From contig JABIGL010000112.1 of assembly GCA_018650185.1 (NCBI GenBank), positions 1-64,000 of the forward strand: a stretch of 64,000 nt of DNA, written 5' to 3'. The stretch is from Chloroflexota bacterium. GTDB lineage: Bacteria; Chloroflexota; Dehalococcoidia; Lucifugimonadales; Lucifugimonadaceae. Shown piece after piece: positions 1 to 64,000 of the stretch (positions are counted from its first letter, which is position 1; every line of letters begins with the position of its first letter). Under the pieces are notes generated by a model. It did no database searches. It had not been told where the DNA came from and saw only the letters and a list, made by a program, of their open reading frames with translations. The translations under genes and the position numbers were made by a program.

Positions 1-1017
1 AGAGAGCATGGCGTCGAGAAGGCTTATTCAAGTTACGAAGAGCTGCTGTCGGACCCGGACATCGATGCCGTGGACCTTGCTACACCGCCCTTCGTACATG
101 CGGAGATGGCCATAGCGGCCGCACGCGCCGGGAAGCATGTGTATGTGGAGAAACCGATGGCGCGCAGCCTTGGGGAAGCCCGGGCCATGTTGCAGGCGGC
201 GTCAGATGCGGGCGTTCGGCTCATGGTTGGCGAGAGTTACGTATTCCATGGACCGCATCTGATCGCGAGGAACCTGATCGAGGGTGACGCTATCGGTGAG
301 GTCCTCCAGGTTCGTCCGACCAGGGATCCGTGGTTATTTAACGAAACGGAGAACGCCCGGCTCGGGGGCAAAGGGCATCACATCGCATGGCGCTACGATC
401 CCGCGCTTTCAGGTGGTGGGGACTTCCCGTGGATGATGGATCATGCACCCCACTTCTTCGCCACCGCCCGTCTGTTCAACGGTATGACCGCTATAGAGCG
501 CGTGAACGCGCTGCCTCGGCCACACGGGGAAGGCCGTGAAGCACATTTGCGCGGGGTCACGGCGGTAACGTGGATGTACGAAGGTGGCGAGGCGGACGGA
601 ATATGGATGCAAGCGGACAACGAACCTGAAGCCGGCCGATACGTCGGGTTTCACACCGAGATAGTGGGCACTCGTGGCACGATTCGTGTGTTTGGCGAGG
701 GTGGCGGCTCGGCGCCGGGCTTCCCGCAGGTTGCACCGGTCACGCTCTTTGCGAACGGTAAAGAGACCTATTTCGATCCGGAAGAGGGTCAAGACAGGTC
801 CTGGGCGTCCAACAACTCCTATTACGACCGTGCGCATGGCAACGCCCTGCGTAACTTCGCGTGTACCGTGCTTGATGGCATGCCACCTCGATATAAGCCG
901 GAAGATGGCCTCGCAGATCTGACGGCAACACTAGCGACCATTAAGAGCGCGGTCGACGGAACCCCAATTGCACTTGCAGACGTGCCGGATGACTGGACGG
1001 CGTACGGCGCCCGCTAA
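1..1017 (+). CDS. Gfo/Idh/MocA-family NAD(P)-dependent oxidoreductase, 5' end outside window
   Basis: The reading frame is open from base 1, so the gene starts upstream and the nucleotide-binding GxGxxG strand is missing. What remains shows the end of the Rossmann domain (residues about 15-60, with ATPPFVHAEMA and the hallmark EKPMA near visible residue 51) and the C-terminal alpha/beta dehydrogenase domain with a GGGDFPWMMDHAPH segment. This corresponds to the family's conserved GGG..D.G.H active-site motif. The family oxidises or reduces sugars, inositols and related polyols with NAD(P). It is followed after 21 bp by a dehydratase, a lactonase and an aldolase, so it is probably the sugar dehydrogenase that opens this pathway. 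The substrate cannot be read from sequence alone. Confidence 0.88.
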   Translation, partial: REHGVEKAYSSYEELLSDPDIDAVDLATPPFVHAEMAIAAARAGKHVYVEKPMARSLGEARAMLQAASDAGVRLMVGESYVFHGPHLIARNLIEGDAIGEVLQVRPTRDPWLFNETENARLGGKGHHIAWRYDPALSGGGDFPWMMDHAPHFFATARLFNGMTAIERVNALPRPHGEGREAHLRGVTAVTWMYEGGEADGIWMQADNEPEAGRYVGFHTEIVGTRGTIRVFGEGGGSAPGFPQVAPVTLFANGKETYFDPEEGQDRSWASNNSYYDRAHGNALRNFACTVLDGMPPRYKPEDGLADLTATLATIKSAVDGTPIALADVPDDWTAYGAR

Positions 1018-1038
1018 AATCGAAGACTGGAGAGCTTC

Positions 1039-2232
1039 TTGAAGATCACCGACGTTGAGGTCATCTCGTTCCGATTGCCGATCAATAGCCGTGGGACCAA
1101 GTGGGGTTACGGCGAGGCGTCGGCGCAGCACGACGGCGTGCAGTCGATCACGCGTATTTCGACCGATAGTGGGCAGGTCGGTTACTCCTCCGGCGGCGTT
1201 CACTCTTACTTCTACGGCGCGAATGCTGCCGAAGTGGAGTCCGTGATCAAGCCGCTGCTCGTCGGACAGGACCCGTGGGACCGCGAACTACTGTGGCACT
1301 GGATGGCCCAACATCGCGGGATATCTGAAGGGCTGCTGGGTAATATCGATTCAGCCCTGTGGGATCTGGCGGGTCGTGTGGCTGGCGTATCTGTGGCGCA
1401 GTTGTTGGGTCGTGCCCGGACCAAAGTGAAGGCTTACGCCAGTACCGCGCCAAACCTGGGTAGCCCGGACGTTTACGCGGACCTGGCACGATCGGCCCGG
1501 AATCGTGGTTACCAGGCATTCAAGGTCCACGCCTACATCTTTGCCGATCCCAAAACGCTCGCTCCCACGCCGGGCAAGCCTTCGTCGCCACGGGAGGACG
1601 TCGAGGTGTGCGAAGCGGTGCGAGACGCCGTTGGTCCTGATATGACGTTGATGCACGATCCCTGGGGTGTGTACTCGTACCAGGAGGCTGTGTACGTGGG
1701 GAGGGAACTGGAGCGGCTTGGCTTCTACTTCTACGAACATCCAATGGACGAGCGACGTACCGATCCCTATCGCCGTCTATGTCAGGAGCTGGACATCCCT
1801 GTTTGCTCGCCGGAACTGACGGACGGTATGCACTACAGCCGCGCTGAATGGCTGCTCCAGAAGGCATCGGATATCGGGCGTATCGACATTAACTTTGGTG
1901 GCATTACGGCCTGCAAGAAGGCGGTCGACATGTACGAATCGTTCGGCGTGCCCTGCGAGATGCATGTCGGCGGACACGGCAACGCCGCGATTCTTGGCGC
2001 TACTACCGAGGAGACGTGCGAATTCTTCGAGCGAGGACTGCTCTACCCGGACGTCGATTACGATCAGCCGCCGCTTTATCTGAACACGCCCTGTGATCCG
2101 ATGGACGCGCAGGGCTACGTGCATCTGCCCCAATCGCCGGGCCTGGGTTACGACTTCAACTGGGACTACATCAACGACAACCTGATCAACAGGCCGGGAA
2201 CCGGGGCTGACGGTCGACAGGTCCTCCCGTAG
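1039..2232 (+). CDS. Mandelate racemase/muconate lactonizing (enolase superfamily) dehydratase
   Basis: A 397-residue enolase-superfamily protein: an N-terminal capping domain (about 1-125) followed by a TIM-like barrel. Metal ligands are recognisable as D207 (HDPWG), E233 (YEHP) and E259 (PELTD). The base on the second strand lies in K162-V-H164, and a C-terminal MHVGGHG (H309/H313) supplies a candidate acid/base. These enzymes abstract the proton alpha to a carboxylate; in this context dehydration of a sugar acid to a 2-keto-3-deoxy acid is most likely. The start is TTG with GGAGAG 5-10 bp upstream. It sits between a dehydrogenase and a lactonase in one operon. The exact substrate (fuconate, rhamnonate or other) is inference. 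Confidence 0.87.
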   Translation: MKITDVEVISFRLPINSRGTKWGYGEASAQHDGVQSITRISTDSGQVGYSSGGVHSYFYGANAAEVESVIKPLLVGQDPWDRELLWHWMAQHRGISEGLLGNIDSALWDLAGRVAGVSVAQLLGRARTKVKAYASTAPNLGSPDVYADLARSARNRGYQAFKVHAYIFADPKTLAPTPGKPSSPREDVEVCEAVRDAVGPDMTLMHDPWGVYSYQEAVYVGRELERLGFYFYEHPMDERRTDPYRRLCQELDIPVCSPELTDGMHYSRAEWLLQKASDIGRIDINFGGITACKKAVDMYESFGVPCEMHVGGHGNAAILGATTEETCEFFERGLLYPDVDYDQPPLYLNTPCDPMDAQGYVHLPQSPGLGYDFNWDYINDNLINRPGTGADGRQVLP

Positions 2233-2240
2233 GAGATTCC

Positions 2241-3146
2241 ATGAAGATCATCGACACGCATCACCACCTGTGGGATCTGGACAACAACAGCTATCCGTGG
2301 CTTCAGACGCCGATCGACCATTTCGCCGGTGATTACTCGAAAATTCGACGTACCTACCTGATTGGTGACCTGATAGCGGACGCTTCCGAGGGACCGTACG
2401 AACTTGTGAAGTCGGTGCATGTTCAGGCGGAGTGGGACCATGAAGCCGATCCCGTAGGCGAGACGGCATGGTTGCAAGGAGTGGCGAATTCTGCGGAGGC
2501 CAACGGCCTTGTCTCTGCGATAGTCGGCAATGCTGACTTCTTTTCGCCTGAGGTTGAGGCCGTGCTTGAGCGACATGCTGCGCACCCCAACTTCCGTGGC
2601 ATCCGGCAGATGCTCAACCACTCGCAGGACAACGCCGGGTTGAACTTCATAGACCGTGGCGATGCGATGGATGATCCGACGTGGCGTGAAGGCTATCGAC
2701 TGCTGGCGAAGTTTGACGCGTCTTTTGACCTGCAGGTGTGGCCGTGGCAACTGGAGATGTCGGCTCGGCTTGCCAATGACATCCCCGAGGTCCCGATCAT
2801 CCTCAACCACACGGGGATGCCGTTCGCCAACAATGCGGCGAGTCGCAGGCAGTGGGGTGCCGGGATGCGTGCGATGGCTACAGCTGGCAACGTTTCGGTG
2901 AAGATTTCGGCTCTCGGGATGGCGACGCCCGGATGGACCGCTGATGACATCCGACCCTACGTTGAAGACACGATCGATATCTTCGGCGTAGACCGGTGCA
3001 TGTTCGCCTCGAACTTCCCGGTGGACAGCCTGACGAGCGACTACACGTCAATCTGGGCGGCGTACGATGAGATCACGTCCGGGATGTCGGATGCAGACAG
3101 GAAGAAGCTCTTCCACGACAACGCGGTTCGGTATTACCGGTTGTAG
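2241..3146 (+). CDS. Amidohydrolase-2 family sugar lactonase (COG3618, fuconolactonase-like)
   Basis: A 301-residue metal-dependent TIM-barrel hydrolase beginning with the diagnostic IDTHHHLWD (H7-H9). A later ILNHTGMP strand and FASNFPVDSL near the C terminus carry the other expected His/Asp ligands. COG3618 members hydrolyse sugar lactones such as L-fucono-1,5-lactone, or 2-pyrone-4,6-dicarboxylate. The ATG is preceded by GGAG at normal spacing, and the gene begins 8 bp after the dehydratase stop, so the two are surely co-transcribed. In the proposed pathway it opens the lactone made by the dehydrogenase before the dehydratase acts. Family assignment is firm; the substrate is inferred from neighbours. 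Confidence 0.86.
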   Translation: MKIIDTHHHLWDLDNNSYPWLQTPIDHFAGDYSKIRRTYLIGDLIADASEGPYELVKSVHVQAEWDHEADPVGETAWLQGVANSAEANGLVSAIVGNADFFSPEVEAVLERHAAHPNFRGIRQMLNHSQDNAGLNFIDRGDAMDDPTWREGYRLLAKFDASFDLQVWPWQLEMSARLANDIPEVPIILNHTGMPFANNAASRRQWGAGMRAMATAGNVSVKISALGMATPGWTADDIRPYVEDTIDIFGVDRCMFASNFPVDSLTSDYTSIWAAYDEITSGMSDADRKKLFHDNAVRYYRL

Positions 3147-3547
3147 TTGGATGTGACAGCACCGTCTCCCGTTGGGAGAGGTTTGGTATGCGGGGGACAG
3201 TGCGGTTCCCATTTGGATCAGCCTCCTGCTAATTTCATGTACGTCGGCTGCCGTTGCCGCTGATGACCGGCCGGGTGGAGGGAGAGTCGGGAGATCCTTC
3301 ACCTCGGGCGCAGGACGACAGTAACTAGTGTGGAGGTCGTTTCGGTGGTTGAAGAGCGACGTGCGTGGGCGGATACGAATCCGCCCCTACATTTTTCGCA
3401 CAAGTCCACCCTGAGGCTCTCGACGGGTCGACGGGTTGGCGATCACATCATCAAGCCATGGCATCTCCGCCCACTCAGGCGTATCTTTGCCTCCGCGTAC
3501 GAATCCCTGTAGACACCATAATCACGCACTCATGTGCAGGAGGCCTT
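3147..3547. repeat. Intergenic stretch with REP-like palindromes
   Basis: No credible gene. It holds three fragments of the window's dispersed repeat families: a CTCCCGTTGGGAGAGG hairpin (3165-3181), the GGGCGGATACGAATCCGCCC palindrome (3367-3386) and a CCACCCTGAGGCTCTCGA element (about 3408-3425). The aldolase ribosome-binding site (AGGAGG, about 3538-3543) lies at the right end. The repeats could act as transcription attenuators or mRNA stabilisers between lactonase and aldolase; this is not shown. Confidence 0.7.
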
Positions 3548-4279
3548 ATGGCGGGCGAAGAGAATCTCAAGGAACGCATCCGGCGGGGCGAAACCACGAT
3601 CGGCGTGCAGGTCCCGTACAACGCCACGAAGTCCCAGATCGAAGACATCTACGGTAAGGACGACCGGTACAACTACATCTCGGTCGACAGCCAGCACAAT
3701 CCGCTGAACGAGACCGACCTGGTTGCCGTCAGCCTTGCCGCGCAAGACTTGAGCATCCCCGTTCACTTCCGCATCAAGCACACAAACTACACGTGGCAGA
3801 TCGGCAATTGGCTGGACCTCGGACCGAGCATCATCGAGGTGCCGCAGACAGAGACCGAAGCTACCGCGCAGGAAGCTGTCGACTACTTCTACTACCGACA
3901 GTTCGGTAAGCGCAGTGCCGGTGGAGCGCCACGTGTTGGGCTTGCCGAGAACAACGGTCGTTTGGAGTACGCCGAGTTCTGGAACAATTACGGCGTCCTG
4001 ATGTTGCAGGTGGAGTCGATCCAGGCGATCTGCAATATTCCACGACTTATCCGTCCGGGAGTTGACCTCATTTCATGGGGTCCGGCCGACCTTACATTCG
4101 ACCGTGAGGCGAACCCGAACCACCCGCTGTCGGTATCGGATGATGCCTGTGTTGAGTACGCGGTCAATGTGCTGAAGGGCACCGACACGAAGTTGATGAT
4201 CCGCAACTACGACTGGAACTTGCGGGACAAGTACATCGGGATGGGCGCAACGGTCCTTCTCGAAAGCCCGAAGCCTTAG
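3548..4279 (+). CDS. HpcH/HpaI aldolase-family protein
   Basis: A 243-residue class II aldolase-like protein. Features of the family are an early VDSQH (the position of the catalytic His/metal region), a mid-barrel LMLQVES with the metal-binding Glu, and WGPADL with the second metal-binding Asp. HpaI-family enzymes cleave 2-keto-3-deoxy acids to pyruvate and an aldehyde, which fits the preceding dehydratase. I chose the ATG at 3548 because AGGAGG sits directly upstream; the frame stays open further 5' but there it is repeat sequence. It is separated from the lactonase by about 400 bp, so it may have its own promoter. It could also be a lyase acting on malyl-type substrates. Confidence 0.78.
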   Translation: MAGEENLKERIRRGETTIGVQVPYNATKSQIEDIYGKDDRYNYISVDSQHNPLNETDLVAVSLAAQDLSIPVHFRIKHTNYTWQIGNWLDLGPSIIEVPQTETEATAQEAVDYFYYRQFGKRSAGGAPRVGLAENNGRLEYAEFWNNYGVLMLQVESIQAICNIPRLIRPGVDLISWGPADLTFDREANPNHPLSVSDDACVEYAVNVLKGTDTKLMIRNYDWNLRDKYIGMGATVLLESPKP

Positions 4280-4295
4280 CCGCGAGATTCAGAGC

Positions 4296-5249
4296 ATGAA
4301 CTCCTGGTCCGATCGCAACGCTGCACTCGATCGCGAGCGGTCGGGCCGGGAGATGGCTTCTCTCTGGGGCGCTGACCCCGGTTCCGTCCAGCTGGTGAAC
4401 GATGGGATCAACATCGTCTACCGGTTCGAGTCGAACGGACGGGCCGGGTTCATGAAAGTTTGCAACGCAGCGAACCGGTCCATGCTTGAGCATCGTGCGG
4501 CGGCGGAGTACCTGCAACACCTGTCCTCTAACGGCGCTGACGTTTGCGCTCCCATGTTGTCGAGCGCCGGACGACTTATCGAGGAGTACAGGCAGGGCGG
4601 TGACACGTTCATCTGCTGGGTGACGGAAGAAGCTCCGGGCGAGGAGATCTCGCTTGAGGCACCGTCTGTGGATGAGTTCCGTGCGTGGGGTGTGGCGCTG
4701 GGCAAGATGCATCGTGCGGCAGAGTCGTACCGGCCTGCTCACGAGCTTAGCTACTTGACGTGGCGGGATCTGTGGCGACAAACCGATGAGGGGCTTGGTC
4801 CTGAGGATTCGGAGCCCGTTCGCGAGGAGTACGAGGCGCTCGATCCGTGGTTGCGCGGTTTACCGGAGAACCCGAGCTCGTACGGATTAACCCACACAGA
4901 CATCCGGACGGCGAACGCCATGTGGGACGGGGAGCGTGTGCGGATCATCGATTTCGATGAGCCGGTGTATCACTGGTATGCGTCGGATGTGATGAGGCCG
5001 TTCCTGGAGTTCTCCAATCTGCCGGTGACAGAGTTTGATCCCCTGTTTGACGCGTTCGTAACCGGATACCGGGAGGTTCGAACACTGCCCGACAGATGGT
5101 TAGACGAGTTGCCGCGTTTCGCCCGAATGAAGAACCTGGGTTTTTACTGGTGGGACGCGATCAATAGTTCGGCGGAAAGGCCGGATTACGATGAATGGAT
5201 CGCCGGTATTCGGGCGCGGTGTGGCGCACCGCTGCTTCGGTTGAGCTAA
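4296..5249 (+). CDS. Aminoglycoside phosphotransferase (APH)-fold kinase
   Basis: A 317-residue protein with the APH/choline-kinase fold. The catalytic loop reads HTDIRTAN (H200, D202, N207) and the metal-binding DFDE motif lies at about 219-222. An N-terminal lobe contains VYRFES and FMKV with the probable ATP-binding Lys. The family phosphorylates small hydroxylated molecules such as homoserine, choline, sugars or aminoglycosides. It starts 16 bp after the aldolase stop, so it may phosphorylate a sugar or a product of that pathway. Nothing in the sequence specifies antibiotic resistance, and I would not call it that. Confidence 0.8.
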   Translation: MNSWSDRNAALDRERSGREMASLWGADPGSVQLVNDGINIVYRFESNGRAGFMKVCNAANRSMLEHRAAAEYLQHLSSNGADVCAPMLSSAGRLIEEYRQGGDTFICWVTEEAPGEEISLEAPSVDEFRAWGVALGKMHRAAESYRPAHELSYLTWRDLWRQTDEGLGPEDSEPVREEYEALDPWLRGLPENPSSYGLTHTDIRTANAMWDGERVRIIDFDEPVYHWYASDVMRPFLEFSNLPVTEFDPLFDAFVTGYREVRTLPDRWLDELPRFARMKNLGFYWWDAINSSAERPDYDEWIAGIRARCGAPLLRLS

Positions 5250-5269
5250 GGCAAAGCGTTGATTGAGTG

Positions 5270-5315
5270 ACGGTACTTCTCCCTCACCCCAGCCCTCTCC
5301 CGCTGGGAGAGGAAG
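5270..5315. repeat. Dispersed CTCTCCCGCTGGGAGAGG repeat
   Basis: One copy of the TTCTCCCTCACCC-N-CTCTCCCGCTGGGAGAGG family, a short hairpin between two convergent genes. Related copies occur near 27.54, 28.81 and 46.50 kb, with degenerate ones at 3.16 and 21.23 kb. It may serve as a bidirectional terminator here. Confidence 0.7.
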
Positions 5316-5331
5316 ATTCCTTTCACAGCGG

Positions 5332-6558
5332 CTACGCGATCACTTTGAAATCATAGGACGTGGTGTTCGTCTCGCCGCGTTCGAATCGGTTCATTCGCAA
5401 CGGTGTTATGTCCACCGTTTTGGCGGAGCCCTCCAGCATCAACTCGGCCATCACCGTGCCAACGGCGGGCGCGAGCTTGAAACCGTGGCCGCTAAACCCG
5501 GTGCAGATGTAGAGACCCTCGATGCCGTCCACTTTGTCGATTACTGGATGGAGGTCTGGTGTACTGGTGTAAAGCCCGGCGTATCCCGTGAAGAATTCGG
5601 CGCCTGCGATACCGGGTAGGCGCTTCGAGAGTCGCAGCCACACGTCTTCCAGGTAGTCCATTGATGGCCGCTGGCTGTAATTGTTGGGATCGGCGTTCTC
5701 CTCCCGGTTGCCGTTGCCGACCAGGGTTAGATCCGCACCCTCCGGTCTGAAGTAGGTCATGTTGCCCATGTCGGCGCCACCGGGGTGGAAGGGCAGTTCC
5801 TCCAGGTTGCGCTTGAGCAGGAACACCTCGTGCCGGGTGGCTTCAAGCGGGAGGTCGATGCCGATGCCGTTCAAGAAGGTTTTGGACCAGGGACCCGTCG
5901 CCACGACCGCGGTATTTGTGGCGTAGCGTTCGCCGTCAGTAATTACGGCCACGACGCGGCCGTTGTCGATCTCTACAGACGTCGCCGGCGTCTCAAGCAG
6001 GACCGTAGCGCCCAACTCGCGGGCACGGGTCGCATAGGCCAGTCCCACGCCCGACGGATCAGCGTGTCCGGAGCGCGGCTCCCACGCGAACGCCTCGTCG
6101 TCGTACTGCTGAAAGGCCGGAGCCAGCTCCCGGGCGTCTTCCCTGGACACTATCTGCGTGTCGATCCCAACGTCCTGCTGCAGGCCGATGTTGTGCTTGA
6201 GACCGTCCAGCGCATTGCCCGGCACGAACACCATGTAACCGGTCCGGACGAAACCGACATCATCGCCGCCAATGACCTCATCAAAGTTTTCGTAGGTCTT
6301 GAGCGATTCCCATGCAAGCGCGGCGTTGACCGTTGTCGAGTAGTGCATCCGGATAGCGCCGGACGAGCGGCCAGTGGAACCGGCGCCGAGGGTTGTTCGT
6401 TCCAGTAGCACCGGGTTCTGGACGCCGCGTGACACGAGGTTGTACAGGATTGAGGTGCCCATGACGCCGCCGCCAATAACGACAGCGTCCGCTGTGACGG
6501 TCAAAGCTTTCGATGCTCCGGATTGATAACGCGTAGTTATGTCGGCGCAACGTACCAC
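5332..6558 (-). CDS. FAD-dependent oxidoreductase, DAO/sarcosine-oxidase type
   Basis: A 408-residue flavoprotein of the D-amino-acid-oxidase family. The dinucleotide-binding GGGVMG (about 29-34) is followed by a long substrate domain and ends with ICTGFSGHGFKLAPAVG, the second FAD-contact motif typical of sarcosine oxidase/glycine oxidase relatives. Such enzymes oxidise amines or N-methyl amino acids. The GTG at 6558 gives 24 residues before the first beta strand. A TTG at 6504, preceded by GGAG at 11 bp, would place the FAD motif at residues 11-16, as is usual, and may be the true start. It stands alone between convergent and co-directional neighbours; the substrate is unknown. Confidence 0.86.
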   Translation of the reverse strand: MVRCADITTRYQSGASKALTVTADAVVIGGGVMGTSILYNLVSRGVQNPVLLERTTLGAGSTGRSSGAIRMHYSTTVNAALAWESLKTYENFDEVIGGDDVGFVRTGYMVFVPGNALDGLKHNIGLQQDVGIDTQIVSREDARELAPAFQQYDDEAFAWEPRSGHADPSGVGLAYATRARELGATVLLETPATSVEIDNGRVVAVITDGERYATNTAVVATGPWSKTFLNGIGIDLPLEATRHEVFLLKRNLEELPFHPGGADMGNMTYFRPEGADLTLVGNGNREENADPNNYSQRPSMDYLEDVWLRLSKRLPGIAGAEFFTGYAGLYTSTPDLHPVIDKVDGIEGLYICTGFSGHGFKLAPAVGTVMAELMLEGSAKTVDITPLRMNRFERGETNTTSYDFKVIA

Positions 6559-6580
6559 CGCTATGCAGGGGCGTCGATAT

Positions 6581-7948
6581 CTATTCGGAAGCGAGCAACT
6601 CTTGTAACCGGACTTCGGTGCCGGGGTGAAACGTTGCGATAGCGAACCAGAACTCAGCTCCGTGGACGATGGCGTCGAGTTGCGTTCCTACGAGATCGCC
6701 TTCCATTGCAAGCCCAAACTTGTTCCACGTTGAGCCCGTTTCGGCGTCGGTAATCGTTCCTGCGTCGTCGGCCGAAAAGGTTAGTAGCTGCCCGTCGGCA
6801 TTCCGCGAGAACACGGTGGTGGATCCGGGTGTCTGATAGTTGTGACCGCGGGTGCTAGTCCGGAACGCAGACTCCGTCCCGTCGTCGTAGAAAATCACGA
6901 TCTCCTGCTGGCCTACGGTGTCGTTCACAATAGGCTGTACCGCAAGCGATCTGAATGGGTACGACACCGACTCGCCGTCAAGGTTGAGCGCGACAACCCG
7001 GTCGATCGGCTGTAATCGTCCGTCAAAAGCGCCCGTGAAGAAGATCGGCAATGATCCGGCGACGTCGTACCCGGAGTACGGCGGGTCGTCGTAGGTGCGG
7101 TTGAAGGTTATTTCAGCGCCGGAAATCGGGTGAAGTGTTCCCGGCTCGGGTCTCAAAAGGACCTTGCCGTCAGGGAACTGGTCTGCGAACTCCTGCCAAC
7201 CGACGATGGCTGACGGCAGGAAGGTCAGCTTGGTCCCAGCGAACTCGCCAACGAGGCCTTCGCCCGTGATCTGTTGCCACCAGGTTTCGGTCAGTCGGTC
7301 GTACATCACCAGATCGGCATTTGCGATCCATCCGGTGGTGCCGAACTCCAGCAATTCGCCTTCGTGTTTTCCGGAGAAAACGATAGAGCTGTTGCACAGG
7401 GGGCAGAACGTGACAGTGACTGGCTCGCCGCCAACTGTATCGTTCACGATTTCATGCCACATCAGAATGGACAGCGGGAAGGCCCTTGCATCGCCATTGA
7501 TGCTGACCTGAATTACCGGTTCTTCCGGACGCATGTAGTCGGGGGCGTTACTGGCCGACGCGTATTCAGGCGTATCGATCGACGGGATGCCATCCTTGCC
7601 CAGCTCGGACGGTTTCGTGAACAGTCCGACCTTTAGTCCCGGCGTCACCTTCGTGATGTCAAAATTCCAACCGTCATCGACACGCCCATTAAGAAAGCCA
7701 TCGCGGATCTGTTCCGCCAGGGTTCCGGTAGGTGTCGGTTTTAGCTGGATCCTTGGGCCGCCCTCGGGAACGGTCGTCGGAGTCGGTTGCACGGTTGCTG
7801 TAGGAACCGGCGTCGGGACTGGGATCGACGTTCCTGGAGCGTCGTCGGCTACCCCGTCAGTGCCGGAACTGCACGCGATGCTAACGAGCGCGACGGTCGC
7901 CGCTGCTGCATAGCGCCAGGTTCGTTTTGGGATCGACTGCGAGATCAT
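6581..7948 (-). CDS. DUF3179 lipoprotein, downstream copy
   Basis: A 455-residue exported protein. The N terminus has a positively charged stretch, a hydrophobic core and a lipobox ending in IACSS, followed by a Pro/Thr linker rich in TPVPTAT repeats. The body is a full DUF3179 domain with the conserved TFCPLCN motif, then LEFGTTG, LVMYDR and WWQQITGEGLVGE. I chose the ATG at 7948 because it gives an immediate lipoprotein signal; longer reading runs into the preceding gene. It lies 25 bp downstream of a second DUF3179 gene and shares its architecture, so the two arose by tandem duplication. DUF3179 function is not established; the Cys pair may bind metal or redox-cycle. Confidence 0.85.
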   Translation of the reverse strand: MISQSIPKRTWRYAAAATVALVSIACSSGTDGVADDAPGTSIPVPTPVPTATVQPTPTTVPEGGPRIQLKPTPTGTLAEQIRDGFLNGRVDDGWNFDITKVTPGLKVGLFTKPSELGKDGIPSIDTPEYASASNAPDYMRPEEPVIQVSINGDARAFPLSILMWHEIVNDTVGGEPVTVTFCPLCNSSIVFSGKHEGELLEFGTTGWIANADLVMYDRLTETWWQQITGEGLVGEFAGTKLTFLPSAIVGWQEFADQFPDGKVLLRPEPGTLHPISGAEITFNRTYDDPPYSGYDVAGSLPIFFTGAFDGRLQPIDRVVALNLDGESVSYPFRSLAVQPIVNDTVGQQEIVIFYDDGTESAFRTSTRGHNYQTPGSTTVFSRNADGQLLTFSADDAGTITDAETGSTWNKFGLAMEGDLVGTQLDAIVHGAEFWFAIATFHPGTEVRLQELLASE

Positions 7949-7973
7949 GGCGAGAAGATTGGTGGCTGAGGGA

Positions 7974-9362
7974 TCATCCCGGCGAGGTGATCTCGACAAG
8001 GTCTGCAGTGAGCTCTTCCGTCGTGCCCCTGACTTCGGTGTCGGGTTTGAACGCAGCCCACGCGAACCAGAAATGCGCCGCATGTGTGATGGGTTCTAGC
8101 CGAGTTCCGATGAGCTCACCCGAGGTAGCGTTTCCGAACTTGTCCCAGGTCGAACCGGTCTCGTTGTCCGTGATCACGTCACTTGCCAAATCAAACGTAA
8201 GCACCTGTTCGTTGACGGTCCGGTTGAACAGCGTTGTCGAGCCAGATTTGGAGAAGTTTCCACTCCGAGAGGTGAACGCCGAGTCGGTGCCGTTGTCGAA
8301 AAATACGGTGATCGGCACGCCTGAGATCACATCGTTTATGACCGGTTGTTCTGACAGGAACGAGTACGGGTATGCGATATCCAGATCGTCCAGCGTCACG
8401 CTCGCGATGCGCTCTACCGGGGCCAACCGACCGTCAAAAGGTCCGTCGTAGAGGAATGGTGAGCTGTTGATGTCGTCGTATCCCGGGTACGGCGGGCGTG
8501 AGTAGTCACGTGCCAGTGCTCTGCCGGTTACCGAGTGTCGCTCGGTGTCCGTGGGCCGAAGCAGTATCTGCCCGTCCGGAAACGAGGTCACAAAATCAGA
8601 CCATCCGGTGATTGAGACCGGTAGAAATTTGAGCTGTACGGCCGCATAAGTGCCGATCAACCCTGTGCCCGTGATCTGCTGCCAGAGAGACTCAGATTGG
8701 CGGTCGTACATGATCAGGTCGCTGTTCTGGAGGAAGCCAGACACGCCGAACTCCAGCACTGTGGTGTCAGGGCGGGTGCGCTCGAACACAAGGGAGGTGT
8801 TGCAGAGAGGGCAAAAGGTAACGGTAACCGGTTCACCGCCAACGACATCGTTCACGATCTCGTGGAAGGTCATGATCGACAGCGGGTAGCCGCGTACATC
8901 GCCGTTAACGTCCAGGACAATGACCGGTTCCTGGTCGCGCATGTAGTCCGGCGGATCGGAGACAGGGGCGAAGCGTGGAGCATCAAGGGACGCAATGCCA
9001 TCTCGGGGCACCCCACCGGAACTCAAGTTTCTGACATCCAGATCTGCGGCGAAGCGGGTGAAATCGGTCTCCCAACCCTGGCCTGTCAGTGCGGCGCTGA
9101 CGGCGCGTTCGTCGGGGCCGATTGCGACCTTCAGACCGTCCTCTTCGAGGTCCCTGCCGGGCACGGATGTTGAATCCGGAGCGATCGGAGTGGCCGGGGA
9201 CTCTGTTGGAGCGATTGTAGGGACGACTTGGTCACCTGAAGGGCCATCATCGGACCCTCCACTACAGGCGACCGTCAGTACGGCGACGGCGACGGTCAGC
9301 CCGAATATCGCCTGTAGTGGCGAAAGTCGGCGGCGTTGTCGTTTCAAGTTGTAGCTCAGCAA
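7974..9362 (-). CDS. DUF3179 lipoprotein, upstream copy
   Basis: A 462-residue lipoprotein (lipobox LTVACSG about 29-35) with a short acidic/Pro linker and one DUF3179 domain bearing the same TFCPLCN, LEFGVSG, LIMYDRQSE and LWQQITGTGLIG blocks as its downstream neighbour. The apparent start is TTG; a second TTG five codons later is equally possible because neither has a strong ribosome-binding site. The pair forms one transcription unit on the minus strand. Both copies keep every conserved block I can recognise, so neither looks decayed. They are probably anchored outside the membrane. The function is unknown. Confidence 0.84.
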   Translation of the reverse strand: MLSYNLKRQRRRLSPLQAIFGLTVAVAVLTVACSGGSDDGPSGDQVVPTIAPTESPATPIAPDSTSVPGRDLEEDGLKVAIGPDERAVSAALTGQGWETDFTRFAADLDVRNLSSGGVPRDGIASLDAPRFAPVSDPPDYMRDQEPVIVLDVNGDVRGYPLSIMTFHEIVNDVVGGEPVTVTFCPLCNTSLVFERTRPDTTVLEFGVSGFLQNSDLIMYDRQSESLWQQITGTGLIGTYAAVQLKFLPVSITGWSDFVTSFPDGQILLRPTDTERHSVTGRALARDYSRPPYPGYDDINSSPFLYDGPFDGRLAPVERIASVTLDDLDIAYPYSFLSEQPVINDVISGVPITVFFDNGTDSAFTSRSGNFSKSGSTTLFNRTVNEQVLTFDLASDVITDNETGSTWDKFGNATSGELIGTRLEPITHAAHFWFAWAAFKPDTEVRGTTEELTADLVEITSPG

Positions 9363-9516
9363 GTTATTTTCCGCATGTCTGACGGTTCAGTTCAAAGTCT
9401 CATGTTGGGTTACGTATTGAGTTGGATGCGGACTACGCCAGATGAGCGCGCAAAATGAATCTGCCCGTGTACTTTTGAACTACAAAGCGTAAGCACACCG
9501 AGCCTCTGGAGGAAAG

Positions 9517-10971
9517 ATGGCGAAGACAACTGCCGTCCACGCAGGTCACGTTATTGGATTCGACGGAACTCAGCATCGTCACATCGAAGACGGTGTGGTG
9601 TCTTACGAGGGCGACACGATTACCTGGGTTGGACCGTATTCCGAGTGGACCACCCCGCAGGATTGCGAGGTGATCGAGGCACCGGGTCGGTTGCTCACGC
9701 CGGGATTGATCAACCTCCATGCTCATATCGGCGGCTCACCGCTCGATAAGTCGTTCATCGAGGATGTTGGGCGTCGACAATTCGGCATGTCGGGCTTGTT
9801 CGAGATGCTTCCTGCCCGGTCAGGTGCGCAGGACGATGATGGCACACGTGCCTGTCTGGACTTTTCATCGGCAGAGCTCGTGATGAGTGGCACAACGACG
9901 GTGTTCTCCATGGACCCTATGCCGGAGTACAACATGGAGCGCGCCGCCGAAATAGGCCTCCGGATGTACGTCGCTCCGACGTTCCGGTCTGGCCGTTGGT
10001 ACACGGACGATGGTCGGCGGGTGAAGTACGACTGGGATGAGCAGGCCGGGCTGGACGGGTTAGCGCGCGCTATCGAGTTCATTGAGAAATACGACGGCGC
10101 GCACGATGGGCTGATTCGCGGCATGCTCTGTCCGATGCAGGTCGACACCTGCACGGAGGACCTGTTTCGGCGGGCGTCCGACGCGGCGCGAGACCTGGAC
10201 GTTCCCATTCAGACCCATGCGTCACAGTCTGTGGTCGAGTTCCGCGAGATGGAACAACGGCATGGTCGAACGCCGATCGAGTGGTTGCTGGATATCGGCT
10301 TCCTTGGCCCCAGAGGCCCGAAAGCCATTGTCGGCCACGGGATCTTCCCGAACTCGCACTCATGGATCAACCAGCTTGGTAACGACATAGAGATCCTTGG
10401 AGATGCGGGCGCGACCGTTGCGCACGCTCCATGGGTGTTCGCTCGACGTGGGATCGCATTAGAGAGCTTTGCGGATTACCTGGATGCCGGGGTCAACATG
10501 GCTATCGGTACTGACACAGCGCCGCAGACGATGCTGGAGGCGATGCGATGGGCGGCAGTGCTTGGGAAGGTGACCGGGCGTGATGCGCAACGATCTACCG
10601 CTGCACAGGTGTTTACGGCCGCAACCATTGGCGGAGCCACGGCACTTGGGCGGGACGATCTGGGTCGTCTAGCTGCCGGGGCGAAGGCGGACATCCTTTC
10701 GTGGGACATCGGCGGAACCTGGATGTCACCGTTCCGTGACCCGCTTAAGAACCTTGTGTACTCGGCACGTGAGGAAGACCTTAAAACCGTGGTCATAAAC
10801 GGCCGTACGGTGATGGAAGAACGGTCGATACCCGGGGTCGATATGGGTGAACTAGGTGCAGCGCTTCAGGCGTCTGGAGAGCGTCTGTGGGAACGGATAC
10901 CGCAGTCGGACTGGGGTGAACGTGAGGTGGACGAGTTGTCGCCACCTTCGCTGGCGCGCTGGGGCGACTAG
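9517..10971 (+). CDS. Metal-dependent amidohydrolase/deaminase (TrzA/ATZ/SsnA type)
   Basis: A 484-residue composite-domain amidohydrolase. A beta-sandwich N terminus leads into LLTPGLINLHAHIGG, the HxH metal site of the TIM barrel. QTHASQS, VGHGIFPN and the late GTDTAPQ supply the further His ligands and the catalytic Asp. TAATIGGATALG and the return to the beta-sandwich close the fold. Enzymes of this type hydrolyse or deaminate cyclic nitrogen compounds (guanine, cytosine, S-adenosylhomocysteine, triazines). The start ATG has a strong GGAGG. It is monocistronic; the substrate cannot be specified. Confidence 0.86.
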   Translation: MAKTTAVHAGHVIGFDGTQHRHIEDGVVSYEGDTITWVGPYSEWTTPQDCEVIEAPGRLLTPGLINLHAHIGGSPLDKSFIEDVGRRQFGMSGLFEMLPARSGAQDDDGTRACLDFSSAELVMSGTTTVFSMDPMPEYNMERAAEIGLRMYVAPTFRSGRWYTDDGRRVKYDWDEQAGLDGLARAIEFIEKYDGAHDGLIRGMLCPMQVDTCTEDLFRRASDAARDLDVPIQTHASQSVVEFREMEQRHGRTPIEWLLDIGFLGPRGPKAIVGHGIFPNSHSWINQLGNDIEILGDAGATVAHAPWVFARRGIALESFADYLDAGVNMAIGTDTAPQTMLEAMRWAAVLGKVTGRDAQRSTAAQVFTAATIGGATALGRDDLGRLAAGAKADILSWDIGGTWMSPFRDPLKNLVYSAREEDLKTVVINGRTVMEERSIPGVDMGELGAALQASGERLWERIPQSDWGEREVDELSPPSLARWGD

Positions 10972-10999
10972 TCGCGAAATGTCGGCTCGCCAAGCGTTT

Positions 11000-11506
11000 C
11001 TACTTACTCTGGCTTACTTCCAGCTCGAAGGCGAGCAGTTGCCGCTTGGTGTCGATGCCGCCGCCATAGCCTGTCAGCGCGCCACCGACACCGATGACCC
11101 GATGGCAGGGCAGGATGATGGAGATGGGATTGCGACCATTCGCCGCGCCAATGGCACGGACGGCGTTTGGCCTGCCGATTCGCGCCGCCTGTCGACCGTA
11201 GGTTGTGGTCTCCCCGTACGGAATGGAATTCAGTGCCAACCACGCCGCCTTCTGGAACTCCGTGCCACGAAGGTCCAACGGGATGTCGAATTCGGTGCGT
11301 CGTCCGTCGAGATACTCCTGAAGTTGGAGTCGTGCGGTGACGAGAACCGGATGATCCGGACATGCGGTCATTTCTTCCGGGAGCGCAAGACGCCCTGCAC
11401 TTTCGCCCGGCCACGCCAGCGCACGAAGTCCTAGATCGGTCGCGACCAGCATCAGCTCGCCGAACTGGCTATCCAGGGTCGTTACGTAGTGACGGTCGGT
11501 GGTCAC
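11000..11506 (-). CDS. ogt: Methylated-DNA--[protein]-cysteine S-methyltransferase
   Basis: A 168-residue suicide alkyltransferase that removes O6-alkyl groups from guanine. The C-terminal domain shows TEFQKAAW, IPYGETTTYG, the recognition-helix RAIGAANGRNP and the acceptor-Cys motif ILPCHRVIG. The N-terminal half is a normal ribonuclease-like domain. The GTG start overlaps the stop of the upstream DMT transporter by 4 bp, indicating translational coupling. The divergent gene on the other side encodes an Ada-N/AlkA-like fusion, so the locus forms an alkylation-response island. The length fits the Ogt class, without the Ada regulatory part. Confidence 0.93.
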   Translation of the reverse strand: MTTDRHYVTTLDSQFGELMLVATDLGLRALAWPGESAGRLALPEEMTACPDHPVLVTARLQLQEYLDGRRTEFDIPLDLRGTEFQKAAWLALNSIPYGETTTYGRQAARIGRPNAVRAIGAANGRNPISIILPCHRVIGVGGALTGYGGGIDTKRQLLAFELEVSQSK

Positions 11507-12528
11507 AGCACGGTCCTCTGTTTTGGGATCAGACGTAGCACACGCAACCAGCGGTTCAATCGTTTTGATAATCGGATGTCCGAGCTGCGTTGCGTCACAA
11601 GGTAACCACCTGCCAGCGCGATCGGAAGGCCAATTAGTTCGGCCGGAGTTATGTGTTCGCCACGAAGAGCGACGCCCAGTACGACTGCGAGAACGGGTAT
11701 GAAGTAGGTGTGTATCGAGCCGCGCACAGGGCCCACTCGGCCCGTTAGCGTCGCAGCCAGCGATCTGGCGACTCCGGTTGCGATCACACCAAGAACGATG
11801 ATGGCGATCAGGGTGGAAGCGCTGATTTCGGAATCTGACAATCCGGCCAGTCCCATCGGGAGTAGTCCGACCGACCCGATCAAAAGTGCCCAGAAGATCA
11901 CAGTGGTCGCACCGTACTTGCGTTGCAGCGGACCGATGACGTGTTGCGTGATGCCGTAACCGAGTACTGCCAACCCCAGCCAACCGATGCCGACCGGATT
12001 TGCCTGCACTCCGACAAGATTCGGGGCGGCCATCAGGGTCACACCGGCGAATCCGATAGCGAGGCCGGTTAACTGGATACCGGCCGGGAGCGAGCGCTTC
12101 AGCAGAATCCAAATGACAAGGCTCGCCAGCGGCGTGGCGCTGACGGCCATACCGGCGACAGCGGAGTCGACCGTTTCTATCGCCATTGCGAAGAGGAGTG
12201 CGGGTCCGGCGTTACCCGCTATGGCGACAACGAGTAGCTTGGGCCAGTCTTCACGATCGATCCGCTTACGTGCCGACGGAAATGCGGCAAGTCCGGCCGC
12301 GCCGAGGGCGACTCGCAGCAGGGCCACGGTCTCGGCCGAGAAGCCTTCAAGGGCGACCGCTGTCCACAGGAATGCAGAGCCCCAGATGAGGGAGACGCCC
12401 GCCAGGAGCGACCAGTCTGTGGACGTGAATGGTGCGTTTTCGGGTGATTGGGCTGTGTCACGTGTTGTCGATCTCACGCACCCAACGTTAGGCGGTACCG
12501 GCGCCCGCAGTTGGCCGTATTTGGACAT
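11503..12528 (-). CDS. DMT-superfamily (EamA) transporter
   Basis: An inner-membrane protein of ten predicted hydrophobic segments arranged as two EamA repeats, the first starting WSLLAGVSLIWGSAF and the second around IGWLGLAVLGYG. EamA proteins export metabolites or drugs, but substrates are rarely predictable. The start is uncertain: the ATG at 12528 is annotated, a GTG at 12477 would leave a more usual 21 residues before the first membrane helix, and the frame is open to 12573. It overlaps ogt by 4 bp, so transport and repair are co-expressed, an unusual partnership. Confidence 0.82.
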   Translation of the reverse strand: MSKYGQLRAPVPPNVGCVRSTTRDTAQSPENAPFTSTDWSLLAGVSLIWGSAFLWTAVALEGFSAETVALLRVALGAAGLAAFPSARKRIDREDWPKLLVVAIAGNAGPALLFAMAIETVDSAVAGMAVSATPLASLVIWILLKRSLPAGIQLTGLAIGFAGVTLMAAPNLVGVQANPVGIGWLGLAVLGYGITQHVIGPLQRKYGATTVIFWALLIGSVGLLPMGLAGLSDSEISASTLIAIIVLGVIATGVARSLAATLTGRVGPVRGSIHTYFIPVLAVVLGVALRGEHITPAELIGLPIALAGGYLVTQRSSDIRLSKRLNRWLRVLRLIPKQRTVL

Positions 12529-12567
12529 AGATCGCTCAACTCGGATATCGTGTCCGAATATGTCCGA
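12523..12567. promoter_or_regulatory. Possible operator between the divergent DMT-ogt and Ada/AlkA genes
   Basis: Two TGTCCGA direct repeats at 12551-12557 and 12561-12567 are spaced by exactly 10 bp, one helical turn. An inverted half-site GGACATA lies at 12523-12529. AraC-type regulators bind phased direct repeats, and the divergent gene encodes an AraC-type HTH, so autoregulation is plausible. No match to the E. coli Ada box is evident. Binding is not shown. Confidence 0.4.
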
Positions 12568-12599
12568 TCGCATGACCCGAACGGCCGGAGAATAAGTTC

Positions 12600-14009
12600 A
12601 TGATTCTGCCCGACATGGCTGATCGCGAAGTTAATGCGGTATTCACCACCGGCATCTACTGCCGTTCGGGTTGTTCCGGACGACCATTGCCCGCAAACTG
12701 CGCGCCTTTTCCATCGGCCGTCGCCGCACAGGCGGCTGGATTCAGGCCCTGTCTTCTCTGTCGACCGGACCGACGTGCTGAAGTGTTGATCGATGGGTCG
12801 ACGCCGGAGGTGGTTCGCCAGGCGCTGATGCTGATCAGTGACGGGTTTATGGACCAGAACACCGCCGTAATGCTGGGGCGGCGACTTGGCATAAGCACTC
12901 GTCATCTCAACCGACTGTTTGAGGACTACCTTGGGGCGACTCCGACACTCATCGCCCAATCCCGACGCGCCCATTTCGCTCGAAGGTTGCTCGACGAAAC
13001 AGACCTGACTATCACTGATGTATCTTCGGCGTCCGGGTTCCGAAGCGTTCGGCAGATGAATCGCGTGATGATGGGTGTGTTCCGGTTTTCGCCGTCTGAG
13101 CTAAGGAAAAAGCGGCGTGAGGCGCGTCGCCTCGTGGCCGATGGCGGGTTGAGACTGCGGATTCCGACGCCGGTGGGTTTTGACCTGGAACCTGTATTGC
13201 GATACCTGGGACCGCGCTCTATTCCTGGTGTGGAGTCCGTTGTGGATGGCGTCTACAGGCGAGTTACCAACACGTGTGGCTATCCGGGCGTGGTTGAAGT
13301 AACGACCCGGAGGGATGGCGATGGGCTTGAGATGGTGGCTCATCTCCCGTCTTACGTTGGGTTGCTGGATGATGTCGCCCGTTGTCGTAGTTTGTTTGGC
13401 CTTCATGTGGACTACACGGAGGCGAGGACCCAACTTGAGGATGACAACGCCCTGATGCCGCTGGTATCGGCACGTCCGGGCCTCACGATTCCCGGTTCAT
13501 GGGACCGATTTGAGACCGCCGTTCTCGCAGTACTCGAACAATACGGGACGGTTAGTTCCGCATCAAAGAACGCCGGGAAGATTGCTTCCAACTTCGGGAT
13601 TCCGGTGCCGGGTCTTGCACAAATGGAACTCGGATTTTTGTTTCCCTCGGCCGAACCGCTTGCCCAGGCAGATCTCGGAGAGTTAGGACTTTCAACTGCT
13701 GGCACGGATGCGGTGCGGTCCGTGTCTGAGGCGGTAGCGGATGGCTCGCTTGATCTTTATGACCACAGCGAGCTGCCCACACTGTTGGCTCGTCTCCAGG
13801 AAGTCCCCGGCATCGGTCGTTCTGCCGCTGCCACTATGGCCATGCGTGTGTTCGGGCATCTGGATGCGTTTCCAGGTAGTGAGACTGCCGAGGCCGGTGA
13901 TCACTGGCGTCCGTGGCGCTCGCTGGCCTTCAGCTATTTGCTCGATTCTGAGACGGATCGATCTGGGAACGATGCTGAGATGGAACCCATCGGAACAATC
14001 GCCCGTTAG
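12600..14009 (+). CDS. Ada metal-binding / AraC HTH / AlkA-like fusion protein
   Basis: A 469-residue three-part protein. Residues about 5-65 form the Ada N-terminal zinc module (TTGIYCRSGC, then CLLC), where one Cys accepts methyl from phosphotriesters. Residues about 80-165 form an AraC-type double HTH. The rest is an AlkA-type 3-methyladenine glycosylase with an N-terminal AlkA domain and an HhH-GPD region (VPGIGRSAAATMAMR). The catalytic aspartate motif expected after DAF-P reads GSETAE, and roughly 16 residues found in E. coli AlkA before WRPWRS are missing, so base excision may be lost. It is divergent from DMT-ogt and probably senses methylation damage and activates the locus. Confidence 0.85.
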   Translation: MILPDMADREVNAVFTTGIYCRSGCSGRPLPANCAPFPSAVAAQAAGFRPCLLCRPDRRAEVLIDGSTPEVVRQALMLISDGFMDQNTAVMLGRRLGISTRHLNRLFEDYLGATPTLIAQSRRAHFARRLLDETDLTITDVSSASGFRSVRQMNRVMMGVFRFSPSELRKKRREARRLVADGGLRLRIPTPVGFDLEPVLRYLGPRSIPGVESVVDGVYRRVTNTCGYPGVVEVTTRRDGDGLEMVAHLPSYVGLLDDVARCRSLFGLHVDYTEARTQLEDDNALMPLVSARPGLTIPGSWDRFETAVLAVLEQYGTVSSASKNAGKIASNFGIPVPGLAQMELGFLFPSAEPLAQADLGELGLSTAGTDAVRSVSEAVADGSLDLYDHSELPTLLARLQEVPGIGRSAAATMAMRVFGHLDAFPGSETAEAGDHWRPWRSLAFSYLLDSETDRSGNDAEMEPIGTIAR

Positions 14010-14064
14010 TCTTGTCTGACCAACCGAATGCGGTGACACACAAGGCAAGACGACAGGGGTGAAC

Positions 14065-14847
14065 ATGCTGCTCGAAGGGAAGAAAGCACTCGTGACCGGC
14101 GCGCGCAAAGGCATCGGTCGCGGCGTTGCGCTACGGCTTGCCTCTGAGGGCGCTGACGTCGGAATCGCCGACATCCTGTTGGACGATGAGGCTGAACGTA
14201 CGGCGGAGCTTGTACGCGAGCAGGGTCGAAAGGCGTCTCTTCATCAGGTGGACGCAACGAAGCTACCCGACCTGAACAGGCTGTTCGACGAGTTCCTGAT
14301 CGAACACGGGCGCATCGATGTCCTGGTCAACAACGCCATTATGCAACCGCAGAATCGGCCGCTCTTCGAGATCGACGAGGCGTTCTGGGATCACATGATG
14401 GACCTGTCGCTCAAGGGCTACTTCTTCGCCTCACAAAGGGCTGCAAAGGAGATGGTTGCGCAGGGAGATGGTGGAGCCATCGTGAGCATGGCGAGCGTGC
14501 ACGCGTACCGCGCTTTTCCGGGATGGACGCCGTACGGCATGGCGAAAGCGGGGTTGCGTCGGATGGCGATGGGGCTGGCGACGGACCTGTCGGGGACCGG
14601 AGTGAGGGTCAACTGCGTCGCGCCCGGATATATCGATGCGTCGTTCACGGACGATGGACGAGACCCGGATCGGTTGACGATCGCCGACATGCCCAACTTT
14701 GAGACCCGGATTCCTCAGCAGGTCGGCGGTGTGCCGGGTGATATCGCTGGAGCGGTGGTGTTCCTGTGCTCGGAAATGGGTGGCTACGTAAACGGTGAGA
14801 CGCTGCTGGTGGATGGCGGCATGATCGCCTCAGGCGGCTCCATGTAG
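14065..14847 (+). CDS. Short-chain dehydrogenase/reductase
   Basis: A 260-residue classical SDR. The nucleotide-binding TGARKGIG lies near residue 12, NNAI in the fourth strand, and the catalytic Ser in SMASVH, with YGMAK giving Tyr and Lys. The C terminus (GETLLVDGGMI) is the usual final strand. The reaction is NAD(P)-linked oxidation or reduction of an alcohol/ketone; the substrate is unknown. I prefer the ATG at 14065, preceded by AGGGGTG, to the in-frame GTG six bases earlier. It stands alone, 55 bp after the Ada/AlkA fusion and convergent with a HAD gene. Confidence 0.9.
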   Translation: MLLEGKKALVTGARKGIGRGVALRLASEGADVGIADILLDDEAERTAELVREQGRKASLHQVDATKLPDLNRLFDEFLIEHGRIDVLVNNAIMQPQNRPLFEIDEAFWDHMMDLSLKGYFFASQRAAKEMVAQGDGGAIVSMASVHAYRAFPGWTPYGMAKAGLRRMAMGLATDLSGTGVRVNCVAPGYIDASFTDDGRDPDRLTIADMPNFETRIPQQVGGVPGDIAGAVVFLCSEMGGYVNGETLLVDGGMIASGGSM

Positions 14848-14933
14848 GCCCTTGCCCCCAATGGGGGATTGTTTTGGATTGAGTTGTCTCTGGATTTGTG
14901 TTCGATCGGCTTTGTCCGTTTTGATGGGGCCTT

Positions 14934-15608
14934 CTATCTTTCGCTCGCTATTATTTGTTCCGCTGCATCCCCGATATCTCTGGCCACGAAGTCTGGTGTG
15001 TCGAAGTAGGGATTCGTGACCTGTCCGGGTCTTGCAATGAACGCGCCACCGCAACCAGCGGCCATCGCCCCGGCTATGTCCCAGTCGTGTGCTGCGACCA
15101 TTAGTAAGTCCGAAGTTTCCACGCCGAGTTCGCGGGCCGCCATCTGGTAGACACGGGCATCCGGCTTGAACACGCCCACGGATTCGACAGACATCACGCG
15201 GTCAAACATATCGATGAGCCCTCCCGCCTCCAGTTGTGCCCGTGCGGCGGCCAGCGGTGAATTTGTGAGCGCCACGGTCTGAAACCCGGCGTCCTTGAGG
15301 CGTTGCAAACCCGCTGGAACGTCCGGGTGCGGCGGGAGCGAGAGCATCCGGCCAGGTATTTCGATTAGCGCCTCTTCGGTGAGGGTCACATCGTTTCGTT
15401 CGGCAACCATCCGTAACGCCGCACCACCGACTTCGCTAAAGTGGCGGTACGGAGCTCCGACCATCGTTGCCGTGATAGCGGTGTTGATCACCTGCGTGAA
15501 CCACAGAGGCCGCAGAGCTGCGTTCCCGAGATGTCGTTCAAACAGTTCGTCAAGCACACCGAGGTCGAGCAAAGTTTCGTTGACATCGAAGACGATGGTT
15601 CTGGACAT
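14934..15608 (-). CDS. Haloacid dehalogenase type II (HAD superfamily)
   Basis: A 224-residue HAD hydrolase. The nucleophile Asp8 lies in FDVNETLLDL, a spelling typical of the L-2-haloacid dehalogenase branch. The second motif is ALTNSPLA, Lys appears in VGVFKPDARVY, and the acidic motif is VAAHDWDIAGA. It would hydrolyse 2-haloacids to hydroxyacids, or phosphate esters if the branch assignment is wrong. It is monocistronic and convergent with the SDR. Length matches the family. Confidence 0.85.
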   Translation of the reverse strand: MSRTIVFDVNETLLDLGVLDELFERHLGNAALRPLWFTQVINTAITATMVGAPYRHFSEVGGAALRMVAERNDVTLTEEALIEIPGRMLSLPPHPDVPAGLQRLKDAGFQTVALTNSPLAAARAQLEAGGLIDMFDRVMSVESVGVFKPDARVYQMAARELGVETSDLLMVAAHDWDIAGAMAAGCGGAFIARPGQVTNPYFDTPDFVARDIGDAAEQIIASER

Positions 15609-15688
15609 TTATGTTCCTCGTATCGGGATGTCGCTGCTCAATTCGTGATTATGCTACGGTGGCGCTGGTTGCCGCCTAGGAGAATCAA

Positions 15689-17383
15689 ATGAAGATCAAA
15701 CTCCGGCTTGCAGTGCTGGCGACGATATTCGCCGCAGCTTTCTCCGCAATGGGTGCGTCACCAGTCGGCGCGTTCCATCAGGACTTCCGTTCCGTGCCGC
15801 CTGGAGGGCAACTGTACTTCACCGGCGCCCCTGACGATGTAGTGCTTGTCAACGTACATGGTTCTAGTTCGGCTGTCACAGCCAACGTAATGCTGTGCGA
15901 CCTGCCTGGAGGCGGCGGTCCGCTTTTCATAGGCCATGGAGGCCGACGTTCGGGTACGGTGATCCTTAATCCGACCACGCTTGGGTATGTAGCCGGCGAT
16001 GAAATGGTCTTTTGTATCCAGACGATCAACTTGTGGCCAGGAACCCTGTTTCGGATGGGGCCAGGCGAACGAAATCCGGACGGCATAACCCACAACGCCG
16101 TTATCGAGGACCCAAGCCTCGGCCACTGGATTGGTTTCGAAAGCTGGCTCGGTGGGAGTGATCTGGACAGGGATGACATCCAGTTCAGGGTGTGGCATAA
16201 CGCGATTTCTAACAGCGTAAACCTCCCACCGTTAGCGGACGCGGGTGGACCTTACTTCGTGAATGAGGGTGGATCGGTCACGCTATCCGGAGCCGGTTCT
16301 TCGGACCCGGACTCTGATCCACTGAACTACGAATGGGACCTCGACAATGACGAGATATTTGAGGTCGAACCAACGTCTTCGTCCAGCGCTCTGTTCAACG
16401 TGCCGCCTCTGTCAGGCCCGGACACCAGATCTGTAAACTTCCGCGTGTGCGATGCGGAGGCCTGTGACACGGACACGGCCGTTGTGACCATAAATGCGTT
16501 GCCCCTCACCAATGCAGGCGGCCCCTACGTGGTAAATCGGGACCAGTCGATCACGGTCACAGGGGCAGCGTCGTTCGATCCGGAGGGTGCTCCGCTCAGT
16601 TTTGAGTGGGACCTCGATAACGACGGTTTGTTTGAGATCGGTCCAACTTCCGTCCCGGAAGCAGTGTTCGACGCATCTGGTTTCAGTTCTCCGGATGTTA
16701 GGACCATCGCTCTTCGGGCCTGCGATCCGCTGGCGTGCGCGACTGACACGGCACAGGTTGTAATAAATTCGCCGCCCGTATCAGACGCAGGATCGTATGC
16801 GGATATCGAAGCAACGTCGGCGGCGGGCGCAAACGTGGCGCTCGATGGACTTGGATCGCTTGATCCCGATGGTGATCCGATTACGTACTCGTGGTCGGCC
16901 ACTGGAATCGCGTTTTCTGATCCGACAAGCCCGACACCCACGGCAATCTTCCCGCTTGGCTCGACGCAAGTCACGCTGACGGTGACCGACGCCCTCGGTG
17001 CGGCGGATGAGAACTCGACCGAAATCAAGGTCGTTGATACCACTCCTCCCGAAATTCGTATCTCTGGGAATATCCAACCACTGTGGCCGCCTGATCGTAA
17101 ATTGCGCGTGATTGATATCGAGATCGTGGCGCTTGACCTCGTAAGCGCGTCTCCGATCTTGGTTGTCATTGGCTCGAGCGACGAGCCGGACCCTGACGCC
17201 GGTAGCGAAAGCGGAGACGTCCAAATAGCCGGACCAGAGGATATTCGTCTGCGTGCCGAAAGAGACGGGAATGGCCATGGTCGTACATACAGCTTGTTGA
17301 TTAAGGCGACGGACGAGAGGAATAACTCGGCCACAAGCACCGTCCTGATCGAGGTGCCCCTGCACGTCGGGCGAAACCCGTAG
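15689..17383 (+). CDS. Secreted PKD-repeat protein
   Basis: A 564-residue exported protein. A Sec signal peptide occupies about residues 1-28 (LAVLATIFAAAFSAMGASPVGA). Residues 30-165 form a domain I do not recognise. Three PKD-like immunoglobulin repeats follow (about 172-270, 271-362, 363-445), each opening with P..DAGGPY or similar and containing SSDPD..P..YEWDLDND. Tight repetition of WDLDND suggests calcium binding. The C-terminal domain (about 450-560) lacks an anchor or sorting signal that I can see. It is probably a cell-surface or released adhesion/binding protein. Confidence 0.83.
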   Translation: MKIKLRLAVLATIFAAAFSAMGASPVGAFHQDFRSVPPGGQLYFTGAPDDVVLVNVHGSSSAVTANVMLCDLPGGGGPLFIGHGGRRSGTVILNPTTLGYVAGDEMVFCIQTINLWPGTLFRMGPGERNPDGITHNAVIEDPSLGHWIGFESWLGGSDLDRDDIQFRVWHNAISNSVNLPPLADAGGPYFVNEGGSVTLSGAGSSDPDSDPLNYEWDLDNDEIFEVEPTSSSSALFNVPPLSGPDTRSVNFRVCDAEACDTDTAVVTINALPLTNAGGPYVVNRDQSITVTGAASFDPEGAPLSFEWDLDNDGLFEIGPTSVPEAVFDASGFSSPDVRTIALRACDPLACATDTAQVVINSPPVSDAGSYADIEATSAAGANVALDGLGSLDPDGDPITYSWSATGIAFSDPTSPTPTAIFPLGSTQVTLTVTDALGAADENSTEIKVVDTTPPEIRISGNIQPLWPPDRKLRVIDIEIVALDLVSASPILVVIGSSDEPDPDAGSESGDVQIAGPEDIRLRAERDGNGHGRTYSLLIKATDERNNSATSTVLIEVPLHVGRNP

Positions 17384-17449
17384 CTCATCACCGTAGGTGA
17401 ATCGGGCGGAATTCAGCAATAAACACGACGCGCGACTACCATCCGCCGC

Positions 17450-17879
17450 ATGGCAAGTGAGAGGGTACAGCGGCGTATAGACGGGCTGCTCGACCAGGCA
17501 GAAGAGGGCGGCAAGAAGCGTGTCTACCTGGCCCACGCACGCTGCTCGATCGTCAAGTCGCCTTCGCGCTGATCAAGAAGGAGGGATTTGACGAGACATC
17601 ACGCTCCCGAATAACGCGGGAGGCACGGGCGATAGGGTCGCCGTCGCTGTTCATTTCGAAGATGCACTAACCTTCTGCCGCGCAGTCGGAGCGGAAAGGG
17701 AGACTGCGTGGTCCTGCGCCGGCTACGCGGAGATGCTGCTGGATTTGGATGAGGTAGGCGAAGCGGATCGCACGCGAGCCATCGAGTTGCAGGACGAGGC
17801 CCTCGCCATCACACGTGAACTGGGGATGCGACCGCTGATGGAGCGAATTCTGGAGCGACGAGAAATTCTGAGTGTGTAA
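17450..17879 (+). pseudogene. Remnant of a large TPR transcriptional regulator / adenylate-cyclase-like protein
   Basis: Two pieces of one protein family remain. An N-terminal fragment starts at ATG 17450 (MASERVQRRIDGLLDQAEE) and goes off-frame to a stop near 17572. A C-terminal fragment in another frame (open from about 17592 to the TAA at 17877-17879) ends in DEALAITRELGMRPLMER and RREIL. That tail is what I know from long AAA/TPR regulators of the LuxR or adenylate-cyclase type in Chloroflexota. The normal protein is several hundred residues longer, so the middle has been deleted and frames are shifted. The stop lies at the start of the next gene. Confidence 0.65.
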
Positions 17880-18668
17880 TTGCGTGAAACGACGATTGTT
17901 TTGAATCATCAACGCCGGATTCTCAAAGTGCCGGGTCTGTTGAACACACGGGATCTTGGTGGGTTGCCCGTTGTCGGTGGCGGCGAAACGCGCTTCGGGC
18001 GAGTGTTTCGAGGTCCAATGCTCGATTTCCTGCCCGGACCTGGCGCTGACGCCCTTATCAACGACCTGGGCATTCGGCGTGAGATTGACGTACGGGATGA
18101 TGGTTCTGCCACTCTTGGTCCTGACAGCCTGTTCGGGCAACGGGTTGTTGAGCGTTACCAGATACCGGCAAATCACCCGGACGATCAGGCGCAAGTTTTC
18201 AAGCGGTTTTCGCAGGAAGTCGAATGGGACCACGTCGGCGACAACCTGGATTCGATATCACGCTCTCCCGGTGTGCCGCACATACTGGCGCTACTTGCAG
18301 ACTCATCTGGGCAACCCACCTATATCCACTGCAGCGTCGGTAAGGACCGGACCGGGACGATCTGTGGCCTCATGCTTGATGCTATAGGAGTGGGTCGAGA
18401 GGCCATTGTCGAGGACTACGCGCTTAGCAGTCGCGACATCGAGGAATGGTTCGAATTCGCAATGGGACGGAGCGAGAGGGCGAAAAAGTTATTCGGTAGC
18501 GCACCTGCTAAGACACTGGCCACGTTCAAAAGCGCTGACCCCGACATCATGATGCGCATGCTTGAGGGTGTCGACGAGAGGTACGGGTCATCGGCCAGGT
18601 ACGTGCGCGGGCTTGAAAATGGCGAGGCCATTCTTGACGGACTAAAGCGCAAACTTCTTGGCGACTAA
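17880..18668 (+). CDS. Tyrosine-protein phosphatase (PtpB-like DSP)
   Basis: A 262-residue phosphatase with the diagnostic P-loop HCSVGKDRTG (Cys151, Arg157) and the N-terminal NTRDLGG signature shared with secreted PtpB/lipid phosphatases. The Asp general acid probably lies in the REIDVRDD region or earlier. It would remove phosphate from phosphotyrosine, phosphoserine/threonine or phosphoinositides. The start is TTG directly after the stop of the decayed regulator, with no strong ribosome-binding site, so expression may once have been coupled to that gene. Residues about 150-160 match the family exactly, so activity is likely. Confidence 0.85.
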   Translation: MRETTIVLNHQRRILKVPGLLNTRDLGGLPVVGGGETRFGRVFRGPMLDFLPGPGADALINDLGIRREIDVRDDGSATLGPDSLFGQRVVERYQIPANHPDDQAQVFKRFSQEVEWDHVGDNLDSISRSPGVPHILALLADSSGQPTYIHCSVGKDRTGTICGLMLDAIGVGREAIVEDYALSSRDIEEWFEFAMGRSERAKKLFGSAPAKTLATFKSADPDIMMRMLEGVDERYGSSARYVRGLENGEAILDGLKRKLLGD

Positions 18669-18762
18669 TTCGTGATATGACTACTGGTCATGGGGTAAAT
18701 TTCAGGCGAAACTGCGGTCGGATCTACGAGACGAAGCCATCAATTCAACAGCTGGAGCTTGC

Positions 18763-19575
18763 ATGACATCCGGAACGCCACAGAATCCTGCAGAGGTTTA
18801 CGACCAGTACTTTGGGCCATCGATGTTCGTGTCGTCGGCGAAACCTCTCATGGCGCATGCCAGCCTGTCACCGGGGCAAAAGGTTCTTGACCTTGCGTGC
18901 GGTTCGGGAGTTGTCACGGAAATAGTCGCTGGCGTCGTGGGCTCGGGTGGAAGCGTTGTTGGCCTGGATTTCAGCCCTCCCATGCTTGGAGTCGCCCGCG
19001 CCAAAAGCATCGCCGGTGCGTCTGTTGAGTGGGTGGAAGCGGATGCCTCGAAAATTCCGTTCCCGGATGACACGTTCGACGCCGTTGTCTGCCAGCATGG
19101 CTTCCAGTTCTTCCCTGATCCGCTGGCCTGCGTCAACGAGGTGAAGCGAGTTCTCAAGCCGGGAGGACGGCTCACCCTGACCGTCTGGGCTGACGCCGGT
19201 GAGCACCCGCTTTACGAGGCCGTATTCCGGTCGGTATCGAATCGGATTGAAGTTCCGTACGAGATGGTCGCCAGGCCGTTTCTCTTCGGCAGTTTGTCGG
19301 ACGTTTCATCATTGTTGAAAGGCGCCGGCTTCGGCGAGGTGAAGGAGTCGTCCGAGTCGTTTGACGTCAGCTTCCCGTCGCCCGATCGTTGGGCGCAGCT
19401 CTCCGTGATGGGCGCTGCTGCTGCGGTTCCGGCGTTTGGGGATCTGTCTCCGGAAGAGCGCGGTGCGCTTGGACCGGCGGTCGCGGCAGAGGTGAAAGAC
19501 CTGCTTAAGAGCCATATTCAGGGTGATTCGGTGGTCGTGCCGATGAAATCGCACTACGCTACCGGGACAATTTAA
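18763..19575 (+). CDS. Class I SAM-dependent methyltransferase
   Basis: A 270-residue methyltransferase. SAM-binding motif I is VLDLACGSGVVTE (about 42-54), followed by VVGLDFSPPML and DAVVCQHGFQFFPD, the UbiE/Methyltransf_11 pattern. VKRVLKPGGRLTLTVW is post-motif III. The C-terminal third contains no additional domain. The methyl acceptor is unknown; ubiquinone/menaquinone-type or small-molecule acceptors are usual for this fold. It stands alone between the phosphatase and an M20 peptidase. Confidence 0.86.
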   Translation: MTSGTPQNPAEVYDQYFGPSMFVSSAKPLMAHASLSPGQKVLDLACGSGVVTEIVAGVVGSGGSVVGLDFSPPMLGVARAKSIAGASVEWVEADASKIPFPDDTFDAVVCQHGFQFFPDPLACVNEVKRVLKPGGRLTLTVWADAGEHPLYEAVFRSVSNRIEVPYEMVARPFLFGSLSDVSSLLKGAGFGEVKESSESFDVSFPSPDRWAQLSVMGAAAAVPAFGDLSPEERGALGPAVAAEVKDLLKSHIQGDSVVVPMKSHYATGTI

Positions 19576-19645
19576 GAGCCGACGCGTCCGGATGTGGGTC
19601 TGACGTGGCTCATGGTTGCTTTCATACGAAGGGAATGTGCCCGCC

Positions 19646-21022
19646 ATGTCTGAGATGCAGGAAATTTACGACCACATCGAGGCGCACCTTGACGAGTCTA
19701 TGGCCATCCTGGCGGACCTGGTTCGCCAGCCAAGTGTGTCGGCGCAGGACATGGGGTTCGACAAAGCTCCGGGTGTGGTCAAGGACGCTCTGGATTCGGT
19801 CGGGCTGAACGCGGAGATCGTCCCTGTACCAAACGATGGTCATCCGTCGGTTTTCGGGTCGATGTCGGGCGAGGGCGAGAACACGTTGCTGTTCTACACA
19901 CACTACGACGTGCAACCGCCCGAGCCGCTGGAGCTGTGGGACTCGGAGCCGTTCGAACCAACTCGTCGAGATGGCCGTATCTACGGCCGCGGTACGTCAG
20001 ACGACAAGGGCAACATAGTCGCCCGGCTGGCCGCGATACGCGCCTTCAACGAAGTGCGAGGTGGTTTGCCATGCAACCTGAAGTTTTTTGTTGAGGGCGA
20101 GGAGGAGATCGGCAGCCGTAACCTGCGGGGGTTGATCGATACCCGTGGGCAGGAGTTTGTGGCGGACGCCTGTATCTGGGAGGGGGGTGGACGGAACCTG
20201 TCCAACGATCCCTTCATTTATCTCGGGCTGAAGGGCGTGCTCACCATTCAGATGTCGGTGAAGCTGCTCCACGGCGACGCCCACTCCTCGTATGCACCCA
20301 TCCTGCCGAGCGCGTCATGGCGTTTACTCCAGGCGCTCAACTCCATCAAAGATCCGTCGGACGATCGCTGCCTGATCCCGGGCTTCTACGATGCTATTCG
20401 TCCCGCCACGGACGCCGAGGACGCCGCTGTTGCCGCGTTGCCAGACGAGGCACCAGAGTGGAAAGAGGTGTTCGGTGTTGAGTCGTTTGTCGGCGGCATC
20501 GGCGGCGAAGACCTGCGTCGAAAGCTGCTGTTCGAACCGTCGGCCAACATCAACGGCTTTGAAAGCGGGTACAACGGCGCCGGGATGAAGACGGTGCTCC
20601 CGGCCGAGGCGACGGCCAAGATGGACTTCCGGCTGGTGCCTGATATGAGGCCAGAGGACATTTTCGAGAAGCTTCGAACGCACCTGGACCGACAGGGGTT
20701 TGAAGACGTCGAATTGGAGTACCTGGCGGGTGTGAATCCAGCGCGAACGCCTATCGAGTCGCCCTGGGTGGCGCTTGTGGCCGAAACCGCCGAAGAGATC
20801 TACGACCGAAAACCGGTTATAGCGCCGACGATGGCCGGAACCGGCCCGATGTACGAGTTCGCCGAGATCCTGGGTATGCCGATAGCAACGTCCGGGGTCG
20901 ACCACCCGTCACACAAGATCCACGCCCCAAACGAGAACATCACGGAAGAGGATTTCTTGCTGGGGGCCAAGCACGCAGCGCTGATCATGCAGCGATTCGG
21001 GGAGCGCGGATTGGGCGGGTAG
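19646..21022 (+). CDS. M20-family dipeptidase/metallopeptidase
   Basis: A 458-residue zinc peptidase of the carnosinase/dipeptidase type. The first metal motif is FYTHYDVQPPEP with the catalytic Asp after it. GRGTSDDKGN supplies the bridging Asp, EGEEEIGS supplies the catalytic Glu pair, and a late GVDHPSHKIHAPNEN supplies the last His. The dimerisation (lid) domain lies in the middle, about 195-330. It hydrolyses dipeptides or N-acyl amino acids in the cytoplasm. I chose the ATG at 19646; an in-frame TTG at 19616 is less likely. Confidence 0.88.
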   Translation: MSEMQEIYDHIEAHLDESMAILADLVRQPSVSAQDMGFDKAPGVVKDALDSVGLNAEIVPVPNDGHPSVFGSMSGEGENTLLFYTHYDVQPPEPLELWDSEPFEPTRRDGRIYGRGTSDDKGNIVARLAAIRAFNEVRGGLPCNLKFFVEGEEEIGSRNLRGLIDTRGQEFVADACIWEGGGRNLSNDPFIYLGLKGVLTIQMSVKLLHGDAHSSYAPILPSASWRLLQALNSIKDPSDDRCLIPGFYDAIRPATDAEDAAVAALPDEAPEWKEVFGVESFVGGIGGEDLRRKLLFEPSANINGFESGYNGAGMKTVLPAEATAKMDFRLVPDMRPEDIFEKLRTHLDRQGFEDVELEYLAGVNPARTPIESPWVALVAETAEEIYDRKPVIAPTMAGTGPMYEFAEILGMPIATSGVDHPSHKIHAPNENITEEDFLLGAKHAALIMQRFGERGLGG

Positions 21023-21329
21023 TTCGACACGCGCTTTTCACGTTTAGTTGAAGGAATAGAAAACGCGACGATGCGTGACACGTCCTTCGAGAACCTCAGG
21101 ATTCGATGATCGGCTCGGTCTCGCCTACCGCCGCACTCAATCTCAGACGCTGTCATCCTGAAACAAGTTCAGGATGACAGTTGGTTGGCCTGTGCTCTGT
21201 TGAAGAGTAGCCGTCGATTACCCCCCTTTCCCTAAGCGGGGGTTGGGGTGAGGGGGAGGGCGGGCCGCTGCACGCCCCTACGGTGCGCCTGGCAAAAACG
21301 CTGAGTCAGGGGGGTGCGACCATCGCCAT
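21023..21329. repeat. Intergenic stretch with palindromic repeats
   Basis: No gene seen. It contains a perfect 13-bp dyad, CTGTCATCCTGAA/TTCAGGATGACAG (21150-21162 and 21168-21180), probably a bidirectional terminator between convergent genes. An inverted copy of the CTCACCCCAACC-type repeat lies at about 21225-21262, and a GCCCCTAC fragment of the GGGCGGAT family at about 21270-21282. Confidence 0.65.
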
Positions 21330-22247
21330 CTAGAAAACCGCTATCGGGTTTGCCGGGGATCCTGTTCCGCCTATCACGTTTAGCGGGTTGATGGTGAGCA
21401 TGAACTCGTATCGGCCTTCCTCTGTGCACACGTCCGCAAGCGGCTCCAGCAGGGAGTTGTCCACCAACGACACGCCGTAAGCAAAAATAGCGCCGTGCAT
21501 CGTCCACGGGATGTTGTACTCGTTCGGTGCCGCATCCATCATGTCCCACACTACTAGCGACACATCGTTGTCCCGCACAAAGGGCAGGCAGGACGCGTGC
21601 AGGCCGGGTCGTTCTGCACCTTTTGTCCAGACGCCATCGTTCGTGGCGGAAAACTTCTCTCGACCGCTGTAAACGCAAAGCGCATCGCCGGGCTTGATCT
21701 CGATGCCCTGTTCGGCGGCGATCTCCTCTAGCTCCCACCCGTGTACCGGCGTATCCAGCGTCACGTGTTGGCCACCGCGGTGCTTCACAACGTCCAGCAG
21801 TACGCCGCGGGTCAGGATGCCGTCCGACCATTCATCGACGGTTCCGTACTGCACGCCATCGAACTGGATGTTGTCGTCGGGGTCCTTGCCATCCCAGCCG
21901 CCGTTCTCGTCCCAGACATGACATAGGGCGTCGATGTGGGTGGTCGACGTGCCGTGATATGCGACGCCGTAGTAGTCGGTTGCAGCGCCACCGCCCGGCG
22001 GGCGATCGCCCTTCATTAGGAACTGGACAGCAGGCTTCGGATTTTCTGCAGATGGCGTGACCGGAAATGGCCGACTTAGCGAAACGGTGCGACCCTTTTT
22101 GACGGTCGCAATGGCCTCAAGCCGCTTGGCGTCGTCGATCAGGTTCATCGCCCCGGCGGCACCTTTGTCGCCCCAGCGGCCCCAGTTGCTTCGATCCTTG
22201 AGATAGGAGTCGATGTCTGCGCGTGTCGGAATTGCGTGCTCGGCCAT
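21330..22247 (-). CDS. Cyclase-family metal hydrolase (kynurenine formamidase-like)
   Basis: A 305-residue protein of the PF04199 cyclase family. The metal site is in AYHGTSTTHIDALCHV (H98, H104, D106, H110), corresponding to the family's HxGTHxDxPxH. The family includes arylformamidase, isatin hydrolase and polyketide cyclases; residues outside the metal site do not let me choose. A MNLIDDAKRL segment near the start is typical of the longer bacterial subgroup. Monocistronic, with a convergent neighbour. Confidence 0.84.
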   Translation of the reverse strand: MAEHAIPTRADIDSYLKDRSNWGRWGDKGAAGAMNLIDDAKRLEAIATVKKGRTVSLSRPFPVTPSAENPKPAVQFLMKGDRPPGGGAATDYYGVAYHGTSTTHIDALCHVWDENGGWDGKDPDDNIQFDGVQYGTVDEWSDGILTRGVLLDVVKHRGGQHVTLDTPVHGWELEEIAAEQGIEIKPGDALCVYSGREKFSATNDGVWTKGAERPGLHASCLPFVRDNDVSLVVWDMMDAAPNEYNIPWTMHGAIFAYGVSLVDNSLLEPLADVCTEEGRYEFMLTINPLNVIGGTGSPANPIAVF

Positions 22248-22365
22248 GTAACGGTCTCCTGAGGCTCAATCCAAGGATTTCGTATGTCTGTGCGAGCCGC
22301 ATCCTACACGCGCCAACCCGATTTGAGGCGTTATTAGGGGCGTTGGGCCGGTAAAGTAACTTGCC

Positions 22366-22803
22366 GTGCCTTATACGATTTCACTCGCCGCCCGAATGTT
22401 GATTAGACCTCGGATCGTGCTGCTTACGATTGCCATGACAGCATTGCTGGTCGCGGCGTGCACGGAAGATAGCGTCGACGAGGTCGACGACGGACTGCTG
22501 TGGACTATCGATAACGCCGTGAGTGTCGGGTTCGAAAAGACTGAGCCACTACGGCCCGGGCCCGCCAAAGTTCTCGATGCGTGGCTGGGTACCTACAACG
22601 GCGCCGACGTGGAGCTGTATCGGCACCGGGTGAACGATATCGGTGTGGACATCCCTCTTGATCCAACCTGGCTGCATCGACGGACATTAGCCGACGACTG
22701 CTGCAACTTCTGGCAACGGAACCGCCTCACTGCGATCTGCGCACTTGAAGAGCAGGCCTGCAAGGAGCTTCGGGACGCATTGGAACAGGCGTTCCCGCTT
22801 TAA
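22366..22803 (+). CDS. Small putative lipoprotein, function unknown
   Basis: A 145-residue protein with a lipoprotein signal: IVLLTIAMTALLVAACTED, Cys at about residue 32. The mature part is acidic at first, then contains WLGTYNGADVELYRHRVND and a Cys-rich C-terminal half (DDCCNFWQ, ICALEEQACKEL) with four Cys that could form disulfides. I recognise no domain. The start may be GTG 22366 or ATG 22396; the latter gives a shorter, more typical signal. It immediately precedes the promoter of the terminase operon but ends about 190 bp before it, separated by a repeat. Confidence 0.6.
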   Translation: MPYTISLAARMLIRPRIVLLTIAMTALLVAACTEDSVDEVDDGLLWTIDNAVSVGFEKTEPLRPGPAKVLDAWLGTYNGADVELYRHRVNDIGVDIPLDPTWLHRRTLADDCCNFWQRNRLTAICALEEQACKELRDALEQAFPL

Positions 22804-22825
22804 GAGGACCGGCTGTTCAAAGTAG

Positions 22826-22868
22826 ATGTCGCCCTGAGCCTGCCCTTTGAAGAGCCTCAGGGTGGGTG
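22826..22868. repeat. Palindromic CCCTGAG..CTCAGGG repeat
   Basis: CCCTGAG at the left and CTCAGGG at the right, separated by about 17 bp. This is a member of the CCACCCTGAGGCTCTCGA family also found near 3.41, 27.85 and 46.63 kb. It may terminate the small lipoprotein gene. Confidence 0.6.
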
Positions 22869-22994
22869 TTTCTCGGCGTGACAGCGGCCCTTCGATGTGT
22901 GCGCTGGCCACCGTATCTAGACTCCTGATTTCTTGGGAATGATGGGTTTGGAAGCGGGGTGCTGCTCTGCCCTCGAATCCCTGCCCGCAGAGCC

Positions 22995-23024
22995 TTGACG
23001 CGGCTGGCCTTTATTCCACATAAT
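22995..23024 (+). promoter_or_regulatory. Sigma-70-like promoter of the terminase-portal operon
   Basis: TTGACG (22995-23000), an 18-bp spacer and CATAAT (23019-23024). The -10 element is followed after one base by the 14-bp palindrome at 23026, placing an operator over the transcription start. The first gene begins about 50 bp downstream. Inferred from sequence; no start site mapped. Confidence 0.6.
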
Positions 23025-23025
23025 C

Positions 23026-23039
23026 AGAACATATGTTCT
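23026..23039. promoter_or_regulatory. Perfect palindromic operator AGAACATATGTTCT (LexA/Cheo-box-like), site 1
   Basis: A perfect 14-bp palindrome with the GAAC-N4-GTTC core of Gram-positive type LexA boxes. The surrounding 20 bp (23022-23041) differ from the site at 33758-33777 at two positions only. Its place just behind the -10 element is where a repressor would block transcription. LexA as the binder is inferred. Confidence 0.62.
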
Positions 23040-23076
23040 ATTACCAGATAGGGCAGTGCAAGTAGAGGAGATGCAG

Positions 23077-23250
23077 GTGGGTGAAGTCGAATCGGATTTT
23101 GGCAGGGCTGCGACTCAGCGTCTGCCGTCGATGGCGTGTCTGAGATGCGGTGGGATTGACACGTTCCGGTTGGAAAAGGCGCGGTCGCAGGCGAACACCT
23201 GTTTCCGGTGTCGCGGTTGTGGCCACATCTTCAGCCCCATCGGTGACTGA
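23077..23250 (+). CDS. Small zinc-ribbon protein heading the packaging operon
   Basis: A 57-residue protein with two CxxC pairs (CLRCGG and CFRCRGCGH, about 27 residues apart), a zinc ribbon. Zinc-ribbon proteins of this size often sit in phage packaging operons, possibly as DNA-binding or small-terminase helpers, but no function can be read here. I chose the GTG at 23077 because GAGGAG stands 6 bp before it. Earlier in-frame starts are GTG 23056 and ATG 23071, the latter too close to the same ribosome-binding site. It overlaps the terminase start by 8 bp, so the two are co-translated. Confidence 0.62.
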   Translation: MGEVESDFGRAATQRLPSMACLRCGGIDTFRLEKARSQANTCFRCRGCGHIFSPIGD

Positions 23251-24646
23251 GCGCCTGGTGACGATTTCAGCGGCGAAGACCCGGGAATCAGACTGGGCGG
23301 GCGACCCGGCCGGGTTTGTTCGGGATGAGCTTGGTGCGCAACTCTGGGAATCTCAGATCGAGATCATCGAGGCCATTCGGGACCACGTGCGGGTCGCTGT
23401 GCGCTCGTGTAACGGTTCGGGCAAGACCTACGTGGCCGCGCACGTCGTGCTGTGGTGGCTGATGGCGTTCCCGGAATCCATGGTGATCACCACTGCGCCT
23501 ACCGAACGACAGGTCCGAGAGGTCCTGTGGCGGGAGATCCGTCGCGCGTACCGCGGTAACGAAGAACTGATCGACGGCAAGTTGACGCGCACTGCCCTCG
23601 AGATAGGCGACAAGCACTACGCGTATGGCCTGTCTACGAACGAATCCGAGCGGTTCCAGGGCTATCACGAGGGCAACATCCTTTTCATCGTGGATGAGGC
23701 GTCCGGTATGCGAGAGGACATTTTCGAAGCGATTGAAGGCTCGATGACCTCCGCGGGCGCGCGCTTGCTGCTTCTCGGCAACCCCACGGCACTTGGCGGG
23801 ACCTTCTACGAGGCGTTTCATAGGCGGCGGGACCTGTGGCACACATTGCACATATCGGCCTTCGACACGCCGAACGTAAAGTCGGGTCGGATCGATGTGC
23901 CGGGGTTGGTCAGCCCGCAGTGGGTGAAAGACGCCGCCCTGAACTGGGGCGAAGACAGCCCGATGTACGAGGTGCGAGTACTCGGCGATTTTCCGTCCGA
24001 GGGCGAGGATTCGTTGATAGCGCTGCGGTTGATAGAGGCGGCGGTGGTGCGCGACACGCCTCGTGCACCCGGCACCCCGGTCCTGCGAGAGCTTCAGGGC
24101 GGACCTGTGGAACTGGGCGTCGACGTCGCCCGTTTCGGCAACGACAAGAGCGTTATTTGTGCTCGCCAGGGGGGTCGTGTCCTGTGGCTAGAGGCGTTCA
24201 GCATGCAGGACACGATGGCGACAACTGGTCGTGTGGTGGCGGCGGTGGCGAGGTTGGCCCCCGACGTGGTGACGGCGGTGAGGGTGGACACGATCGGAAT
24301 TGGCGCGGGGGTCGTTGACCGCCTGCGTGAGCTTGGGGTTGCGGGCGTTGTTGCGGTGAACGTCTCGGAACGCGCCCGTAACCCTGAGCAGTTCATGAAC
24401 CTGAGGGCGGAGCTTTTCGACGGGCTCAGGCAAAGATTCCAGGAAGGCCGGATTCAGATTCCTGACCATCCTGACCTGGTGGCCGAGCTATCGTCTCTCC
24501 GCTATTCATTCACGAGCAGTGGACAGATTCGACTCGAAAGTAAAGACGTATTGCGATCACATGGGATCGCCAGTCCGGATCACGCTGATGCCCTGATGTT
24601 GGCATTTGCATCGACCGGGGCTTCCCGATTCAAGGCGTGGACGTAG
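23243..24646 (+). CDS. Phage-type terminase large subunit (packaging ATPase/nuclease)
   Basis: A 467-residue large terminase, the motor that pumps DNA into the procapsid through the portal and cuts it. ATPase motifs: Walker A SCNGSGKT (55-62), Walker B ILFIVDEASG (146-154, catalytic Glu in DE), and coupling motif LLGNP (178-181). The RNase-H-fold nuclease follows: GVDVARFGND (Asp294), VRVDTIGIG, and a C-terminal HADALM with the last acidic residue. All key residues are present, so it looks functional. The start is GTG 23243; the frame is open further upstream but inside the zinc-ribbon gene. Portal follows two genes later. Confidence 0.92.
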   Translation: MTERLVTISAAKTRESDWAGDPAGFVRDELGAQLWESQIEIIEAIRDHVRVAVRSCNGSGKTYVAAHVVLWWLMAFPESMVITTAPTERQVREVLWREIRRAYRGNEELIDGKLTRTALEIGDKHYAYGLSTNESERFQGYHEGNILFIVDEASGMREDIFEAIEGSMTSAGARLLLLGNPTALGGTFYEAFHRRRDLWHTLHISAFDTPNVKSGRIDVPGLVSPQWVKDAALNWGEDSPMYEVRVLGDFPSEGEDSLIALRLIEAAVVRDTPRAPGTPVLRELQGGPVELGVDVARFGNDKSVICARQGGRVLWLEAFSMQDTMATTGRVVAAVARLAPDVVTAVRVDTIGIGAGVVDRLRELGVAGVVAVNVSERARNPEQFMNLRAELFDGLRQRFQEGRIQIPDHPDLVAELSSLRYSFTSSGQIRLESKDVLRSHGIASPDHADALMLAFASTGASRFKAWT

Positions 24647-24661
24647 AGGTGGAGGACGGCG

Positions 24662-24892
24662 ATGGCGAATAGGCGACTTGTGTGCGGGCTATGCGAATCG
24701 GTGACTGATTTCGCGGTGCCGCAGCGCTGTGCGCACATCGTTGTGTTGCATGCGGTTCTCGATCATGCGGTGGAGATGCCGCCTATCGAGTGCTCCGTGC
24801 GGCGGGTTTCGCCGTCGGGACGTGCGAGCTGGTGGCTTCCGGACGGTCGTGAATGGTTGATCGAGTGGGCGAATGAGGGATTCCAGCTCTGA
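24662..24892 (+). CDS. Small conserved-looking protein between terminase and portal, unknown
   Basis: A 76-residue protein with an ATG preceded by GGAGG. It has three Cys and one His early (VCGLCE, RCAH), which might form a metal site, and a C-terminal WWLPDGREWLIEW rich in Trp. I recognise no family. It lies 15 bp after the terminase gene and 50 bp before portal, so it is part of the packaging operon. Possible roles, all inferred, are a small-terminase substitute or portal-associated factor; no HTH of the usual small terminase is visible. Confidence 0.6.
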   Translation: MANRRLVCGLCESVTDFAVPQRCAHIVVLHAVLDHAVEMPPIECSVRRVSPSGRASWWLPDGREWLIEWANEGFQL

Positions 24893-24942
24893 GGCGTGAT
24901 TCGTTTTGGGCTGGTACGGGTATGTGAGCGAGGGGTGGACGA

Positions 24943-26229
24943 ATGGGTGCGGCTACGACGTTGATGGAACTGGTGCGAGCGGGCGCACGTGTGGCGGGAC
25001 AGGTACTGCTGGCCAGGTCTCGGGCGGATGCACGGGACACCGTCGAGCGATCGAACAGGGCTTCGCGGGTGCTGGTGGATCAGATAGGTGACGACATTAC
25101 GGGGTTCGGCGGGTCGCAGACGATGAGTCGTTACGGCGACTTCTACTCGACCTCCGCGGCTGTTCACGCTGCGGTACGGGTGCGTGCGAGTGCGGTGGCT
25201 CGTCCGCCGTTCCGGGTGCAGGAGGTCGGGGCAGATGGAGGTGTGTCGCCGGTCGGTGCGGGTCATCCGTTGCAGGTGTTGCTGGACCACCCGAACCCGT
25301 TCTGGACGCCGAGCGAGATGTGGCACGCCACCGAGACCTACCTATCGCTCTGGGGCTCCGCGTTCTGGGGGCTTGAGCGTGATGAGTCTGGTGTTGTGAC
25401 TGAAATCTGGCCGCTCCGGAGCGATCGGGTTCGGGTATTACCGGACGACAAGTCGTACGTGCGCGGCTTCGTGTACGAGCACGCTGGCAAACGTGTGGCG
25501 TACCTGCCGGAGGAGGTCGTGTGGTTCAAGCACTTCAACCCGGTGGACGAATTTGCGGGCGTGTCTTCCATTGCACCTTCTCGTGCGGCCATCGAGATGG
25601 CGTCCTCGGCTCTGCTGTTCAACCGATCGTTCTTCAGCAACTCGGCCACGCCGTCAGATCTTGCGATCACGACGGCCGAGACGCCGACGGATGAGCAGGT
25701 GCAGGAGTTTTACGAGCGCTGGGAGTCACGGTTCGCCGGTGCCAGCCGGGCGCACCGGCCGCTGGTGCTGGGCCAGGGCATGGATGCCAAACGGCTCGGG
25801 TTGTCACAGCGTGAGATGGAGTTCATCGAGGCGCTGAAGTGGTCGGTAGAAGAAGTTGCGCGTGCGTTCGGCGTGCCAAAGGCATTCCTGGGCGACCTGC
25901 AGGAAGCAACGCTCGCCAACATCGACACCGAGGAGCGGTTTTTGTGGCGGAACACCATCGTCCCGGAGCTACGGTTGCTTGAGGACGCGGTGAATCGGAC
26001 ACTCGCGCCCATGTTCAGAACGCCCGGCGGCCCGGAGCTAAAGGCACAGTTCGATCTGAGCGCCATCGAAGCCCTGCAAGACTCGGAAAACGAACGTGTG
26101 GACCGGTTGGTGAAGCTGGTTGGCGCAGGCGTGCTGACGGTGAACGAGGTGCGCGCTGGCCGCGGGCTCGGGCCGGTGGACTGGGGTGACGTACCGGCGA
26201 GCCAGCGTGAGGGTGTCGCTTCGGTGTAG
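24943..26229 (+). CDS. HK97-family phage portal protein
   Basis: A 428-residue portal, the dodecameric ring at the head vertex through which DNA enters. Recognisable blocks are AAVHAAVRVRASAVARPPF near residue 70, the HPLQVLLDHPNPFWTPSEMW segment, LYLSLWGSAFWGLERDE-like core strands, FNPVDEFAGVSSIAPSR, and the C-terminal VEEVARAFGVPKAFLGD and AEEF-like helices. The whole length matches HK97 portal (about 400-430). Bases before the ATG read GAGGGGTGG, a good ribosome-binding site. It ends the first operon; in most phages the protease and capsid genes would follow directly, but here they lie 7.6 kb away. Confidence 0.92.
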   Translation: MGAATTLMELVRAGARVAGQVLLARSRADARDTVERSNRASRVLVDQIGDDITGFGGSQTMSRYGDFYSTSAAVHAAVRVRASAVARPPFRVQEVGADGGVSPVGAGHPLQVLLDHPNPFWTPSEMWHATETYLSLWGSAFWGLERDESGVVTEIWPLRSDRVRVLPDDKSYVRGFVYEHAGKRVAYLPEEVVWFKHFNPVDEFAGVSSIAPSRAAIEMASSALLFNRSFFSNSATPSDLAITTAETPTDEQVQEFYERWESRFAGASRAHRPLVLGQGMDAKRLGLSQREMEFIEALKWSVEEVARAFGVPKAFLGDLQEATLANIDTEERFLWRNTIVPELRLLEDAVNRTLAPMFRTPGGPELKAQFDLSAIEALQDSENERVDRLVKLVGAGVLTVNEVRAGRGLGPVDWGDVPASQREGVASV

Positions 26230-26301
26230 ATCCGGGTGATGTTAGAGCGTCCCGGGCCCGTGCGGTTGTGTCACCGCGGTTGAACGGGGCATACTCGGGG
26301 C

Positions 26302-27459
26302 GTGCTAATTACCGATTCCCGTGACCTCGCCGCGTTTTGCAAGCGGCTTGAGGGCGCTCCCTACGTTGCAGTAGACACCGAATTCCTCAGAGAGAAGACC
26401 TACTGGCCGAAGCTGTGCCTCGTGCAGGTCGCGTATGACGACGAGGCGGCAGCGATCGACCCGCTGGCGAAGGACATCGACCTCGATCCGCTGTTCAACT
26501 TGATGGACGACGAGTCTGTCTTGAAGGTGTTTCACTCGGCCTCGCAGGACATGGAAGTGTTCTTCAGCGTAGCCGGGCGGGTCCCGGAACCGGTGTTCGA
26601 TACACAGGTCGCCGCAATGGTGGCCGGGTACGGCGAGCAGGTCGGATATGCCACCCTGGCCGCGCAGATCGCCGGTGTCACGTTGGACAAGTCATCGCAG
26701 ATCACCGATTGGTCGATCCGACCGTTATCAGACCGCCAGATTGCCTACGCCCTGGGCGATGTGACGCATCTCTGCACCATTTACGAAGAGCTTGACGAGC
26801 GGCTCGAAGAGAGTGGTCGCATTTCGTGGGTTTCCGAGGAGATGGCGGCGCTTACGGACACCTCTTCCTACAACGCAGACCCCAATCTGGCGTACCGGCG
26901 TGTCCGGATTCGTCGACCCAGTCGCAAGGTGCTCGCTATTTTGCGTGAGATCGTTGCCTGGCGCGAGGAGACGGCACAACGCCGGAACCTCCCCCGCAAC
27001 TGGGTGATCCGGGACGATGCGCTGGTGGAGATAGCCACGCACGCCCCTAAAAACGTAGCGGACCTCAGTCGTGTGCGTGGTCTGCGCGGTAACGCCGCAA
27101 AGGGCCGTGACGGTGAGGCGCTGCTGAAGGCGGTTCAGCGTGCGTTGGATATGCCGCAAAGTGAGTGGCCGGAGATCCCGCCACGACGACCCCCGATCCG
27201 GGGTCACGAGGCGCTGGTGGCGCTGCTTCAGACGCTGCTACGGCTACGATGCGAGGACAACGACGTCGCAACGAAGTTGGTGGCGACGCGTGAAGAGCTT
27301 GATCGAATCGCTACGACCGATGATTCAGATCTGAGGCCGTTGCAAGGCTGGCGGTACGAGTTGTTTGGCAAGGATGCGCTTGAGATGAAGGCCGGGCGAC
27401 TAGGGCTGACGGGCGACCGTGGCCAGGTACGTGTGCTGAGGCCAGACGAGCTGGACTAA
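26302..27459 (+). CDS. rnd: Ribonuclease D (DEDDy 3'-5' exoribonuclease with HRDC)
   Basis: A 385-residue RNase D, which trims the 3' ends of tRNAs and other stable RNAs. The exonuclease motifs are VDTEF (Asp25, Glu27), HSASQD (Asp83) and the DEDDy motif YALGD (Tyr149, Asp153). An HRDC domain follows from about residue 205 (REIVAWREETAQRRNLPRNWV). The GTG start is 72 bp after the portal stop on the same strand, so it could be read from the packaging promoter. It is a normal bacterial housekeeping gene and the first gene of the block that interrupts the phage-like modules. Confidence 0.93.
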   Translation: MLITDSRDLAAFCKRLEGAPYVAVDTEFLREKTYWPKLCLVQVAYDDEAAAIDPLAKDIDLDPLFNLMDDESVLKVFHSASQDMEVFFSVAGRVPEPVFDTQVAAMVAGYGEQVGYATLAAQIAGVTLDKSSQITDWSIRPLSDRQIAYALGDVTHLCTIYEELDERLEESGRISWVSEEMAALTDTSSYNADPNLAYRRVRIRRPSRKVLAILREIVAWREETAQRRNLPRNWVIRDDALVEIATHAPKNVADLSRVRGLRGNAAKGRDGEALLKAVQRALDMPQSEWPEIPPRRPPIRGHEALVALLQTLLRLRCEDNDVATKLVATREELDRIATTDDSDLRPLQGWRYELFGKDALEMKAGRLGLTGDRGQVRVLRPDELD

Positions 27460-28005
27460 CCCCAGTGGGGCGCTTATTTTGACGATCTTATTGGTGAACG
27501 CGCGCGTCTGTGGTGACTAACTGTCGTAGGGGAAGCCGCCCCCTCACCCCTGCCCTCTCCCGCGTGGGGAGAGGGGGCAAATTCAAGTCACTGCAATCGG
27601 ATTCTGCCCGCATCAAGGCTGTACACGACGTCTTAGAGAAGTACATGTAGGGGCGGATTCGTATCCGCCCTCGGTTGTGTTGAGACCATGCTTGAATTCA
27701 AAGCAACAACTGCCTCGTCATCCTGAGCCGGGGCGAAGGATCCCCCGGCTTTTCACTCAGCATCTTGATCGTGTCCGACTCGACCATTTGGCGAGCGGCG
27801 TTCGTCAGGAATGTGACTGTTTCTGCCACATTCGCCCGCCACTCAAGGGCCTCAGGGTGGGTTCGATTGGGTGAGGAGGTGGCGCTATTAGCCGTTTAGG
27901 GGCGGATACCTCGGCGTTTGACCCTTCCGGGACGTGTGCCCTCGGTCCTTGCCTGCGACAATGGCGCTCGTTTACGGACACACGCATCTCGGAGGCCGAC
28001 CGTCG
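27460..28005. repeat. Repeat-rich intergenic stretch
   Basis: About 545 bp without a credible gene. It contains the CTCACCCCTGCCCTCTCCCGCGTGGGGAGAGG-type hairpin (about 27542-27573), the GGGCGGATTCGTATCCGCCC palindrome (27651-27670), a CATCCTGAGCCGGGGCGAAGGATC element (about 27719-27744), a GGGCCTCAGGGTGGG element (about 27846-27860) and a half GGGGCGGATAC (about 27900). The frame of the following gene is open to 27934 but that part looks like repeat and leader. Confidence 0.65.
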
Positions 28006-28770
28006 ATGGAACCCAGGGTTCACGTCAGCGATGAAATTCTTGAGCGGTTTCGGCGCGTCACGTCGGCGACCGTTTACAGCGCCGTGTGGCGGCACCCGGT
28101 GGAGGGTGCCGAGTGGTTCGCCTCGGCCAACTGGCAGCGTTGCCTGATGAAGAACGTCAAGCCGATGACACACGGAAAGACGATGGTCGGACGTGCACGG
28201 ACGCTCAGGTTCGTTCCTCCCCGGCCTGACTTGCTGGAGATCACACGGCAAGGCGAAAACTCGCCGGAATACATAGCGATGGGAACGTGTGGGCCGGGCG
28301 ACGTGCTGGTTGTTGAGGCGCACGCCGCAGAGCCAGAAGCCAATATCGTCGGCAACATGAAGGCCCGCCAACTATGGCACAACGATGCTGTTGGGATCGT
28401 CACCGATGGCGGCATCCGTGATCTGGACATGATCCGAGACGACTACGGCCTCGATATTTTTGCCGGACACCGTTCACCAGCCGGGAATCTCCCGTGGATC
28501 GAGGCGTACGAAGCGAACGAGGCCATCAACTGCGGCGGCGTTCTCGTGCTCCCGGGTGATGTGATCGTCGGAGACGACGACGGTGTGGTGGTGGTGCCGA
28601 GTCAGCTTGCGGAGGGTGTGATCGACTGGATCGAGGAGCAGGACAAGGCGGAGGAGTTTGTGATCGGGTTGATTGACGAGGAAAAGGCACCGCCCGGTCG
28701 CTACTATCCGATATCCGAGGAAACGAAGGAGCGCTACCGACGTTGGGCCGAGGAGCGTGGCGAGGCGTAG
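28006..28770 (+). CDS. RraA-like protein (RNase E regulator / HMG aldolase fold)
   Basis: A 254-residue RraA-family protein. The family signature is present: YSAVWR near residue 25, GRARTLRF, GPGDVLVVEA, and the metal/substrate region TDGGIRDLDMIRD. Members either bind RNase E or, more often, are class II pyruvate aldolases (4-hydroxy-4-methyl-2-oxoglutarate aldolase type), with Arg and Asp in the GGIRD motif. In this catabolic genome the aldolase role is more likely. The ATG at 28006 has GGAGG 10 bp upstream. A longer C terminus (PPGRYYPISEETKERYRR) resembles other Chloroflexota homologues I know, but that is impression only. Confidence 0.84.
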   Translation: MEPRVHVSDEILERFRRVTSATVYSAVWRHPVEGAEWFASANWQRCLMKNVKPMTHGKTMVGRARTLRFVPPRPDLLEITRQGENSPEYIAMGTCGPGDVLVVEAHAAEPEANIVGNMKARQLWHNDAVGIVTDGGIRDLDMIRDDYGLDIFAGHRSPAGNLPWIEAYEANEAINCGGVLVLPGDVIVGDDDGVVVVPSQLAEGVIDWIEEQDKAEEFVIGLIDEEKAPPGRYYPISEETKERYRRWAEERGEA

Positions 28771-28799
28771 CCCACCAGGGGGAGATCAGGGGGTTCGGG

Positions 28800-28855
28800 T
28801 TGGATGAACTTCTCCCTCACCCTAAGCCTCTCCCGCTGGGAGAGGGGACTTTCTG
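28800..28855. repeat. Dispersed CTCTCCCGCTGGGAGAGG repeat
   Basis: TTCTCCCTCACCCTAAGC followed by CTCTCCCGCTGGGAGAGG, nearly the same as the copy at 5.28 kb. Hairpin between the RraA-like gene and the following two-gene unit. Confidence 0.7.
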
Positions 28856-28876
28856 AAACAGGGAGGTAATCGACAC

Positions 28877-29047
28877 ATGGAGACTATATTTTCGTCAGAG
28901 CATCCGCCGAAGACGATGGAGATTGAACGTACAGATGATGACCGGCTGCGACTGGTGATATCGCTGTCCAAGCTCGGGCAGACAACGATTCTTGAGTATT
29001 TCCTGGATGATGCCGACGTCGAATCACTCAAGAAGGCGCTGGGCTGA
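28877..29047 (+). CDS. Small 56-residue protein coupled to the next gene
   Basis: A short acidic/basic mixed protein with a strong GGGAGGT ribosome-binding site 9 bp before the ATG. It shows a beta-rich N-terminal half (RLRLVISLSKLG) and an acidic helix (LEYFLDDADVESLKKALG). Its stop TGA shares a base with the ATG of the following gene, so translation is coupled. I recognise no family. The strong signals and coupling argue that it is real despite its size. Function unknown. Confidence 0.55.
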   Translation: METIFSSEHPPKTMEIERTDDDRLRLVISLSKLGQTTILEYFLDDADVESLKKALG

Positions 29048-29727
29048 TGGCGGGTGGTCCTTCGAGTGGCTCAGGAAGCGCAGATTCGGGTGGTAGCGGT
29101 CCAGCCGCGGGCGGATTTGGCGCGTCGCTCAAGGGAGGGTCTGGGTCATCGCTGTTCTGGAGCGAGGTGACCGTGCCGGGTCGTCCACGCGTTCTAGTTC
29201 TGGACGCGGTCGAAGATCGAGATGGCTGGGAGGCGGAAGCGACCGCACACATTGCCAACAGCCTGACTCGCAGGGACATCCCGGTGATCGGAAAAGCGCC
29301 GATACCTGTATCCGGGCGAGACGACATCGCAGCGGCGATCAAGTCGGCGGACGACTTCAACTGCATTTTTCTGACGACCCGCGCTGACGGGTCGACATCG
29401 GCTGCCGAATGCTGGCTGGCCCTTCAAGACATACTCGCCGGTAGTTCAAAGCTATTTGCGATGTGCACCTGGGATTCGGCCGATCCTGAGATCGCCAACT
29501 CAGCCCTAAAAGATGAAGGAACATTCGCTCCCGTGGCCGTAGTACAACAGGAGCCGATGTCCGGGCGCGGCGCGAGCCTATTCTTCATGAAGTTCTTTGC
29601 CGAGCTGGACATGCACTCAGAGGCGACCGAATCGATGACCGGCAAGATGGTGTGGTTCGGCCACTCCAAGGCCCGAGAAATCATGCGAAGACGGCACTAC
29701 GAAGGCAGAGTCGGGTTGCGATCTTGA
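29047..29727 (+). CDS. Unknown alpha/beta protein with Gly/Ser-rich N terminus
   Basis: A 226-residue protein. Residues 1-35 are a flexible Gly/Ser-rich linker. The remainder has an alternating strand-helix pattern (PRVLVLDAV, IPVIGKAPIPV, CIFLTTRAD, KLFAMCTWD, FAPVAVVQQEP) resembling a Rossmann-like or CHAT/TIR-like sensor domain, with a conserved-looking FFMKFFAELDM helix. I do not recognise the family; CHAT-like is a weak guess, since no clear His/Cys dyad can be picked. Translation is coupled to the 56-residue gene before it. The next gene starts 10 bp later, so a longer operon with the MBL hydrolase is likely. Confidence 0.6.
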   Translation: MAGGPSSGSGSADSGGSGPAAGGFGASLKGGSGSSLFWSEVTVPGRPRVLVLDAVEDRDGWEAEATAHIANSLTRRDIPVIGKAPIPVSGRDDIAAAIKSADDFNCIFLTTRADGSTSAAECWLALQDILAGSSKLFAMCTWDSADPEIANSALKDEGTFAPVAVVQQEPMSGRGASLFFMKFFAELDMHSEATESMTGKMVWFGHSKAREIMRRRHYEGRVGLRS

Positions 29728-29737
29728 AGGGATCCCA

Positions 29738-30583
29738 TTGGCACAGCTCAAAATAGGCGACATCACTGTTACAGCGCTCTCCGATGGGCGGATGTCGTTC
29801 GCCACAACCAATCTCTTCCCGGAGACGCCGGAAGCCGTGTGGGACGGCTACCGCGAGCGATTCCCGGAGGCTTTTGACGCGCAAGGGTTCTACACGAACA
29901 TCGGAGTGTTCCACCTGGCGTCTGGCGGCAAACAGGTTCTGGTCGACACCGGGCTGGGACCGCATGGGGCGGCAGGAGGTCGTCCTGGTCCGCCGGAGTT
30001 GATGGAGGACATGCAGGCCAATGGCGTGTCTACGGGCGAAATCGACTCAGTGTTCCTGACGCATCTCCATGGTGATCACGTCGGCTGGAACCTCACCCAC
30101 GACGCTAACGGAAGCCGTCCAACCTTCCCAAATGCGAAGTACGTCCTTCAACAAGCCGATTGGGGCCACTTCACGGACGAGGAATTCTTGAATGCCGGAA
30201 GGCGAGACGCAGCGCAGGACACTTACCTGCCGTTGCCGGATATGAGGGTGCTTGAGCTGATTGACGGTGAGGCCAACATCGCTCCCGGCCTTGACGCCTA
30301 CCCGACGCCGGGGCACACACCCGGTCATCAGAGCATGCTGATTTCGTCAGGTAACGAGCGGGCACTCATCATCGGTGACGTTATAGGTAGCCCGATGCAT
30401 GTGACCGAGCCGGATCATCTGTACAGGCCGGACGTGAATCGGGAGCAGGCCCAGAAATCACGGCACGACGCGCTCGATCTGGCCGAATCGCATGACATGG
30501 TAGTCATCGGCAGCCACATGACTCGACCGGGATGGGGTCGACTGATCCGATGGGAAGGCCGCCGATACTGGCAAGCTCTATGA
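29738..30583 (+). CDS. Metallo-beta-lactamase-fold hydrolase
   Basis: A 281-residue MBL-fold hydrolase with the binuclear metal motif THLHGDHVGW, the third His in TPGHTPGHQ, an Asp in IIGDVIG, and a late His in VIGSHM. The arrangement fits the N-acyl homoserine lactonase/hydrolase subgroup. The start is TTG with GAAGGG upstream. It is followed by a protease whose ATG overlaps its stop by 4 bp (ATGA), so the two are co-translated. Substrate unknown; quorum-signal lactones, sulfatides or general esters are possible. Confidence 0.86.
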   Translation: MAQLKIGDITVTALSDGRMSFATTNLFPETPEAVWDGYRERFPEAFDAQGFYTNIGVFHLASGGKQVLVDTGLGPHGAAGGRPGPPELMEDMQANGVSTGEIDSVFLTHLHGDHVGWNLTHDANGSRPTFPNAKYVLQQADWGHFTDEEFLNAGRRDAAQDTYLPLPDMRVLELIDGEANIAPGLDAYPTPGHTPGHQSMLISSGNERALIIGDVIGSPMHVTEPDHLYRPDVNREQAQKSRHDALDLAESHDMVVIGSHMTRPGWGRLIRWEGRRYWQAL

Positions 30584-31569
30584 CACAGCTCGCTGTAGGT
30601 TATTTACAGAGAGTTGGTCTTTTTACGGTTGTTTCGCTGGCCCTTCTTCTTGTCGCGTGCGGAGGCGGGCTGTCTGAGGAAGACGTGCAGCAACGTGTGA
30701 ACGCGGGCGTAGCTACCGCAATAGCCGCTATCCCGGGCGCCCCGACGCCTCAGCCGACTTCCACCCCTGTACCAACTGCGACCCCCGTAGCGGCACCCAC
30801 GCCACAACCGTTCGCCACGCCCAGGCCGACTGCGACTCCGGCATCGTTGCCAACGCCACAACCCACATCAACGCCCGCACCGACCGCCACACCTCAGCCT
30901 GCCTCCACGCCGCAACCAACACCAAGCCCGCAGCCAACTGCAACATCACAACCGTCGACCCTGCTGGATCAGGTCTATCGGCAATCCACGGATGCCGTCT
31001 TTCTGGTGGTTGTGGGCGGAAAAACCGGGACGGCGTTCCTGTTCGAACCCGGCCTACTTCTTACCAACCAGCACGTGATCTCAGGAAATACCTCTGTCGC
31101 ACTCTGGGGTGCGGAAGGCGGTTCAACATTGGCCGTTGTCGTGGCGTCCGATTCGAAGAGAGACCTGGCGCTTCTGCGGATCAACCCGGGTGCGACCACC
31201 GCCAGACCGCTGACGCTCGCGCCCACGATCGACAACGGCTCTATCGCCGAACCGTTACTGGCGATCGGCTACTCCAATACGCTCGCCGACGGCAACGACA
31301 TCGGTCCGGCCGGTGCGAACGTGGGCGTCCTAACGCGAGTTGTCGAGATTAGCCAGGACCTGGGACTCGGATTCGAGATGGATGCGCCGGTGGATCCGGG
31401 CGACAGCGGTGGGCCGGTGTTGAATCGCTCGGGCGAGGTGGTCGGTATCAGCCGGGCGGTCGTCGTACAGACCACGACCGGACAGCGGGTGGTCGGCACC
31501 TTCCTGGCGATCGCCATAGACGAGGTGTACGAGGCACTACCGGCGTTGAGGGCCGGGATTTCGCGTTAA
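30580..31569 (+). CDS. Trypsin-like serine protease lipoprotein with Pro/Thr-rich linker
   Basis: A 329-residue exported lipoprotein. Signal and lipobox LLLVACGG (Cys27), then a short coiled segment, a long low-complexity TPxPT linker (about 53-126) and a trypsin/DegP-like domain. The triad is His165 (LTNQHVI), Asp195 (RDLALL) and Ser276 (DPGDSGGP). No PDZ domain follows, so it is shorter than HtrA proteases. It probably works outside the membrane on a flexible tether. The ATG at 30580 overlaps the MBL stop by 4 bp; the longer open frame would start inside that gene. Confidence 0.86.
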   Translation: MTQLAVGYLQRVGLFTVVSLALLLVACGGGLSEEDVQQRVNAGVATAIAAIPGAPTPQPTSTPVPTATPVAAPTPQPFATPRPTATPASLPTPQPTSTPAPTATPQPASTPQPTPSPQPTATSQPSTLLDQVYRQSTDAVFLVVVGGKTGTAFLFEPGLLLTNQHVISGNTSVALWGAEGGSTLAVVVASDSKRDLALLRINPGATTARPLTLAPTIDNGSIAEPLLAIGYSNTLADGNDIGPAGANVGVLTRVVEISQDLGLGFEMDAPVDPGDSGGPVLNRSGEVVGISRAVVVQTTTGQRVVGTFLAIAIDEVYEALPALRAGISR

Positions 31570-31595
31570 TTAAATCGGGTGGAGCAAGCCCCGCC

Positions 31596-32768
31596 CTATC
31601 CCGCGTAGCCGTCCAGCGCGTGAGCTGCCAGGTAACCCCGGTCCAGCTCAAAGCCGAGCCCTGGGAGGTCTGACAGGTATACGGCGTCGCCCCTGAGGTC
31701 CACCGGGTGGTCTATGAATGCGTCGTATGCGCTCAGGCTGGCTCGACTTGTTTCGACCCGGTAGTGGTTGGGCACGGTGATCATCACCTGCGCCCCGGCG
31801 ATCACGTTGATCGGCCCGCTGGCGTCGTGTGGCGAGATCGGGATGTAGTAGGCCTCGGCCATCGTAGCGATCTTCTTCAGCTCCGTAATGCCGCCGGTCC
31901 ATGTGACGTCCGGCATAATGAAGTCCGCTAGTCCGCCCTCAAGCACAGGCAGGAAATCCCAACGGGTGTGGAGTCGCTCGCCGACACATATCGGCACGCC
32001 GACGCTCTCCTTGACCTGTTTTAGCGCCGCATAACTTTCGACTGGCACCGGCTCTTCGAACCAGAAGATGTTGTACGGCTGTAGTGCGTTGGCCAGCCGG
32101 ATCGCCGTCGGCACGTCGAAACGACCGTGGCAGTCGATCAGGATCTCGATGTCAGGTCCGACGGCCTCCCGCATGGCGGCGATCACCGCTACGCCGTGAT
32201 TCTCCGCTTCCGCAGTCAGCTTTCCGGTTAGATATCCGTGCAGCTCCTCCGGGTGATGTGGGTACCAGGGATCGACCTTGAACGCCGTCTGGCCTGCCTC
32301 CACGATCGCCTTCGCGTGCTGGGCCGATAACTCTACTGTGGAACCGTCCTCCGGATGACAGTAGACCGGTACAGACTCACGGACCGGCCCGCCAAAGAAT
32401 TCGTAAATCGGCAGTCCCTGGATCTTGCCGCGAATGTCCCAGAGAGCGATGTCGATTCCACTGATGGCGCTTGTGCTGGCTCCGCGCGAACCCATGTAGG
32501 TGAAAGTCCGGAAGATCTTGTTCCAGATTCGCTCTATGTGCGTCGGGTCTTCACCTTCCAGGAACTCGCTCAGGTGCCCGATCACGGCGCATACGGCACG
32601 GTTGGCGGTGTGTGTGGTTCCAGTGACCTCACCCCAACCAGTTACACCCTCGTCTGTCGAGACCTCGACGAACACGTATTCGCGGTTAGAGGGAGTGCTG
32701 TCCTCCGCCGTCTCTAGGTAGGGGCGAGGACCGCTGATCAGCCACGGGGCGACTTTCGTGATCTTCAT
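31596..32768 (-). CDS. Enolase-superfamily dehydratase, D-galactonate dehydratase-like
   Basis: A 390-residue protein of the MR/MLE family. Second-strand base motif K164-V-D166 (AFKVDPW), metal ligands Asp212 (LIDCHGR), Glu238 (FEEP) and Glu264 (GERLHTR), and His314 (ISPHDASGP). The IDCHGRF / ISPHDASGP spellings match the galactonate-dehydratase branch, in which the His pair 214 and 314 act as acid and base. It would dehydrate a sugar acid to a 2-keto-3-deoxy acid. It is monocistronic, divergent from the cytidylate kinase-like gene by spacing of about 100 bp, and a distant paralogue of the enzyme at 1.0-2.2 kb. Confidence 0.87.
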   Translation of the reverse strand: MKITKVAPWLISGPRPYLETAEDSTPSNREYVFVEVSTDEGVTGWGEVTGTTHTANRAVCAVIGHLSEFLEGEDPTHIERIWNKIFRTFTYMGSRGASTSAISGIDIALWDIRGKIQGLPIYEFFGGPVRESVPVYCHPEDGSTVELSAQHAKAIVEAGQTAFKVDPWYPHHPEELHGYLTGKLTAEAENHGVAVIAAMREAVGPDIEILIDCHGRFDVPTAIRLANALQPYNIFWFEEPVPVESYAALKQVKESVGVPICVGERLHTRWDFLPVLEGGLADFIMPDVTWTGGITELKKIATMAEAYYIPISPHDASGPINVIAGAQVMITVPNHYRVETSRASLSAYDAFIDHPVDLRGDAVYLSDLPGLGFELDRGYLAAHALDGYAG

Positions 32769-32873
32769 CGGGACTCCGTAAGGGGGTATTCAGAATTTGG
32801 GAATAAACGCGTGAATATGGCGGCGAATCCTACAACGCCTGTTAGCGTCCGCGAAGAGGATCCGGCCAACGAG

Positions 32874-33635
32874 TTAATTTGAAGTAAGCGGCTCTTCCGA
32901 CTCGAGCGCTCCGTGTTCAGCCGCTAGCAGTCCCTGTTCGTCCATCTGGCGTGCGGCGTACACGATCACCCCGGCGGCGTATTCCAGGCTGACTTCTGAT
33001 GTGTTCAGCATGAAGTGATACAGAAAAGGGTCGACGGGATTCGAGTCAAAAGCCTTTTCAAAATAGCGGGCCTGCGCCAGGTCGGAGTGTTCGATCAACT
33101 CTCGTGCTGATTCAAGGCTTTCAAGTTGCTCACGTTGCTGTATGCGCTTCGCCCGGTCTTCCTTTTCGCCAAGCAGCCCGACCCTGAGCACGCCCGTCGT
33201 GCCACGCAAGATCGCGCCACCACCCCTGCTGAGGATCACCGCGTCACCGGCGGCCGCGATCTCACGGATTACTTCGGACGTCGTGTCGATGAACTGTGAC
33301 TCGTGAAGCTCTTCGGCGCGGGTTGCTGGTGCGGCCTCAAAGTCTCGGTAAGGCCGTGAAACCAGGACTTCCATCCCGGGGCCGAAATACGGATCACCGG
33401 CTCCGGCACTTCCGGTTCGTTCCAGCGTTCTCTGGATGAAGGAGATGAAGCGGTCGCCACGAGAAGGTAGTCGACGTTCAGAGTCCTGAACGGCCTCGAC
33501 GGTGGCGCCCACGCGCCGACCTATCTCGGAGAGTAGAAGTCGGTCGACGAAGTCCAGCTCTAAGGCTTTAGCAACCAGGCGGCCTACTCCAGGCCCGCCA
33601 GCGCCGACTCGTCCCTCGATAGTAATAACCGGCAT
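32874..33635 (-). CDS. Cytidylate kinase-like protein (CMK2 family)
   Basis: A 253-residue nucleotide-kinase-fold protein. The P-loop reads GRVGAGGPGVGR (about 8-19), in place of the usual GxxGxGK-T/S, as in the PF13189 cytidylate kinase-like family, where the Lys is missing or replaced. A second block, VILSRGGGAIL, matches that family too. These proteins are thought to phosphorylate nucleotides or act as membrane-transport associated kinases; function is poorly known. The ATG lies 196 bp from the start of the prohead-protease operon, with the two genes divergent and the second operator between them. Confidence 0.8.
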   Translation of the reverse strand: MPVITIEGRVGAGGPGVGRLVAKALELDFVDRLLLSEIGRRVGATVEAVQDSERRLPSRGDRFISFIQRTLERTGSAGAGDPYFGPGMEVLVSRPYRDFEAAPATRAEELHESQFIDTTSEVIREIAAAGDAVILSRGGGAILRGTTGVLRVGLLGEKEDRAKRIQQREQLESLESARELIEHSDLAQARYFEKAFDSNPVDPFLYHFMLNTSEVSLEYAAGVIVYAARQMDEQGLLAAEHGALESEEPLTSN

Positions 33636-33726
33636 ATGACCCCTCCCTTGGTACGAAGATCAGGTGTCGTTGGAAGGGTAACAGGTAGCAGCAAAAAGGT
33701 CGTCTTCGATTGGTGTCCGCCGGATA

Positions 33727-33760
33727 TTGACGATTACGGAGATGCCGACTACTCTTTAAT
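33727..33760 (+). promoter_or_regulatory. Promoter region of the capsid operon
   Basis: A TTTAAT element (33755-33760) lies exactly one base before the palindrome, as CATAAT does at the first operon. The TTGACG at 33727-33732 is 22 bp upstream, too far for a normal -35; a weaker TACTCT at 33750-33755 would give 17 bp. The -10/operator geometry is conserved, the -35 is uncertain. Confidence 0.45.
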
Positions 33761-33761
33761 T

Positions 33762-33775
33762 AGAACAAATGTTCT
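33762..33775. promoter_or_regulatory. Palindromic operator AGAACAAATGTTCT (LexA/Cheo-box-like), site 2
   Basis: Same GAAC-N4-GTTC palindrome as at 23026, with one central mismatch. In the 20-bp window 33758-33777 only two bases differ from 23022-23041. It precedes the capsid operon by about 55 bp. Shared operator means shared regulation of both phage-like modules; the regulator is inferred. Confidence 0.6.
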
Positions 33776-33831
33776 ATAGGCTTTTATAAAGACAAGAACA
33801 AGAAGTTGGACGGGAAAGCAGGGAGGGGCGG

Positions 33832-34542
33832 TTGACGAAAACGGTGGAGGCTGGAGGAGACGTGACGGTTGATTCCGGGCTCGTGACGAAGTGGTTCTCG
33901 GTACGAGCGGTGGAGGGGGACGGTGCGGACCTCAGCCCGGATGTTGATGGCGGGCACGAGAAAATAGAAGACGGGCCACTGACGCTTATTGCGTCTACGA
34001 GTCAGGAAGACCGCGCCGGTGATGTCGTTAGCGCTTCCGGGTGGGACCTGACGGCTTACAAGGCGAACCCGGTATTTCTCTGGGCACACGACTATCGACG
34101 GCCGGCCATCGGCAAGTGCGTAAAGGTGTGGGTCCAGGACGCGAGCGACGGCGGACGCCTAATGGCGAGCATCGAGTTTGCGCCGACGCCCTTTGCACAG
34201 GAAATTCGGTCGTTGTACGCGGCTGGATTTATGCGCGGCGTATCGGTCGGGTTTCGGGCCATAGAGATGGAGCCGAGGACCGGGTCGTCGGGTCGCAGAG
34301 GTGTTCTATTTAAGCGACAGGAGCTACTTGAGATCAGCGCAGCCCCGGTCCCGGTGAACGCCGGGGCCCTTGTGCGGGCGGGAGTCTCCGAGGACGCCGG
34401 GGTTCCCGCTATCTCTGAACCGGCAGACTCGCCGGAAATCCGGGGAGTCCGAGATGAGATACGGGAGTTCTGGGGAGTGCTTGCCGACCTGACGGGCGGT
34501 GAGCGGAAGTCAGTTGAAGCAGACAGTGTGGGGGAGAACTAA
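33832..34542 (+). CDS. HK97-type prohead protease (peptidase S78)
   Basis: A 236-residue prohead maturation protease. The catalytic His86 lies in FLWAHDYRRPAIG and Ser138 in MRGVSVGF, both in family-typical contexts; ELLEISAAPVPVN (about 164-176) closes the fold. It cleaves the capsid delta domain during head maturation. The start is TTG with GGGAGGGG upstream. About 30 residues precede the core, and the C-terminal 50 residues are acidic and without recognised domain, perhaps an internal scaffold. The capsid gene starts 3 bp after the stop. Confidence 0.9.
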   Translation: MTKTVEAGGDVTVDSGLVTKWFSVRAVEGDGADLSPDVDGGHEKIEDGPLTLIASTSQEDRAGDVVSASGWDLTAYKANPVFLWAHDYRRPAIGKCVKVWVQDASDGGRLMASIEFAPTPFAQEIRSLYAAGFMRGVSVGFRAIEMEPRTGSSGRRGVLFKRQELLEISAAPVPVNAGALVRAGVSEDAGVPAISEPADSPEIRGVRDEIREFWGVLADLTGGERKSVEADSVGEN

Positions 34543-34545
34543 ATC

Positions 34546-35844
34546 GTGACGACACGCGAACTGGAATCGATCAGCAAAGAGATCGCCGAGGTATCGGCAT
34601 TCGTGAAGGAGCACGTCGCTCCGCTCGCAGAAGAGAGGGCGCGTCTCCACGACGCCGTGTCCGGGCTGGCGCGGAGTGCAAGGGATTCGCAGCGGCGGTC
34701 CCTCCTTGGCGGTGAGGGCCGGAGCGTTGTGGACGCCGGTCCCTACGCCGGATGTGACGCACTGGACCTGGCTATCGTGCGCAGCCTCCATCGAGCGGCG
34801 CAGGCCCACGGCGGCGGGTCACATGTTGAGGATTGGGGCGTTCGGCTCCGTGCCGCGATGGATTCCGTCACAAGCGGATCCGGTGACGAACTTGTCCCGA
34901 CCGCCGAGGCCAACGAGTTGTGGCGCGACGTGAACCTGGACACCGTCGTAGGGTCCCTGTTCAGTCGGATCGACATGCCGACCTCGCCGTTCGACATCCC
35001 TCTCCAGCTGGGTGACGTCAACTGGTACCCGGGCACCGAGAACACGGCCACCACCACGACGGCGCTCTCCACGGCCAAGCAAACGCTTACAGCGCAGGAA
35101 CTTGTGGCCGAAGTTCCCTGGTCACTGACTCTTGAGGAAGATGCGGTGATCGCGATGCTTCCAGAGGTTCGGCGATCGCTTGTGCGGAACTCGGCTGAAG
35201 TGATCGACGACGTCCTGCTGAACGGCGACACCACCGCACTGAACAACATCAACGCAGATGGCACGACAATCGCCGCCACCACGGCGGGCAAGGCGCAGTG
35301 GTTGATCGGGTTCGACGGCCTCTTGCACCTGCCGCTCGTGGACAACACCTCACAGGGCAACTCACTCAACGGGAACGTGACGGCAGCTAGCTATAACTCT
35401 GCATTGAAGCTGATCGGCAAGTACGGGGTGCGACCGACCGAATCGCCCTTCATCGTTGACGTGAACACCTACCTTGCATCGCTCGCCATCGACGAGGTCG
35501 AGACGGTCGATAAGCTCGGCCCGAAGGCGTCACTCCTGACCGGCCAGTTGGGCGTGCTTTACGGCCACCCGGTGATCGTGTCGGAGCAGATGCGACTGGC
35601 GGATACGGACGGCAAGGTGACGGATGCTGGCAACTTGACCAACACGGGCCGGATCCTGGTCGTGAATCGCAGCCAGTGGCGCATCGGATTCCGCCGTGAG
35701 CTGTCGATCGAGACCGAGCGTGACATCCAGAAGCGACAGAACGTGATGGTCGTGAGCATGCGGGTTGCGTTCGATGAACGGTCCGGGAACCGTTCGACGG
35801 CGACCCACACGGCGCTCCAATACAACATCACCGGCGTGGCGTAG
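34546..35844 (+). CDS. HK97-fold major capsid protein
   Basis: A 432-residue HK97-type capsid protein. Residues 1-about 95 form a charged, mostly helical delta domain expected to be removed by the protease. Then follow the E-loop/N-arm and P-domain pattern, including LQLGDVNWYPGTENTATTTTAL, LTAQELVAEVPWSLTLEEDAV and LPEVRRSLVRNSAEVIDDVLLNGD. The A-domain contains PFIVDVNTYLASLAI and LYGHPVIVSEQM. GTG start with GGGGAG. Intact and full length. It would form the shell of the particle. Confidence 0.92.
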   Translation: MTTRELESISKEIAEVSAFVKEHVAPLAEERARLHDAVSGLARSARDSQRRSLLGGEGRSVVDAGPYAGCDALDLAIVRSLHRAAQAHGGGSHVEDWGVRLRAAMDSVTSGSGDELVPTAEANELWRDVNLDTVVGSLFSRIDMPTSPFDIPLQLGDVNWYPGTENTATTTTALSTAKQTLTAQELVAEVPWSLTLEEDAVIAMLPEVRRSLVRNSAEVIDDVLLNGDTTALNNINADGTTIAATTAGKAQWLIGFDGLLHLPLVDNTSQGNSLNGNVTAASYNSALKLIGKYGVRPTESPFIVDVNTYLASLAIDEVETVDKLGPKASLLTGQLGVLYGHPVIVSEQMRLADTDGKVTDAGNLTNTGRILVVNRSQWRIGFRRELSIETERDIQKRQNVMVVSMRVAFDERSGNRSTATHTALQYNITGVA

Positions 35845-35975
35845 ACGGCAGCGGCGGGCCCTGCCGGGCGGCTATTTGGGGTGGAGTAGTCCCCGGTAGG
35901 GCATTTATCTGGGTTGGGGTCGCCATTCCAGAAGAACTACTACTGAGTCTCTGATGAAGACGTGGAGGGGCATGT
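35845..35975. other. Spacer between capsid and decoration-like genes
   Basis: 131 bp without gene. It has two GC-rich partial dyads (GGGCCCTGCCGGGCGG and TCCCCGGTAGGGCA) that may form an attenuating hairpin downstream of the highly expressed capsid gene. The next ribosome-binding site GGAGGGG is at about 35963-35970. Confidence 0.4.
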
Positions 35976-36257
35976 ATGCCACTAAAGACGATCAGCAAAA
36001 CCGTGACTCTCGCAGGTACGGCGGAGCGTTTGAGTTCCACAGACCTGCTTGTCTGGTGGGCCAGGGTGAAAGCCAAGACCGCTAACGCCGGGACCGTGTA
36101 CCTGGGCGACGCAACGGTTTCGAGTAGCGACCCGGGACTCGTGGCTGACGACACTATCGAGCTACGGGGACATCCAAATCTGAACCTGTACGACGTCTTT
36201 GTGGATGCCGGGACCTCTGCCGAAGGGGTCGATGTCTGGTACCTGGAGTACGCGTAG
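35976..36257 (+). CDS. Small beta-rich protein, candidate capsid decoration protein 1
   Basis: A 93-residue protein predicted to be all beta. Pattern: VTLAGTAERLS, VKAKTANAGTVYLGDATV, LVADDTIELRG, YDVFVDAGTSAEGVDVWYLEY. It aligns by eye with the following gene's product in the TANAG-x-VYLGD and VDA-x-N/T-G positions, so the two are paralogues. The position directly after the capsid suggests a head-decoration (cement) protein. No family recognised. Start ATG preceded by GGAGGGG. Confidence 0.6.
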   Translation: MPLKTISKTVTLAGTAERLSSTDLLVWWARVKAKTANAGTVYLGDATVSSSDPGLVADDTIELRGHPNLNLYDVFVDAGTSAEGVDVWYLEYA

Positions 36258-36318
36258 CAGTAAATTCAGGCACACAGGAAATTGGATCCGGCATCAGCCG
36301 GTGAGGGGTTGAGGTGAG

Positions 36319-36600
36319 ATGGGGCTTCCTATCGGGACGGTAACGGTGGCGGCGGCTGGTACGCGGGTCCAGGTGGTGACATCCGGAAACGCGGTGTCAG
36401 CCGTGAGCTTTCGGGCGCGTGGGACTAACACCGGCGCCATATATGTAGGCGACGACAGCGTGGCCGCCGGAGACGGGTACGAGATAAATCCGGGGGACGA
36501 GCTGACGGTTCGCTTCCGGGAGTTGATAGACCTGCGTCGCTTTTATGTGGATGCCGCTAACAACGGAGACAAGGTGGATTACGCGGGGGTGGCGGCATGA
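36319..36600 (+). CDS. Small beta-rich protein, candidate capsid decoration protein 2
   Basis: A 93-residue paralogue of the previous gene's product, of the same length. It repeats the scheme V-A-A-A-G-T, TNTGAIYVGDDSV, INPGDELTVRF, FYVDAANNGDKVDYAG. The stop overlaps the next start by 4 bp (ATGA). A tandem pair after the major capsid gene fits two decoration or head-fibre proteins; the alternative is a head-tail joining role. Not recognised as a family. Confidence 0.6.
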   Translation: MGLPIGTVTVAAAGTRVQVVTSGNAVSAVSFRARGTNTGAIYVGDDSVAAGDGYEINPGDELTVRFRELIDLRRFYVDAANNGDKVDYAGVAA

Positions 36601-37991
36601 CGGACTCGGGTGTGGAGTACCGGACCAACCCCCGGTTCAACCCGGACAACGTGTCGATCAGGTTCGGTACCGGCGGCGACTCAAGTCTGTTTTACGACGG
36701 CGCTGATCTGATCGTCACTCCGGCCGTTGTCGGAACCGGAGATCTCAAGGTTATCGGTGCAAGCCTCTTGCTTGATTCTGCTGAGCAGATCGATTTCGGG
36801 GCTGGCGATGTGACCCTGTCCCATGCAACTGGCAAGTTGACGATGACCGGCGGGGACCTTCATGTCGTGGACGGTGATGGCGTCGTCATCGGCCATAGTG
36901 CGCAGGGTGTGGTGGCCGGGGTCACTCCGGAGTTCCAGATACTTGGGGACACGGCCGGGACCGATGTGAACCTCGCTATCGTTGCTTATACGGGCGCAAA
37001 TGCGAATAACGGCTCGATCTACTTCGGGAAGTCCCGAAGTGGAGTCGTGGGAACACCGGGTACCGCATTAGTTGCGGACGATCGGCTCGGGCAGATCGTC
37101 TTTCTTGGAGATGACGGCACTGATATGGCATCGGCCGGTGCGCGCATCACCGTCGCCGTAGACGGCACACCCGGCTCCAACGATATGCCGGGTCGGCTCA
37201 TCTTTGAGACGACTGCAGACGGTGCCTCCACCGTTACGGAACGGATGCGGATCGACTCGGCGGGTGGGGTGTTCATCGGCGACAGCTCCAATAACGGTAT
37301 GACGACCGGTCTCACGATCAACCAGGGAGTAAACGACGACAAGATTTTCGCTCTAAAATCCAGCGAGGTTGCTCACGGATACACGGATCAGTCAGAGACG
37401 GATAGCTGGTTCAACATCTCAAAGTCGAGCGCGACTCTGGGTGGTGCGCACGTTCAGGTGATCGGAGAAGATGACTCGCTTCCCCGCGTTCTCCGGTGGA
37501 CAGTCGCCGGTGGGACCGCTGACACCACCAAAACCACGGCCGGAGTCGGACTGGTCAACTTCGATGTCCGTGAGCATGACGGGGCTAACGCCGTCGCAAA
37601 CGTTACGGCCGATGGAAACGTGTTTGTCGTGCAGGCGCGGGTTGGGGGCGCAACGCTAGCGCGCTTTCTTGTAGACGAGGACGGAGATATGTACTCCGTC
37701 ACCGCCGGGCAGACTTTCGACGATTACGACGATGTTGCGCTGATTGAGGCGTACGACCACGTTCGTTCGGGCGATGCGGCTTTCGAGATTAAATCGGAGT
37801 TCGGCAAGTTCGCATATGCGAATGAAGCGGCTTTGATCGATGCCGGAGTTTTAGGCGGGTCCATAGCTGATGGTGGATTGACCAACCAGACGCAGTTGAT
37901 TCGTGTGTTGACGGGTGCGGCACGACAACAGGCCACCCGCATTCGTCAGCTTGAAACCCGGGTATCCGGATTACTTCCGGTGGGAGATTAG
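36597..37991 (+). CDS. Long beta-structured fibre-like phage protein
   Basis: A 464-residue protein rich in Gly, Asp, Thr and Val, with short repeated strands typical of phage fibres. It contains SSLFYDGADL, TERMRIDSAGGVFIGDSSNNG (a spelling common in phage tail fibres and bacterial adhesins) and a C-terminal helical, possibly coiled-coil, segment (QLIRVLTGAARQQATRIRQLETRVSG) that could trimerise it. It is encoded between capsid-associated and connector genes, an unusual place for a tail fibre, so it may decorate the head. Translationally coupled to the upstream gene. Receptor unknown. Confidence 0.65.
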   Translation: MTDSGVEYRTNPRFNPDNVSIRFGTGGDSSLFYDGADLIVTPAVVGTGDLKVIGASLLLDSAEQIDFGAGDVTLSHATGKLTMTGGDLHVVDGDGVVIGHSAQGVVAGVTPEFQILGDTAGTDVNLAIVAYTGANANNGSIYFGKSRSGVVGTPGTALVADDRLGQIVFLGDDGTDMASAGARITVAVDGTPGSNDMPGRLIFETTADGASTVTERMRIDSAGGVFIGDSSNNGMTTGLTINQGVNDDKIFALKSSEVAHGYTDQSETDSWFNISKSSATLGGAHVQVIGEDDSLPRVLRWTVAGGTADTTKTTAGVGLVNFDVREHDGANAVANVTADGNVFVVQARVGGATLARFLVDEDGDMYSVTAGQTFDDYDDVALIEAYDHVRSGDAAFEIKSEFGKFAYANEAALIDAGVLGGSIADGGLTNQTQLIRVLTGAARQQATRIRQLETRVSGLLPVGD

Positions 37992-37993
37992 AG

Positions 37994-38203
37994 ATGCCTA
38001 CGATTGGTTTTACGTTCTCGACGACCAACGCTGCCTTACTCAGGGAGGCGCTGGCCCATCACCAGGGTGTTGATGTGGGCGGTATTAGCGACACAGACGT
38101 CAAGGAGTTCGCTGGCCGTCACTTGAGGGGACTGGTGCAAAGGTACCGCGCCTCTCAGCGTGATTCGGAAAATCCACTGGATACAAGCGATCCGCTGGTT
38201 TAG
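37994..38203 (+). CDS. Small unknown protein of the capsid operon
   Basis: A 69-residue protein starting 2 bp after the fibre stop. It is polar and helical after a short N terminus (ALLREALAHHQGV, VKEFAGRHLRGLVQRYRASQRD). I recognise no domain. Probably a small structural or assembly protein by position. Confidence 0.5.
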   Translation: MPTIGFTFSTTNAALLREALAHHQGVDVGGISDTDVKEFAGRHLRGLVQRYRASQRDSENPLDTSDPLV

Positions 38204-38255
38204 ACGAACTTAGAGAAGCTGATATTTGCTGGTGGAAGTGAAAAGTGGGGACGGA

Positions 38256-38594
38256 ATGAAGTTTGAAGATCACCTGAAAGAGTTCCTGGACAACTCGATA
38301 GACGATGAAGAAGCGAGGCAGCTAGCGATAACGGCGGTTGCGAGCAGTATCCGGCAACTCAAGCTGGGAGTTGCTGAACGACTCTGGCATGCAAGACAAC
38401 TGGGTACCGAGGATGTAACGGCCAGTGCGGTTGCGCTTGGAACGGCGCGTTCAATCAAGCGACGTTTCGATGTCGCGATGTGTGAGTACCAGCGGTTGAT
38501 TGGTGCCCCATCTGAGGTAGCGGAGTTGCACGTGATACCCGGTGGACGACTGGACAGGTCGGACGCATCGAGTGCCCCGGAAGGGGGTGCCTGA
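38256..38594 (+). CDS. Unknown helical protein of the capsid operon
   Basis: A 112-residue protein, largely helical (ARQLAITAVASSIRQLKLG, ASAVALGTARSIKRRFDVAMCEYQRL) with an unstructured Pro/Gly-rich tail. ATG 38256 has GGGGACGGA upstream and is preferred over an in-frame TTG at 38226. Not recognised. Its position just before the head-tail connector suggests an assembly or portal-adjacent role, which is inference only. Confidence 0.5.
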   Translation: MKFEDHLKEFLDNSIDDEEARQLAITAVASSIRQLKLGVAERLWHARQLGTEDVTASAVALGTARSIKRRFDVAMCEYQRLIGAPSEVAELHVIPGGRLDRSDASSAPEGGA

Positions 38595-38596
38595 GC

Positions 38597-39460
38597 ATGG
38601 TCACAACTACTACGGCACCCGTCGGTGTGATCAACACCTATGCCGGTCCCGACACGCTCAAGCTGCGGGCTGGAATTACCGGCTCTACGCAGGAGTCACT
38701 GCTCTGGCTGGCGTTGTATGGCGCAAGTCGTGCGGTCGATCGATTTTGCAATCGTCACTTCTTCGTACTGAATCAGACGAGGAGGTTCGATGTAGAGCAT
38801 CCGGACAAGTTGCCGGTGCCAGACCTGGCTACGATTACGACGATTCGTGAGGATGCCGACCGTGACCGGGTGTTCGAGCTGAGCCTGACCTCGGACCAGT
38901 ACCTGCTCTACCCGCTGAACGCCAGTCCAGACCGGCCATGGGGTCGGCCATATTCAAGCATCCACGCAGATCCTCACGGGACACACCCTGCGTTCACCGT
39001 GGGACGAAGGACGATAGAGATCGATGGCGACTGGGGATTTCGCTGTGTCCTGCAGGACACGGGAGTTGACCTGAACGTTGGTGCGCCACTCACCGCCACA
39101 GCGACCTCCGTCACCGATGGGGCTTTGGTCGCGCCGGGCGCGACGTTGCGTATCGAGCAGGAGCAGGTGTTTGTACGGCTCGTCGCCGCTAATGTTTTGA
39201 CGGTCGAGCGCGGCGTCAACGGCACAAGCGCGGTTACTCACGCCGATGGCACAGACCTGATGGGAATGACCTACCCGGCGGCGGTGAGCGAAGCGACGTT
39301 GCTGGTAGCCGGGCGATTGTTCTCTCGCAAAGACAACCCGATGGCGGTCACGGCAGGGTCGTACGGGCTCGGAGCACCAGATACACATGCGGCTATCGAC
39401 CCTGATGCTGGACGGCTGCTAAGTGCGTTGCGCCGAATGCCTATCGGCGTAGCGAGCTAA
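38597..39460 (+). CDS. Head-tail connector (gp6-like) protein with C-terminal extension
   Basis: A 287-residue protein whose N-terminal 110 residues have the gp6-like connector pattern: LRAGITGSTQESLLWLALYGASRAVDRFCNRHF with a helix bundle before the strand-rich part, common to DNA-packaging/adaptor proteins of HK97-like phages. Typical adaptors are about 100-190 residues; here an additional beta-rich region (VDLNVGAPLTATATSVTDGALV and so on) is inserted or appended, and a last helix (SEATLLVAGRLFSRKDNPM) follows. It would sit below the portal. Follows the previous stop by 2 bp. Confidence 0.7.
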   Translation: MVTTTTAPVGVINTYAGPDTLKLRAGITGSTQESLLWLALYGASRAVDRFCNRHFFVLNQTRRFDVEHPDKLPVPDLATITTIREDADRDRVFELSLTSDQYLLYPLNASPDRPWGRPYSSIHADPHGTHPAFTVGRRTIEIDGDWGFRCVLQDTGVDLNVGAPLTATATSVTDGALVAPGATLRIEQEQVFVRLVAANVLTVERGVNGTSAVTHADGTDLMGMTYPAAVSEATLLVAGRLFSRKDNPMAVTAGSYGLGAPDTHAAIDPDAGRLLSALRRMPIGVAS

Positions 39461-39467
39461 CCGCGCT

Positions 39468-39839
39468 ATGAGTCTTAGTTCCATCAAGGCTTCGATTGTG
39501 AACGCGCTGGATACCATTTCGGGCCTCAAGGTTTATGACCATGACCCGGGAACGGTAGAGGAGTTACCGGCGGTGGTGGTTTCTCTGGACGGTGCGAACT
39601 ACACCGATCTCAGCTTCACGTTCCGGCTGGTCCTGCTGACAGATTCGTGGGACGGCTCGGAGCAGGAGGCGGCGCTGCTGCCGTTCCTGGAGGCCTCAGG
39701 TGCGTCCAGCATCTGTGGGTTGCTAAATGCTGATCCGGGATGTGTCACGGTCGACGCTGCGGGGATCGGTAAGCATCGGTTTGCGGGCGTCGACTACCGC
39801 GGCGTCGTGATCAGTGTGACCGCGCGGGACGTACCTTGA
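39468..39839 (+). CDS. Tail-terminator-like / neck protein
   Basis: A 123-residue alpha/beta protein: an N-terminal helix (SIKASIVNALDTISGLKVYD), two central strands (LPAVVVSLDGANYTD, FTFRLVLLTDS), a helix, and a C-terminal strand (VISVTARDVP). This order resembles phage tail-terminator/neck proteins that close the head-tail junction. It is the only part of the locus that hints at a tail. The stop shares one base with the next ATG. Confidence 0.6.
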   Translation: MSLSSIKASIVNALDTISGLKVYDHDPGTVEELPAVVVSLDGANYTDLSFTFRLVLLTDSWDGSEQEAALLPFLEASGASSICGLLNADPGCVTVDAAGIGKHRFAGVDYRGVVISVTARDVP

Positions 39840-40075
39840 TGCGAGGCCGGAATGGTGACTCGTCGCGCAGACGAAAGCATGCGCGCCGGAGTGAGGGAGA
39901 CGAGCGATACGGGCGCATTAGGGCCGATCTACGATCGCTTCGGAAGACGGTAGAGAACGATCATGATCACCGGTTGCGTCGTATCGAGACAGATCTCAGG
40001 TGGGTGATCGTCTTACTGGGCGGGCAGGTCGTCGCACTGGTGGGCGCAGCCGTTACCGGAGTGATGAGCGGTTAG
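39839..40075 (+). CDS. Small coiled-coil membrane protein (XhlA/holin-like)
   Basis: A 78-residue protein with a very basic, charged N terminus (about 1-33), a heptad-like helix (RADLRSLRKTVENDHDHRLRRIETDLRW) and one C-terminal transmembrane segment (VIVLLGGQVVALVGAAVTGVM). This architecture matches XhlA-type proteins that accompany phage holins. If the system releases particles by lysis, this is the only candidate seen; no endolysin is nearby. Convergent with the next gene and overlapping it by 4 bp. Confidence 0.55.
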   Translation: MRGRNGDSSRRRKHARRSEGDERYGRIRADLRSLRKTVENDHDHRLRRIETDLRWVIVLLGGQVVALVGAAVTGVMSG

Positions 40076-40572
40076 ACCTGCCCCGGCGCTATCTCTTCGA
40101 TGCGGATGATGTGCCTTGAGGACTCGTAGTACAGGCACCGGACATGCGCCCCGGGTCTCAGTTGTTTCAGTGCCTTCCGGGACAGGCCGTAGTCCACGCC
40201 GTCGATCACGATCAACCCCAGGTGGGTGCCACGGGCGCCGAACCATTGCCAGTTCCTGCCGATTGCGTCCACTACGCCCTCACCTAGGCCGGCCTGGACA
40301 GATTTGTCCTGGTCTTTGGTGAGAACTATTGCCCGGATGACAACCAGATACAACACCCACAGAATCAACAGGCCGAACGGGATTCCAAACCACAGGTTAT
40401 CCAACCCGAACGCGCCAAAGATCCACGCGGCAGGTGCGAGAGCGGTTCCGGTCAGCCCCAGAAAACGGAACACCTCCATGTCCAGTGGAGACTGGATATG
40501 CGGGTCGCGGGGTGCGTCCTCGGTGTCTGAGGGGTCCGGCGGAGTCTGAAACGGGTGTGGTGAGTCAGCCAT
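40072..40572 (-). CDS. Unknown membrane protein with two transmembrane segments
   Basis: A 166-residue protein. A Pro-rich acidic N terminus is followed by two hydrophobic segments (about 40-58 and 60-85) and a cytoplasmic C-terminal domain of about 75 residues (GLIVIDGVDYGLSRKALKQLRPGAHVRCLYYESSRHIIRIEEI) with an SH3-like, strand-rich pattern. No family recognised. ATG 40572 is chosen over the long upstream extension because that part overlaps the divergent gene. Single gene between converging and diverging neighbours. Confidence 0.65.
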   Translation of the reverse strand: MADSPHPFQTPPDPSDTEDAPRDPHIQSPLDMEVFRFLGLTGTALAPAAWIFGAFGLDNLWFGIPFGLLILWVLYLVVIRAIVLTKDQDKSVQAGLGEGVVDAIGRNWQWFGARGTHLGLIVIDGVDYGLSRKALKQLRPGAHVRCLYYESSRHIIRIEEIAPGQV

Positions 40573-40642
40573 GTGGATCCATTCTATGGTTGGCGTGTGC
40601 CCACCGCCCCTCGTTTCGGTCCCGGCATGTAATCTTCGTCGT

Positions 40643-41461
40643 GTGACTCCAAAAAACGATTCAGCAGATCCACGGCCGCAGAAAATCTGGCTGGCCAACG
40701 TTGGTGCTAACGCGGCGCACCCCTTCTACAGCCCGCGATTTGACGACGGTACGTTCGAGTTGCTCCCGATTCCAGAGACACCTACCGAAGCAGGACCGCA
40801 CTCGGTCAGATATGCAGACGTGCCGTCGTTCCAACATCCAGGTGAAACGCTGGGCCGCTGGGTGCCAGAGCGCTTTCGGGACACGGCGACCCACTACGAT
40901 CCTGAATTCCAGACACTCACCTACGGCGATAACGTGGAGCGTAATGCGCGGGCGGCAGGATTGAGGGGTGTCGAGTCCGGCGACGTGCTGTTCTTCATCG
41001 TCAGACTTGCCGATTGGATCGACGGCGAGTTCAGCGGTCGGTTTGGCTTCTACCTCGCTGGATTCCTGGAGATAGAGTCGATCCTCGCAGGTGTTGAGGA
41101 ACACCCAACGCAGGCAGAGATGGCCCGGTACGGCGTCAACGCACACATCCGGCGTGGATTAAACGATCCGTCGCAGCACTGGGACAGATTCTGGATATTC
41201 GGAGGATCGGAGCGGTCAAAACGACTAACGCATGCGGTGCCGGTCGACCGTGTGCTCGCCGACGGCGTTTTCAGGCGAGCTGATGGCGGGTTGTGGAACT
41301 GGAATCCGTCTCGAACCGAACTTCAGACTATCGGTTCGTACACCCGCACATGCCGGTGCGTGATCGACGTCTCAGAACCAGGTGGACCAGAACGGGCAGA
41401 CCTGTTGTGGGAAGCGGTTGAGAAGCTCAATCCCGGGATCAGACACGCTCCGCACTCTTAA
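40643..41461 (+). CDS. Putative nucleotide-modification-associated protein (Nmad3-like)
   Basis: A 272-residue protein starting at GTG 40643. The N terminus reads WLANVGANAAHPFYSPRFDDGTFE..PIPE, close to a pattern I associate with the Nmad3/DUF family found near genes for modified DNA bases in phages and bacteria. This is a resemblance, not a proved match. The rest has ADWIDG and FGFYLAGFLEIE blocks and a C-terminal WNWNPSRTELQTIGSYTRTCRCVID. It stands immediately beyond the capsid operon, separated only by a small convergent gene, so a link to the phage-like system is possible. Confidence 0.6.
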   Translation: MTPKNDSADPRPQKIWLANVGANAAHPFYSPRFDDGTFELLPIPETPTEAGPHSVRYADVPSFQHPGETLGRWVPERFRDTATHYDPEFQTLTYGDNVERNARAAGLRGVESGDVLFFIVRLADWIDGEFSGRFGFYLAGFLEIESILAGVEEHPTQAEMARYGVNAHIRRGLNDPSQHWDRFWIFGGSERSKRLTHAVPVDRVLADGVFRRADGGLWNWNPSRTELQTIGSYTRTCRCVIDVSEPGGPERADLLWEAVEKLNPGIRHAPHS

Positions 41462-42798
41462 CGCTCTACGGGATCCGGTAGGAGGTCCGCCGGAGCTCCA
41501 TCCGGGAAGAACAAATCTGCCTCGGGCCGGGGTACTCCGGACAGTTCGAAGAATCCGACCTCTGTTATTGGCGTGTCATCTATCCCGCCAACGATAAGCA
41601 CGGACCCGTCGTTCAACAGAGTGGCCGTATGTCGGCCCCTGGCGTTGGACAGTGTTCCGACAGATGACCAGGTATCTCGCTTCGGGTCGTAAATCGATAC
41701 ATCATCGATGTCACTTACCACGTTGAAACCACCGGCCACGAGAATCCGGCCGTCATTGAGCAGTGTTGCCGTGTGCTGAGTGCGTTGGTCAGGCATGGAC
41801 GCACCGGCAGTCCAGCGACCCGTGGCAGGGTCGTAAATTTCCACGGTTGCGAAAACGTCAACTGTTTCCTGGCCGCCGATCACGACGACGCGCCCATCAG
41901 GTATCAGCGTGGCGGTGTGTAGGAATCTGGCGGTTTCTAACGGCTCAAGGACGTCGAACTCTTCCGCTCCGGGTGTCAGCGCCTCTACGGACTGACGTGC
42001 CTGTCCGAATCCAGAACCGCCGACGATGAGAATCCGTCCATCTTCCAGCGTCGTCGCCGTGTGCCAGGCACGCGGCCCGTTAAGGTCAGGACCCGCTTCA
42101 AAACGGCCGTTTTCCGGGTTGAACAGGTCGGTAAATTCAAGCGGCGTCACGCCACTCATGCCACCCGCCACCAGCACTCGACCGTCGGATATGGGAGTCA
42201 GCGTATGCAAGGCGCGCTGCGAACGCATACCGCGCCCGGCAGCCGATTCGCCAGATCCGGGGTCAAAGATTTCGGCGGTGAAAGTAATGCCGAAATGGTC
42301 AAGTCCCCCGGTCGTAAGGACTCGCCCATCCTGGAGCAACACCGAGCGGTGATCACGCCGCGGCGTTCCAAGATTAGGCGACTTCTCCCAGGTCCTCGTC
42401 ACCGGATCGTAAATCTCGGCACTCAAGTAGGAGAAGGTCTCGCCATCGCCCCCGCCGAGAACGAGGACGCGCCCGTCATCCATGAGGACCGCCGTGTGGT
42501 CAGCGCGAGGGAAGCTCATCGACTCAACCTGAACGAGGTCGCCAACGTTGGAGTTACCGACTTCAAACAAATCGGTACTCGCCCAGGTAAAGGCGGCCAC
42601 GCCTACGGCGACCACCACGACGAAGATCGCTCCAATGGCTCTGTCTGGGGATTTCAAAATAGTCGATCCGTGCAGTTCTTTGAATTTCTGTGGCGGGGGA
42701 CCGTTGCGAAGGTGTGAATACTCATGTCCAGGAAGGTCCCTCCTTGCAAGTAAGACGCTTTGCGAGCGTGTACAGGTGCGACTGGGTTTCTGTTCCAC
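41458..42798 (-). CDS. Membrane-anchored kelch-repeat beta-propeller protein
   Basis: A 446-residue protein with one N-terminal transmembrane segment (AIGAIFVVVVAVGVAAFTW, about 55-73) and at least six kelch repeats, each containing a HTA-x-LL-x-DGRVLVLGG block and an EIYDP..R-W block. These give a single propeller placed outside the cell, typical of ligand-binding or oxidase-related kelch proteins; the copper-radical residues of galactose oxidase are not evident. The true start is uncertain, since the N-terminal 50 residues overlap the upstream region of the divergent epimerase. Ends 4 bp inside the convergent Nmad3-like gene. Confidence 0.8.
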   Translation of the reverse strand: MEQKPSRTCTRSQSVLLARRDLPGHEYSHLRNGPPPQKFKELHGSTILKSPDRAIGAIFVVVVAVGVAAFTWASTDLFEVGNSNVGDLVQVESMSFPRADHTAVLMDDGRVLVLGGGDGETFSYLSAEIYDPVTRTWEKSPNLGTPRRDHRSVLLQDGRVLTTGGLDHFGITFTAEIFDPGSGESAAGRGMRSQRALHTLTPISDGRVLVAGGMSGVTPLEFTDLFNPENGRFEAGPDLNGPRAWHTATTLEDGRILIVGGSGFGQARQSVEALTPGAEEFDVLEPLETARFLHTATLIPDGRVVVIGGQETVDVFATVEIYDPATGRWTAGASMPDQRTQHTATLLNDGRILVAGGFNVVSDIDDVSIYDPKRDTWSSVGTLSNARGRHTATLLNDGSVLIVGGIDDTPITEVGFFELSGVPRPEADLFFPDGAPADLLPDPVER

Positions 42799-42883
42799 CT
42801 CGCCTGCCGTCCCGGAGGCCGCTATCCTAGCCCTTCTCGATGGCCTGAAAGGCCGCTACGAAAGCAACTCAAAGGCGCTCTAT

Positions 42884-43660
42884 ATGTCACCTGTACGAAA
42901 AGTTCTGGTCACCGGTTCCGGGGGGCTCATCGCCAGTGCATTGGTGCGTGATCTTGGAGACCGTTTCGACTTTACCGGTCAGGACATTGGGCCGCCGAAC
43001 TATCCGACCGTGCCGACCACCGTGGGCGACCTGTCCGACATGGACGGTGTGCGCCAGGCATTCGACGGGATAGACGCCGTGGTACACCTCGGCGCTGATT
43101 CCAACCAGCACGCGCCGTGGGCCAGTGTGTTGCCGAACAACCTGATCGCCACTAGAAACGTCTTCGAGGCGTGTCGGGACGCAGGTGTGAAGCGTGTTGT
43201 GTACGCGAGCTCAAACCACGCCGTTGGTATGCATGAACTGGACGAACCGTACAGCCGAATTCGGGTCGGTAACTACGAAGGACTGGATCCGGATAACGTC
43301 CCGCAAATCGACCACACAGTGCAGATCCGGCCTGACGGCCAGTACGGCATCAGCAAGGCCTTTGGGGAGGCAACCGGCGCGTACTACGCCGAGAACTTCG
43401 GGTTGGAGGTCGCCTGCCTCCGCATCGGCACCGTGAATCGGGATAACCGGCCTATGGAGGTGCGACAGCTCGCCACATGGTGCAGCCACCGTGACGTTCT
43501 GCAGCTCATCCAGCGTTGCCTGGAAGTTGAACCACTCCAGTTCGACATCTTTTACGGCGTATCGGACAACAAGTGGCGGTTCTGGGACATCGACCACGCA
43601 CGAGACGTGCTCAGATACGCACCACAGGACAATGCCGAGGACTATCGGGATTCGCTCTAG
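42884..43660 (+). CDS. NAD-dependent epimerase/dehydratase (extended SDR)
   Basis: A 258-residue extended SDR. The N terminus VLVTGSGGLIASALV carries the GxxGxxG; VVHLGADSN, VYASSNHAVG and YGISKAFGE (catalytic Tyr-x3-Lys) follow. The family includes uronate dehydrogenase and sugar-nucleotide epimerases; the short length and the VYASSNHAVG motif resemble uronate dehydrogenases. ATG 42884 is preferred; the frame extends upstream but overlaps the kelch gene's 5' end. Acts in the cytoplasm. Overlaps the following convergent gene by 4 bp. Confidence 0.85.
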   Translation: MSPVRKVLVTGSGGLIASALVRDLGDRFDFTGQDIGPPNYPTVPTTVGDLSDMDGVRQAFDGIDAVVHLGADSNQHAPWASVLPNNLIATRNVFEACRDAGVKRVVYASSNHAVGMHELDEPYSRIRVGNYEGLDPDNVPQIDHTVQIRPDGQYGISKAFGEATGAYYAENFGLEVACLRIGTVNRDNRPMEVRQLATWCSHRDVLQLIQRCLEVEPLQFDIFYGVSDNKWRFWDIDHARDVLRYAPQDNAEDYRDSL

Positions 43661-44487
43661 GGCTGGTCTTCGGTAGGTTCCTCGTCTGGGACGTCCTGCG
43701 ACTCTTCGGTCGCTTCAGGTTCCGACTCAGGCTCGGGATCGCCCTCGAACTCACCCGTAAACCCCGGGAATCGTCCCTCAACTGATTGCGGTTGGACGTC
43801 GATGGGTTCTTCGTCTGAAACATCCTGAGACGCTTCGGCCGCATCGGGTTCTGAATCAAGCTCGGGGTCGCCCTCGACTTCACCAGTGATACCCGGGAAC
43901 CGCTCCTCAATCGAGGGGTTCTGGTCGAGATCTTCTAGTGACCCTTCCTGAGATTCTGACGGGGTGTCTTCCGGCTCTTCAGGTCCCATTGAGAGATCGG
44001 GCGCGTCGAGCCCGGCCAGTTGTGCAGCACGGGTTACGCGTGCGACCCGTTCAGCATTCCTGCGTGCACGCCAGTTCTGCTCGATCAGTCGAATCTTCTC
44101 GTCCGCGTCTTCGGTCGATCCGTAACGGTTGTGGCCGACGAGCCGCAGATGAACCTGGCGTACCCCGATGGCGAGTTGCTTGCGGATCGAGGTGATGTCG
44201 GCGTTTCGGTAGTGGCGGGCGATTAGCAGGTATGCGATCTGCTCAGCACTCAACGCCCGGTCCGTCGTAACGAGCACGTACAGGACACGCTCGTACGCCC
44301 CGCCGACCTCCGCGAACGGAAGCTCCCAGTCAGTGACCTTGTGGTTGTATACGGAGACAACGTATCGGCGCTCACGGTCGTCCAGCTTTTCCCAAGCGCG
44401 CTGGCGCTTCGGCTCCAGGTCCGGAGACTGGCCGTGGCGATGTGTGACCCGAGACAGGTCAATTTGATGTGTGAAGGGCTGTTCCAA
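43657..44487 (-). CDS. Unknown protein with two C-terminal acidic 40-residue repeats
   Basis: A 276-residue protein. The N-terminal 165 residues are charged and helical (LDDRERRYVVSVYNHKV, AYLLIARHYRNADITSIRKQLAI) and may bind nucleic acid. The rest is an acidic disordered tail with two copies of a repeat beginning ERFPGITGEVEGDPE / GRFPGFTGEFEGDPE and ending SQDV-x-DEEP. No family recognised. The ribosome-binding region is weak. Tandem acidic repeats suggest a protein-binding tail; function unknown. Confidence 0.65.
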   Translation of the reverse strand: MEQPFTHQIDLSRVTHRHGQSPDLEPKRQRAWEKLDDRERRYVVSVYNHKVTDWELPFAEVGGAYERVLYVLVTTDRALSAEQIAYLLIARHYRNADITSIRKQLAIGVRQVHLRLVGHNRYGSTEDADEKIRLIEQNWRARRNAERVARVTRAAQLAGLDAPDLSMGPEEPEDTPSESQEGSLEDLDQNPSIEERFPGITGEVEGDPELDSEPDAAEASQDVSDEEPIDVQPQSVEGRFPGFTGEFEGDPEPESEPEATEESQDVPDEEPTEDQP

Positions 44488-44530
44488 GCAGGTCCTCGTG
44501 TCGGTGCTGCGTACTCAAAATACTCAATGC

Positions 44531-44630
44531 GTCATTCCCATGAAGATGGGAATCCAGTGACGGTGCACGCACGACTCGCCTATGTTTCAGCAGAAGGCTG
44601 TCTCTAGATTCCCATCTTCACGGGAATGAC
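44531..44630. repeat. Inverted-repeat element (MITE-like)
   Basis: Two 24-bp arms, 44531-44554 and 44607-44630, are inverted copies of each other with one mismatch (GTCATTCCCATGAAGATGGG at the left arm start). They flank about 52 bp. Each arm is itself a partial palindrome. No transposase lies inside, so it would be a non-autonomous element or a large structured transcript end. Confidence 0.65.
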
Positions 44631-44702
44631 GGGGTTTTAACGTTACTGATGATATCAGCGAGTGGGTCTTATTCAGACGGCGCCTCCGGTAGAATCCCGC
44701 CC

Positions 44703-45683
44703 ATGTCGAGCCAGATCAACTACGTCCTCGCCGGTGACATAGGGGGAACGAACATGCGCGCTGCGCTGGCGGATCGAACCGGGTCTCTTGTCGCGAGCGG
44801 TTCTGTGGCTACAGAGCCTGAAAGAGGTTTTGAGCTGGCAGAGGATCGGCTGAGGGCGTTGTTTGAAGAAATGGCGTCCGGTGTGCCGCGGGATGAGGTC
44901 GGCGGCGTGGTGATTTCCTCTGCCGGACCAATCGATCCTGGTACCGGAATTTACGTTTACCCGCCAAACCTGCCGGGCTGGCACGGAAAGACCATGCAGC
45001 CGGGACTGGCGGAGTCACTCGATATGCGGGTGACGATCGGCCACGATGCCACACTCGGCGCGCTTGCTGAGTCACGTTACGGCGCTGGCAAAGGCGCACA
45101 TCATCTTGTGTACGTGACGCTTAGCACGGGTGTTGGCGGCGGGATTATTGCTAACGGACAGATGGTGACGGGTGCAAACGGACACGCCGGCGAGATGGGG
45201 CACCTTCTGGTGCGGCCGGGTGGTCAGAGCTGTAATGTGGGATGTGATGGCTGCCTGGAGGGCATCGCCTCGGGTGGCGGCATCGCACGAGCAGCACAGG
45301 CGGGCATAGAAGCTGGCCGCGACACTTCGATTATCGGCATGTCAGGTGGAGATGCGGCGGCGGTGAACGCAGCGATGGTGTTCGAAGCTGCTGCGGCCGG
45401 TGATGCGCTTGCGGTCGAGATCGTGGACATCGTGATCGACGCCGTGGCCAGCGGTTTCGCTGACATACTCAACACGCTGGATCCCGAGTATCTTGTGGTC
45501 GGCGGCGGCGTGACCGGTAGCCTTCAGCCCTACTGGTCTGATCTGCACGCGCTGATCGAAGAGAAGGCCCTGCCGCACTTCAAGGGCCGTGTTCCGCTGC
45601 ACGTGTCGCCCCTTGGCGACGATGTCAGCCTGGTGGGCGCAGCGGCGTACGCATTTGATCTGGCGGATTCAAAATCTGGATAA
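44703..45683 (+). CDS. ROK-family sugar kinase (glucokinase-like)
   Basis: A 326-residue ROK kinase. ATP-binding DIGGTNMRAAL (about 9-19), sugar-binding PPNLPGWHG, catalytic GHDATLGALAE, and the ROK zinc motif GH-x9-CNVGCDGCLE. A second ATP contact, VVGGGVTGS, is present. It phosphorylates a hexose, most often glucose, with ATP. The start ATG 44703 is preferred; a longer open frame has no good site. Followed 15 bp later by an unknown gene on the same strand, probably one operon. Confidence 0.9.
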   Translation: MSSQINYVLAGDIGGTNMRAALADRTGSLVASGSVATEPERGFELAEDRLRALFEEMASGVPRDEVGGVVISSAGPIDPGTGIYVYPPNLPGWHGKTMQPGLAESLDMRVTIGHDATLGALAESRYGAGKGAHHLVYVTLSTGVGGGIIANGQMVTGANGHAGEMGHLLVRPGGQSCNVGCDGCLEGIASGGGIARAAQAGIEAGRDTSIIGMSGGDAAAVNAAMVFEAAAAGDALAVEIVDIVIDAVASGFADILNTLDPEYLVVGGGVTGSLQPYWSDLHALIEEKALPHFKGRVPLHVSPLGDDVSLVGAAAYAFDLADSKSG

Positions 45684-45698
45684 GGAGCAAGGAAACTG

Positions 45699-46415
45699 AT
45701 GCAGGTACTGGACTACGGACGCTCGTTCATCACATTTGTTTCGGAAGGTGGGCGATACCGGAATAACGCACGACTCCAGATCGAGTCGAGGACCACGATC
45801 ACCGATACGCGCTCTGGTGAATCCACGCGTTACCTGTTCTTTGCATCCTGTAAGTCGGAAGACACTTTTGCGCCTATGGACCTGTTCTACGACAACAACT
45901 ATGACTTCAACGGCATCTTCTCGGAGAAAGAGTACGTGATCTTTCGAACCTACTCCAAGCACACGGCGCGGTTCCGTGAAGAGGGGCTGTGGAAGGGCAC
46001 ATTCAAGGATATGAGCGAGCGACTCGTTGAGGTGGATGGCACGGTGCTGAACAGCGGTGAAGAGGTTGTCCGGGCGTCGATGGCCGGGAAGCCTCTGGTG
46101 GGGCGAGTCGGGCTAACTTCGGATGATGGTTCGTTGAGTGCCGAGATCGAGTTCCCGGTGAAGACTATGAACGCCAACGACACAGACTGGAAATACCAGG
46201 TGGACACCGGCCCGATAGGACTTCCGGACTTTCACGCAGATGTCGACATGCACATAAAGCGGATGTCACCGGCCTTCGTGGCGTACAACGTGGAAAGCTT
46301 TGCGGATTTCGTCGTGCAGCAACCGGTGGCCTTCCCGGACACGGGCGCGTCTGTGACGCACTACGGCCCGCCCATATCGCTCCCGGCAAAGACGAGCGTG
46401 ATCTCCATAGAGTGA
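45699..46415 (+). CDS. Unknown protein following the ROK kinase
   Basis: A 238-residue protein of mostly beta character (FITFVSEGGRYRNNARLQIE, RYLFFASCKSEDTF, YVIFRTYSKHTARF, GRVGLTSDDGSLSAEIEFPVKTMNA). No signal peptide or membrane segment. I recognise no family. ATG with AGGAGCAAGG upstream, 15 bp after the kinase stop, so likely co-transcribed; a role in the same sugar-handling step is possible but not shown. Confidence 0.7.
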   Translation: MQVLDYGRSFITFVSEGGRYRNNARLQIESRTTITDTRSGESTRYLFFASCKSEDTFAPMDLFYDNNYDFNGIFSEKEYVIFRTYSKHTARFREEGLWKGTFKDMSERLVEVDGTVLNSGEEVVRASMAGKPLVGRVGLTSDDGSLSAEIEFPVKTMNANDTDWKYQVDTGPIGLPDFHADVDMHIKRMSPAFVAYNVESFADFVVQQPVAFPDTGASVTHYGPPISLPAKTSVISIE

Positions 46416-46738
46416 GGGACGTGTCGTCCCGAGCGTAGCCGAGGGATCTTCACCGACCAGCACTGGCGGTCCGGTCCGGGCCTTTGATCGTTTCTCACCC
46501 CAAGCTTCTCCCTCTTGGAAAGAGGGAACATCAATAATCTGGAACGCCGTAGGGGCGAATGGCTATCCGCCCGAGGTTCGATGGCGATCGGCGCCGCAGA
46601 CGGTCGTTGAGCTAAACCCGCCGACCCTTCGAGAGCCTCAGGGTGGGCTAGCGGGCGGTTCGGAAATCGTAGGGGTGACGGGCAATACGCCCACGCTTGT
46701 CCGTGAGTATGTTCCGAAAATGGATGTGCGCAGGCACC
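46416..46738. repeat. Repeat-rich intergenic stretch
   Basis: No gene seen. It contains TCTCACCCCAAGCTTCTCCC (about 46493-46512), the GGGCGAATGGCTATCCGCCC palindrome (46553-46572), CCCTTCGAGAGCCTCAGGGTGGG (about 46625-46647) and a GTAGGGGTGACGGGCAATACG element (about 46669). All belong to the window's dispersed repeat families, here stacked in 230 bp. Confidence 0.65.
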
Positions 46739-46945
46739 CTACTCGCGGTCGAAATCGACGTTCCGCAGATCGCGTGTCGGAAGTGATGTGCGGGTCAGCT
46801 CAGCCTCTATCACCGGCCCTCCGGTGCGTTTCTCCGCCTGTTGGTGGTCGTAACGACGACGGGCCCACTCCAGGAAGCGCGGGAGCCCCCACCGAACCAA
46901 CGGGAACAGGAGCATTGGGATCAGGAGGCGGATGAGAATGCCCAT
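46739..46945 (-). CDS. Small membrane protein, unknown
   Basis: A 68-residue protein with one N-terminal transmembrane segment (ILIRLLIPMLLFPLVRWGLPRFL) and a basic then acidic soluble tail (ARRRYDHQQAEKR, DLRNVDFDRE). No family. ATG at 46945. Possibly in one unit with the next small gene on the minus strand, 25 bp away. Confidence 0.5.
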   Translation of the reverse strand: MGILIRLLIPMLLFPLVRWGLPRFLEWARRRYDHQQAEKRTGGPVIEAELTRTSLPTRDLRNVDFDRE

Positions 46946-46970
46946 GGATTGTCCGTATGGGGCTTCTGCT

Positions 46971-47201
46971 TTAGCTGACGTTGCGCCGGGCGCGCTTTAG
47001 CTCTTTCTCGGATACGGAGATCGAGACCGGTGGGTTCTCGTCTTCTACCTCAACCCGGTACTGCGCTACGCCGCCCAGGTGGTGGTGGAGCACGTCGGCT
47101 TCGATGTCGAGCACGACGCCGATTCGGCCTTCGTACTCCGCGTACCGCCCGGCGACACTCGGGTGTAGTTCAACACGGTCACCGCTGTCATATTTCGCCA
47201 T
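46971..47201 (-). CDS. Small SH3/KOW-like protein, unknown
   Basis: A 76-residue protein with a beta-barrel pattern typical of KOW/SH3-like small domains: SGDRVELHPSVAG, YEGRIGVVLDIE, YRVEVEDE, ISVSEKELKR. Such domains bind RNA, proteins or ligands. No membrane segment. ATG with spacing that allows a weak ribosome-binding site. Function unknown. Confidence 0.55.
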   Translation of the reverse strand: MAKYDSGDRVELHPSVAGRYAEYEGRIGVVLDIEADVLHHHLGGVAQYRVEVEDENPPVSISVSEKELKRARRNVS

Positions 47202-47249
47202 ATGTTCATCCCATGCGGCAGCAGAGATAGTTGTATCAACAGTTCAATA

Positions 47250-47669
47250 TTAACCCGGTAGCTGGTCGATCCGTTCCCGCGCGAACTGGTTAATGTCCCG
47301 GGCGATCTCCAGTGCACGCTCAGAGTCATACTCTTCGTACACGTCTGCGGGAACCCCGCCGGGTAGCCCTCCGGGATAGCGCGCGCCCATGTAGTGCTTA
47401 TCAAGCAATGGGCCGATCGACTTCATGAAATCGAACGATGGCTCTACCGCCATGGCGTCCTCGCACAGGTCCGCCAGAGAGTGCCCCCACACCATCTCAG
47501 CCCCACGAGCAAATAAGTAGCTCGTGACCGCCTTCTCGGCGGACTGATGGCACAGGAAACAGGCGAGGGCGTGCCTGCCTGAAGCTGCGACGAACTCCGC
47601 ATCTGTCAGATCAGCAGTGGACTGTTTCATCCACCGCTCCGCGTTCTTAAGCGCTGCGGACTCAACCAA
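47250..47669 (-). CDS. HEPN-domain protein (toxin-like partner)
   Basis: A 139-residue all-helical HEPN protein: AERWMKQSTADLTDAE, ACFLCHQSAEKAVTSYLFARG and a C-terminal DSERALEIARDINQFARERI. HEPN proteins are RNases or regulatory partners of nucleotidyltransferases. A clear Rx4-6H catalytic motif is not visible, so it may act through complex formation. It overlaps the stop of the upstream nucleotidyltransferase gene by 8 bp, the usual toxin-antitoxin or minimal-nucleotidyltransferase pair arrangement. Confidence 0.75.
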   Translation of the reverse strand: MVESAALKNAERWMKQSTADLTDAEFVAASGRHALACFLCHQSAEKAVTSYLFARGAEMVWGHSLADLCEDAMAVEPSFDFMKSIGPLLDKHYMGARYPGGLPGGVPADVYEEYDSERALEIARDINQFARERIDQLPG

Positions 47670-48000
47670 TGATCACCTCTCCGTCTCTTTCGACCGCCAT
47701 CAGAATCGGGTCGGTATCGACCAGTTCTTCGTACTCCTCGGGGGTGTAGACGATGAAATTTGTGTCCAGCCGAGGCCTGAGATGTGTTGTCCAGAAATCT
47801 GCACGGCGGTGAAACTTCTCGTCGGTTGCCTGGACTATCACCAGATCGAGCGATGTTTCAGGCGTCACGCGACTGACAGCGAGATCACCCGTGAGTGCGA
47901 CCCGCATAGCGCCGAGCGGTGGCATCTCAATTTTGAGCCGTTCAAGCTCCGCTTCCAGCATCTGTTTTCGCTGCTGTGCGAAGCCGTACATCATCGGCAA
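47662..48000 (-). CDS. Minimal nucleotidyltransferase-like protein (antitoxin-like partner)
   Basis: A 112-residue protein with the beta-strand context of a polymerase-beta-type nucleotidyltransferase (RVALTGDLAVSRVTPETSLDLVIVQA). The GS motif reads GD and the usual SDIDL reads SLDL, so one catalytic Asp is missing and activity may be reduced. It precedes the HEPN gene and overlaps it by 8 bp. Known MNT proteins modify the HEPN partner with AMP; whether this version can is doubtful. Confidence 0.68.
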   Translation of the reverse strand: MPMMYGFAQQRKQMLEAELERLKIEMPPLGAMRVALTGDLAVSRVTPETSLDLVIVQATDEKFHRRADFWTTHLRPRLDTNFIVYTPEEYEELVDTDPILMAVERDGEVIIG

Positions 48001-48031
48001 CCGGTCTGCCTCCAGGCCTGTGTTGGGAGCT

Positions 48032-48073
48032 TAAAAACCGAGAGGCGTCCCGTATGTGCCGGGGCGCCTCTCG
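48032..48073 (-). terminator. Rho-independent terminator after the NHL-repeat gene
   Basis: On the minus strand, CGAGAGGCG pairs with CGCCTCTCG around a short loop, followed by a T run (complement of AAAAA at 48033-48037). The stem includes further GGG/CCC pairs. It lies directly after the NHL gene on the minus strand, in the gap of about 98 bp before the MNT/HEPN pair. Confidence 0.75.
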
Positions 48074-48098
48074 AATAGCGATCTGTTATCGGCCCTGC

Positions 48099-49136
48099 CT
48101 AGACCGTGTAAAGCGTCGGGTGGTTTGGAACCGGCGCGATCTCGTCCGGCGTCAGCGGGTAGGCCAGCTTGTTGTACACCTGGATTCGATGGCTACCGAA
48201 GTCCGGGATGTACATGCGGCCTTCGTTGTCGAACCGCACAGCAGCCGGTCCACGGAGTCGCTTTTGCTGCTCGGTATTTGCCATCTCACGGTTGCGGAGC
48301 ACGGCCGGATTTGCCCGGACGTAAATCTCACCGCTCTTCGAGAGTGTGGCGTCTCCGATGAACTTGTCGAAGTATTTGCCTTCTGCGCTGAACTGCTGAA
48401 CGCGGTTGTTACCGCGGTCCACTACGTAGATGTCGCCGTGGTGGTCAACCTCGATACCTGCGGGACGATGGAACTCTCCATCATCCGTACCGGGCGTTCC
48501 GAACATCGAAATGAATTCGCCGTTGGACGTGAACCGTTGCACGCGGTCGTTATGCCAGTCAGCTATCAGGATGTCGCCGTCGCCGGTGATAGCGATGCCC
48601 CACGGCATGTTGAATTCGCCTTCACCTGAGCCCCTGGATCCAAAGCTGGAAAGGAACTTGCCGTCCTTGTTGAACTTCTGGACCCGATGGTTGAGTGTGT
48701 CTACCACCAGCAGGTTTTCGTCGGCGTCGAAGGCGATACCGGACGGGCGGTTTAGCTGCCCCTCGCCGGAACCTTCCTCGCCCCACTCACCGGCATCGCT
48801 GCCGTCCTGGTTGAGCTTGATGATCTTGTGCGAGCCTTCATCCGACACGTAAAGCGTCCCGGCGGCGTCTTTGATCATCTGGACCGGCCACAGCAGTCGC
48901 CCGCCGCCGATGGTGTCCAGGTCATCATCGTTCCAGTTCGTTCGACGAATGTTACTGCCGCCCAGTCCGGGGCTATCTGCCCGGCACAGTACGTACAACT
49001 CATCCTTGTCGCCAAAGACGATGTCCATCGGGTAGGTCGTAACTCGACGCATACCGAGGGTCGTCAGGAACGGGAAGCCGGCGCGAAGGAGAGCGAATGG
49101 CGGAGTATCTGGCTTTGTTGCCGATTGCAGGGTCAT
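48099..49136 (-). CDS. NHL-repeat six-bladed beta-propeller protein
   Basis: A 345-residue protein with at least five NHL repeats. Each has G-F-P.GIA-x-D..G-x-I-x-V-x-D..N-x-R-V-Q-x-F, for example GEGQLNRPSGIAFDADENLLVVDTLNHRVQKF, GEFNMPWGIAITGDGDILIADWHNDRVQRF and GEFHRPAGIEVDHHGDIYVVDRGNNRVQQF. No signal peptide seen. NHL propellers bind proteins, peptides or act as lyases and phosphatases. The gene is followed by a terminator and precedes, on the same strand, the DUF1501 gene by 48 bp, so it may belong with the DUF1501/DUF1800 pair. Confidence 0.82.
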   Translation of the reverse strand: MTLQSATKPDTPPFALLRAGFPFLTTLGMRRVTTYPMDIVFGDKDELYVLCRADSPGLGGSNIRRTNWNDDDLDTIGGGRLLWPVQMIKDAAGTLYVSDEGSHKIIKLNQDGSDAGEWGEEGSGEGQLNRPSGIAFDADENLLVVDTLNHRVQKFNKDGKFLSSFGSRGSGEGEFNMPWGIAITGDGDILIADWHNDRVQRFTSNGEFISMFGTPGTDDGEFHRPAGIEVDHHGDIYVVDRGNNRVQQFSAEGKYFDKFIGDATLSKSGEIYVRANPAVLRNREMANTEQQKRLRGPAAVRFDNEGRMYIPDFGSHRIQVYNKLAYPLTPDEIAPVPNHPTLYTV

Positions 49137-49184
49137 GTTGGTTCTCCGGAGCTAGGAGGTGGACATCAGCGTCATGCCAGAGGG

Positions 49185-50366
49185 CTACGCTGAGGCCGTT
49201 TCCTTGTAGGGGTGAAGCTGCTCGAATTTGCCTCCGACGATCGGTTCCGGGTCCACGTTTAGATGCTGTTGCAGCATCGTGCCGTAGACACCACGGAAGT
49301 CGAATGTGTGCGCGAGGTCTTCGTCTCGCTCCCAGTCCGCACGATCCAGCGATGGGTATTCGGCGTAGAGGCCGCCATCGATGTTGTCGCCGATGATGAA
49401 CGCACCGCCACCGGAGCCGTGGTCGGTCCCGGAGCCGTTGTCCTTGATGCGTCGGCCGAACTCGGTGAAGACGAGCATGGACACGTTGTCCGCTGCATCG
49501 TGTTCACGAAGGTCCTGCCAGAAGTCACTGATAGCGCCGGTCAGCTCTGCGAGCAGTCGGGCGTGTGTCGGCACTTCCTGGGCGTGGTGGTCGTAACCGC
49601 CGTGCTGCGTGTAGAAGATCCGTGTTCCTAGGCCAGCCGTGTGAACCCGGGCGACGTCCCTGAGAGATTTGGCGATCGGATTGTTAGCGTACTCAACGGT
49701 TGAGGTGTACTGCTGCGGTGCGACCTTGATCAGGTCGGCACCGGACAGGACACTCTGGCCGGTGTCACTGAAGTAGTCCATGACAAGACCTGAACCGATG
49801 GCCGGGCGGTACATGCGCTTGAAGATCGCAAGGTCTTCCGCGCGACGCTGTTCGGTCTCGACGCTGGTCATCAGGCCGTAGTTGTCCAGGTCATCCACGG
49901 ATGTGGCGACCACGCCCGGTGCGGCCATCGCACGCGGCAGACCACGCCCAAAACTGACACCCGTGAGAGGGTTCTCAGAGTTTGGGTCGAACTGCCGGAT
50001 TACCTTTGCCAGCCAGCCCTCGGTTGCGATGATTTCTGGCTCACATGTGTGCCAGATGTCCATCGAACGGAAGTGTGAACGTGAGGCGTTCTTGTATCCG
50101 ATGCCCTGGACGATGGCGACCTTGCCGTCTTCAAACATGCCCTTCAGGGGGGCAGCGGAGGGGTGGAACGCCAGGGTGTCGTTGATCGGGAGGGACTGAT
50201 CCTCCGGGATGCCAACGAGTGGTCGGTTGTCGTAATACATCCCGGCGGTGTACGGGATGAGCGTGTTCATGAAGTCGTTGCCGCCCGAGAGCTGCACGAC
50301 TACGAGAACGGGATCTTTTTTTTCTTTGTTGTTTTGGCCGCTTGCGCCGTTTCCGTTGGTCGTCAT
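49185..50366 (-). CDS. DUF1501 protein
   Basis: A 393-residue DUF1501 protein, of alkaline-phosphatase/sulfatase-like fold. Recognisable: VVVQLSGGNDFMNTLIPY near the N terminus, PLKGMFEDGKVAIVQGIGY, HFRSMDIWHTCEPE, the GGYDHHAQ motif, TEFGRRIKDNGSGTDHGSG. Related proteins usually carry a Tat signal; this one does not (the N terminus is polar, GNGASGQNNKEKKD), so it would be cytoplasmic unless exported by partner. It is followed by the NHL gene and preceded by DUF1800 with about 120 bp between, one transcription unit on the minus strand. Confidence 0.83.
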   Translation of the reverse strand: MTTNGNGASGQNNKEKKDPVLVVVQLSGGNDFMNTLIPYTAGMYYDNRPLVGIPEDQSLPINDTLAFHPSAAPLKGMFEDGKVAIVQGIGYKNASRSHFRSMDIWHTCEPEIIATEGWLAKVIRQFDPNSENPLTGVSFGRGLPRAMAAPGVVATSVDDLDNYGLMTSVETEQRRAEDLAIFKRMYRPAIGSGLVMDYFSDTGQSVLSGADLIKVAPQQYTSTVEYANNPIAKSLRDVARVHTAGLGTRIFYTQHGGYDHHAQEVPTHARLLAELTGAISDFWQDLREHDAADNVSMLVFTEFGRRIKDNGSGTDHGSGGGAFIIGDNIDGGLYAEYPSLDRADWERDEDLAHTFDFRGVYGTMLQQHLNVDPEPIVGGKFEQLHPYKETASA

Positions 50367-50489
50367 GTTTAGGGTTCCTCCCCGTAAATTTGGCCTGCTA
50401 GATCTGGCCCGTGTGTTCTGGCCTCAGGCCGGACTGGATGCAAAGGAGTTTTGGCACCCGCTGCCGGTATGGCAGTGGGCAGCCGTTAA

Positions 50490-51896
50490 TTAAGCGAACT
50501 GGTACTCCCGAGAGGCGACGGACAAGGAAAGCATGCGGGCGATCCGATCCTCGCTCTTGATCCTCTCGGATTCTGTACCGAAGGTCAGGTCACCATCGAG
50601 TTCGGCGAGCTCCATTAGTGCTGCCCGGGTGTCCTCTCCGGCTTCGATAGGTCCGGCGAGGTCCAGCACACCATTGACAAGTTCTACGGGTGTGATGGGA
50701 TCGCCAGATCCGGAAAGCCGGTTGATGATCGCCCTGGTACCGGGGGTGTCCGGGTCCTGAACACGGGAAGTGGCGAAGTTAATGCGCTCGGTGAGCGTTC
50801 CTCCGTCGATCCACTCCTTACCCGTGTGCCAACCTTCAACAGTCGGCGGATCCATCAGCTTCTGGCCCATCACGATGCTCGCTGAGTCCAACGTCGGCAG
50901 TCCGGGCTCTATCTCTCGGAACTCGCCTGACAACTTGATTGTTCCGGCGATGAATTCTGCCGGGCACTTGACGCGCCGTCCTCGGGCCTCTTTGAAGAAG
51001 TCAGACAGGAACAGTGTCTTCATCACGGTGCGGATGTCTGCGTCCGAGTCCATGTACGCCTTAACGAGGACGTCGATAGCGGCCTCGTCCTGTGGCGGAG
51101 TCACACTCCAGGCCGGGATCTGCGGCTCGTCCGCAACGAAGAAGTTGTAGATGTGCCGGCAGATGAACCGGGCGTTCGCCTCTTGCTTGACGATGATATC
51201 GATGATGTCTTCGCCGTTGAGGTTGCCTGTTACGCCCAGGAAGGTCTTGTCGGTGTTGTCGTGGTCTTCCGGCCGGAACTCAAACCTGGCGTCGTAGTGG
51301 CCGAACGGGTAGAGCGGAAGTGGCTGCTCAAAGGTCCATCCGGTGAAGGCCCGTGCGGCGTCCTTCACGTCAGGCTCGTCATACGTGCCGATTCCCATCG
51401 AGAACAACTCAAGTAGCTCCCTGCCGTAGTTCTCGTTTGGCGCGTTGCCGTGATTTTCGGAGTTGTCGAGCCAGAAGCTCATCGCCGGGTCTCTGGACAG
51501 GTCAAGAAGAAGCGTGCGGAAGTTGGCGAGGCCATTCTTCCGGAACATCTCGATGTGATCCACCATCGAAGGCGTGTGTTCGCTCTTGGTCCAACCGGTT
51601 GCGAACACGTGGTGCCAGAAGAGCGTCATCTTCTCTTCAAGCGGACGGCGGGTGTTGACCATTCGCCAGAACCATCGGCCATTCCATATGCCCGGGTTGT
51701 CCTTGTTCGAGAAGATGTGTGGGTAAAACCGTTCGAGGGCATCCTCGTCCAGCGGCTCGAACCGTTCTGGATTCACAAGGTCGTCGACCACCTCTTCGTA
51801 AGGCCGTGCCGAGAACTCTTCCAGTTCATCACGTGAAGAGCCAAACCCTGCTCGTCGGAGCAGATGGGCCATCGTCGTGAGCCGCTCATCCACCAT
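50490..51896 (-). CDS. DUF1800 protein
   Basis: A 468-residue DUF1800 protein, helical, with the family blocks MAHLLRRAGFG, RPLEEKMTLFWHHVFAT, YGRELLELFSMGIGTYDEPDVKDAARAFTGW and KCPAEFIAGTIKLSG. DUF1800 and DUF1501 are nearly always adjacent and may form one surface or enzyme complex of unknown function. No signal peptide. The start ATG at 51896 follows GGAGG on the minus strand. Neighbour order DUF1800-DUF1501-NHL suggests an operon of three. Confidence 0.83.
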   Translation of the reverse strand: MVDERLTTMAHLLRRAGFGSSRDELEEFSARPYEEVVDDLVNPERFEPLDEDALERFYPHIFSNKDNPGIWNGRWFWRMVNTRRPLEEKMTLFWHHVFATGWTKSEHTPSMVDHIEMFRKNGLANFRTLLLDLSRDPAMSFWLDNSENHGNAPNENYGRELLELFSMGIGTYDEPDVKDAARAFTGWTFEQPLPLYPFGHYDARFEFRPEDHDNTDKTFLGVTGNLNGEDIIDIIVKQEANARFICRHIYNFFVADEPQIPAWSVTPPQDEAAIDVLVKAYMDSDADIRTVMKTLFLSDFFKEARGRRVKCPAEFIAGTIKLSGEFREIEPGLPTLDSASIVMGQKLMDPPTVEGWHTGKEWIDGGTLTERINFATSRVQDPDTPGTRAIINRLSGSGDPITPVELVNGVLDLAGPIEAGEDTRAALMELAELDGDLTFGTESERIKSEDRIARMLSLSVASREYQFA

Positions 51897-52072
51897 CGGT
51901 CCCTCCTGATTTCATCGCAGTTGCGAAGTCGTTTGTCGACGCCATATTTCGATCCTGGGTAATTGACCGGTAATACGTCGTGATGGGATGGGGCAACTTT
52001 AACCCAAGCACAAGCGCCACGAAAGTCGCGCGAGGATTGAGGTTTATTCCGATTCGAAGCTAGGAGCCCGAA

Positions 52073-52705
52073 TTACCGGGTGAGTCCGGTCAGTAAGTTT
52101 GGGATTCCGGAACTCAAGGCTGAGCCGACGGAGGAGAAGAGGTTTATCTCGGACGGCGGCCAGTAGCCGAACCAGACGCGGCCGACCACGTTCTCCGCCG
52201 GAAGCTGTCCCCATGTGCGCGAGTCGTTCGATCTTCCACGATTATCCCCGAGGACAAAGAAGTTATCGTCCTCCACGATAAGGGGGTAGGTGCCGCCGTT
52301 CGTCCGGGTGACCGGGAAGTTCTCTTCGCGTGGCTCACCGTTCACCCAGACCTGTCCACCGCGGATATCGATCTCGTCTCCCGGGATGCCTATCACGCGC
52401 TTCACGAGGAAGTCTGCTTCCGGCCCGGTCGGCGGGGTGAACACGATTATGTCGTCACGCTGTGGCCCGTGAAACAGGTACGAGCGGCCCACATCCTGGC
52501 CCTTGATAGCCCGTATGACATCGCCAAACACACCGTCGTCTGCACTTGCATAAACAAACTTGTTGACGAGGAGGTTCTCCCCATCGGCAAGTGTCGGATC
52601 CATGCTCTGGCCGTCTACCCGAAATGACTGGGTCGCGACCTGTAGGACGACAAAGATGAGTACCGCCGTGATGGCGGTCTCAGATATTTCACGGATTGAT
52701 TTCAA
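52073..52705 (-). CDS. lepB: Signal peptidase I
   Basis: A 210-residue type I signal peptidase. One N-terminal membrane segment (about 9-28), catalytic Ser34 in VDGQSMDPTL, catalytic Lys102 in VKRVIGIPGD, and the later GDNRGRSNDSR box. It removes Sec signal peptides at the outer face of the membrane. TTG start. An apparent C-terminal hydrophobic patch (about 185-205) may be a second segment. Divergent from the sigma factor gene with about 230 bp between. Confidence 0.93.
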   Translation of the reverse strand: MKSIREISETAITAVLIFVVLQVATQSFRVDGQSMDPTLADGENLLVNKFVYASADDGVFGDVIRAIKGQDVGRSYLFHGPQRDDIIVFTPPTGPEADFLVKRVIGIPGDEIDIRGGQVWVNGEPREENFPVTRTNGGTYPLIVEDDNFFVLGDNRGRSNDSRTWGQLPAENVVGRVWFGYWPPSEINLFSSVGSALSSGIPNLLTGLTR

Positions 52706-52935
52706 AAAGTCCGGCTGTCTTTGCCGATCTCTTAAAACGGGGAGATCGGAGAATTGGCGTGTCGGGGATTGTTGTTTCTAATTATAGATAGCAATACGCC
52801 GGTAACACCTTCGTGGGTGTACCAGGGCTTCCCCAACCTTACATACGATTGTTGAGCAATCGTCGGTAAACACACAGCCGTATCGCTCCGGCCCAATCCA
52901 GATTCACCGCCCCGGGTGCTTGAAGCACAAACCAT

Positions 52936-53541
52936 TTGGCTGAACAAAACTCTCAAGACGAGATACTGATCACTCGCAGCAGGCAAGGCGACCTGGATGC
53001 GTTCAATCAGCTTGTCCTGAATTATCAGGACCTTGTCTTTAGCGTCATCCTGCGCATGGTCCGCAACCACGCCACCGCTGAGGACATCACGCAGGAAGCA
53101 TTTATCTCCGCATTCAGGAACATTGGGCGGATGCGCGGCGTCAACTTCCGTGCATGGGTACTGCGAATAGCGCGGAATGCCACCTATGACGCCATCAGAC
53201 GGACGAATCGTCGGCCTGAAGATTCGATAGATGAGCAGATTGTCACACTTGGCGAGACGCTGCCGTCTGGAGAAGAACTGCCGGAGGACTATGCGCTAAG
53301 GCAGGACCTCGGGCGGAGCATAGATCAGGGTCTTGCAGAACTTCAGGCGGACCAGCGTATGGCCATCGTCATGGTGGACGTGGAAGGTCTCAGTTACGAC
53401 GAAGCTGCTGATGCGATGGAGGTTTCGATAGGGACCGTAAAGTCTCGATTGAACCGAGGTCGGCGACGGCTACGGGAGTGGATCGTTGCCAACGTGGAAC
53501 AACTTCCGCCCCAATTTCGTCTTAGTGATGAAGACCCGTAG
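52936..53541 (+). CDS. ECF-type sigma-70 factor
   Basis: A 201-residue RpoE/SigW-class sigma factor. Region 2 (GDLDAFNQLVLNYQDLVFSVILRMVRN, about 13-40) contains the -10-binding helix; DITQEAFISAFRNIGRMRG marks 2.3/2.4; region 4 is QRMAIVMVDVEGLSYDEAADAMEVSIGTVKSRLNRGRRRLREWI. It lacks regions 1 and 3. TTG start. The following gene has a helical N terminus and a membrane segment, expected for the cognate anti-sigma factor, so this pair is an envelope stress module. Confidence 0.92.
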   Translation: MAEQNSQDEILITRSRQGDLDAFNQLVLNYQDLVFSVILRMVRNHATAEDITQEAFISAFRNIGRMRGVNFRAWVLRIARNATYDAIRRTNRRPEDSIDEQIVTLGETLPSGEELPEDYALRQDLGRSIDQGLAELQADQRMAIVMVDVEGLSYDEAADAMEVSIGTVKSRLNRGRRRLREWIVANVEQLPPQFRLSDEDP

Positions 53542-53616
53542 CGAAGCTGTTGCGGGGAGAGATAATTCGCATCGTAATTACGAAGTAAATTCATAGCAGG
53601 TAAACAGAGGAATCGG

Positions 53617-54606
53617 TTGATATTCGGGATCTGGCGCAACCGGCGCCAGGAACAGCAGAATGAGCTCCTGTCTGCGGCGATAGACCGCAGATTGGCGGGC
53701 GAACCGGAAGTTGAACTTCCGGAGGGCCTCCGCGCTGACGCGTGGGAGCTTGCGGAAACCGCTGTGTTGATGCGGTCGATAGAACGCGTCCCTGCTCCGA
53801 GATCCTTTGTGCTCACCCCTGAGATGGTCCAGGGTCCTGTGCAGCCCCCCTTTACGGAACGAACGGGCTGGTCTCTGGCTCTGTTCCGCACACCAGCGGT
53901 CGCCGCCGCCGCCGCCGCATTCGTTCTTGGACTGCTGGTGGTCGGCAACATCGCCGGGATTCTTGAACAGGACAGTTCGGATGGCTTCTCCCGGGCGACT
54001 TCATCTGATACCTCGGTTACGACATCAGCCGCCGGGGGCGACGCCGCGTCTGCCGAGAGAAGCCCCGCCGCGACGGCCGCTCCGGCTGCAACCGCGGCAC
54101 CGGCAGCTACGGCTGCGCCTGCAGTTACAAATGCCGCGCCAGCGGCTGTCGCACCTGCACCGAGTACTGATGGTTCCACCCTGTCCAGCGATGCGCTTCC
54201 GGAGTCCCTACCGCCTGTTTCAGGAGCGCAGGGGCTGGAACCACCGGCAACTGATGGCTCGATCCAGATCGAGTCATCGGCAGATTTTGCGGCTGCAGGA
54301 TCGGACGACGCTGAAGTACTTGAACTTCCGGACGGGCTGGAAATGGCTCCGGAACCATCTGCAGATCTGGCGCTGGAACCGTCTGACGGATCGGATGGGT
54401 CTTTGCTTCCGTCTGACGAACAGGTCTTTACGCCAATTGGCGAGAGCGCTGAGCTGGCGTTTGGAACGGGAGGAGCGCTCCCGGGAACGGCCGGAATAGC
54501 CCCGGACGATGACGACATCACGCTTCCTCTATGGCAGCTCGAAGTCGTGCTTGGTCTGCTTGTGCTAGTCCTCGGTGGTGCGGCGTTCGCTATGAAACGG
54601 CGCTAA
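53617..54606 (+). CDS. Probable anti-sigma membrane protein with Ala/Pro repeats
   Basis: A 329-residue protein. The first 75 residues form a polar helical domain (ELLSAAIDRRLAGEPEVEL, WELAETAVLMRS), like an anti-sigma cytoplasmic domain but without the zinc motif of ZAS proteins. Then comes one transmembrane segment (PAVAAAAAAFVLGLLVVGNIAGI), an external low-complexity region with AATAAPAATAAPA repeats, an acidic region with PSDGSDGS runs, and a C-terminal second membrane segment (LWQLEVVLGLLVLVLGGAAF). TTG start with AGAGGA upstream. It probably holds the preceding sigma factor at the membrane. Confidence 0.72.
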   Translation: MIFGIWRNRRQEQQNELLSAAIDRRLAGEPEVELPEGLRADAWELAETAVLMRSIERVPAPRSFVLTPEMVQGPVQPPFTERTGWSLALFRTPAVAAAAAAFVLGLLVVGNIAGILEQDSSDGFSRATSSDTSVTTSAAGGDAASAERSPAATAAPAATAAPAATAAPAVTNAAPAAVAPAPSTDGSTLSSDALPESLPPVSGAQGLEPPATDGSIQIESSADFAAAGSDDAEVLELPDGLEMAPEPSADLALEPSDGSDGSLLPSDEQVFTPIGESAELAFGTGGALPGTAGIAPDDDDITLPLWQLEVVLGLLVLVLGGAAFAMKRR

Positions 54607-54775
54607 TTCCCCGGTTGACTGGTCTAAAGATTCGAATTCGGCAGATCCGTCCAAATCGACGGGAACATTTTTGCCACGGTCGTCGTCATTACTTGTGAAG
54701 GGCCATGAAAAACAACCGGCCCGGACTATCTCGCTCATAAAAAGACGCCGCACCCGGCTGTCAGGAGAAACAGAA

Positions 54776-55699
54776 ATGCTTGAAATGATCCGGAACAGGA
54801 AATCCGTCTTCATCGGTGGAATGGTGGCCCTGACGTTGGTCGCTTCCGTCGCATGTAGCTCGGACACGGAAGAAGATGGCGGTCCGTCAACCGTCCAGCC
54901 GGTCGGGCGGGTCACTAACGTACCTGCGGGCACGATATTCGCTCCGTCATCAGAGGGAATTCCGATCGGCTTGAACGACTTCGCACGTGTCGCTGCCAGC
55001 CAGGTGAGCGGCAACTTCCAGCAGGTCGGGATCGCAGTATCCGGGCGTGGCACGGTTGCCGTGGACCCGGACATAGCGACATTGAGCCTGCGCATCGAGG
55101 CACGTGAGACGACCGTAAGTGAGGCGCGCCAGGTCGCTGCGGAGGCGATGGCACGGGCACGTACGGCCCTGACAGGCGCGGGCGTTGCTGAGGATGACAT
55201 CATCACGCGGAACTTCAGTATCAATCCGCAGTCCACCTATGTGGAGCGGGATTCCGCCATCGGCAAATACGGTGAGTCCGTAATCATCGGTTACATCGTG
55301 TCCAACTCTGTTGATGTCACAATTCGTGATCTGGACAAAGTTGGAGAAGTGATTGACACGGCCTCGGAAGCTGCAGGCGACGAGGTTCGGATCAACGGGA
55401 TCAGCTTTGGGCTAGACAACCCGGCACAGTTTGGCGACACGGCTCGTGATCTCGCTGCCCGTGACGCGCATGACAAGGCCGAGCTCTACGCTCAGATCCT
55501 TGGTGTCGATCTTGGACCGGTGGTTTTCCTTCAGGAAACCGGCGGAACCTCCCCGGCACCGAGCTTCGCTGTATCCGAGTCGTTCGGTGGAGCAGATCAA
55601 GCCCGCTCATTTGCGCCGACGCAGATCAGCTCCGGCGATGTCGACGTAACCGCCAGTGTGTCCGCAGTTTTCGCCATCGTGATCCCTGCGGCCCAGTAG
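54776..55699 (+). CDS. SIMPL-domain (DUF541) lipoprotein
   Basis: A 307-residue lipoprotein. Signal and lipobox ALTLVASVACSSD (Cys at about 26). The body is one SIMPL domain: SGRGTVAVDPDIATLSLRIE, ARETTVSEARQVAAEAMARA, LTGAGVAEDDIITRNFSI, IGYIVSNSVDVTIRDL, GVDLGPVVFLQE. SIMPL proteins are periplasmic and form channels or stabilise other proteins. ATG 54776 has AGGAGA upstream; an internal ATG at 54785 is also possible. It probably belongs to the stress regulon of the upstream sigma pair. Confidence 0.87.
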   Translation: MLEMIRNRKSVFIGGMVALTLVASVACSSDTEEDGGPSTVQPVGRVTNVPAGTIFAPSSEGIPIGLNDFARVAASQVSGNFQQVGIAVSGRGTVAVDPDIATLSLRIEARETTVSEARQVAAEAMARARTALTGAGVAEDDIITRNFSINPQSTYVERDSAIGKYGESVIIGYIVSNSVDVTIRDLDKVGEVIDTASEAAGDEVRINGISFGLDNPAQFGDTARDLAARDAHDKAELYAQILGVDLGPVVFLQETGGTSPAPSFAVSESFGGADQARSFAPTQISSGDVDVTASVSAVFAIVIPAAQ

Positions 55700-55749
55700 T
55701 TCGTATAACGATGTAGTTGGCCCGGAATCGCCAATGACCCTCCTGCCCC

Positions 55750-55779
55750 GTAGGCGCCCGTCAATCGACGGGCGCCTAC
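55750..55779 (+). terminator. Strong 13-bp hairpin, probable terminator
   Basis: GTAGGCGCCCGTC (55750-55762), loop AATC, then GACGGGCGCCTAC (55767-55779): perfect 13-bp stem. No long T run follows, so it may work as terminator or mRNA 3' stabiliser. It separates the SIMPL gene from dcd. Confidence 0.6.
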
Positions 55780-55892
55780 TAGTTTGTGGACGATCTGACT
55801 GAACGCTGCCGGTCCAGTAGAATTCCGGCCCGGGTGTTGTGACAGCGCGTCGTCACCCGCAGCGTTCGATAGCAGGAGAAACACGATTCCCC

Positions 55893-56480
55893 ATGGTCCT
55901 TAGCGACCGTTCGATCAAAGAAGAACTGGCTGCTGACCGGATCGTTATCGATCCGCTCCACGAGCGCGATATCCAGCCGGCCAGCGTGGACCTGCACCTG
56001 GACAAGGGGATCCTTGTATTCAATAACTCGAGCGAGCCCTACATCGACGTCCGGAAAGACCTGACAGATCTGACGGAGCGTCAGGAGATTCCAGAGGACA
56101 AGCCATTCATCCTCCACCCTGGCGAATTTGTTCTTGGCAGCACGATGGAACACATCGAGCTGCCTAACGACATCGTGGCGCGCCTGGAAGGTAAAAGCTC
56201 GCTAGGGCGCATCGGACTCGTAATCCACTCCACCGCTGGATACATAGATCCGGGCTGGAAAGGCAATCTGACGTTAGAGCTGACAAACGTGGCCCGCCTG
56301 CCGATAACGCTCTACTTCGGTATGCGCATCGGCCAGATTTCGTTCCAACGGATGACGACCGAAGTAGACCGACCGTACGGATCCAGCGAACTGGGCAGCC
56401 GGTACCAGGGCCAGTCAGATCCGACCACCAGTCGGCTGCATATCGATTTCGATGAGCGTCGTGCGGGTCAGGACGGCTAG
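55893..56480 (+). CDS. dcd: dCTP deaminase
   Basis: A 195-residue trimeric dCTP deaminase. The catalytic Glu lies in HSTAGYIDPGWKGNLTLEL; RLEGKSSLGRIG and DIQPASVDLHL are family landmarks. It converts dCTP to dUTP; bifunctional forms go on to dUMP, which cannot be decided here. ATG 55893, with AGGAG about 13 bp upstream. Two bases separate its stop from the ribD start, so it is the first gene of the riboflavin operon, an unusual but not unknown grouping. Confidence 0.9.
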   Translation: MVLSDRSIKEELAADRIVIDPLHERDIQPASVDLHLDKGILVFNNSSEPYIDVRKDLTDLTERQEIPEDKPFILHPGEFVLGSTMEHIELPNDIVARLEGKSSLGRIGLVIHSTAGYIDPGWKGNLTLELTNVARLPITLYFGMRIGQISFQRMTTEVDRPYGSSELGSRYQGQSDPTTSRLHIDFDERRAGQDG

Positions 56481-56482
56481 TT

Positions 56483-57598
56483 GTGACCTCTCGGAATTCG
56501 GGCGCTCCTGGCCACCGGCAACACATGGAACGCGCCATCGAACTCGGCCGATCCGGGCTAGGAGAAGTGTCACCCCGTCCGTCTGTGGGGGCCGTAGTCG
56601 TGCGGGATGGAAAGATTGTCGGTGAGGGACGAACGCAACCCATTCCCGGTCCTCACGCCGAGATTGTGGCACTTAAAGAGGCGGGGGGGCTTTCCGAAGG
56701 CGCGACGGTCTACACCACGCTCGAACCCTGCTCACACACCCACTACACGGGGCCGTGCGCCGACGCGTTGATCGCCGCAAAGGTGAGACGAGTTGTGTGC
56801 CCGGTCGGTGACCCTGATTCGCGTGTCGATGGCGAGGGCTTTAAGAAGCTTCGTGACGCCGGTATCGAGGTCGTAATGCCACTTGAGGGCGATCTCATTG
56901 AGGCCGCAATGGTGTCTCTCGAAGGATTCTTGCATCACGTCGCTACTGGCCGGCCCTTTGTGACTGTGAAATTTGCGGCCAGTCTCGACGGGCGGATCGC
57001 CACACGAACAGGCGACTCACAGTGGATTACGTCAGAAGGTGCACGGGCACGCGCACACGTAATGCGCTCTCAGACGGATGCGCTCATCACCGGTATCGGT
57101 ACCGTCCTGACAGACGATCCCCGTCTGACGGCGCGCGTCGAAGGGATCGAGGGTCGACCGAAGTTGCGTGTGGTCGTTGATAGCGACGGACGTATGCCGG
57201 CCGATGCCGCCCTGCTGGGTGAACACGGAAACGTGTTGTGGGTTCGTGGTGAAGGGTGCTCGACCGCTATCGACGCACCAAACCTTGAAAGCCTGGAACT
57301 GCCGCGTTCTGAAACGGGTGGCGTCGATTTTGCGAGACTGTTGGATCTGCTTGGTGAACGCGGATGTGTGAACGTAATGCTCGAAGCAGGGGCAGGCCTC
57401 ACGGGCTCTGTCATCGATGCGGGACTGGCCCAAAAAGTCACGGCATTCATCGCTCCGGTCGTCATCGGTGGGGTCGATGCCTTACCCGCTATCGGAGGGA
57501 ACGGGGTGTCAGAGGTCGCCAGCGCGCTTAAACTTGAACGCGTACAGGTCGAGCAAATTGGCCCGGACATCCTGATAACGGGCTACGCACCGCAGTAA
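56483..57598 (+). CDS. ribD: Bifunctional riboflavin deaminase-reductase
   Basis: A 371-residue two-domain enzyme for the second and third steps of riboflavin synthesis. The N-terminal deaminase has GPHAEIVALK (zinc His, catalytic Glu) and PCSHTHYTGPCADAL (zinc Cys pair). The C-terminal reductase starts at about residue 155 (RPFVTVKFAASLDGRIA) and has GIGTVLTDDPRLTAR and LEAGAGLTGSVI. GTG 56483 chosen; ATG 56525 could also serve. Full length for the family. Cytoplasmic. Followed by ribE after 33 bp. Confidence 0.94.
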   Translation: MTSRNSGAPGHRQHMERAIELGRSGLGEVSPRPSVGAVVVRDGKIVGEGRTQPIPGPHAEIVALKEAGGLSEGATVYTTLEPCSHTHYTGPCADALIAAKVRRVVCPVGDPDSRVDGEGFKKLRDAGIEVVMPLEGDLIEAAMVSLEGFLHHVATGRPFVTVKFAASLDGRIATRTGDSQWITSEGARARAHVMRSQTDALITGIGTVLTDDPRLTARVEGIEGRPKLRVVVDSDGRMPADAALLGEHGNVLWVRGEGCSTAIDAPNLESLELPRSETGGVDFARLLDLLGERGCVNVMLEAGAGLTGSVIDAGLAQKVTAFIAPVVIGGVDALPAIGGNGVSEVASALKLERVQVEQIGPDILITGYAPQ

Positions 57599-57631
57599 AC
57601 CCCGCAGCCAGTACGAAGCCGCTCACAATAG

Positions 57632-58243
57632 ATGTTTACCGGAATAGTTGAAGAAGTAGGCGAGGTCATCTCCTTTGAAGGGATGAAACTCACCATCCAC
57701 GCACCCGAGGTCACGCCGGGACTACTCGAGTCCGAGTCGATATGTGTGGCCGGAGCATGCCTGACCGTAGTGGGGCGTGAAGAGGGTGAACTCTCTGTAG
57801 AGGTAATTCCCGAAACGCTGAGCCGCACCAACCTGTCGGAGCTAAAAGCCGGCGGTCGCGTCAACCTGGAACGCTCGTTGGCTGAAGGCGGCCGTATCGG
57901 TGGCCATATGGTGCAGGGACACGTGGACGGCATCGCCGAAGTGTCAGCCGTTGAGAAGGATGGGGATTCGATAGTTGTCCGGTTTGTCGGCGACGAATCT
58001 ATAATGCGGTACATCGTCCCGAAGGGATTTATCACCATCGACGGTACGAGCCTGACCGTGGTGGATCGGGATGACGAAGGATTTTCCGTCGCGATAATCC
58101 CCTATACATACGAACATACGACCATCGCAGAACGTACTGCGGGAACAATGGTGAACATCGAGGTCGACGTTACAGCCAAGTATGTCGAGCAGATGGCCCG
58201 CCCTTATCTGGAGAAGTTGCTTGCCGACCACGCCGGAAGCTAA
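57632..58243 (+). CDS. ribE: Riboflavin synthase alpha chain
   Basis: A 203-residue riboflavin synthase. It begins [12 protein letters not shown] and has two internally homologous lumazine-binding halves, each with a VNLERSLA / VNIEVDV strand and [15 protein letters not shown] in the first, and GTSLTVV in the second. It dismutates two molecules of 6,7-dimethyl-8-ribityllumazine to give riboflavin. Its 3' end overlaps the ribBA start by about 22 bp, so the two are translationally linked. Confidence 0.95.
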
Positions 58244-59480
58244 CCAGGACATAACTCTGCCTGACGCAGAGGAAGCCACTCGTAACGTTGAGGCTGCAAT
58301 TGCGCGGTTCAAAGCGGGACGCATGGTTATCATCGTCGACGATGAGGACCGTGAGAACGAAGGCGACTTCGCGATGGCGGCCGACTTCATCACGCCCGAG
58401 GCCATCAATTTCATGGCGACCGTGGGCCGTGGGTTGATCTGTGTGCCGATGCTGGGCGAAGATCTCGAACGGCTCGACATCCCGCTCATGGTCAATCGCA
58501 ACACGGCGTCTCTTGGCACCGCATTTACGGTGTCCGTGGATGCCGCAGACGGCATAACTACCGGCATCTCAAGTGCCGACCGTTCCTACACCGTCCAGTT
58601 GCTTGCAAGCCCGGAGTCTGTGCCCGAGAACCTGGCACGACCGGGACACATCTTCCCCTTACGGTACGCGCCTGGCGGTGTGTTGGTGCGCGCCGGACAG
58701 ACCGAGGCGTCCGTCGATCTCGCCCGTTTGTCCGGACAACGCGAGGCCGCCGTCATCTGTGAAGTGATGAACGAAGACGGCACAATGGCGCGCCGGGCTG
58801 AACTTGAATCTCTCTCTAAAGAATTCGACATCCCGATAGTCAGCGTTGCGGACATCATCGAGTACCGCTTCCGTCACGAGAAGCTGGTCGAGCGCGTCGC
58901 AGAGACTCGCCTCCCGACGCCCGAAGGCGAGTTCACCGTCATCGCGTATCGCAGCTTTGTCGACCATGACGAGCACGTAGCGCTTGTGATGGGCGACGTA
59001 TCCGACGGCGCGCCTGTCCTTGGGCGCATCCACTCTGAGTGTCTGACGGGTGACGTCTTTGGCAGCATGCGCTGCGAATGTGGGCAGCAGGTTGAGATGG
59101 CAAGGAAGGCCATTGCAGCAGAAGGCAGGGGCGTGCTCCTGTACATGCGACAGGAAGGTCGAGGCATCGGCCTCCACAACAAGCTCAAGGCGTATCAGCT
59201 TCAGGACGAAGGGCTGGACACCGTCGAGGCCAATGAGCAGCTTGGCTTTGCGATGGACCTCCGCCATTACGGGGTCGGAGCACAGATTCTTGTGGACCTC
59301 GGGGTAAAGAAGTTCAACCAGATGACCAACAACCCTCGGAAGCTTGTCGGCTTGCAGGGTTACGGCCTTGAGATCAACCAGGTCGGGTTGGAAGCGCCGT
59401 CAAACCCCGAAAATCGTCGCTACTTGCAGACCAAGAGGGACCGTATGGGCCACACGCTTAACGGCGCGGGCCTGGATTAG
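58221..59480 (+). CDS. ribBA: DHBP synthase / GTP cyclohydrolase II fusion
   Basis: A 419-residue fusion supplying both branches of the riboflavin pathway. RibB domain (about 1-210): [22 protein letters not shown]-like region [25 protein letters not shown]. RibA domain (about 215-419): [19 protein letters not shown] with zinc Cys residues, then [14 protein letters not shown] and [14 protein letters not shown] 58221 has GGAGAAG upstream and fits the family length; an ATG at 58182 would add 13 residues inside ribE. All catalytic motifs present. Confidence 0.93.
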
Positions 59481-59491
59481 CAACGGCCCGA

Positions 59492-59950
59492 ATGCCTAGA
59501 GATCTGAACGGCCACACAGACGGGTCCGGTCTACGGATCGGCATAGCCTCGGCGCGCTTTAACAGCTACATCACCAACCGGATGCTGGAACACGCACTCT
59601 CTCGACTCGGCGAGCTCGGGGTCTCAGATAGCGATATCACTGTGGCCCACGTGCCGGGTGCATTCGAGTTGCCGGTTACAGCTGCCGCGATGGCGCGTTC
59701 CTCCAACTACGATGCCGTGATCTGCATAGGTGCGGTCATCGAGGGCGAGACGGCGCACTTTGAGTACGTGTCGAAAGAGGCCTCGGACGGAATAGCCAGG
59801 CTTTCCGTGGATACGGGCGTTCCCGTTATATTCGGCGTCCAGACCACGTACACCACGGATCAGGCTTTCGCACGCATAGGCCATGCATCCGGGTACGCAG
59901 AGGCCGCCGTAGAGATGGCTAACCTGCTGCGCACGCTCAACGACGCCTGA
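59492..59950 (+). CDS. ribH: 6,7-dimethyl-8-ribityllumazine synthase
   Basis: A 152-residue lumazine synthase. ASARFNSYI near the N terminus binds the pyrimidine ring, VPGAFELPV and GAVIEGETAHFEYVSKEA bind the phosphate and place the catalytic His. It condenses the RibD and RibB products, completing the operon dcd-ribD-ribE-ribBA-ribH. It starts 11 bp after ribBA. Typical length; forms shell-like pentamers or icosahedra in many bacteria. Confidence 0.95.
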   Translation: MPRDLNGHTDGSGLRIGIASARFNSYITNRMLEHALSRLGELGVSDSDITVAHVPGAFELPVTAAAMARSSNYDAVICIGAVIEGETAHFEYVSKEASDGIARLSVDTGVPVIFGVQTTYTTDQAFARIGHASGYAEAAVEMANLLRTLNDA

Positions 59951-60018
59951 ACGGCTAATACTGCGCCATCTGCGGTGATGACCCGCATATCCACACACTC
60001 ACGCATGGAGATGTCTGA

Positions 60019-60879
60019 ATGATCCGAAGACGCGGTCTCATCCTGGCGATGGCGGCCACGGTCATGATCCTGACGGCAGCATGCGCGAACACCGACGCAG
60101 ACTTCCAATTTGGTTGGACGTATGAGACGGACCGCATCGTCCACGTGTCGGGCGAGGCGAACAAGCACATTGGTGGCGAGCAGAGCATGTTTAACGTTGA
60201 GTTCAACAACCTGGACAGCGTCGCCTGGCAGGAACCGTATTGCATCGTGCTGGTGGATGAAGAAAGACTTGTTTCTGTGTTCTATGAGGGTGAGATAGAT
60301 CTCGCGGCGGGGGAGGAATCCTCAGTAATTGCGACCGGTATCTTCCCGGAAGATAAAGTCGGCAAACGCTACGGGATCAGGTTTGTCATACCCGGGGAGG
60401 TGATCGCAGAGCCGTCGTCAGTATGGTCCGGGAACAACGATCTGCACTTGAGAGCCGACTGGTTTGAAGTCTCGGATTGCTCAAGCTTACAGTTTGGTTG
60501 GACGTTCGAGACGGACCGCGTAGTCAACGTGTCGGGCGAGGCCAACAAGCACGTTGGTGGCGAGCAGAGCACGTTCAATGTTGAGTTGAACAACCTGGAC
60601 AGCATCGCCTGGCAGACCCCTTACTGCATCGTTCTGGTGGATGAAGACAGGCTTGTTTCTGTGTTCTACGAGGACGAAATAGACCTTGCACCGGGGGAAA
60701 CTTCCTCGGTGAGTGCGACCGGCATCTTCCCGGAAGATAAAGTCGGCAAACGATACGGCATCAGGTTCGTTATCCCCGGCGAAGTGATAGCCGATCCGTC
60801 GTCCGTATGGTCCGGGAACAACGATCTGCACAGAAGTGCGGACTGGTTCGAAGTCTCTGATTGCTCTTCGCCTGCATAG
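60019..60879 (+). CDS. Lipoprotein of two near-identical repeats, unknown
   Basis: A 286-residue lipoprotein (signal AATVMILTAACANT, Cys at about 21). The mature part is two copies of a 128-residue repeat, period 384 bp (60106-60489 and 60490 onward). Each begins QFGWT-E-TDR and ends SGNNDLHLRADWFEVSDCSS or nearly so; differences are mostly conservative. The fold is probably a beta sandwich with one Cys pair per repeat at the ends. No family recognised. The high identity points to a recent duplication. Confidence 0.72.
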   Translation: MIRRRGLILAMAATVMILTAACANTDADFQFGWTYETDRIVHVSGEANKHIGGEQSMFNVEFNNLDSVAWQEPYCIVLVDEERLVSVFYEGEIDLAAGEESSVIATGIFPEDKVGKRYGIRFVIPGEVIAEPSSVWSGNNDLHLRADWFEVSDCSSLQFGWTFETDRVVNVSGEANKHVGGEQSTFNVELNNLDSIAWQTPYCIVLVDEDRLVSVFYEDEIDLAPGETSSVSATGIFPEDKVGKRYGIRFVIPGEVIADPSSVWSGNNDLHRSADWFEVSDCSSPA

Positions 60880-60917
60880 ATGTCGTCAGTTGCGGACATC
60901 ACGGGTTGGAGTGTGAA

Positions 60918-60932
60918 CGTAGCAATGCTACG
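60918..60932. promoter_or_regulatory. Dyad upstream of dinB
   Basis: CGTAGC-AAT-GCTACG, a 6-bp inverted repeat with 3-bp spacer about 52 bp before the dinB ATG. It could be an operator. It does not have the GAAC-N4-GTTC form found at the phage-like operons. Confidence 0.35.
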
Positions 60933-60983
60933 CTCGTGGCCATAGTCACCCCGACTCACCAAGAAGGTCGTAGGAGGTCATAG

Positions 60984-62138
60984 ATGGCCGCCGACAGGAC
61001 CATATTTCACGTAGACATTGATGCGTTCTTCGCCGCGGCGGAACGGTCGGTGGATCCGGATCTGATCGGTAAGCCCTTGATCATCGGCGGATCGGGCGGG
61101 CGGGGAGTCGTCGCCTGTGCTTCTTATGAAGTCCGCCCGTTCGGGGTCCGATCTGCCATGCCGATGTCCCGTGCGCTGCGCCTGTGTCCAAACGCGCTGG
61201 TAATCAAGCCCACGCACGGGCTGTACAGCAAGATTTCGAAATCCTTCATGGAGATCCTCGGGGACTACACGCCCGACGTTCAGGTGATGAGCGTGGACGA
61301 GGCGTACATGGACATGACCGGCACAGAAGGGCTGTACGGCCCGCATGAGAAGGCAGCGCAGGCTATCAAGAAGCGCGTTCATGATGAGCTAAAAGTGACA
61401 GCCTCTATTGGCATCGCCCCGTCTCGCTTGGTAGCCAAGATCGCGTCAGATGAGCGAAAACCTGACGGCATGTTCACCGTAGCACGGGGCGACGAGGCGG
61501 CCTATCTTGCACCTATGCCGGTGAGGAAACTGCCGGGCATAGGTCCTCGCGCCGCTGAGAAATTAGGGCGGCTTGGGATTCATACTCTCGGAGAGTTGGC
61601 GGCGTTTCCTGAAGGGCCGCTCCGTCGAGAAATGGGTAATCAGTCGCCAAGACTGATCGAACGGGCGAAGGGTATCGACAACTCAGAGTTGTCCACTGGC
61701 GGTAAAGCGAAATCGATCTCATCTGAAACTACCTTCCACGAGGATTCGACCGACCGCGTTTTCCTGAACAAAACGGTCGCCGATCTCGCCGAAGGTGTAG
61801 GACGACGACTTCGACGCACAGGCAAGCACGCCCGTAGCGTGAGCCTGAAGTTGCGCTACAACGACTTCACGACCCTGACCAGGCACAACACCCCACACGT
61901 GTCGTTTGATGGCGATGCCCGCATCGTAGAGATCGCAACAGCCTTGCTCGATGCCACGTTGAAGCAACGTAATGCACCGGTTCGTTTGATTGGTGTGGGA
62001 GTCGAGAACCTCGCGGAACCAGCAGCCCAGTTATCTTTGCTTGAGGCGGTCGAGCCAGATGATTCAGCGTTGTCATCGACACTGGACAAGATTCGAGATA
62101 GATTTGGAGAGGATTCAGTAAGCCGCGGACCTGGCTAA
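60984..62138 (+). CDS. dinB: DNA polymerase IV (Y family)
   Basis: A 384-residue Y-family polymerase, for copying damaged DNA. FHVDIDAFFAAAE carries the first catalytic Asp, MSVDEAYMDMT the second pair; the finger/palm Tyr lies in YEVRPFGVRSAMPMSRA. The HhH thumb region is PGIGPRAAEKLGRLGI, and the little-finger domain starts at about 240. The C-terminal beta-clamp motif is not distinct, but QLSLLE (about 358-363) resembles it. Start ATG with AGGAGGT. Monocistronic. Full length. Confidence 0.94.
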   Translation: MAADRTIFHVDIDAFFAAAERSVDPDLIGKPLIIGGSGGRGVVACASYEVRPFGVRSAMPMSRALRLCPNALVIKPTHGLYSKISKSFMEILGDYTPDVQVMSVDEAYMDMTGTEGLYGPHEKAAQAIKKRVHDELKVTASIGIAPSRLVAKIASDERKPDGMFTVARGDEAAYLAPMPVRKLPGIGPRAAEKLGRLGIHTLGELAAFPEGPLRREMGNQSPRLIERAKGIDNSELSTGGKAKSISSETTFHEDSTDRVFLNKTVADLAEGVGRRLRRTGKHARSVSLKLRYNDFTTLTRHNTPHVSFDGDARIVEIATALLDATLKQRNAPVRLIGVGVENLAEPAAQLSLLEAVEPDDSALSSTLDKIRDRFGEDSVSRGPG

Positions 62139-62213
62139 ACGTTGCTTACCGTAAAAATTGAACGATTCAACAATACGCAGTTGTGACCAAGCCTGATAAA
62201 ATCAGGCCATCAC

Positions 62214-62287
62214 TGGCGATTCGTTCAACGGTAGGACAGCGGACTCTGAATCCGTCAATCCAGGTTCGAATCCTGGATCGCCAGCCA
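62214..62287 (+). tRNA. tRNA-Gln (anticodon CTG)
   Basis: Complete cloverleaf. Acceptor TGGCGAT pairs with ATCGCCA, T arm CCAGGTTCGAATCCTGG, anticodon loop CTCTGAA gives CTG. The 3' CCA is encoded after discriminator G. Confidence 0.94.
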
Positions 62288-62290
62288 CAA

Positions 62291-62367
62291 GGCCCCTTCG
62301 TCTAGCGGCCAAGGACACCGCCCTCTCAAGGCGGAGATCACGGGTTCGAATCCCGTAGGGGCTACCA
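62291..62367 (+). tRNA. tRNA-Glu (anticodon CTC)
   Basis: Acceptor GGCCCCT/AGGGGCT, anticodon stem CCGCC/GGCGG with loop CTCTCAA (anticodon CTC), T arm ACGGGTTCGAATCCCGT, encoded CCA. It starts 3 bp after the tRNA-Gln, so the two form one transcript. Confidence 0.94.
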
Positions 62368-62375
62368 GTAGCTAA

Positions 62376-62413
62376 CAAAAAAGACCCTCGCTTCGGCGGG
62401 GGTCTTTTTATTT
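62376..62413 (+). terminator. Rho-independent terminator of the tRNA pair
   Basis: AAAAAGACCCTCGC, loop TTCG, GCGGGGGTCTTTTT: strong stem and T run directly after the tRNA-Glu CCA. In reverse it could also terminate the converging PAP2 gene. Confidence 0.9.
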
Positions 62414-62436
62414 GTGCGGGAACGTCCGGTTGCAGT

Positions 62437-63381
62437 CTAGTAAACGGTCGATATGTATACCGAGTGCTGATAATCCTGGTCGTATCTGCGTTGGCCTGAA
62501 ATCTGTTTTTCTGGTTGAGACCCACGAGTCAGGACACCGCGTTCCGGCTGGCGGCGGCACATCTCACCTATTGCGGACAATGAGCGGCTCGTCGTCGGGA
62601 TGATCTGGCTGGGCGTTACTTCGCCACGGTGGATTGCGCCGATCATGTTTACGATCCCAAACGAGATGATGATCACGATTCCACCGGCGATAGCGTCGAT
62701 GAAGTAGTGGTTGCCCGTTACTACGATGGTGAAGAGCATCATCGATGGGTAGATGAAGGCGAGGACACGCAATTTTCTGTTGCCGGACCTGAAGAATATC
62801 GTGGCGAACAGAACACTCCAGCCAAAGTGGAGACTGGGCATTGCGGCGAAAGCGTTGTAGAAGCTAGCGCCTTCCGATCCGGAATAGATTGCCGGACCAA
62901 AAATCGCCATAGTGTCCACGAAATCTCTCGTGAGCATGCGCGGGGGTGCCAGCGGGAATATGGCGAACGCCGCAAGAGCAAACAGGAACGACAGCAACAC
63001 AACGTTGCGGTAGTGCCGATACCTTGTCCTGGACTTCAAATACAGGATCACGGAAGCCGTGATGATGATCGGGTAGAAGGTCAGGATGTAGGCCCAGTTG
63101 AAGAAGACAACAAGCCAGTCAGACGTGTTTAACGCCCAGCCCTGTAATGCGGGCTCCCAGAAGAACCCGAGGTCCTTCTCAAGGTTGATCACGCTTTCCG
63201 CGTGTATGAAGGCCACACCCTGAATGTCCGCAGAAATTATCTGGCGGATCAGCATGTAGAGGACGTAAGCGCCACCCACCAGAGCGAATTCTCTGACGTG
63301 AGGGAAGGCGTGCCATGACGCTACTCGACTGCCTATACCGGCAGGGTTAGCGACATCGTGTGTTCTGTGCAGTGCATCCAT
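62437..63381 (-). CDS. PAP2-family membrane phosphatase / inositol-phosphotransferase-like
   Basis: A 314-residue membrane protein with six hydrophobic segments from about residue 32 to 255. The PAP2_3 (Aur1/Ipt1-like) motifs are present: a PLAPPRML segment, SLHFGWSV with the first catalytic His, and GNHYFIDAIAGG with the second. It would act on phospholipid or inositol-lipid headgroups at the outer face of the membrane. The C-terminal 55 residues are soluble and basic. ATG at 63381; the gene converges on the tRNAs. Confidence 0.82.
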   Translation of the reverse strand: MDALHRTHDVANPAGIGSRVASWHAFPHVREFALVGGAYVLYMLIRQIISADIQGVAFIHAESVINLEKDLGFFWEPALQGWALNTSDWLVVFFNWAYILTFYPIIITASVILYLKSRTRYRHYRNVVLLSFLFALAAFAIFPLAPPRMLTRDFVDTMAIFGPAIYSGSEGASFYNAFAAMPSLHFGWSVLFATIFFRSGNRKLRVLAFIYPSMMLFTIVVTGNHYFIDAIAGGIVIIISFGIVNMIGAIHRGEVTPSQIIPTTSRSLSAIGEMCRRQPERGVLTRGSQPEKQISGQRRYDQDYQHSVYISTVY

Positions 63382-63862
63382 TGTTCGCGTCCGCAGGCGC
63401 CAAGTACCCGCATAGCGTCCAAGTACCTGACTCCGGACGCCATCACGGGAAGCTTACCACCTTCTGCGGTTTCGCCACGATGGGTTTACGTTACCGGATC
63501 GTGCAATTGGCGTAGTTTCGTCCCGATTTACGTTTGCACCCGATAGCCCGCCCCGAGGGAAACACATCGGAGAGATTCCGGCGGATATCTCCCGGGTGCG
63601 CCTCCTGATCCGTCTCATATCCAGACAACTAATGGTTTCCCGGGCCCGGTTGATGAGCCGATTGGCTCACCGAAATGAGCCGGAGGTCGCACCCGGATGA
63701 CCCGTTAGGTACGGCTCTGTGGGTTCACTCCGAATGAGTATGGGGGCACACACCCAGAGGGTTTGACGGACTGGCTCAACTCTGAGCCGGGACTGAGTCT
63801 CTTCGGGTGGATTCGGCGGATAGCCGAAACCTCTCCAATCTGTACGGGGTAAACAGGTGATT
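63382..63862 (+). other. Long leader with several hairpins before a secreted-protein gene
   Basis: About 480 bp without gene. The right half is strongly structured: GGCTCA/TGAGCC (63664-63669 and 63676-63681), the same pair again at 63773-63778 and 63783-63788, and TTCGGC/GCCGAA (63812-63817 and 63823-63828), then the ribosome-binding region AGGTGA before the ATG at 63863. It may be a riboswitch or other leader RNA. I cannot match it to a known class. Confidence 0.4.
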
Positions 63863-64000
63863 ATGAAAATCTCAGCGGTGAGCCACAGAAAAGCCCTCAT
63901 CCTTGCTCTTGTAGGCATCGTTGGCGGGCTGGCGATCTCGGTAGCATCATTTGCTGCAACGTCGTCGTCGGCATCACTTTCTATTGCGGCCTCATCCGGT
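63863..64000 (+). CDS. Secreted protein, 3' end outside window
   Basis: Only the first 46 residues are visible. They form a Sec signal peptide (basic start, then ALILALVGIVGGLAISVASFAA) and the beginning of a Ser/Ala-rich mature part. The ATG follows AGGTGA. The remainder and function lie beyond the window. The structured leader upstream suggests regulated expression. Confidence 0.65.
   Translation, partial: MKISAVSHRKALILALVGIVGGLAISVASFAATSSSASLSIAASSG

Follow-up and report, generated by a model that had tools for sequence, protein, structure and literature searches.

Phage-derived head and packaging operons with LexA boxes in SAR202 bacteria: a candidate gene-transfer-agent-like system

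What is a set of intact phage head and packaging genes doing in a bacterial chromosome when it is divided between two operons that are separated by cellular genes? The question is raised by a window of 64,000 nucleotides (the whole stretch of DNA analysed) from a Chloroflexota bacterium of the SAR202 group (Dehalococcoidia), family Lucifugimonadaceae, referred to here as the source family. A preliminary description had interpreted the locus as a domesticated, co-regulated particle system resembling a gene transfer agent (GTA). The terminase, portal, prohead protease, HK97 capsid, connector and terminator genes that it regarded as intact were confirmed by Pfam and PHROGs, and these searches together with structure-profile matches place the ancestry of both operons among the head and packaging genes of caudoviruses. 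The 7.6 kb between the operons proved to be cellular, as had been claimed, and encode RNase D (PF01612 plus HRDC), RraA, a metallo-beta-lactamase fold protein, a trypsin-like protein, an MR/MLE protein and a cytidylate kinase-like protein.

Both operons are read from the + strand. Operon A is preceded by a sigma-70-like promoter at 22995-23024 (TTGACG at 22995-23000, an 18-bp spacing, and CATAAT at 23019-23024), and its first gene, which had been omitted from the original list, encodes a zinc-ribbon protein (23056-23250) that has weak PHROG matches, is conserved as first gene across the source family, and sits where the small terminase subunit is usually found, a role it may fill. The large terminase gene, terL, follows at 23243-24646 (phrog_2, 3e-43); its start had been placed at 23150, but the likely start is a GTG codon at 23243 that overlaps the zinc-ribbon stop, and full-length copies of TerL in the alignment keep the Walker A and B motifs and the nuclease aspartates. 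Next are a genus-specific protein of 76 aa (24662-24892; 84-92% identity and dN/dS of 0.03-0.08 within the genus) and the portal protein (24943-26229; PF04860, 6e-75), the profile of which has the portal of RcGTA as its closest solved structure (E=1e-37).

Operon B has a comparable promoter at 33727-33755 (TTGACG at 33727-33732, 17 bp, and TACTCT at 33750-33755), and opens with an S78 prohead protease (33832-34542; PF04586, 3e-7; phrog_617, 8e-28), whose His and Ser motifs are invariant in the alignment, and the HK97-fold major capsid protein (34546-35844; PF05065, 9e-11; phrog_10), relatives of which in SAR202/Dehalococcoidia loci share 57-92% identity. Two small beta-type virion proteins, paralogues of one another and both conserved in operon B, are encoded at 35976-36257 and 36319-36600; the first, with a dN/dS of 0.02-0.05 where estimable, may decorate the head. 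The fibre (36597-37991; phrog_18345, 4e-25; dN/dS 0.27-0.46), a further addition to the original list, combines a conserved N-terminus with a fast-evolving C-terminus and may serve in receptor binding. Downstream are a 69-aa protein conserved in relatives (37994-38203), a conserved 122-aa protein (38226-38594) for which AlphaFold predicted a helical hairpin (pLDDT 80) and nothing beyond it, the head-tail adaptor (38597-39460; phrog_442, 5e-12; alignment A3) and the tail-terminator or neck protein (39468-39839; phrog_17840, 4e-8). The last gene, likewise newly added, encodes a basic coiled-coil protein of 79 aa (39836-40075) that occurs in several genera and has one C-terminal membrane helix with a conserved hydrophobicity peak of about 2.1; it may be holin-like.

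As the preliminary description had stated, no integrase, repressor, replicase, tape-measure or endolysin gene was recognised in either operon; nor were replication, integration or excision genes recognised within or between them, and a search for att-like direct repeats found nothing convincing. An intact prophage would have one uninterrupted genome carrying integration, replication, tail and lysis modules, which this locus does not have. Tail tube (phrog_10528), hub and tape measure (PF10145) gave no convincing match in 12 of the 13 source-family genomes probed, the exception being G000, where a 6.4-kb contig of the same bin carries phage tail genes that are absent from relatives. A hidden tail operon under the same operator as the head genes was considered and not found, either among the boxes examined in this and related genomes or with three tail probes. 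Sister families retain genes for a tail tube and for a baseplate-hub protein, the latter having a sugar-binding fold, and both adjoin the capsid gene.

The control of these genes is indicated by their promoters. The preliminary description had noted a nearly identical 20-bp palindrome at both operons; the shared site stands, with a palindromic core of 14 bp at each, but it is not a private operator of phage type, which is ruled out by its identity with the host SOS box of recA, lexA and the aligned promoters. Box A (AGAACATATGTTCT, 23026-23039) and box B (AGAACAAATGTTCT, 33762-33775), located by motif scan and promoter alignment, are LexA boxes of the form AGAAC-N4-GTTCT that overlap the TTGAC promoters, and a box of this form also stands before recA, lexA and an imuB-like operon. 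With up to two mismatches allowed, the dyad pattern is matched four times across the window, strands counted separately, where 0.69 such matches would be expected, and every one of the four falls at box A or box B. The 3.08-Mb genome contains a single exact copy of the 12-mer of site A. TTGAC lies 30-33 bp 5' of the box in all aligned operon A promoters, as it does at lexA, and 35-37 bp 5' of it in all those of operon B. Within the source family, four genera share this box and promoter layout, which recurs at no fewer than 22 operon promoters and also holds when the two operons are found on separate contigs or on opposing strands; two further boxes persist where the operon itself is gone. The operator at the operons is therefore that of recA, lexA and the SOS polymerase genes, in a regulon list that covers the boxes examined in this and related genomes rather than every genomic box, and the sequence evidence that both operons are under LexA control in this lineage is strong. 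Genus g2 has a divergent LexA, and neither its recA nor its copy of the element shows a box of this kind; in other families many of these operons are preceded by a conserved leader hairpin and not by a LexA box. A LexA-like box is also carried by comM in this lineage.

GTAs are expected to be vertically inherited, maintained by selection and regulated by the host. The predicted LexA boxes point to the last of these, and the first two were observed. Most of the sequence comparisons that the preliminary description had proposed as checks came out in its favour. Both operons recur across genera of the source family with varying spacing, contig and strand, and the TerL, portal and capsid trees agree with that of RecA by genus. 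Values of dN/dS for terL, portal and capsid (0.03-0.17) are well below 1 and about as low as those of neighbouring host genes. Across the SAR202 order the portal, nearly always in single copy, is present in 89 of 250 genomes and 35 of 97 genera, spread over at least 14 families; the operons are split in other families too, and lie more than 100 kb apart in some relatives. Extra solo terL copies also occur, one of them with a LexA box.

Observations that had been named as contrary to domestication were found in part. Three close relatives (G026, G031 and G029) are without the operons, so some neighbouring species live without the system; five genomes (G044, G049, G054, G056 and G069) have copies damaged by frameshifts or stops, and G040 has kept operon A and lost operon B. 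These cases are outweighed by order-wide retention and purifying selection. No close free phage was found among named phages or in IMG/VR. Identity to named phages is about 25% for the capsid (among the matches listed), 32% for the portal and 41% for TerL, and no close portal was found in either collection, IMG/VR portals reaching 32% or less. Of the IMG/VR contigs that encode a close capsid, many are short, several have host genes in their flanks, and one (L185) is identical to the source locus; a few, such as L197, in which a tyrosine-recombinase-like gene adjoins portal and capsid, may be viral. The low portal identity and the host flanks disfavour a free-virus origin of the close relatives.

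Taken together, the conserved operons, trees, dN/dS values and shared LexA box lend good support to the domestication and co-regulation proposed for this locus. Gene transfer is a candidate function, and no tail genes were found in the source family. We consider it probable that SAR202 bacteria domesticated a caudovirus particle system long ago, that the system is dispersed in the chromosome and that, in the source family, host LexA keeps it silent. It looks like an old, vertically inherited, host-regulated and phage-derived system of GTA type, in which actual DNA transfer is putative.

The alternative that survives best, although we regard it as unlikely, is that the head genes were recruited to another role than gene transfer, with SOS-induced, DNA-filled heads serving altruistic lysis, interference with infecting phages, or the packaging of damaged DNA that is then released but not delivered into cells. 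The failure to find tail genes in the source family, the SOS control, the solo terL copies and the survival of operon A alone in G040 are all compatible with this; yet the complete portal-adaptor-terminator neck and the diversifying fibre suggest particles that meet other cells, and sister families keep the tail tube and hub beside the capsid. Less probable still is a decaying ancient prophage, the remnants of which are by chance intact in some species. Such decay would account for what several relatives show (pseudogenes, deletions or no operons at all) and for the missing tail and lysis genes, but neutral remnants would not remain intact across such divergence, and this was rejected as the main reading on the low dN/dS, the LexA-box promoters conserved at both separate operons, the split layout in several families and the presence, in single copy, in 35 genera of the order. 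Capsid-forming PICIs are single integrating islands with an integrase and a regulator, and carry head and packaging genes without a tail. A satellite of this kind, packing its own DNA and borrowing tails from a helper phage, is the least probable explanation, for while it would fit the head, packaging and neck genes without a tail, the contig of the same bin that carries phage tail genes and the recombinase-like gene of L197, the locus is vertically inherited, has no integrase, excision or replication gene, and forms no single excisable unit, since cellular genes lie between its operons, which in some relatives are over 100 kb apart.

If the locus is indeed a domesticated particle system, a scheme of action can be proposed. 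LexA would occupy the boxes at both operon promoters, as the sequence evidence strongly suggests; DNA damage would activate RecA and lead to LexA cleavage, and both operons would then be expressed at the same time as recA and the imuB-like polymerase operon, which share the box. Capsid, protease, portal, adaptor and terminator would build a head and TerL, judging from its intact catalytic motifs, would fill it with DNA, possibly guided by the zinc-ribbon protein in place of a normal small subunit. The packed DNA would most likely be host chromosome, because replication and integration genes are lacking and the system's own genes are split between loci; such dispersal, over at least two loci, fits the packing of random host DNA. 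Up to DNA packaging, then, the system would appear to work as a GTA does. More speculatively, release might come about through cell death, perhaps aided by the holin-like protein, and particles might attach through the fibre and pass DNA to siblings after damage. A fuller version, which we put forward tentatively and hold to be possible rather than likely, is that SAR202 harbours a GTA-type lineage that is new, was domesticated independently and extends across the order, built of dispersed operons whose control changed between families (LexA boxes in the source family, a shared leader hairpin in others). In the source family it would have become tail-less, with SOS-induced heads packing the DNA of damaged cells and siblings taking it up by the competence pathway.

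How does such a system compare with those already known? The PBSX-type SOS-induced defective prophages of Bacillus, which pack host DNA, resemble it in the DNA-damage induction and host-DNA packing proposed here, but they differ in being a single uninterrupted prophage-like block that includes genes for tail and lysis. RcGTA and its relatives (Rhodogtaviriformidae) likewise have vertically inherited head and packaging genes under purifying selection without replication or integration genes, and the RcGTA portal is the best solved match of the SAR202 portal profile; no named RcGTA capsid is among the solved-structure matches of the capsid profile at E<0.01. LexA has been tied to GTA-related control in a related alphaproteobacterium (PMC6473078). 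The SAR202 system differs in having direct LexA boxes at both operons, in that tail genes were not found, and in belonging to another phylum with distant sequences. BhGTA (VSH-1 of Brachyspira, Brachygtaviriformidae) has scattered genes, with terL lying apart from the structural cluster, is induced by DNA-damaging agents and has co-diversified with its host (PMC9662315). In these three descriptive respects, induction being predicted here, the two are alike; BhGTA belongs to another phylum, its particles have been demonstrated to contain host DNA, and it possesses both a tail and an endolysin.

The formally recognised GTAs arose three times independently, within the alphaproteobacteria and the spirochaetes (PMC9662315). 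Our literature search found no paper describing a GTA in Chloroflexota, and as far as could be found a GTA-like system is new for this phylum. Since members of SAR202 have been brought into culture (PMC10444878), the idea may be testable. The system also offers a comparative case of a host capturing phage genes, with dispersed operons under one operator and one lineage in which both the operator and the recA box are lacking. As SAR202 is an abundant lineage of the dark ocean, an order-wide particle system would, if true, represent a large unseen channel through which DNA is exchanged, or lysis is triggered by the SOS response, in the sea.

Operon A (23056-26229) encodes a zinc-ribbon protein, the large terminase (TerL), a 76-aa protein and the portal, and operon B (33832-40075) encodes a prohead protease, an HK97 capsid protein, two paralogous 93-aa proteins, a fibre, a 69-aa protein, a 122-aa protein, a head-tail adaptor, a tail terminator and a 79-aa protein with one membrane helix, as assigned by Pfam and PHROGs together with conservation in relatives. 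The 7.6-kb interval between them encodes RNase D, an RraA-like protein, a metallo-beta-lactamase-fold protein, a trypsin-like protease, an MR/MLE enzyme and a cytidylate kinase-like protein. The Walker A and Walker B motifs and nuclease aspartates of TerL, and the His and Ser motifs of the protease, are kept across full-length copies, in agreement with the preliminary description of intact head and packaging genes split by cellular ones. In two sister species (L066 of G030 and L067 of G028) the TerL ATPase-nuclease linker carries long in-frame insertions derived from repeats.

Among the 76 genomes of the Lucifugimonadaceae the element is not universal; the portal was found in 27, TerL in 24 and the capsid in 17. 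Both operons are kept in several genera, where they are about 3-25 kb apart or occupy separate contigs, and G070 has them on opposite strands; in genus g2 the portal lies inside the capsid cluster and terL about 107 kb away (G007). Across the order, 89 of 250 genomes, drawn from 35 of 97 genera and no fewer than 14 families, match the portal profile, almost all of them in single copy. Other families show the same separation of terL-portal from protease-capsid in their complete genomes: in 3 of the 10 regions read the spacing is 5 to about 20 kb, and in the remaining 7 the portal has no capsid within 20 kb. Scanning 84,980 species for the capsid gave 45 loci, every record being titled Chloroflexi, Chloroflexota, Dehalococcoidia or SAR202. 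Several relatives also carry solitary terL paralogues lacking other head genes (G072:C170, L389:4557-6541; G070:C25, L391; G053:C62, L393; G003:C44, L395; and others), at least one with a LexA box and TTGAC promoter upstream.

The trees of portal, TerL and capsid group each genus together, as does RecA, and close pairs are concordant. Within-genus dN/dS, approximate owing to high dS and taken from pairs with the source genome, G000, is 0.13-0.16 for terL, 0.13-0.17 for portal, 0.03-0.07 for capsid and 0.09-0.10 for the adaptor, all well below 1, with 0.27-0.46 for the fibre and 0.03-0.10 for neighbouring host genes. Mixing with free phages, which would have counted against a domesticated element, finds little support among named phages (best identities among the listed matches about 25% for capsid, 32% for portal and 41% for TerL) or IMG/VR portals (32% at most); a real siphophage contig in G004, with a full tail module, has a capsid at 46% and a portal at 39% identity. 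The IMG/VR contigs with close capsids include many short ones, several with host flanks and one identical to this locus. The siphophage fragment L161-L163 (G004:C29, 57 kb) is a useful outgroup, and the 16-kb L197 (IMGVR_UViG_3300030606_000067), which has relatives of the adaptor, portal, protease and capsid genes and a tyrosine-recombinase-like gene, is possibly a mobile relative.

The rival reading, a decaying prophage, draws on damage in close relatives, which was indeed found in part: G026 and G031 retain fragments alone in the same neighbourhood, operon A is degraded in G044, genes are broken in G049, G054, G056 and G069, and G040 has kept operon A and lost operon B. We take this pattern to mean that an old system was lost repeatedly, not that it decayed once and recently.

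The near-identical palindromes first described as a shared 20-bp operator stand as 14-bp dyads, box A (AGAACATATGTTCT, 23026) and box B (AGAACAAATGTTCT, 33762), the sole matches to the pattern in the window with up to 2 mismatches allowed; the 3.08-Mb genome contains a single exact copy of the box A 12-mer. By sequence they are host LexA boxes. In relatives a box of this form precedes a DUF72/imuB-like operon, lexA is preceded by AGAACATTAGTGC directly 3' of the -10 in 6 genomes of 4 genera, and recA by AGAAC-N4-GTGCT in every g1, g8 and g11 genome examined upstream of recA, including G053 and G054; the g8 operon B box, AGAACATATGTGCT, is exactly the recA-type form. A TTGAC hexamer lies 30-37 bp upstream of the box in aligned operon A and B promoters of 4 genera, and likewise in G040 and G050, where the box is retained though operon B is gone. 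In genus g2, where LexA is divergent, no such box was found at the element or at recA. From these motifs we conclude that both operons are putative members of the host SOS regulon.

Further LexA-like boxes were seen just upstream of a comM/YifB-like gene (CGAACATTTGTTCG, L143:4931-4944, G000:C51:10930-10943), a possible link of SOS with DNA uptake; in tandem, with a spacing of about 20 bp, in the region separating cinA from an unknown gene, kept in two genera (L129:7058-7091, L123:4775-4807, L124:4706-4738); and in a multi-copy repeat at contig ends (AGAACGTATGTTCT, L130:3112-3491 and L131:5691-6071, G000:C113 and C126).

Outside the source family, a conserved leader hairpin, RGGGAC[AT]GACC...GGTC[TG]GTCCCY followed by a U-run, directly precedes protease-capsid operons (L298, L300, L304, L306, L308-L310, L312, L314, L316, L320, L322, L329, L330, L332, L333) and a few portal (L443:18894-18946, G095) or terL (L447:17126-17172, G137) operons. 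Five of its 15 base pairs are changed on both sides, the pattern has few matches elsewhere in 1.3 Mb searched, and three loci tested gave no Rfam match; it may serve as an attenuator or in anti-termination.

Elsewhere in the order, genes for a major tail protein and for a conserved ~680-aa protein extend operon B; the predicted structure of the latter (pLDDT 76) resembles phage baseplate hubs plus a carbohydrate-binding-module-like domain. A search of 13 source-family genomes for the hub protein of the sister families gave no significant match, and among these genomes G000:C95 alone matched the major tail protein (phrog_10528) and the tape measure (PF10145) clearly. Other families of the order thus retain a tail-like end, which here has probably been lost, replaced or moved. 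G000:C95 (L352, 6359 bp, same genome bin), with a major tail protein and a 1471-aa tape measure and unmatched in relatives, is probably a separate phage and possibly a source of tails.

Intact genes, common LexA boxes, selection and vertical descent are established at the level of sequence. DNA damage would derepress both operons, and heads would form and fill with DNA, presumably that of the host, a reading that follows only from the lack of replication and excision genes and the dispersed loci; particle release and DNA delivery are speculative. BhGTA, likewise dispersed, with terL outside its cluster and induced by DNA damage (PMC9662315), is one known parallel; RcGTA-like agents are a second (PMC9662315), and LexA is reported to bear on GTA-related control in an alphaproteobacterium (PMC6473078). 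The earlier gene transfer agent-like reading survives as an ancient, vertically inherited, host-controlled particle system under selection; we call it GTA-like, keeping the name GTA for systems with demonstrated particles and transfer, and to judge from the literature searched such a system is new for the Chloroflexota.
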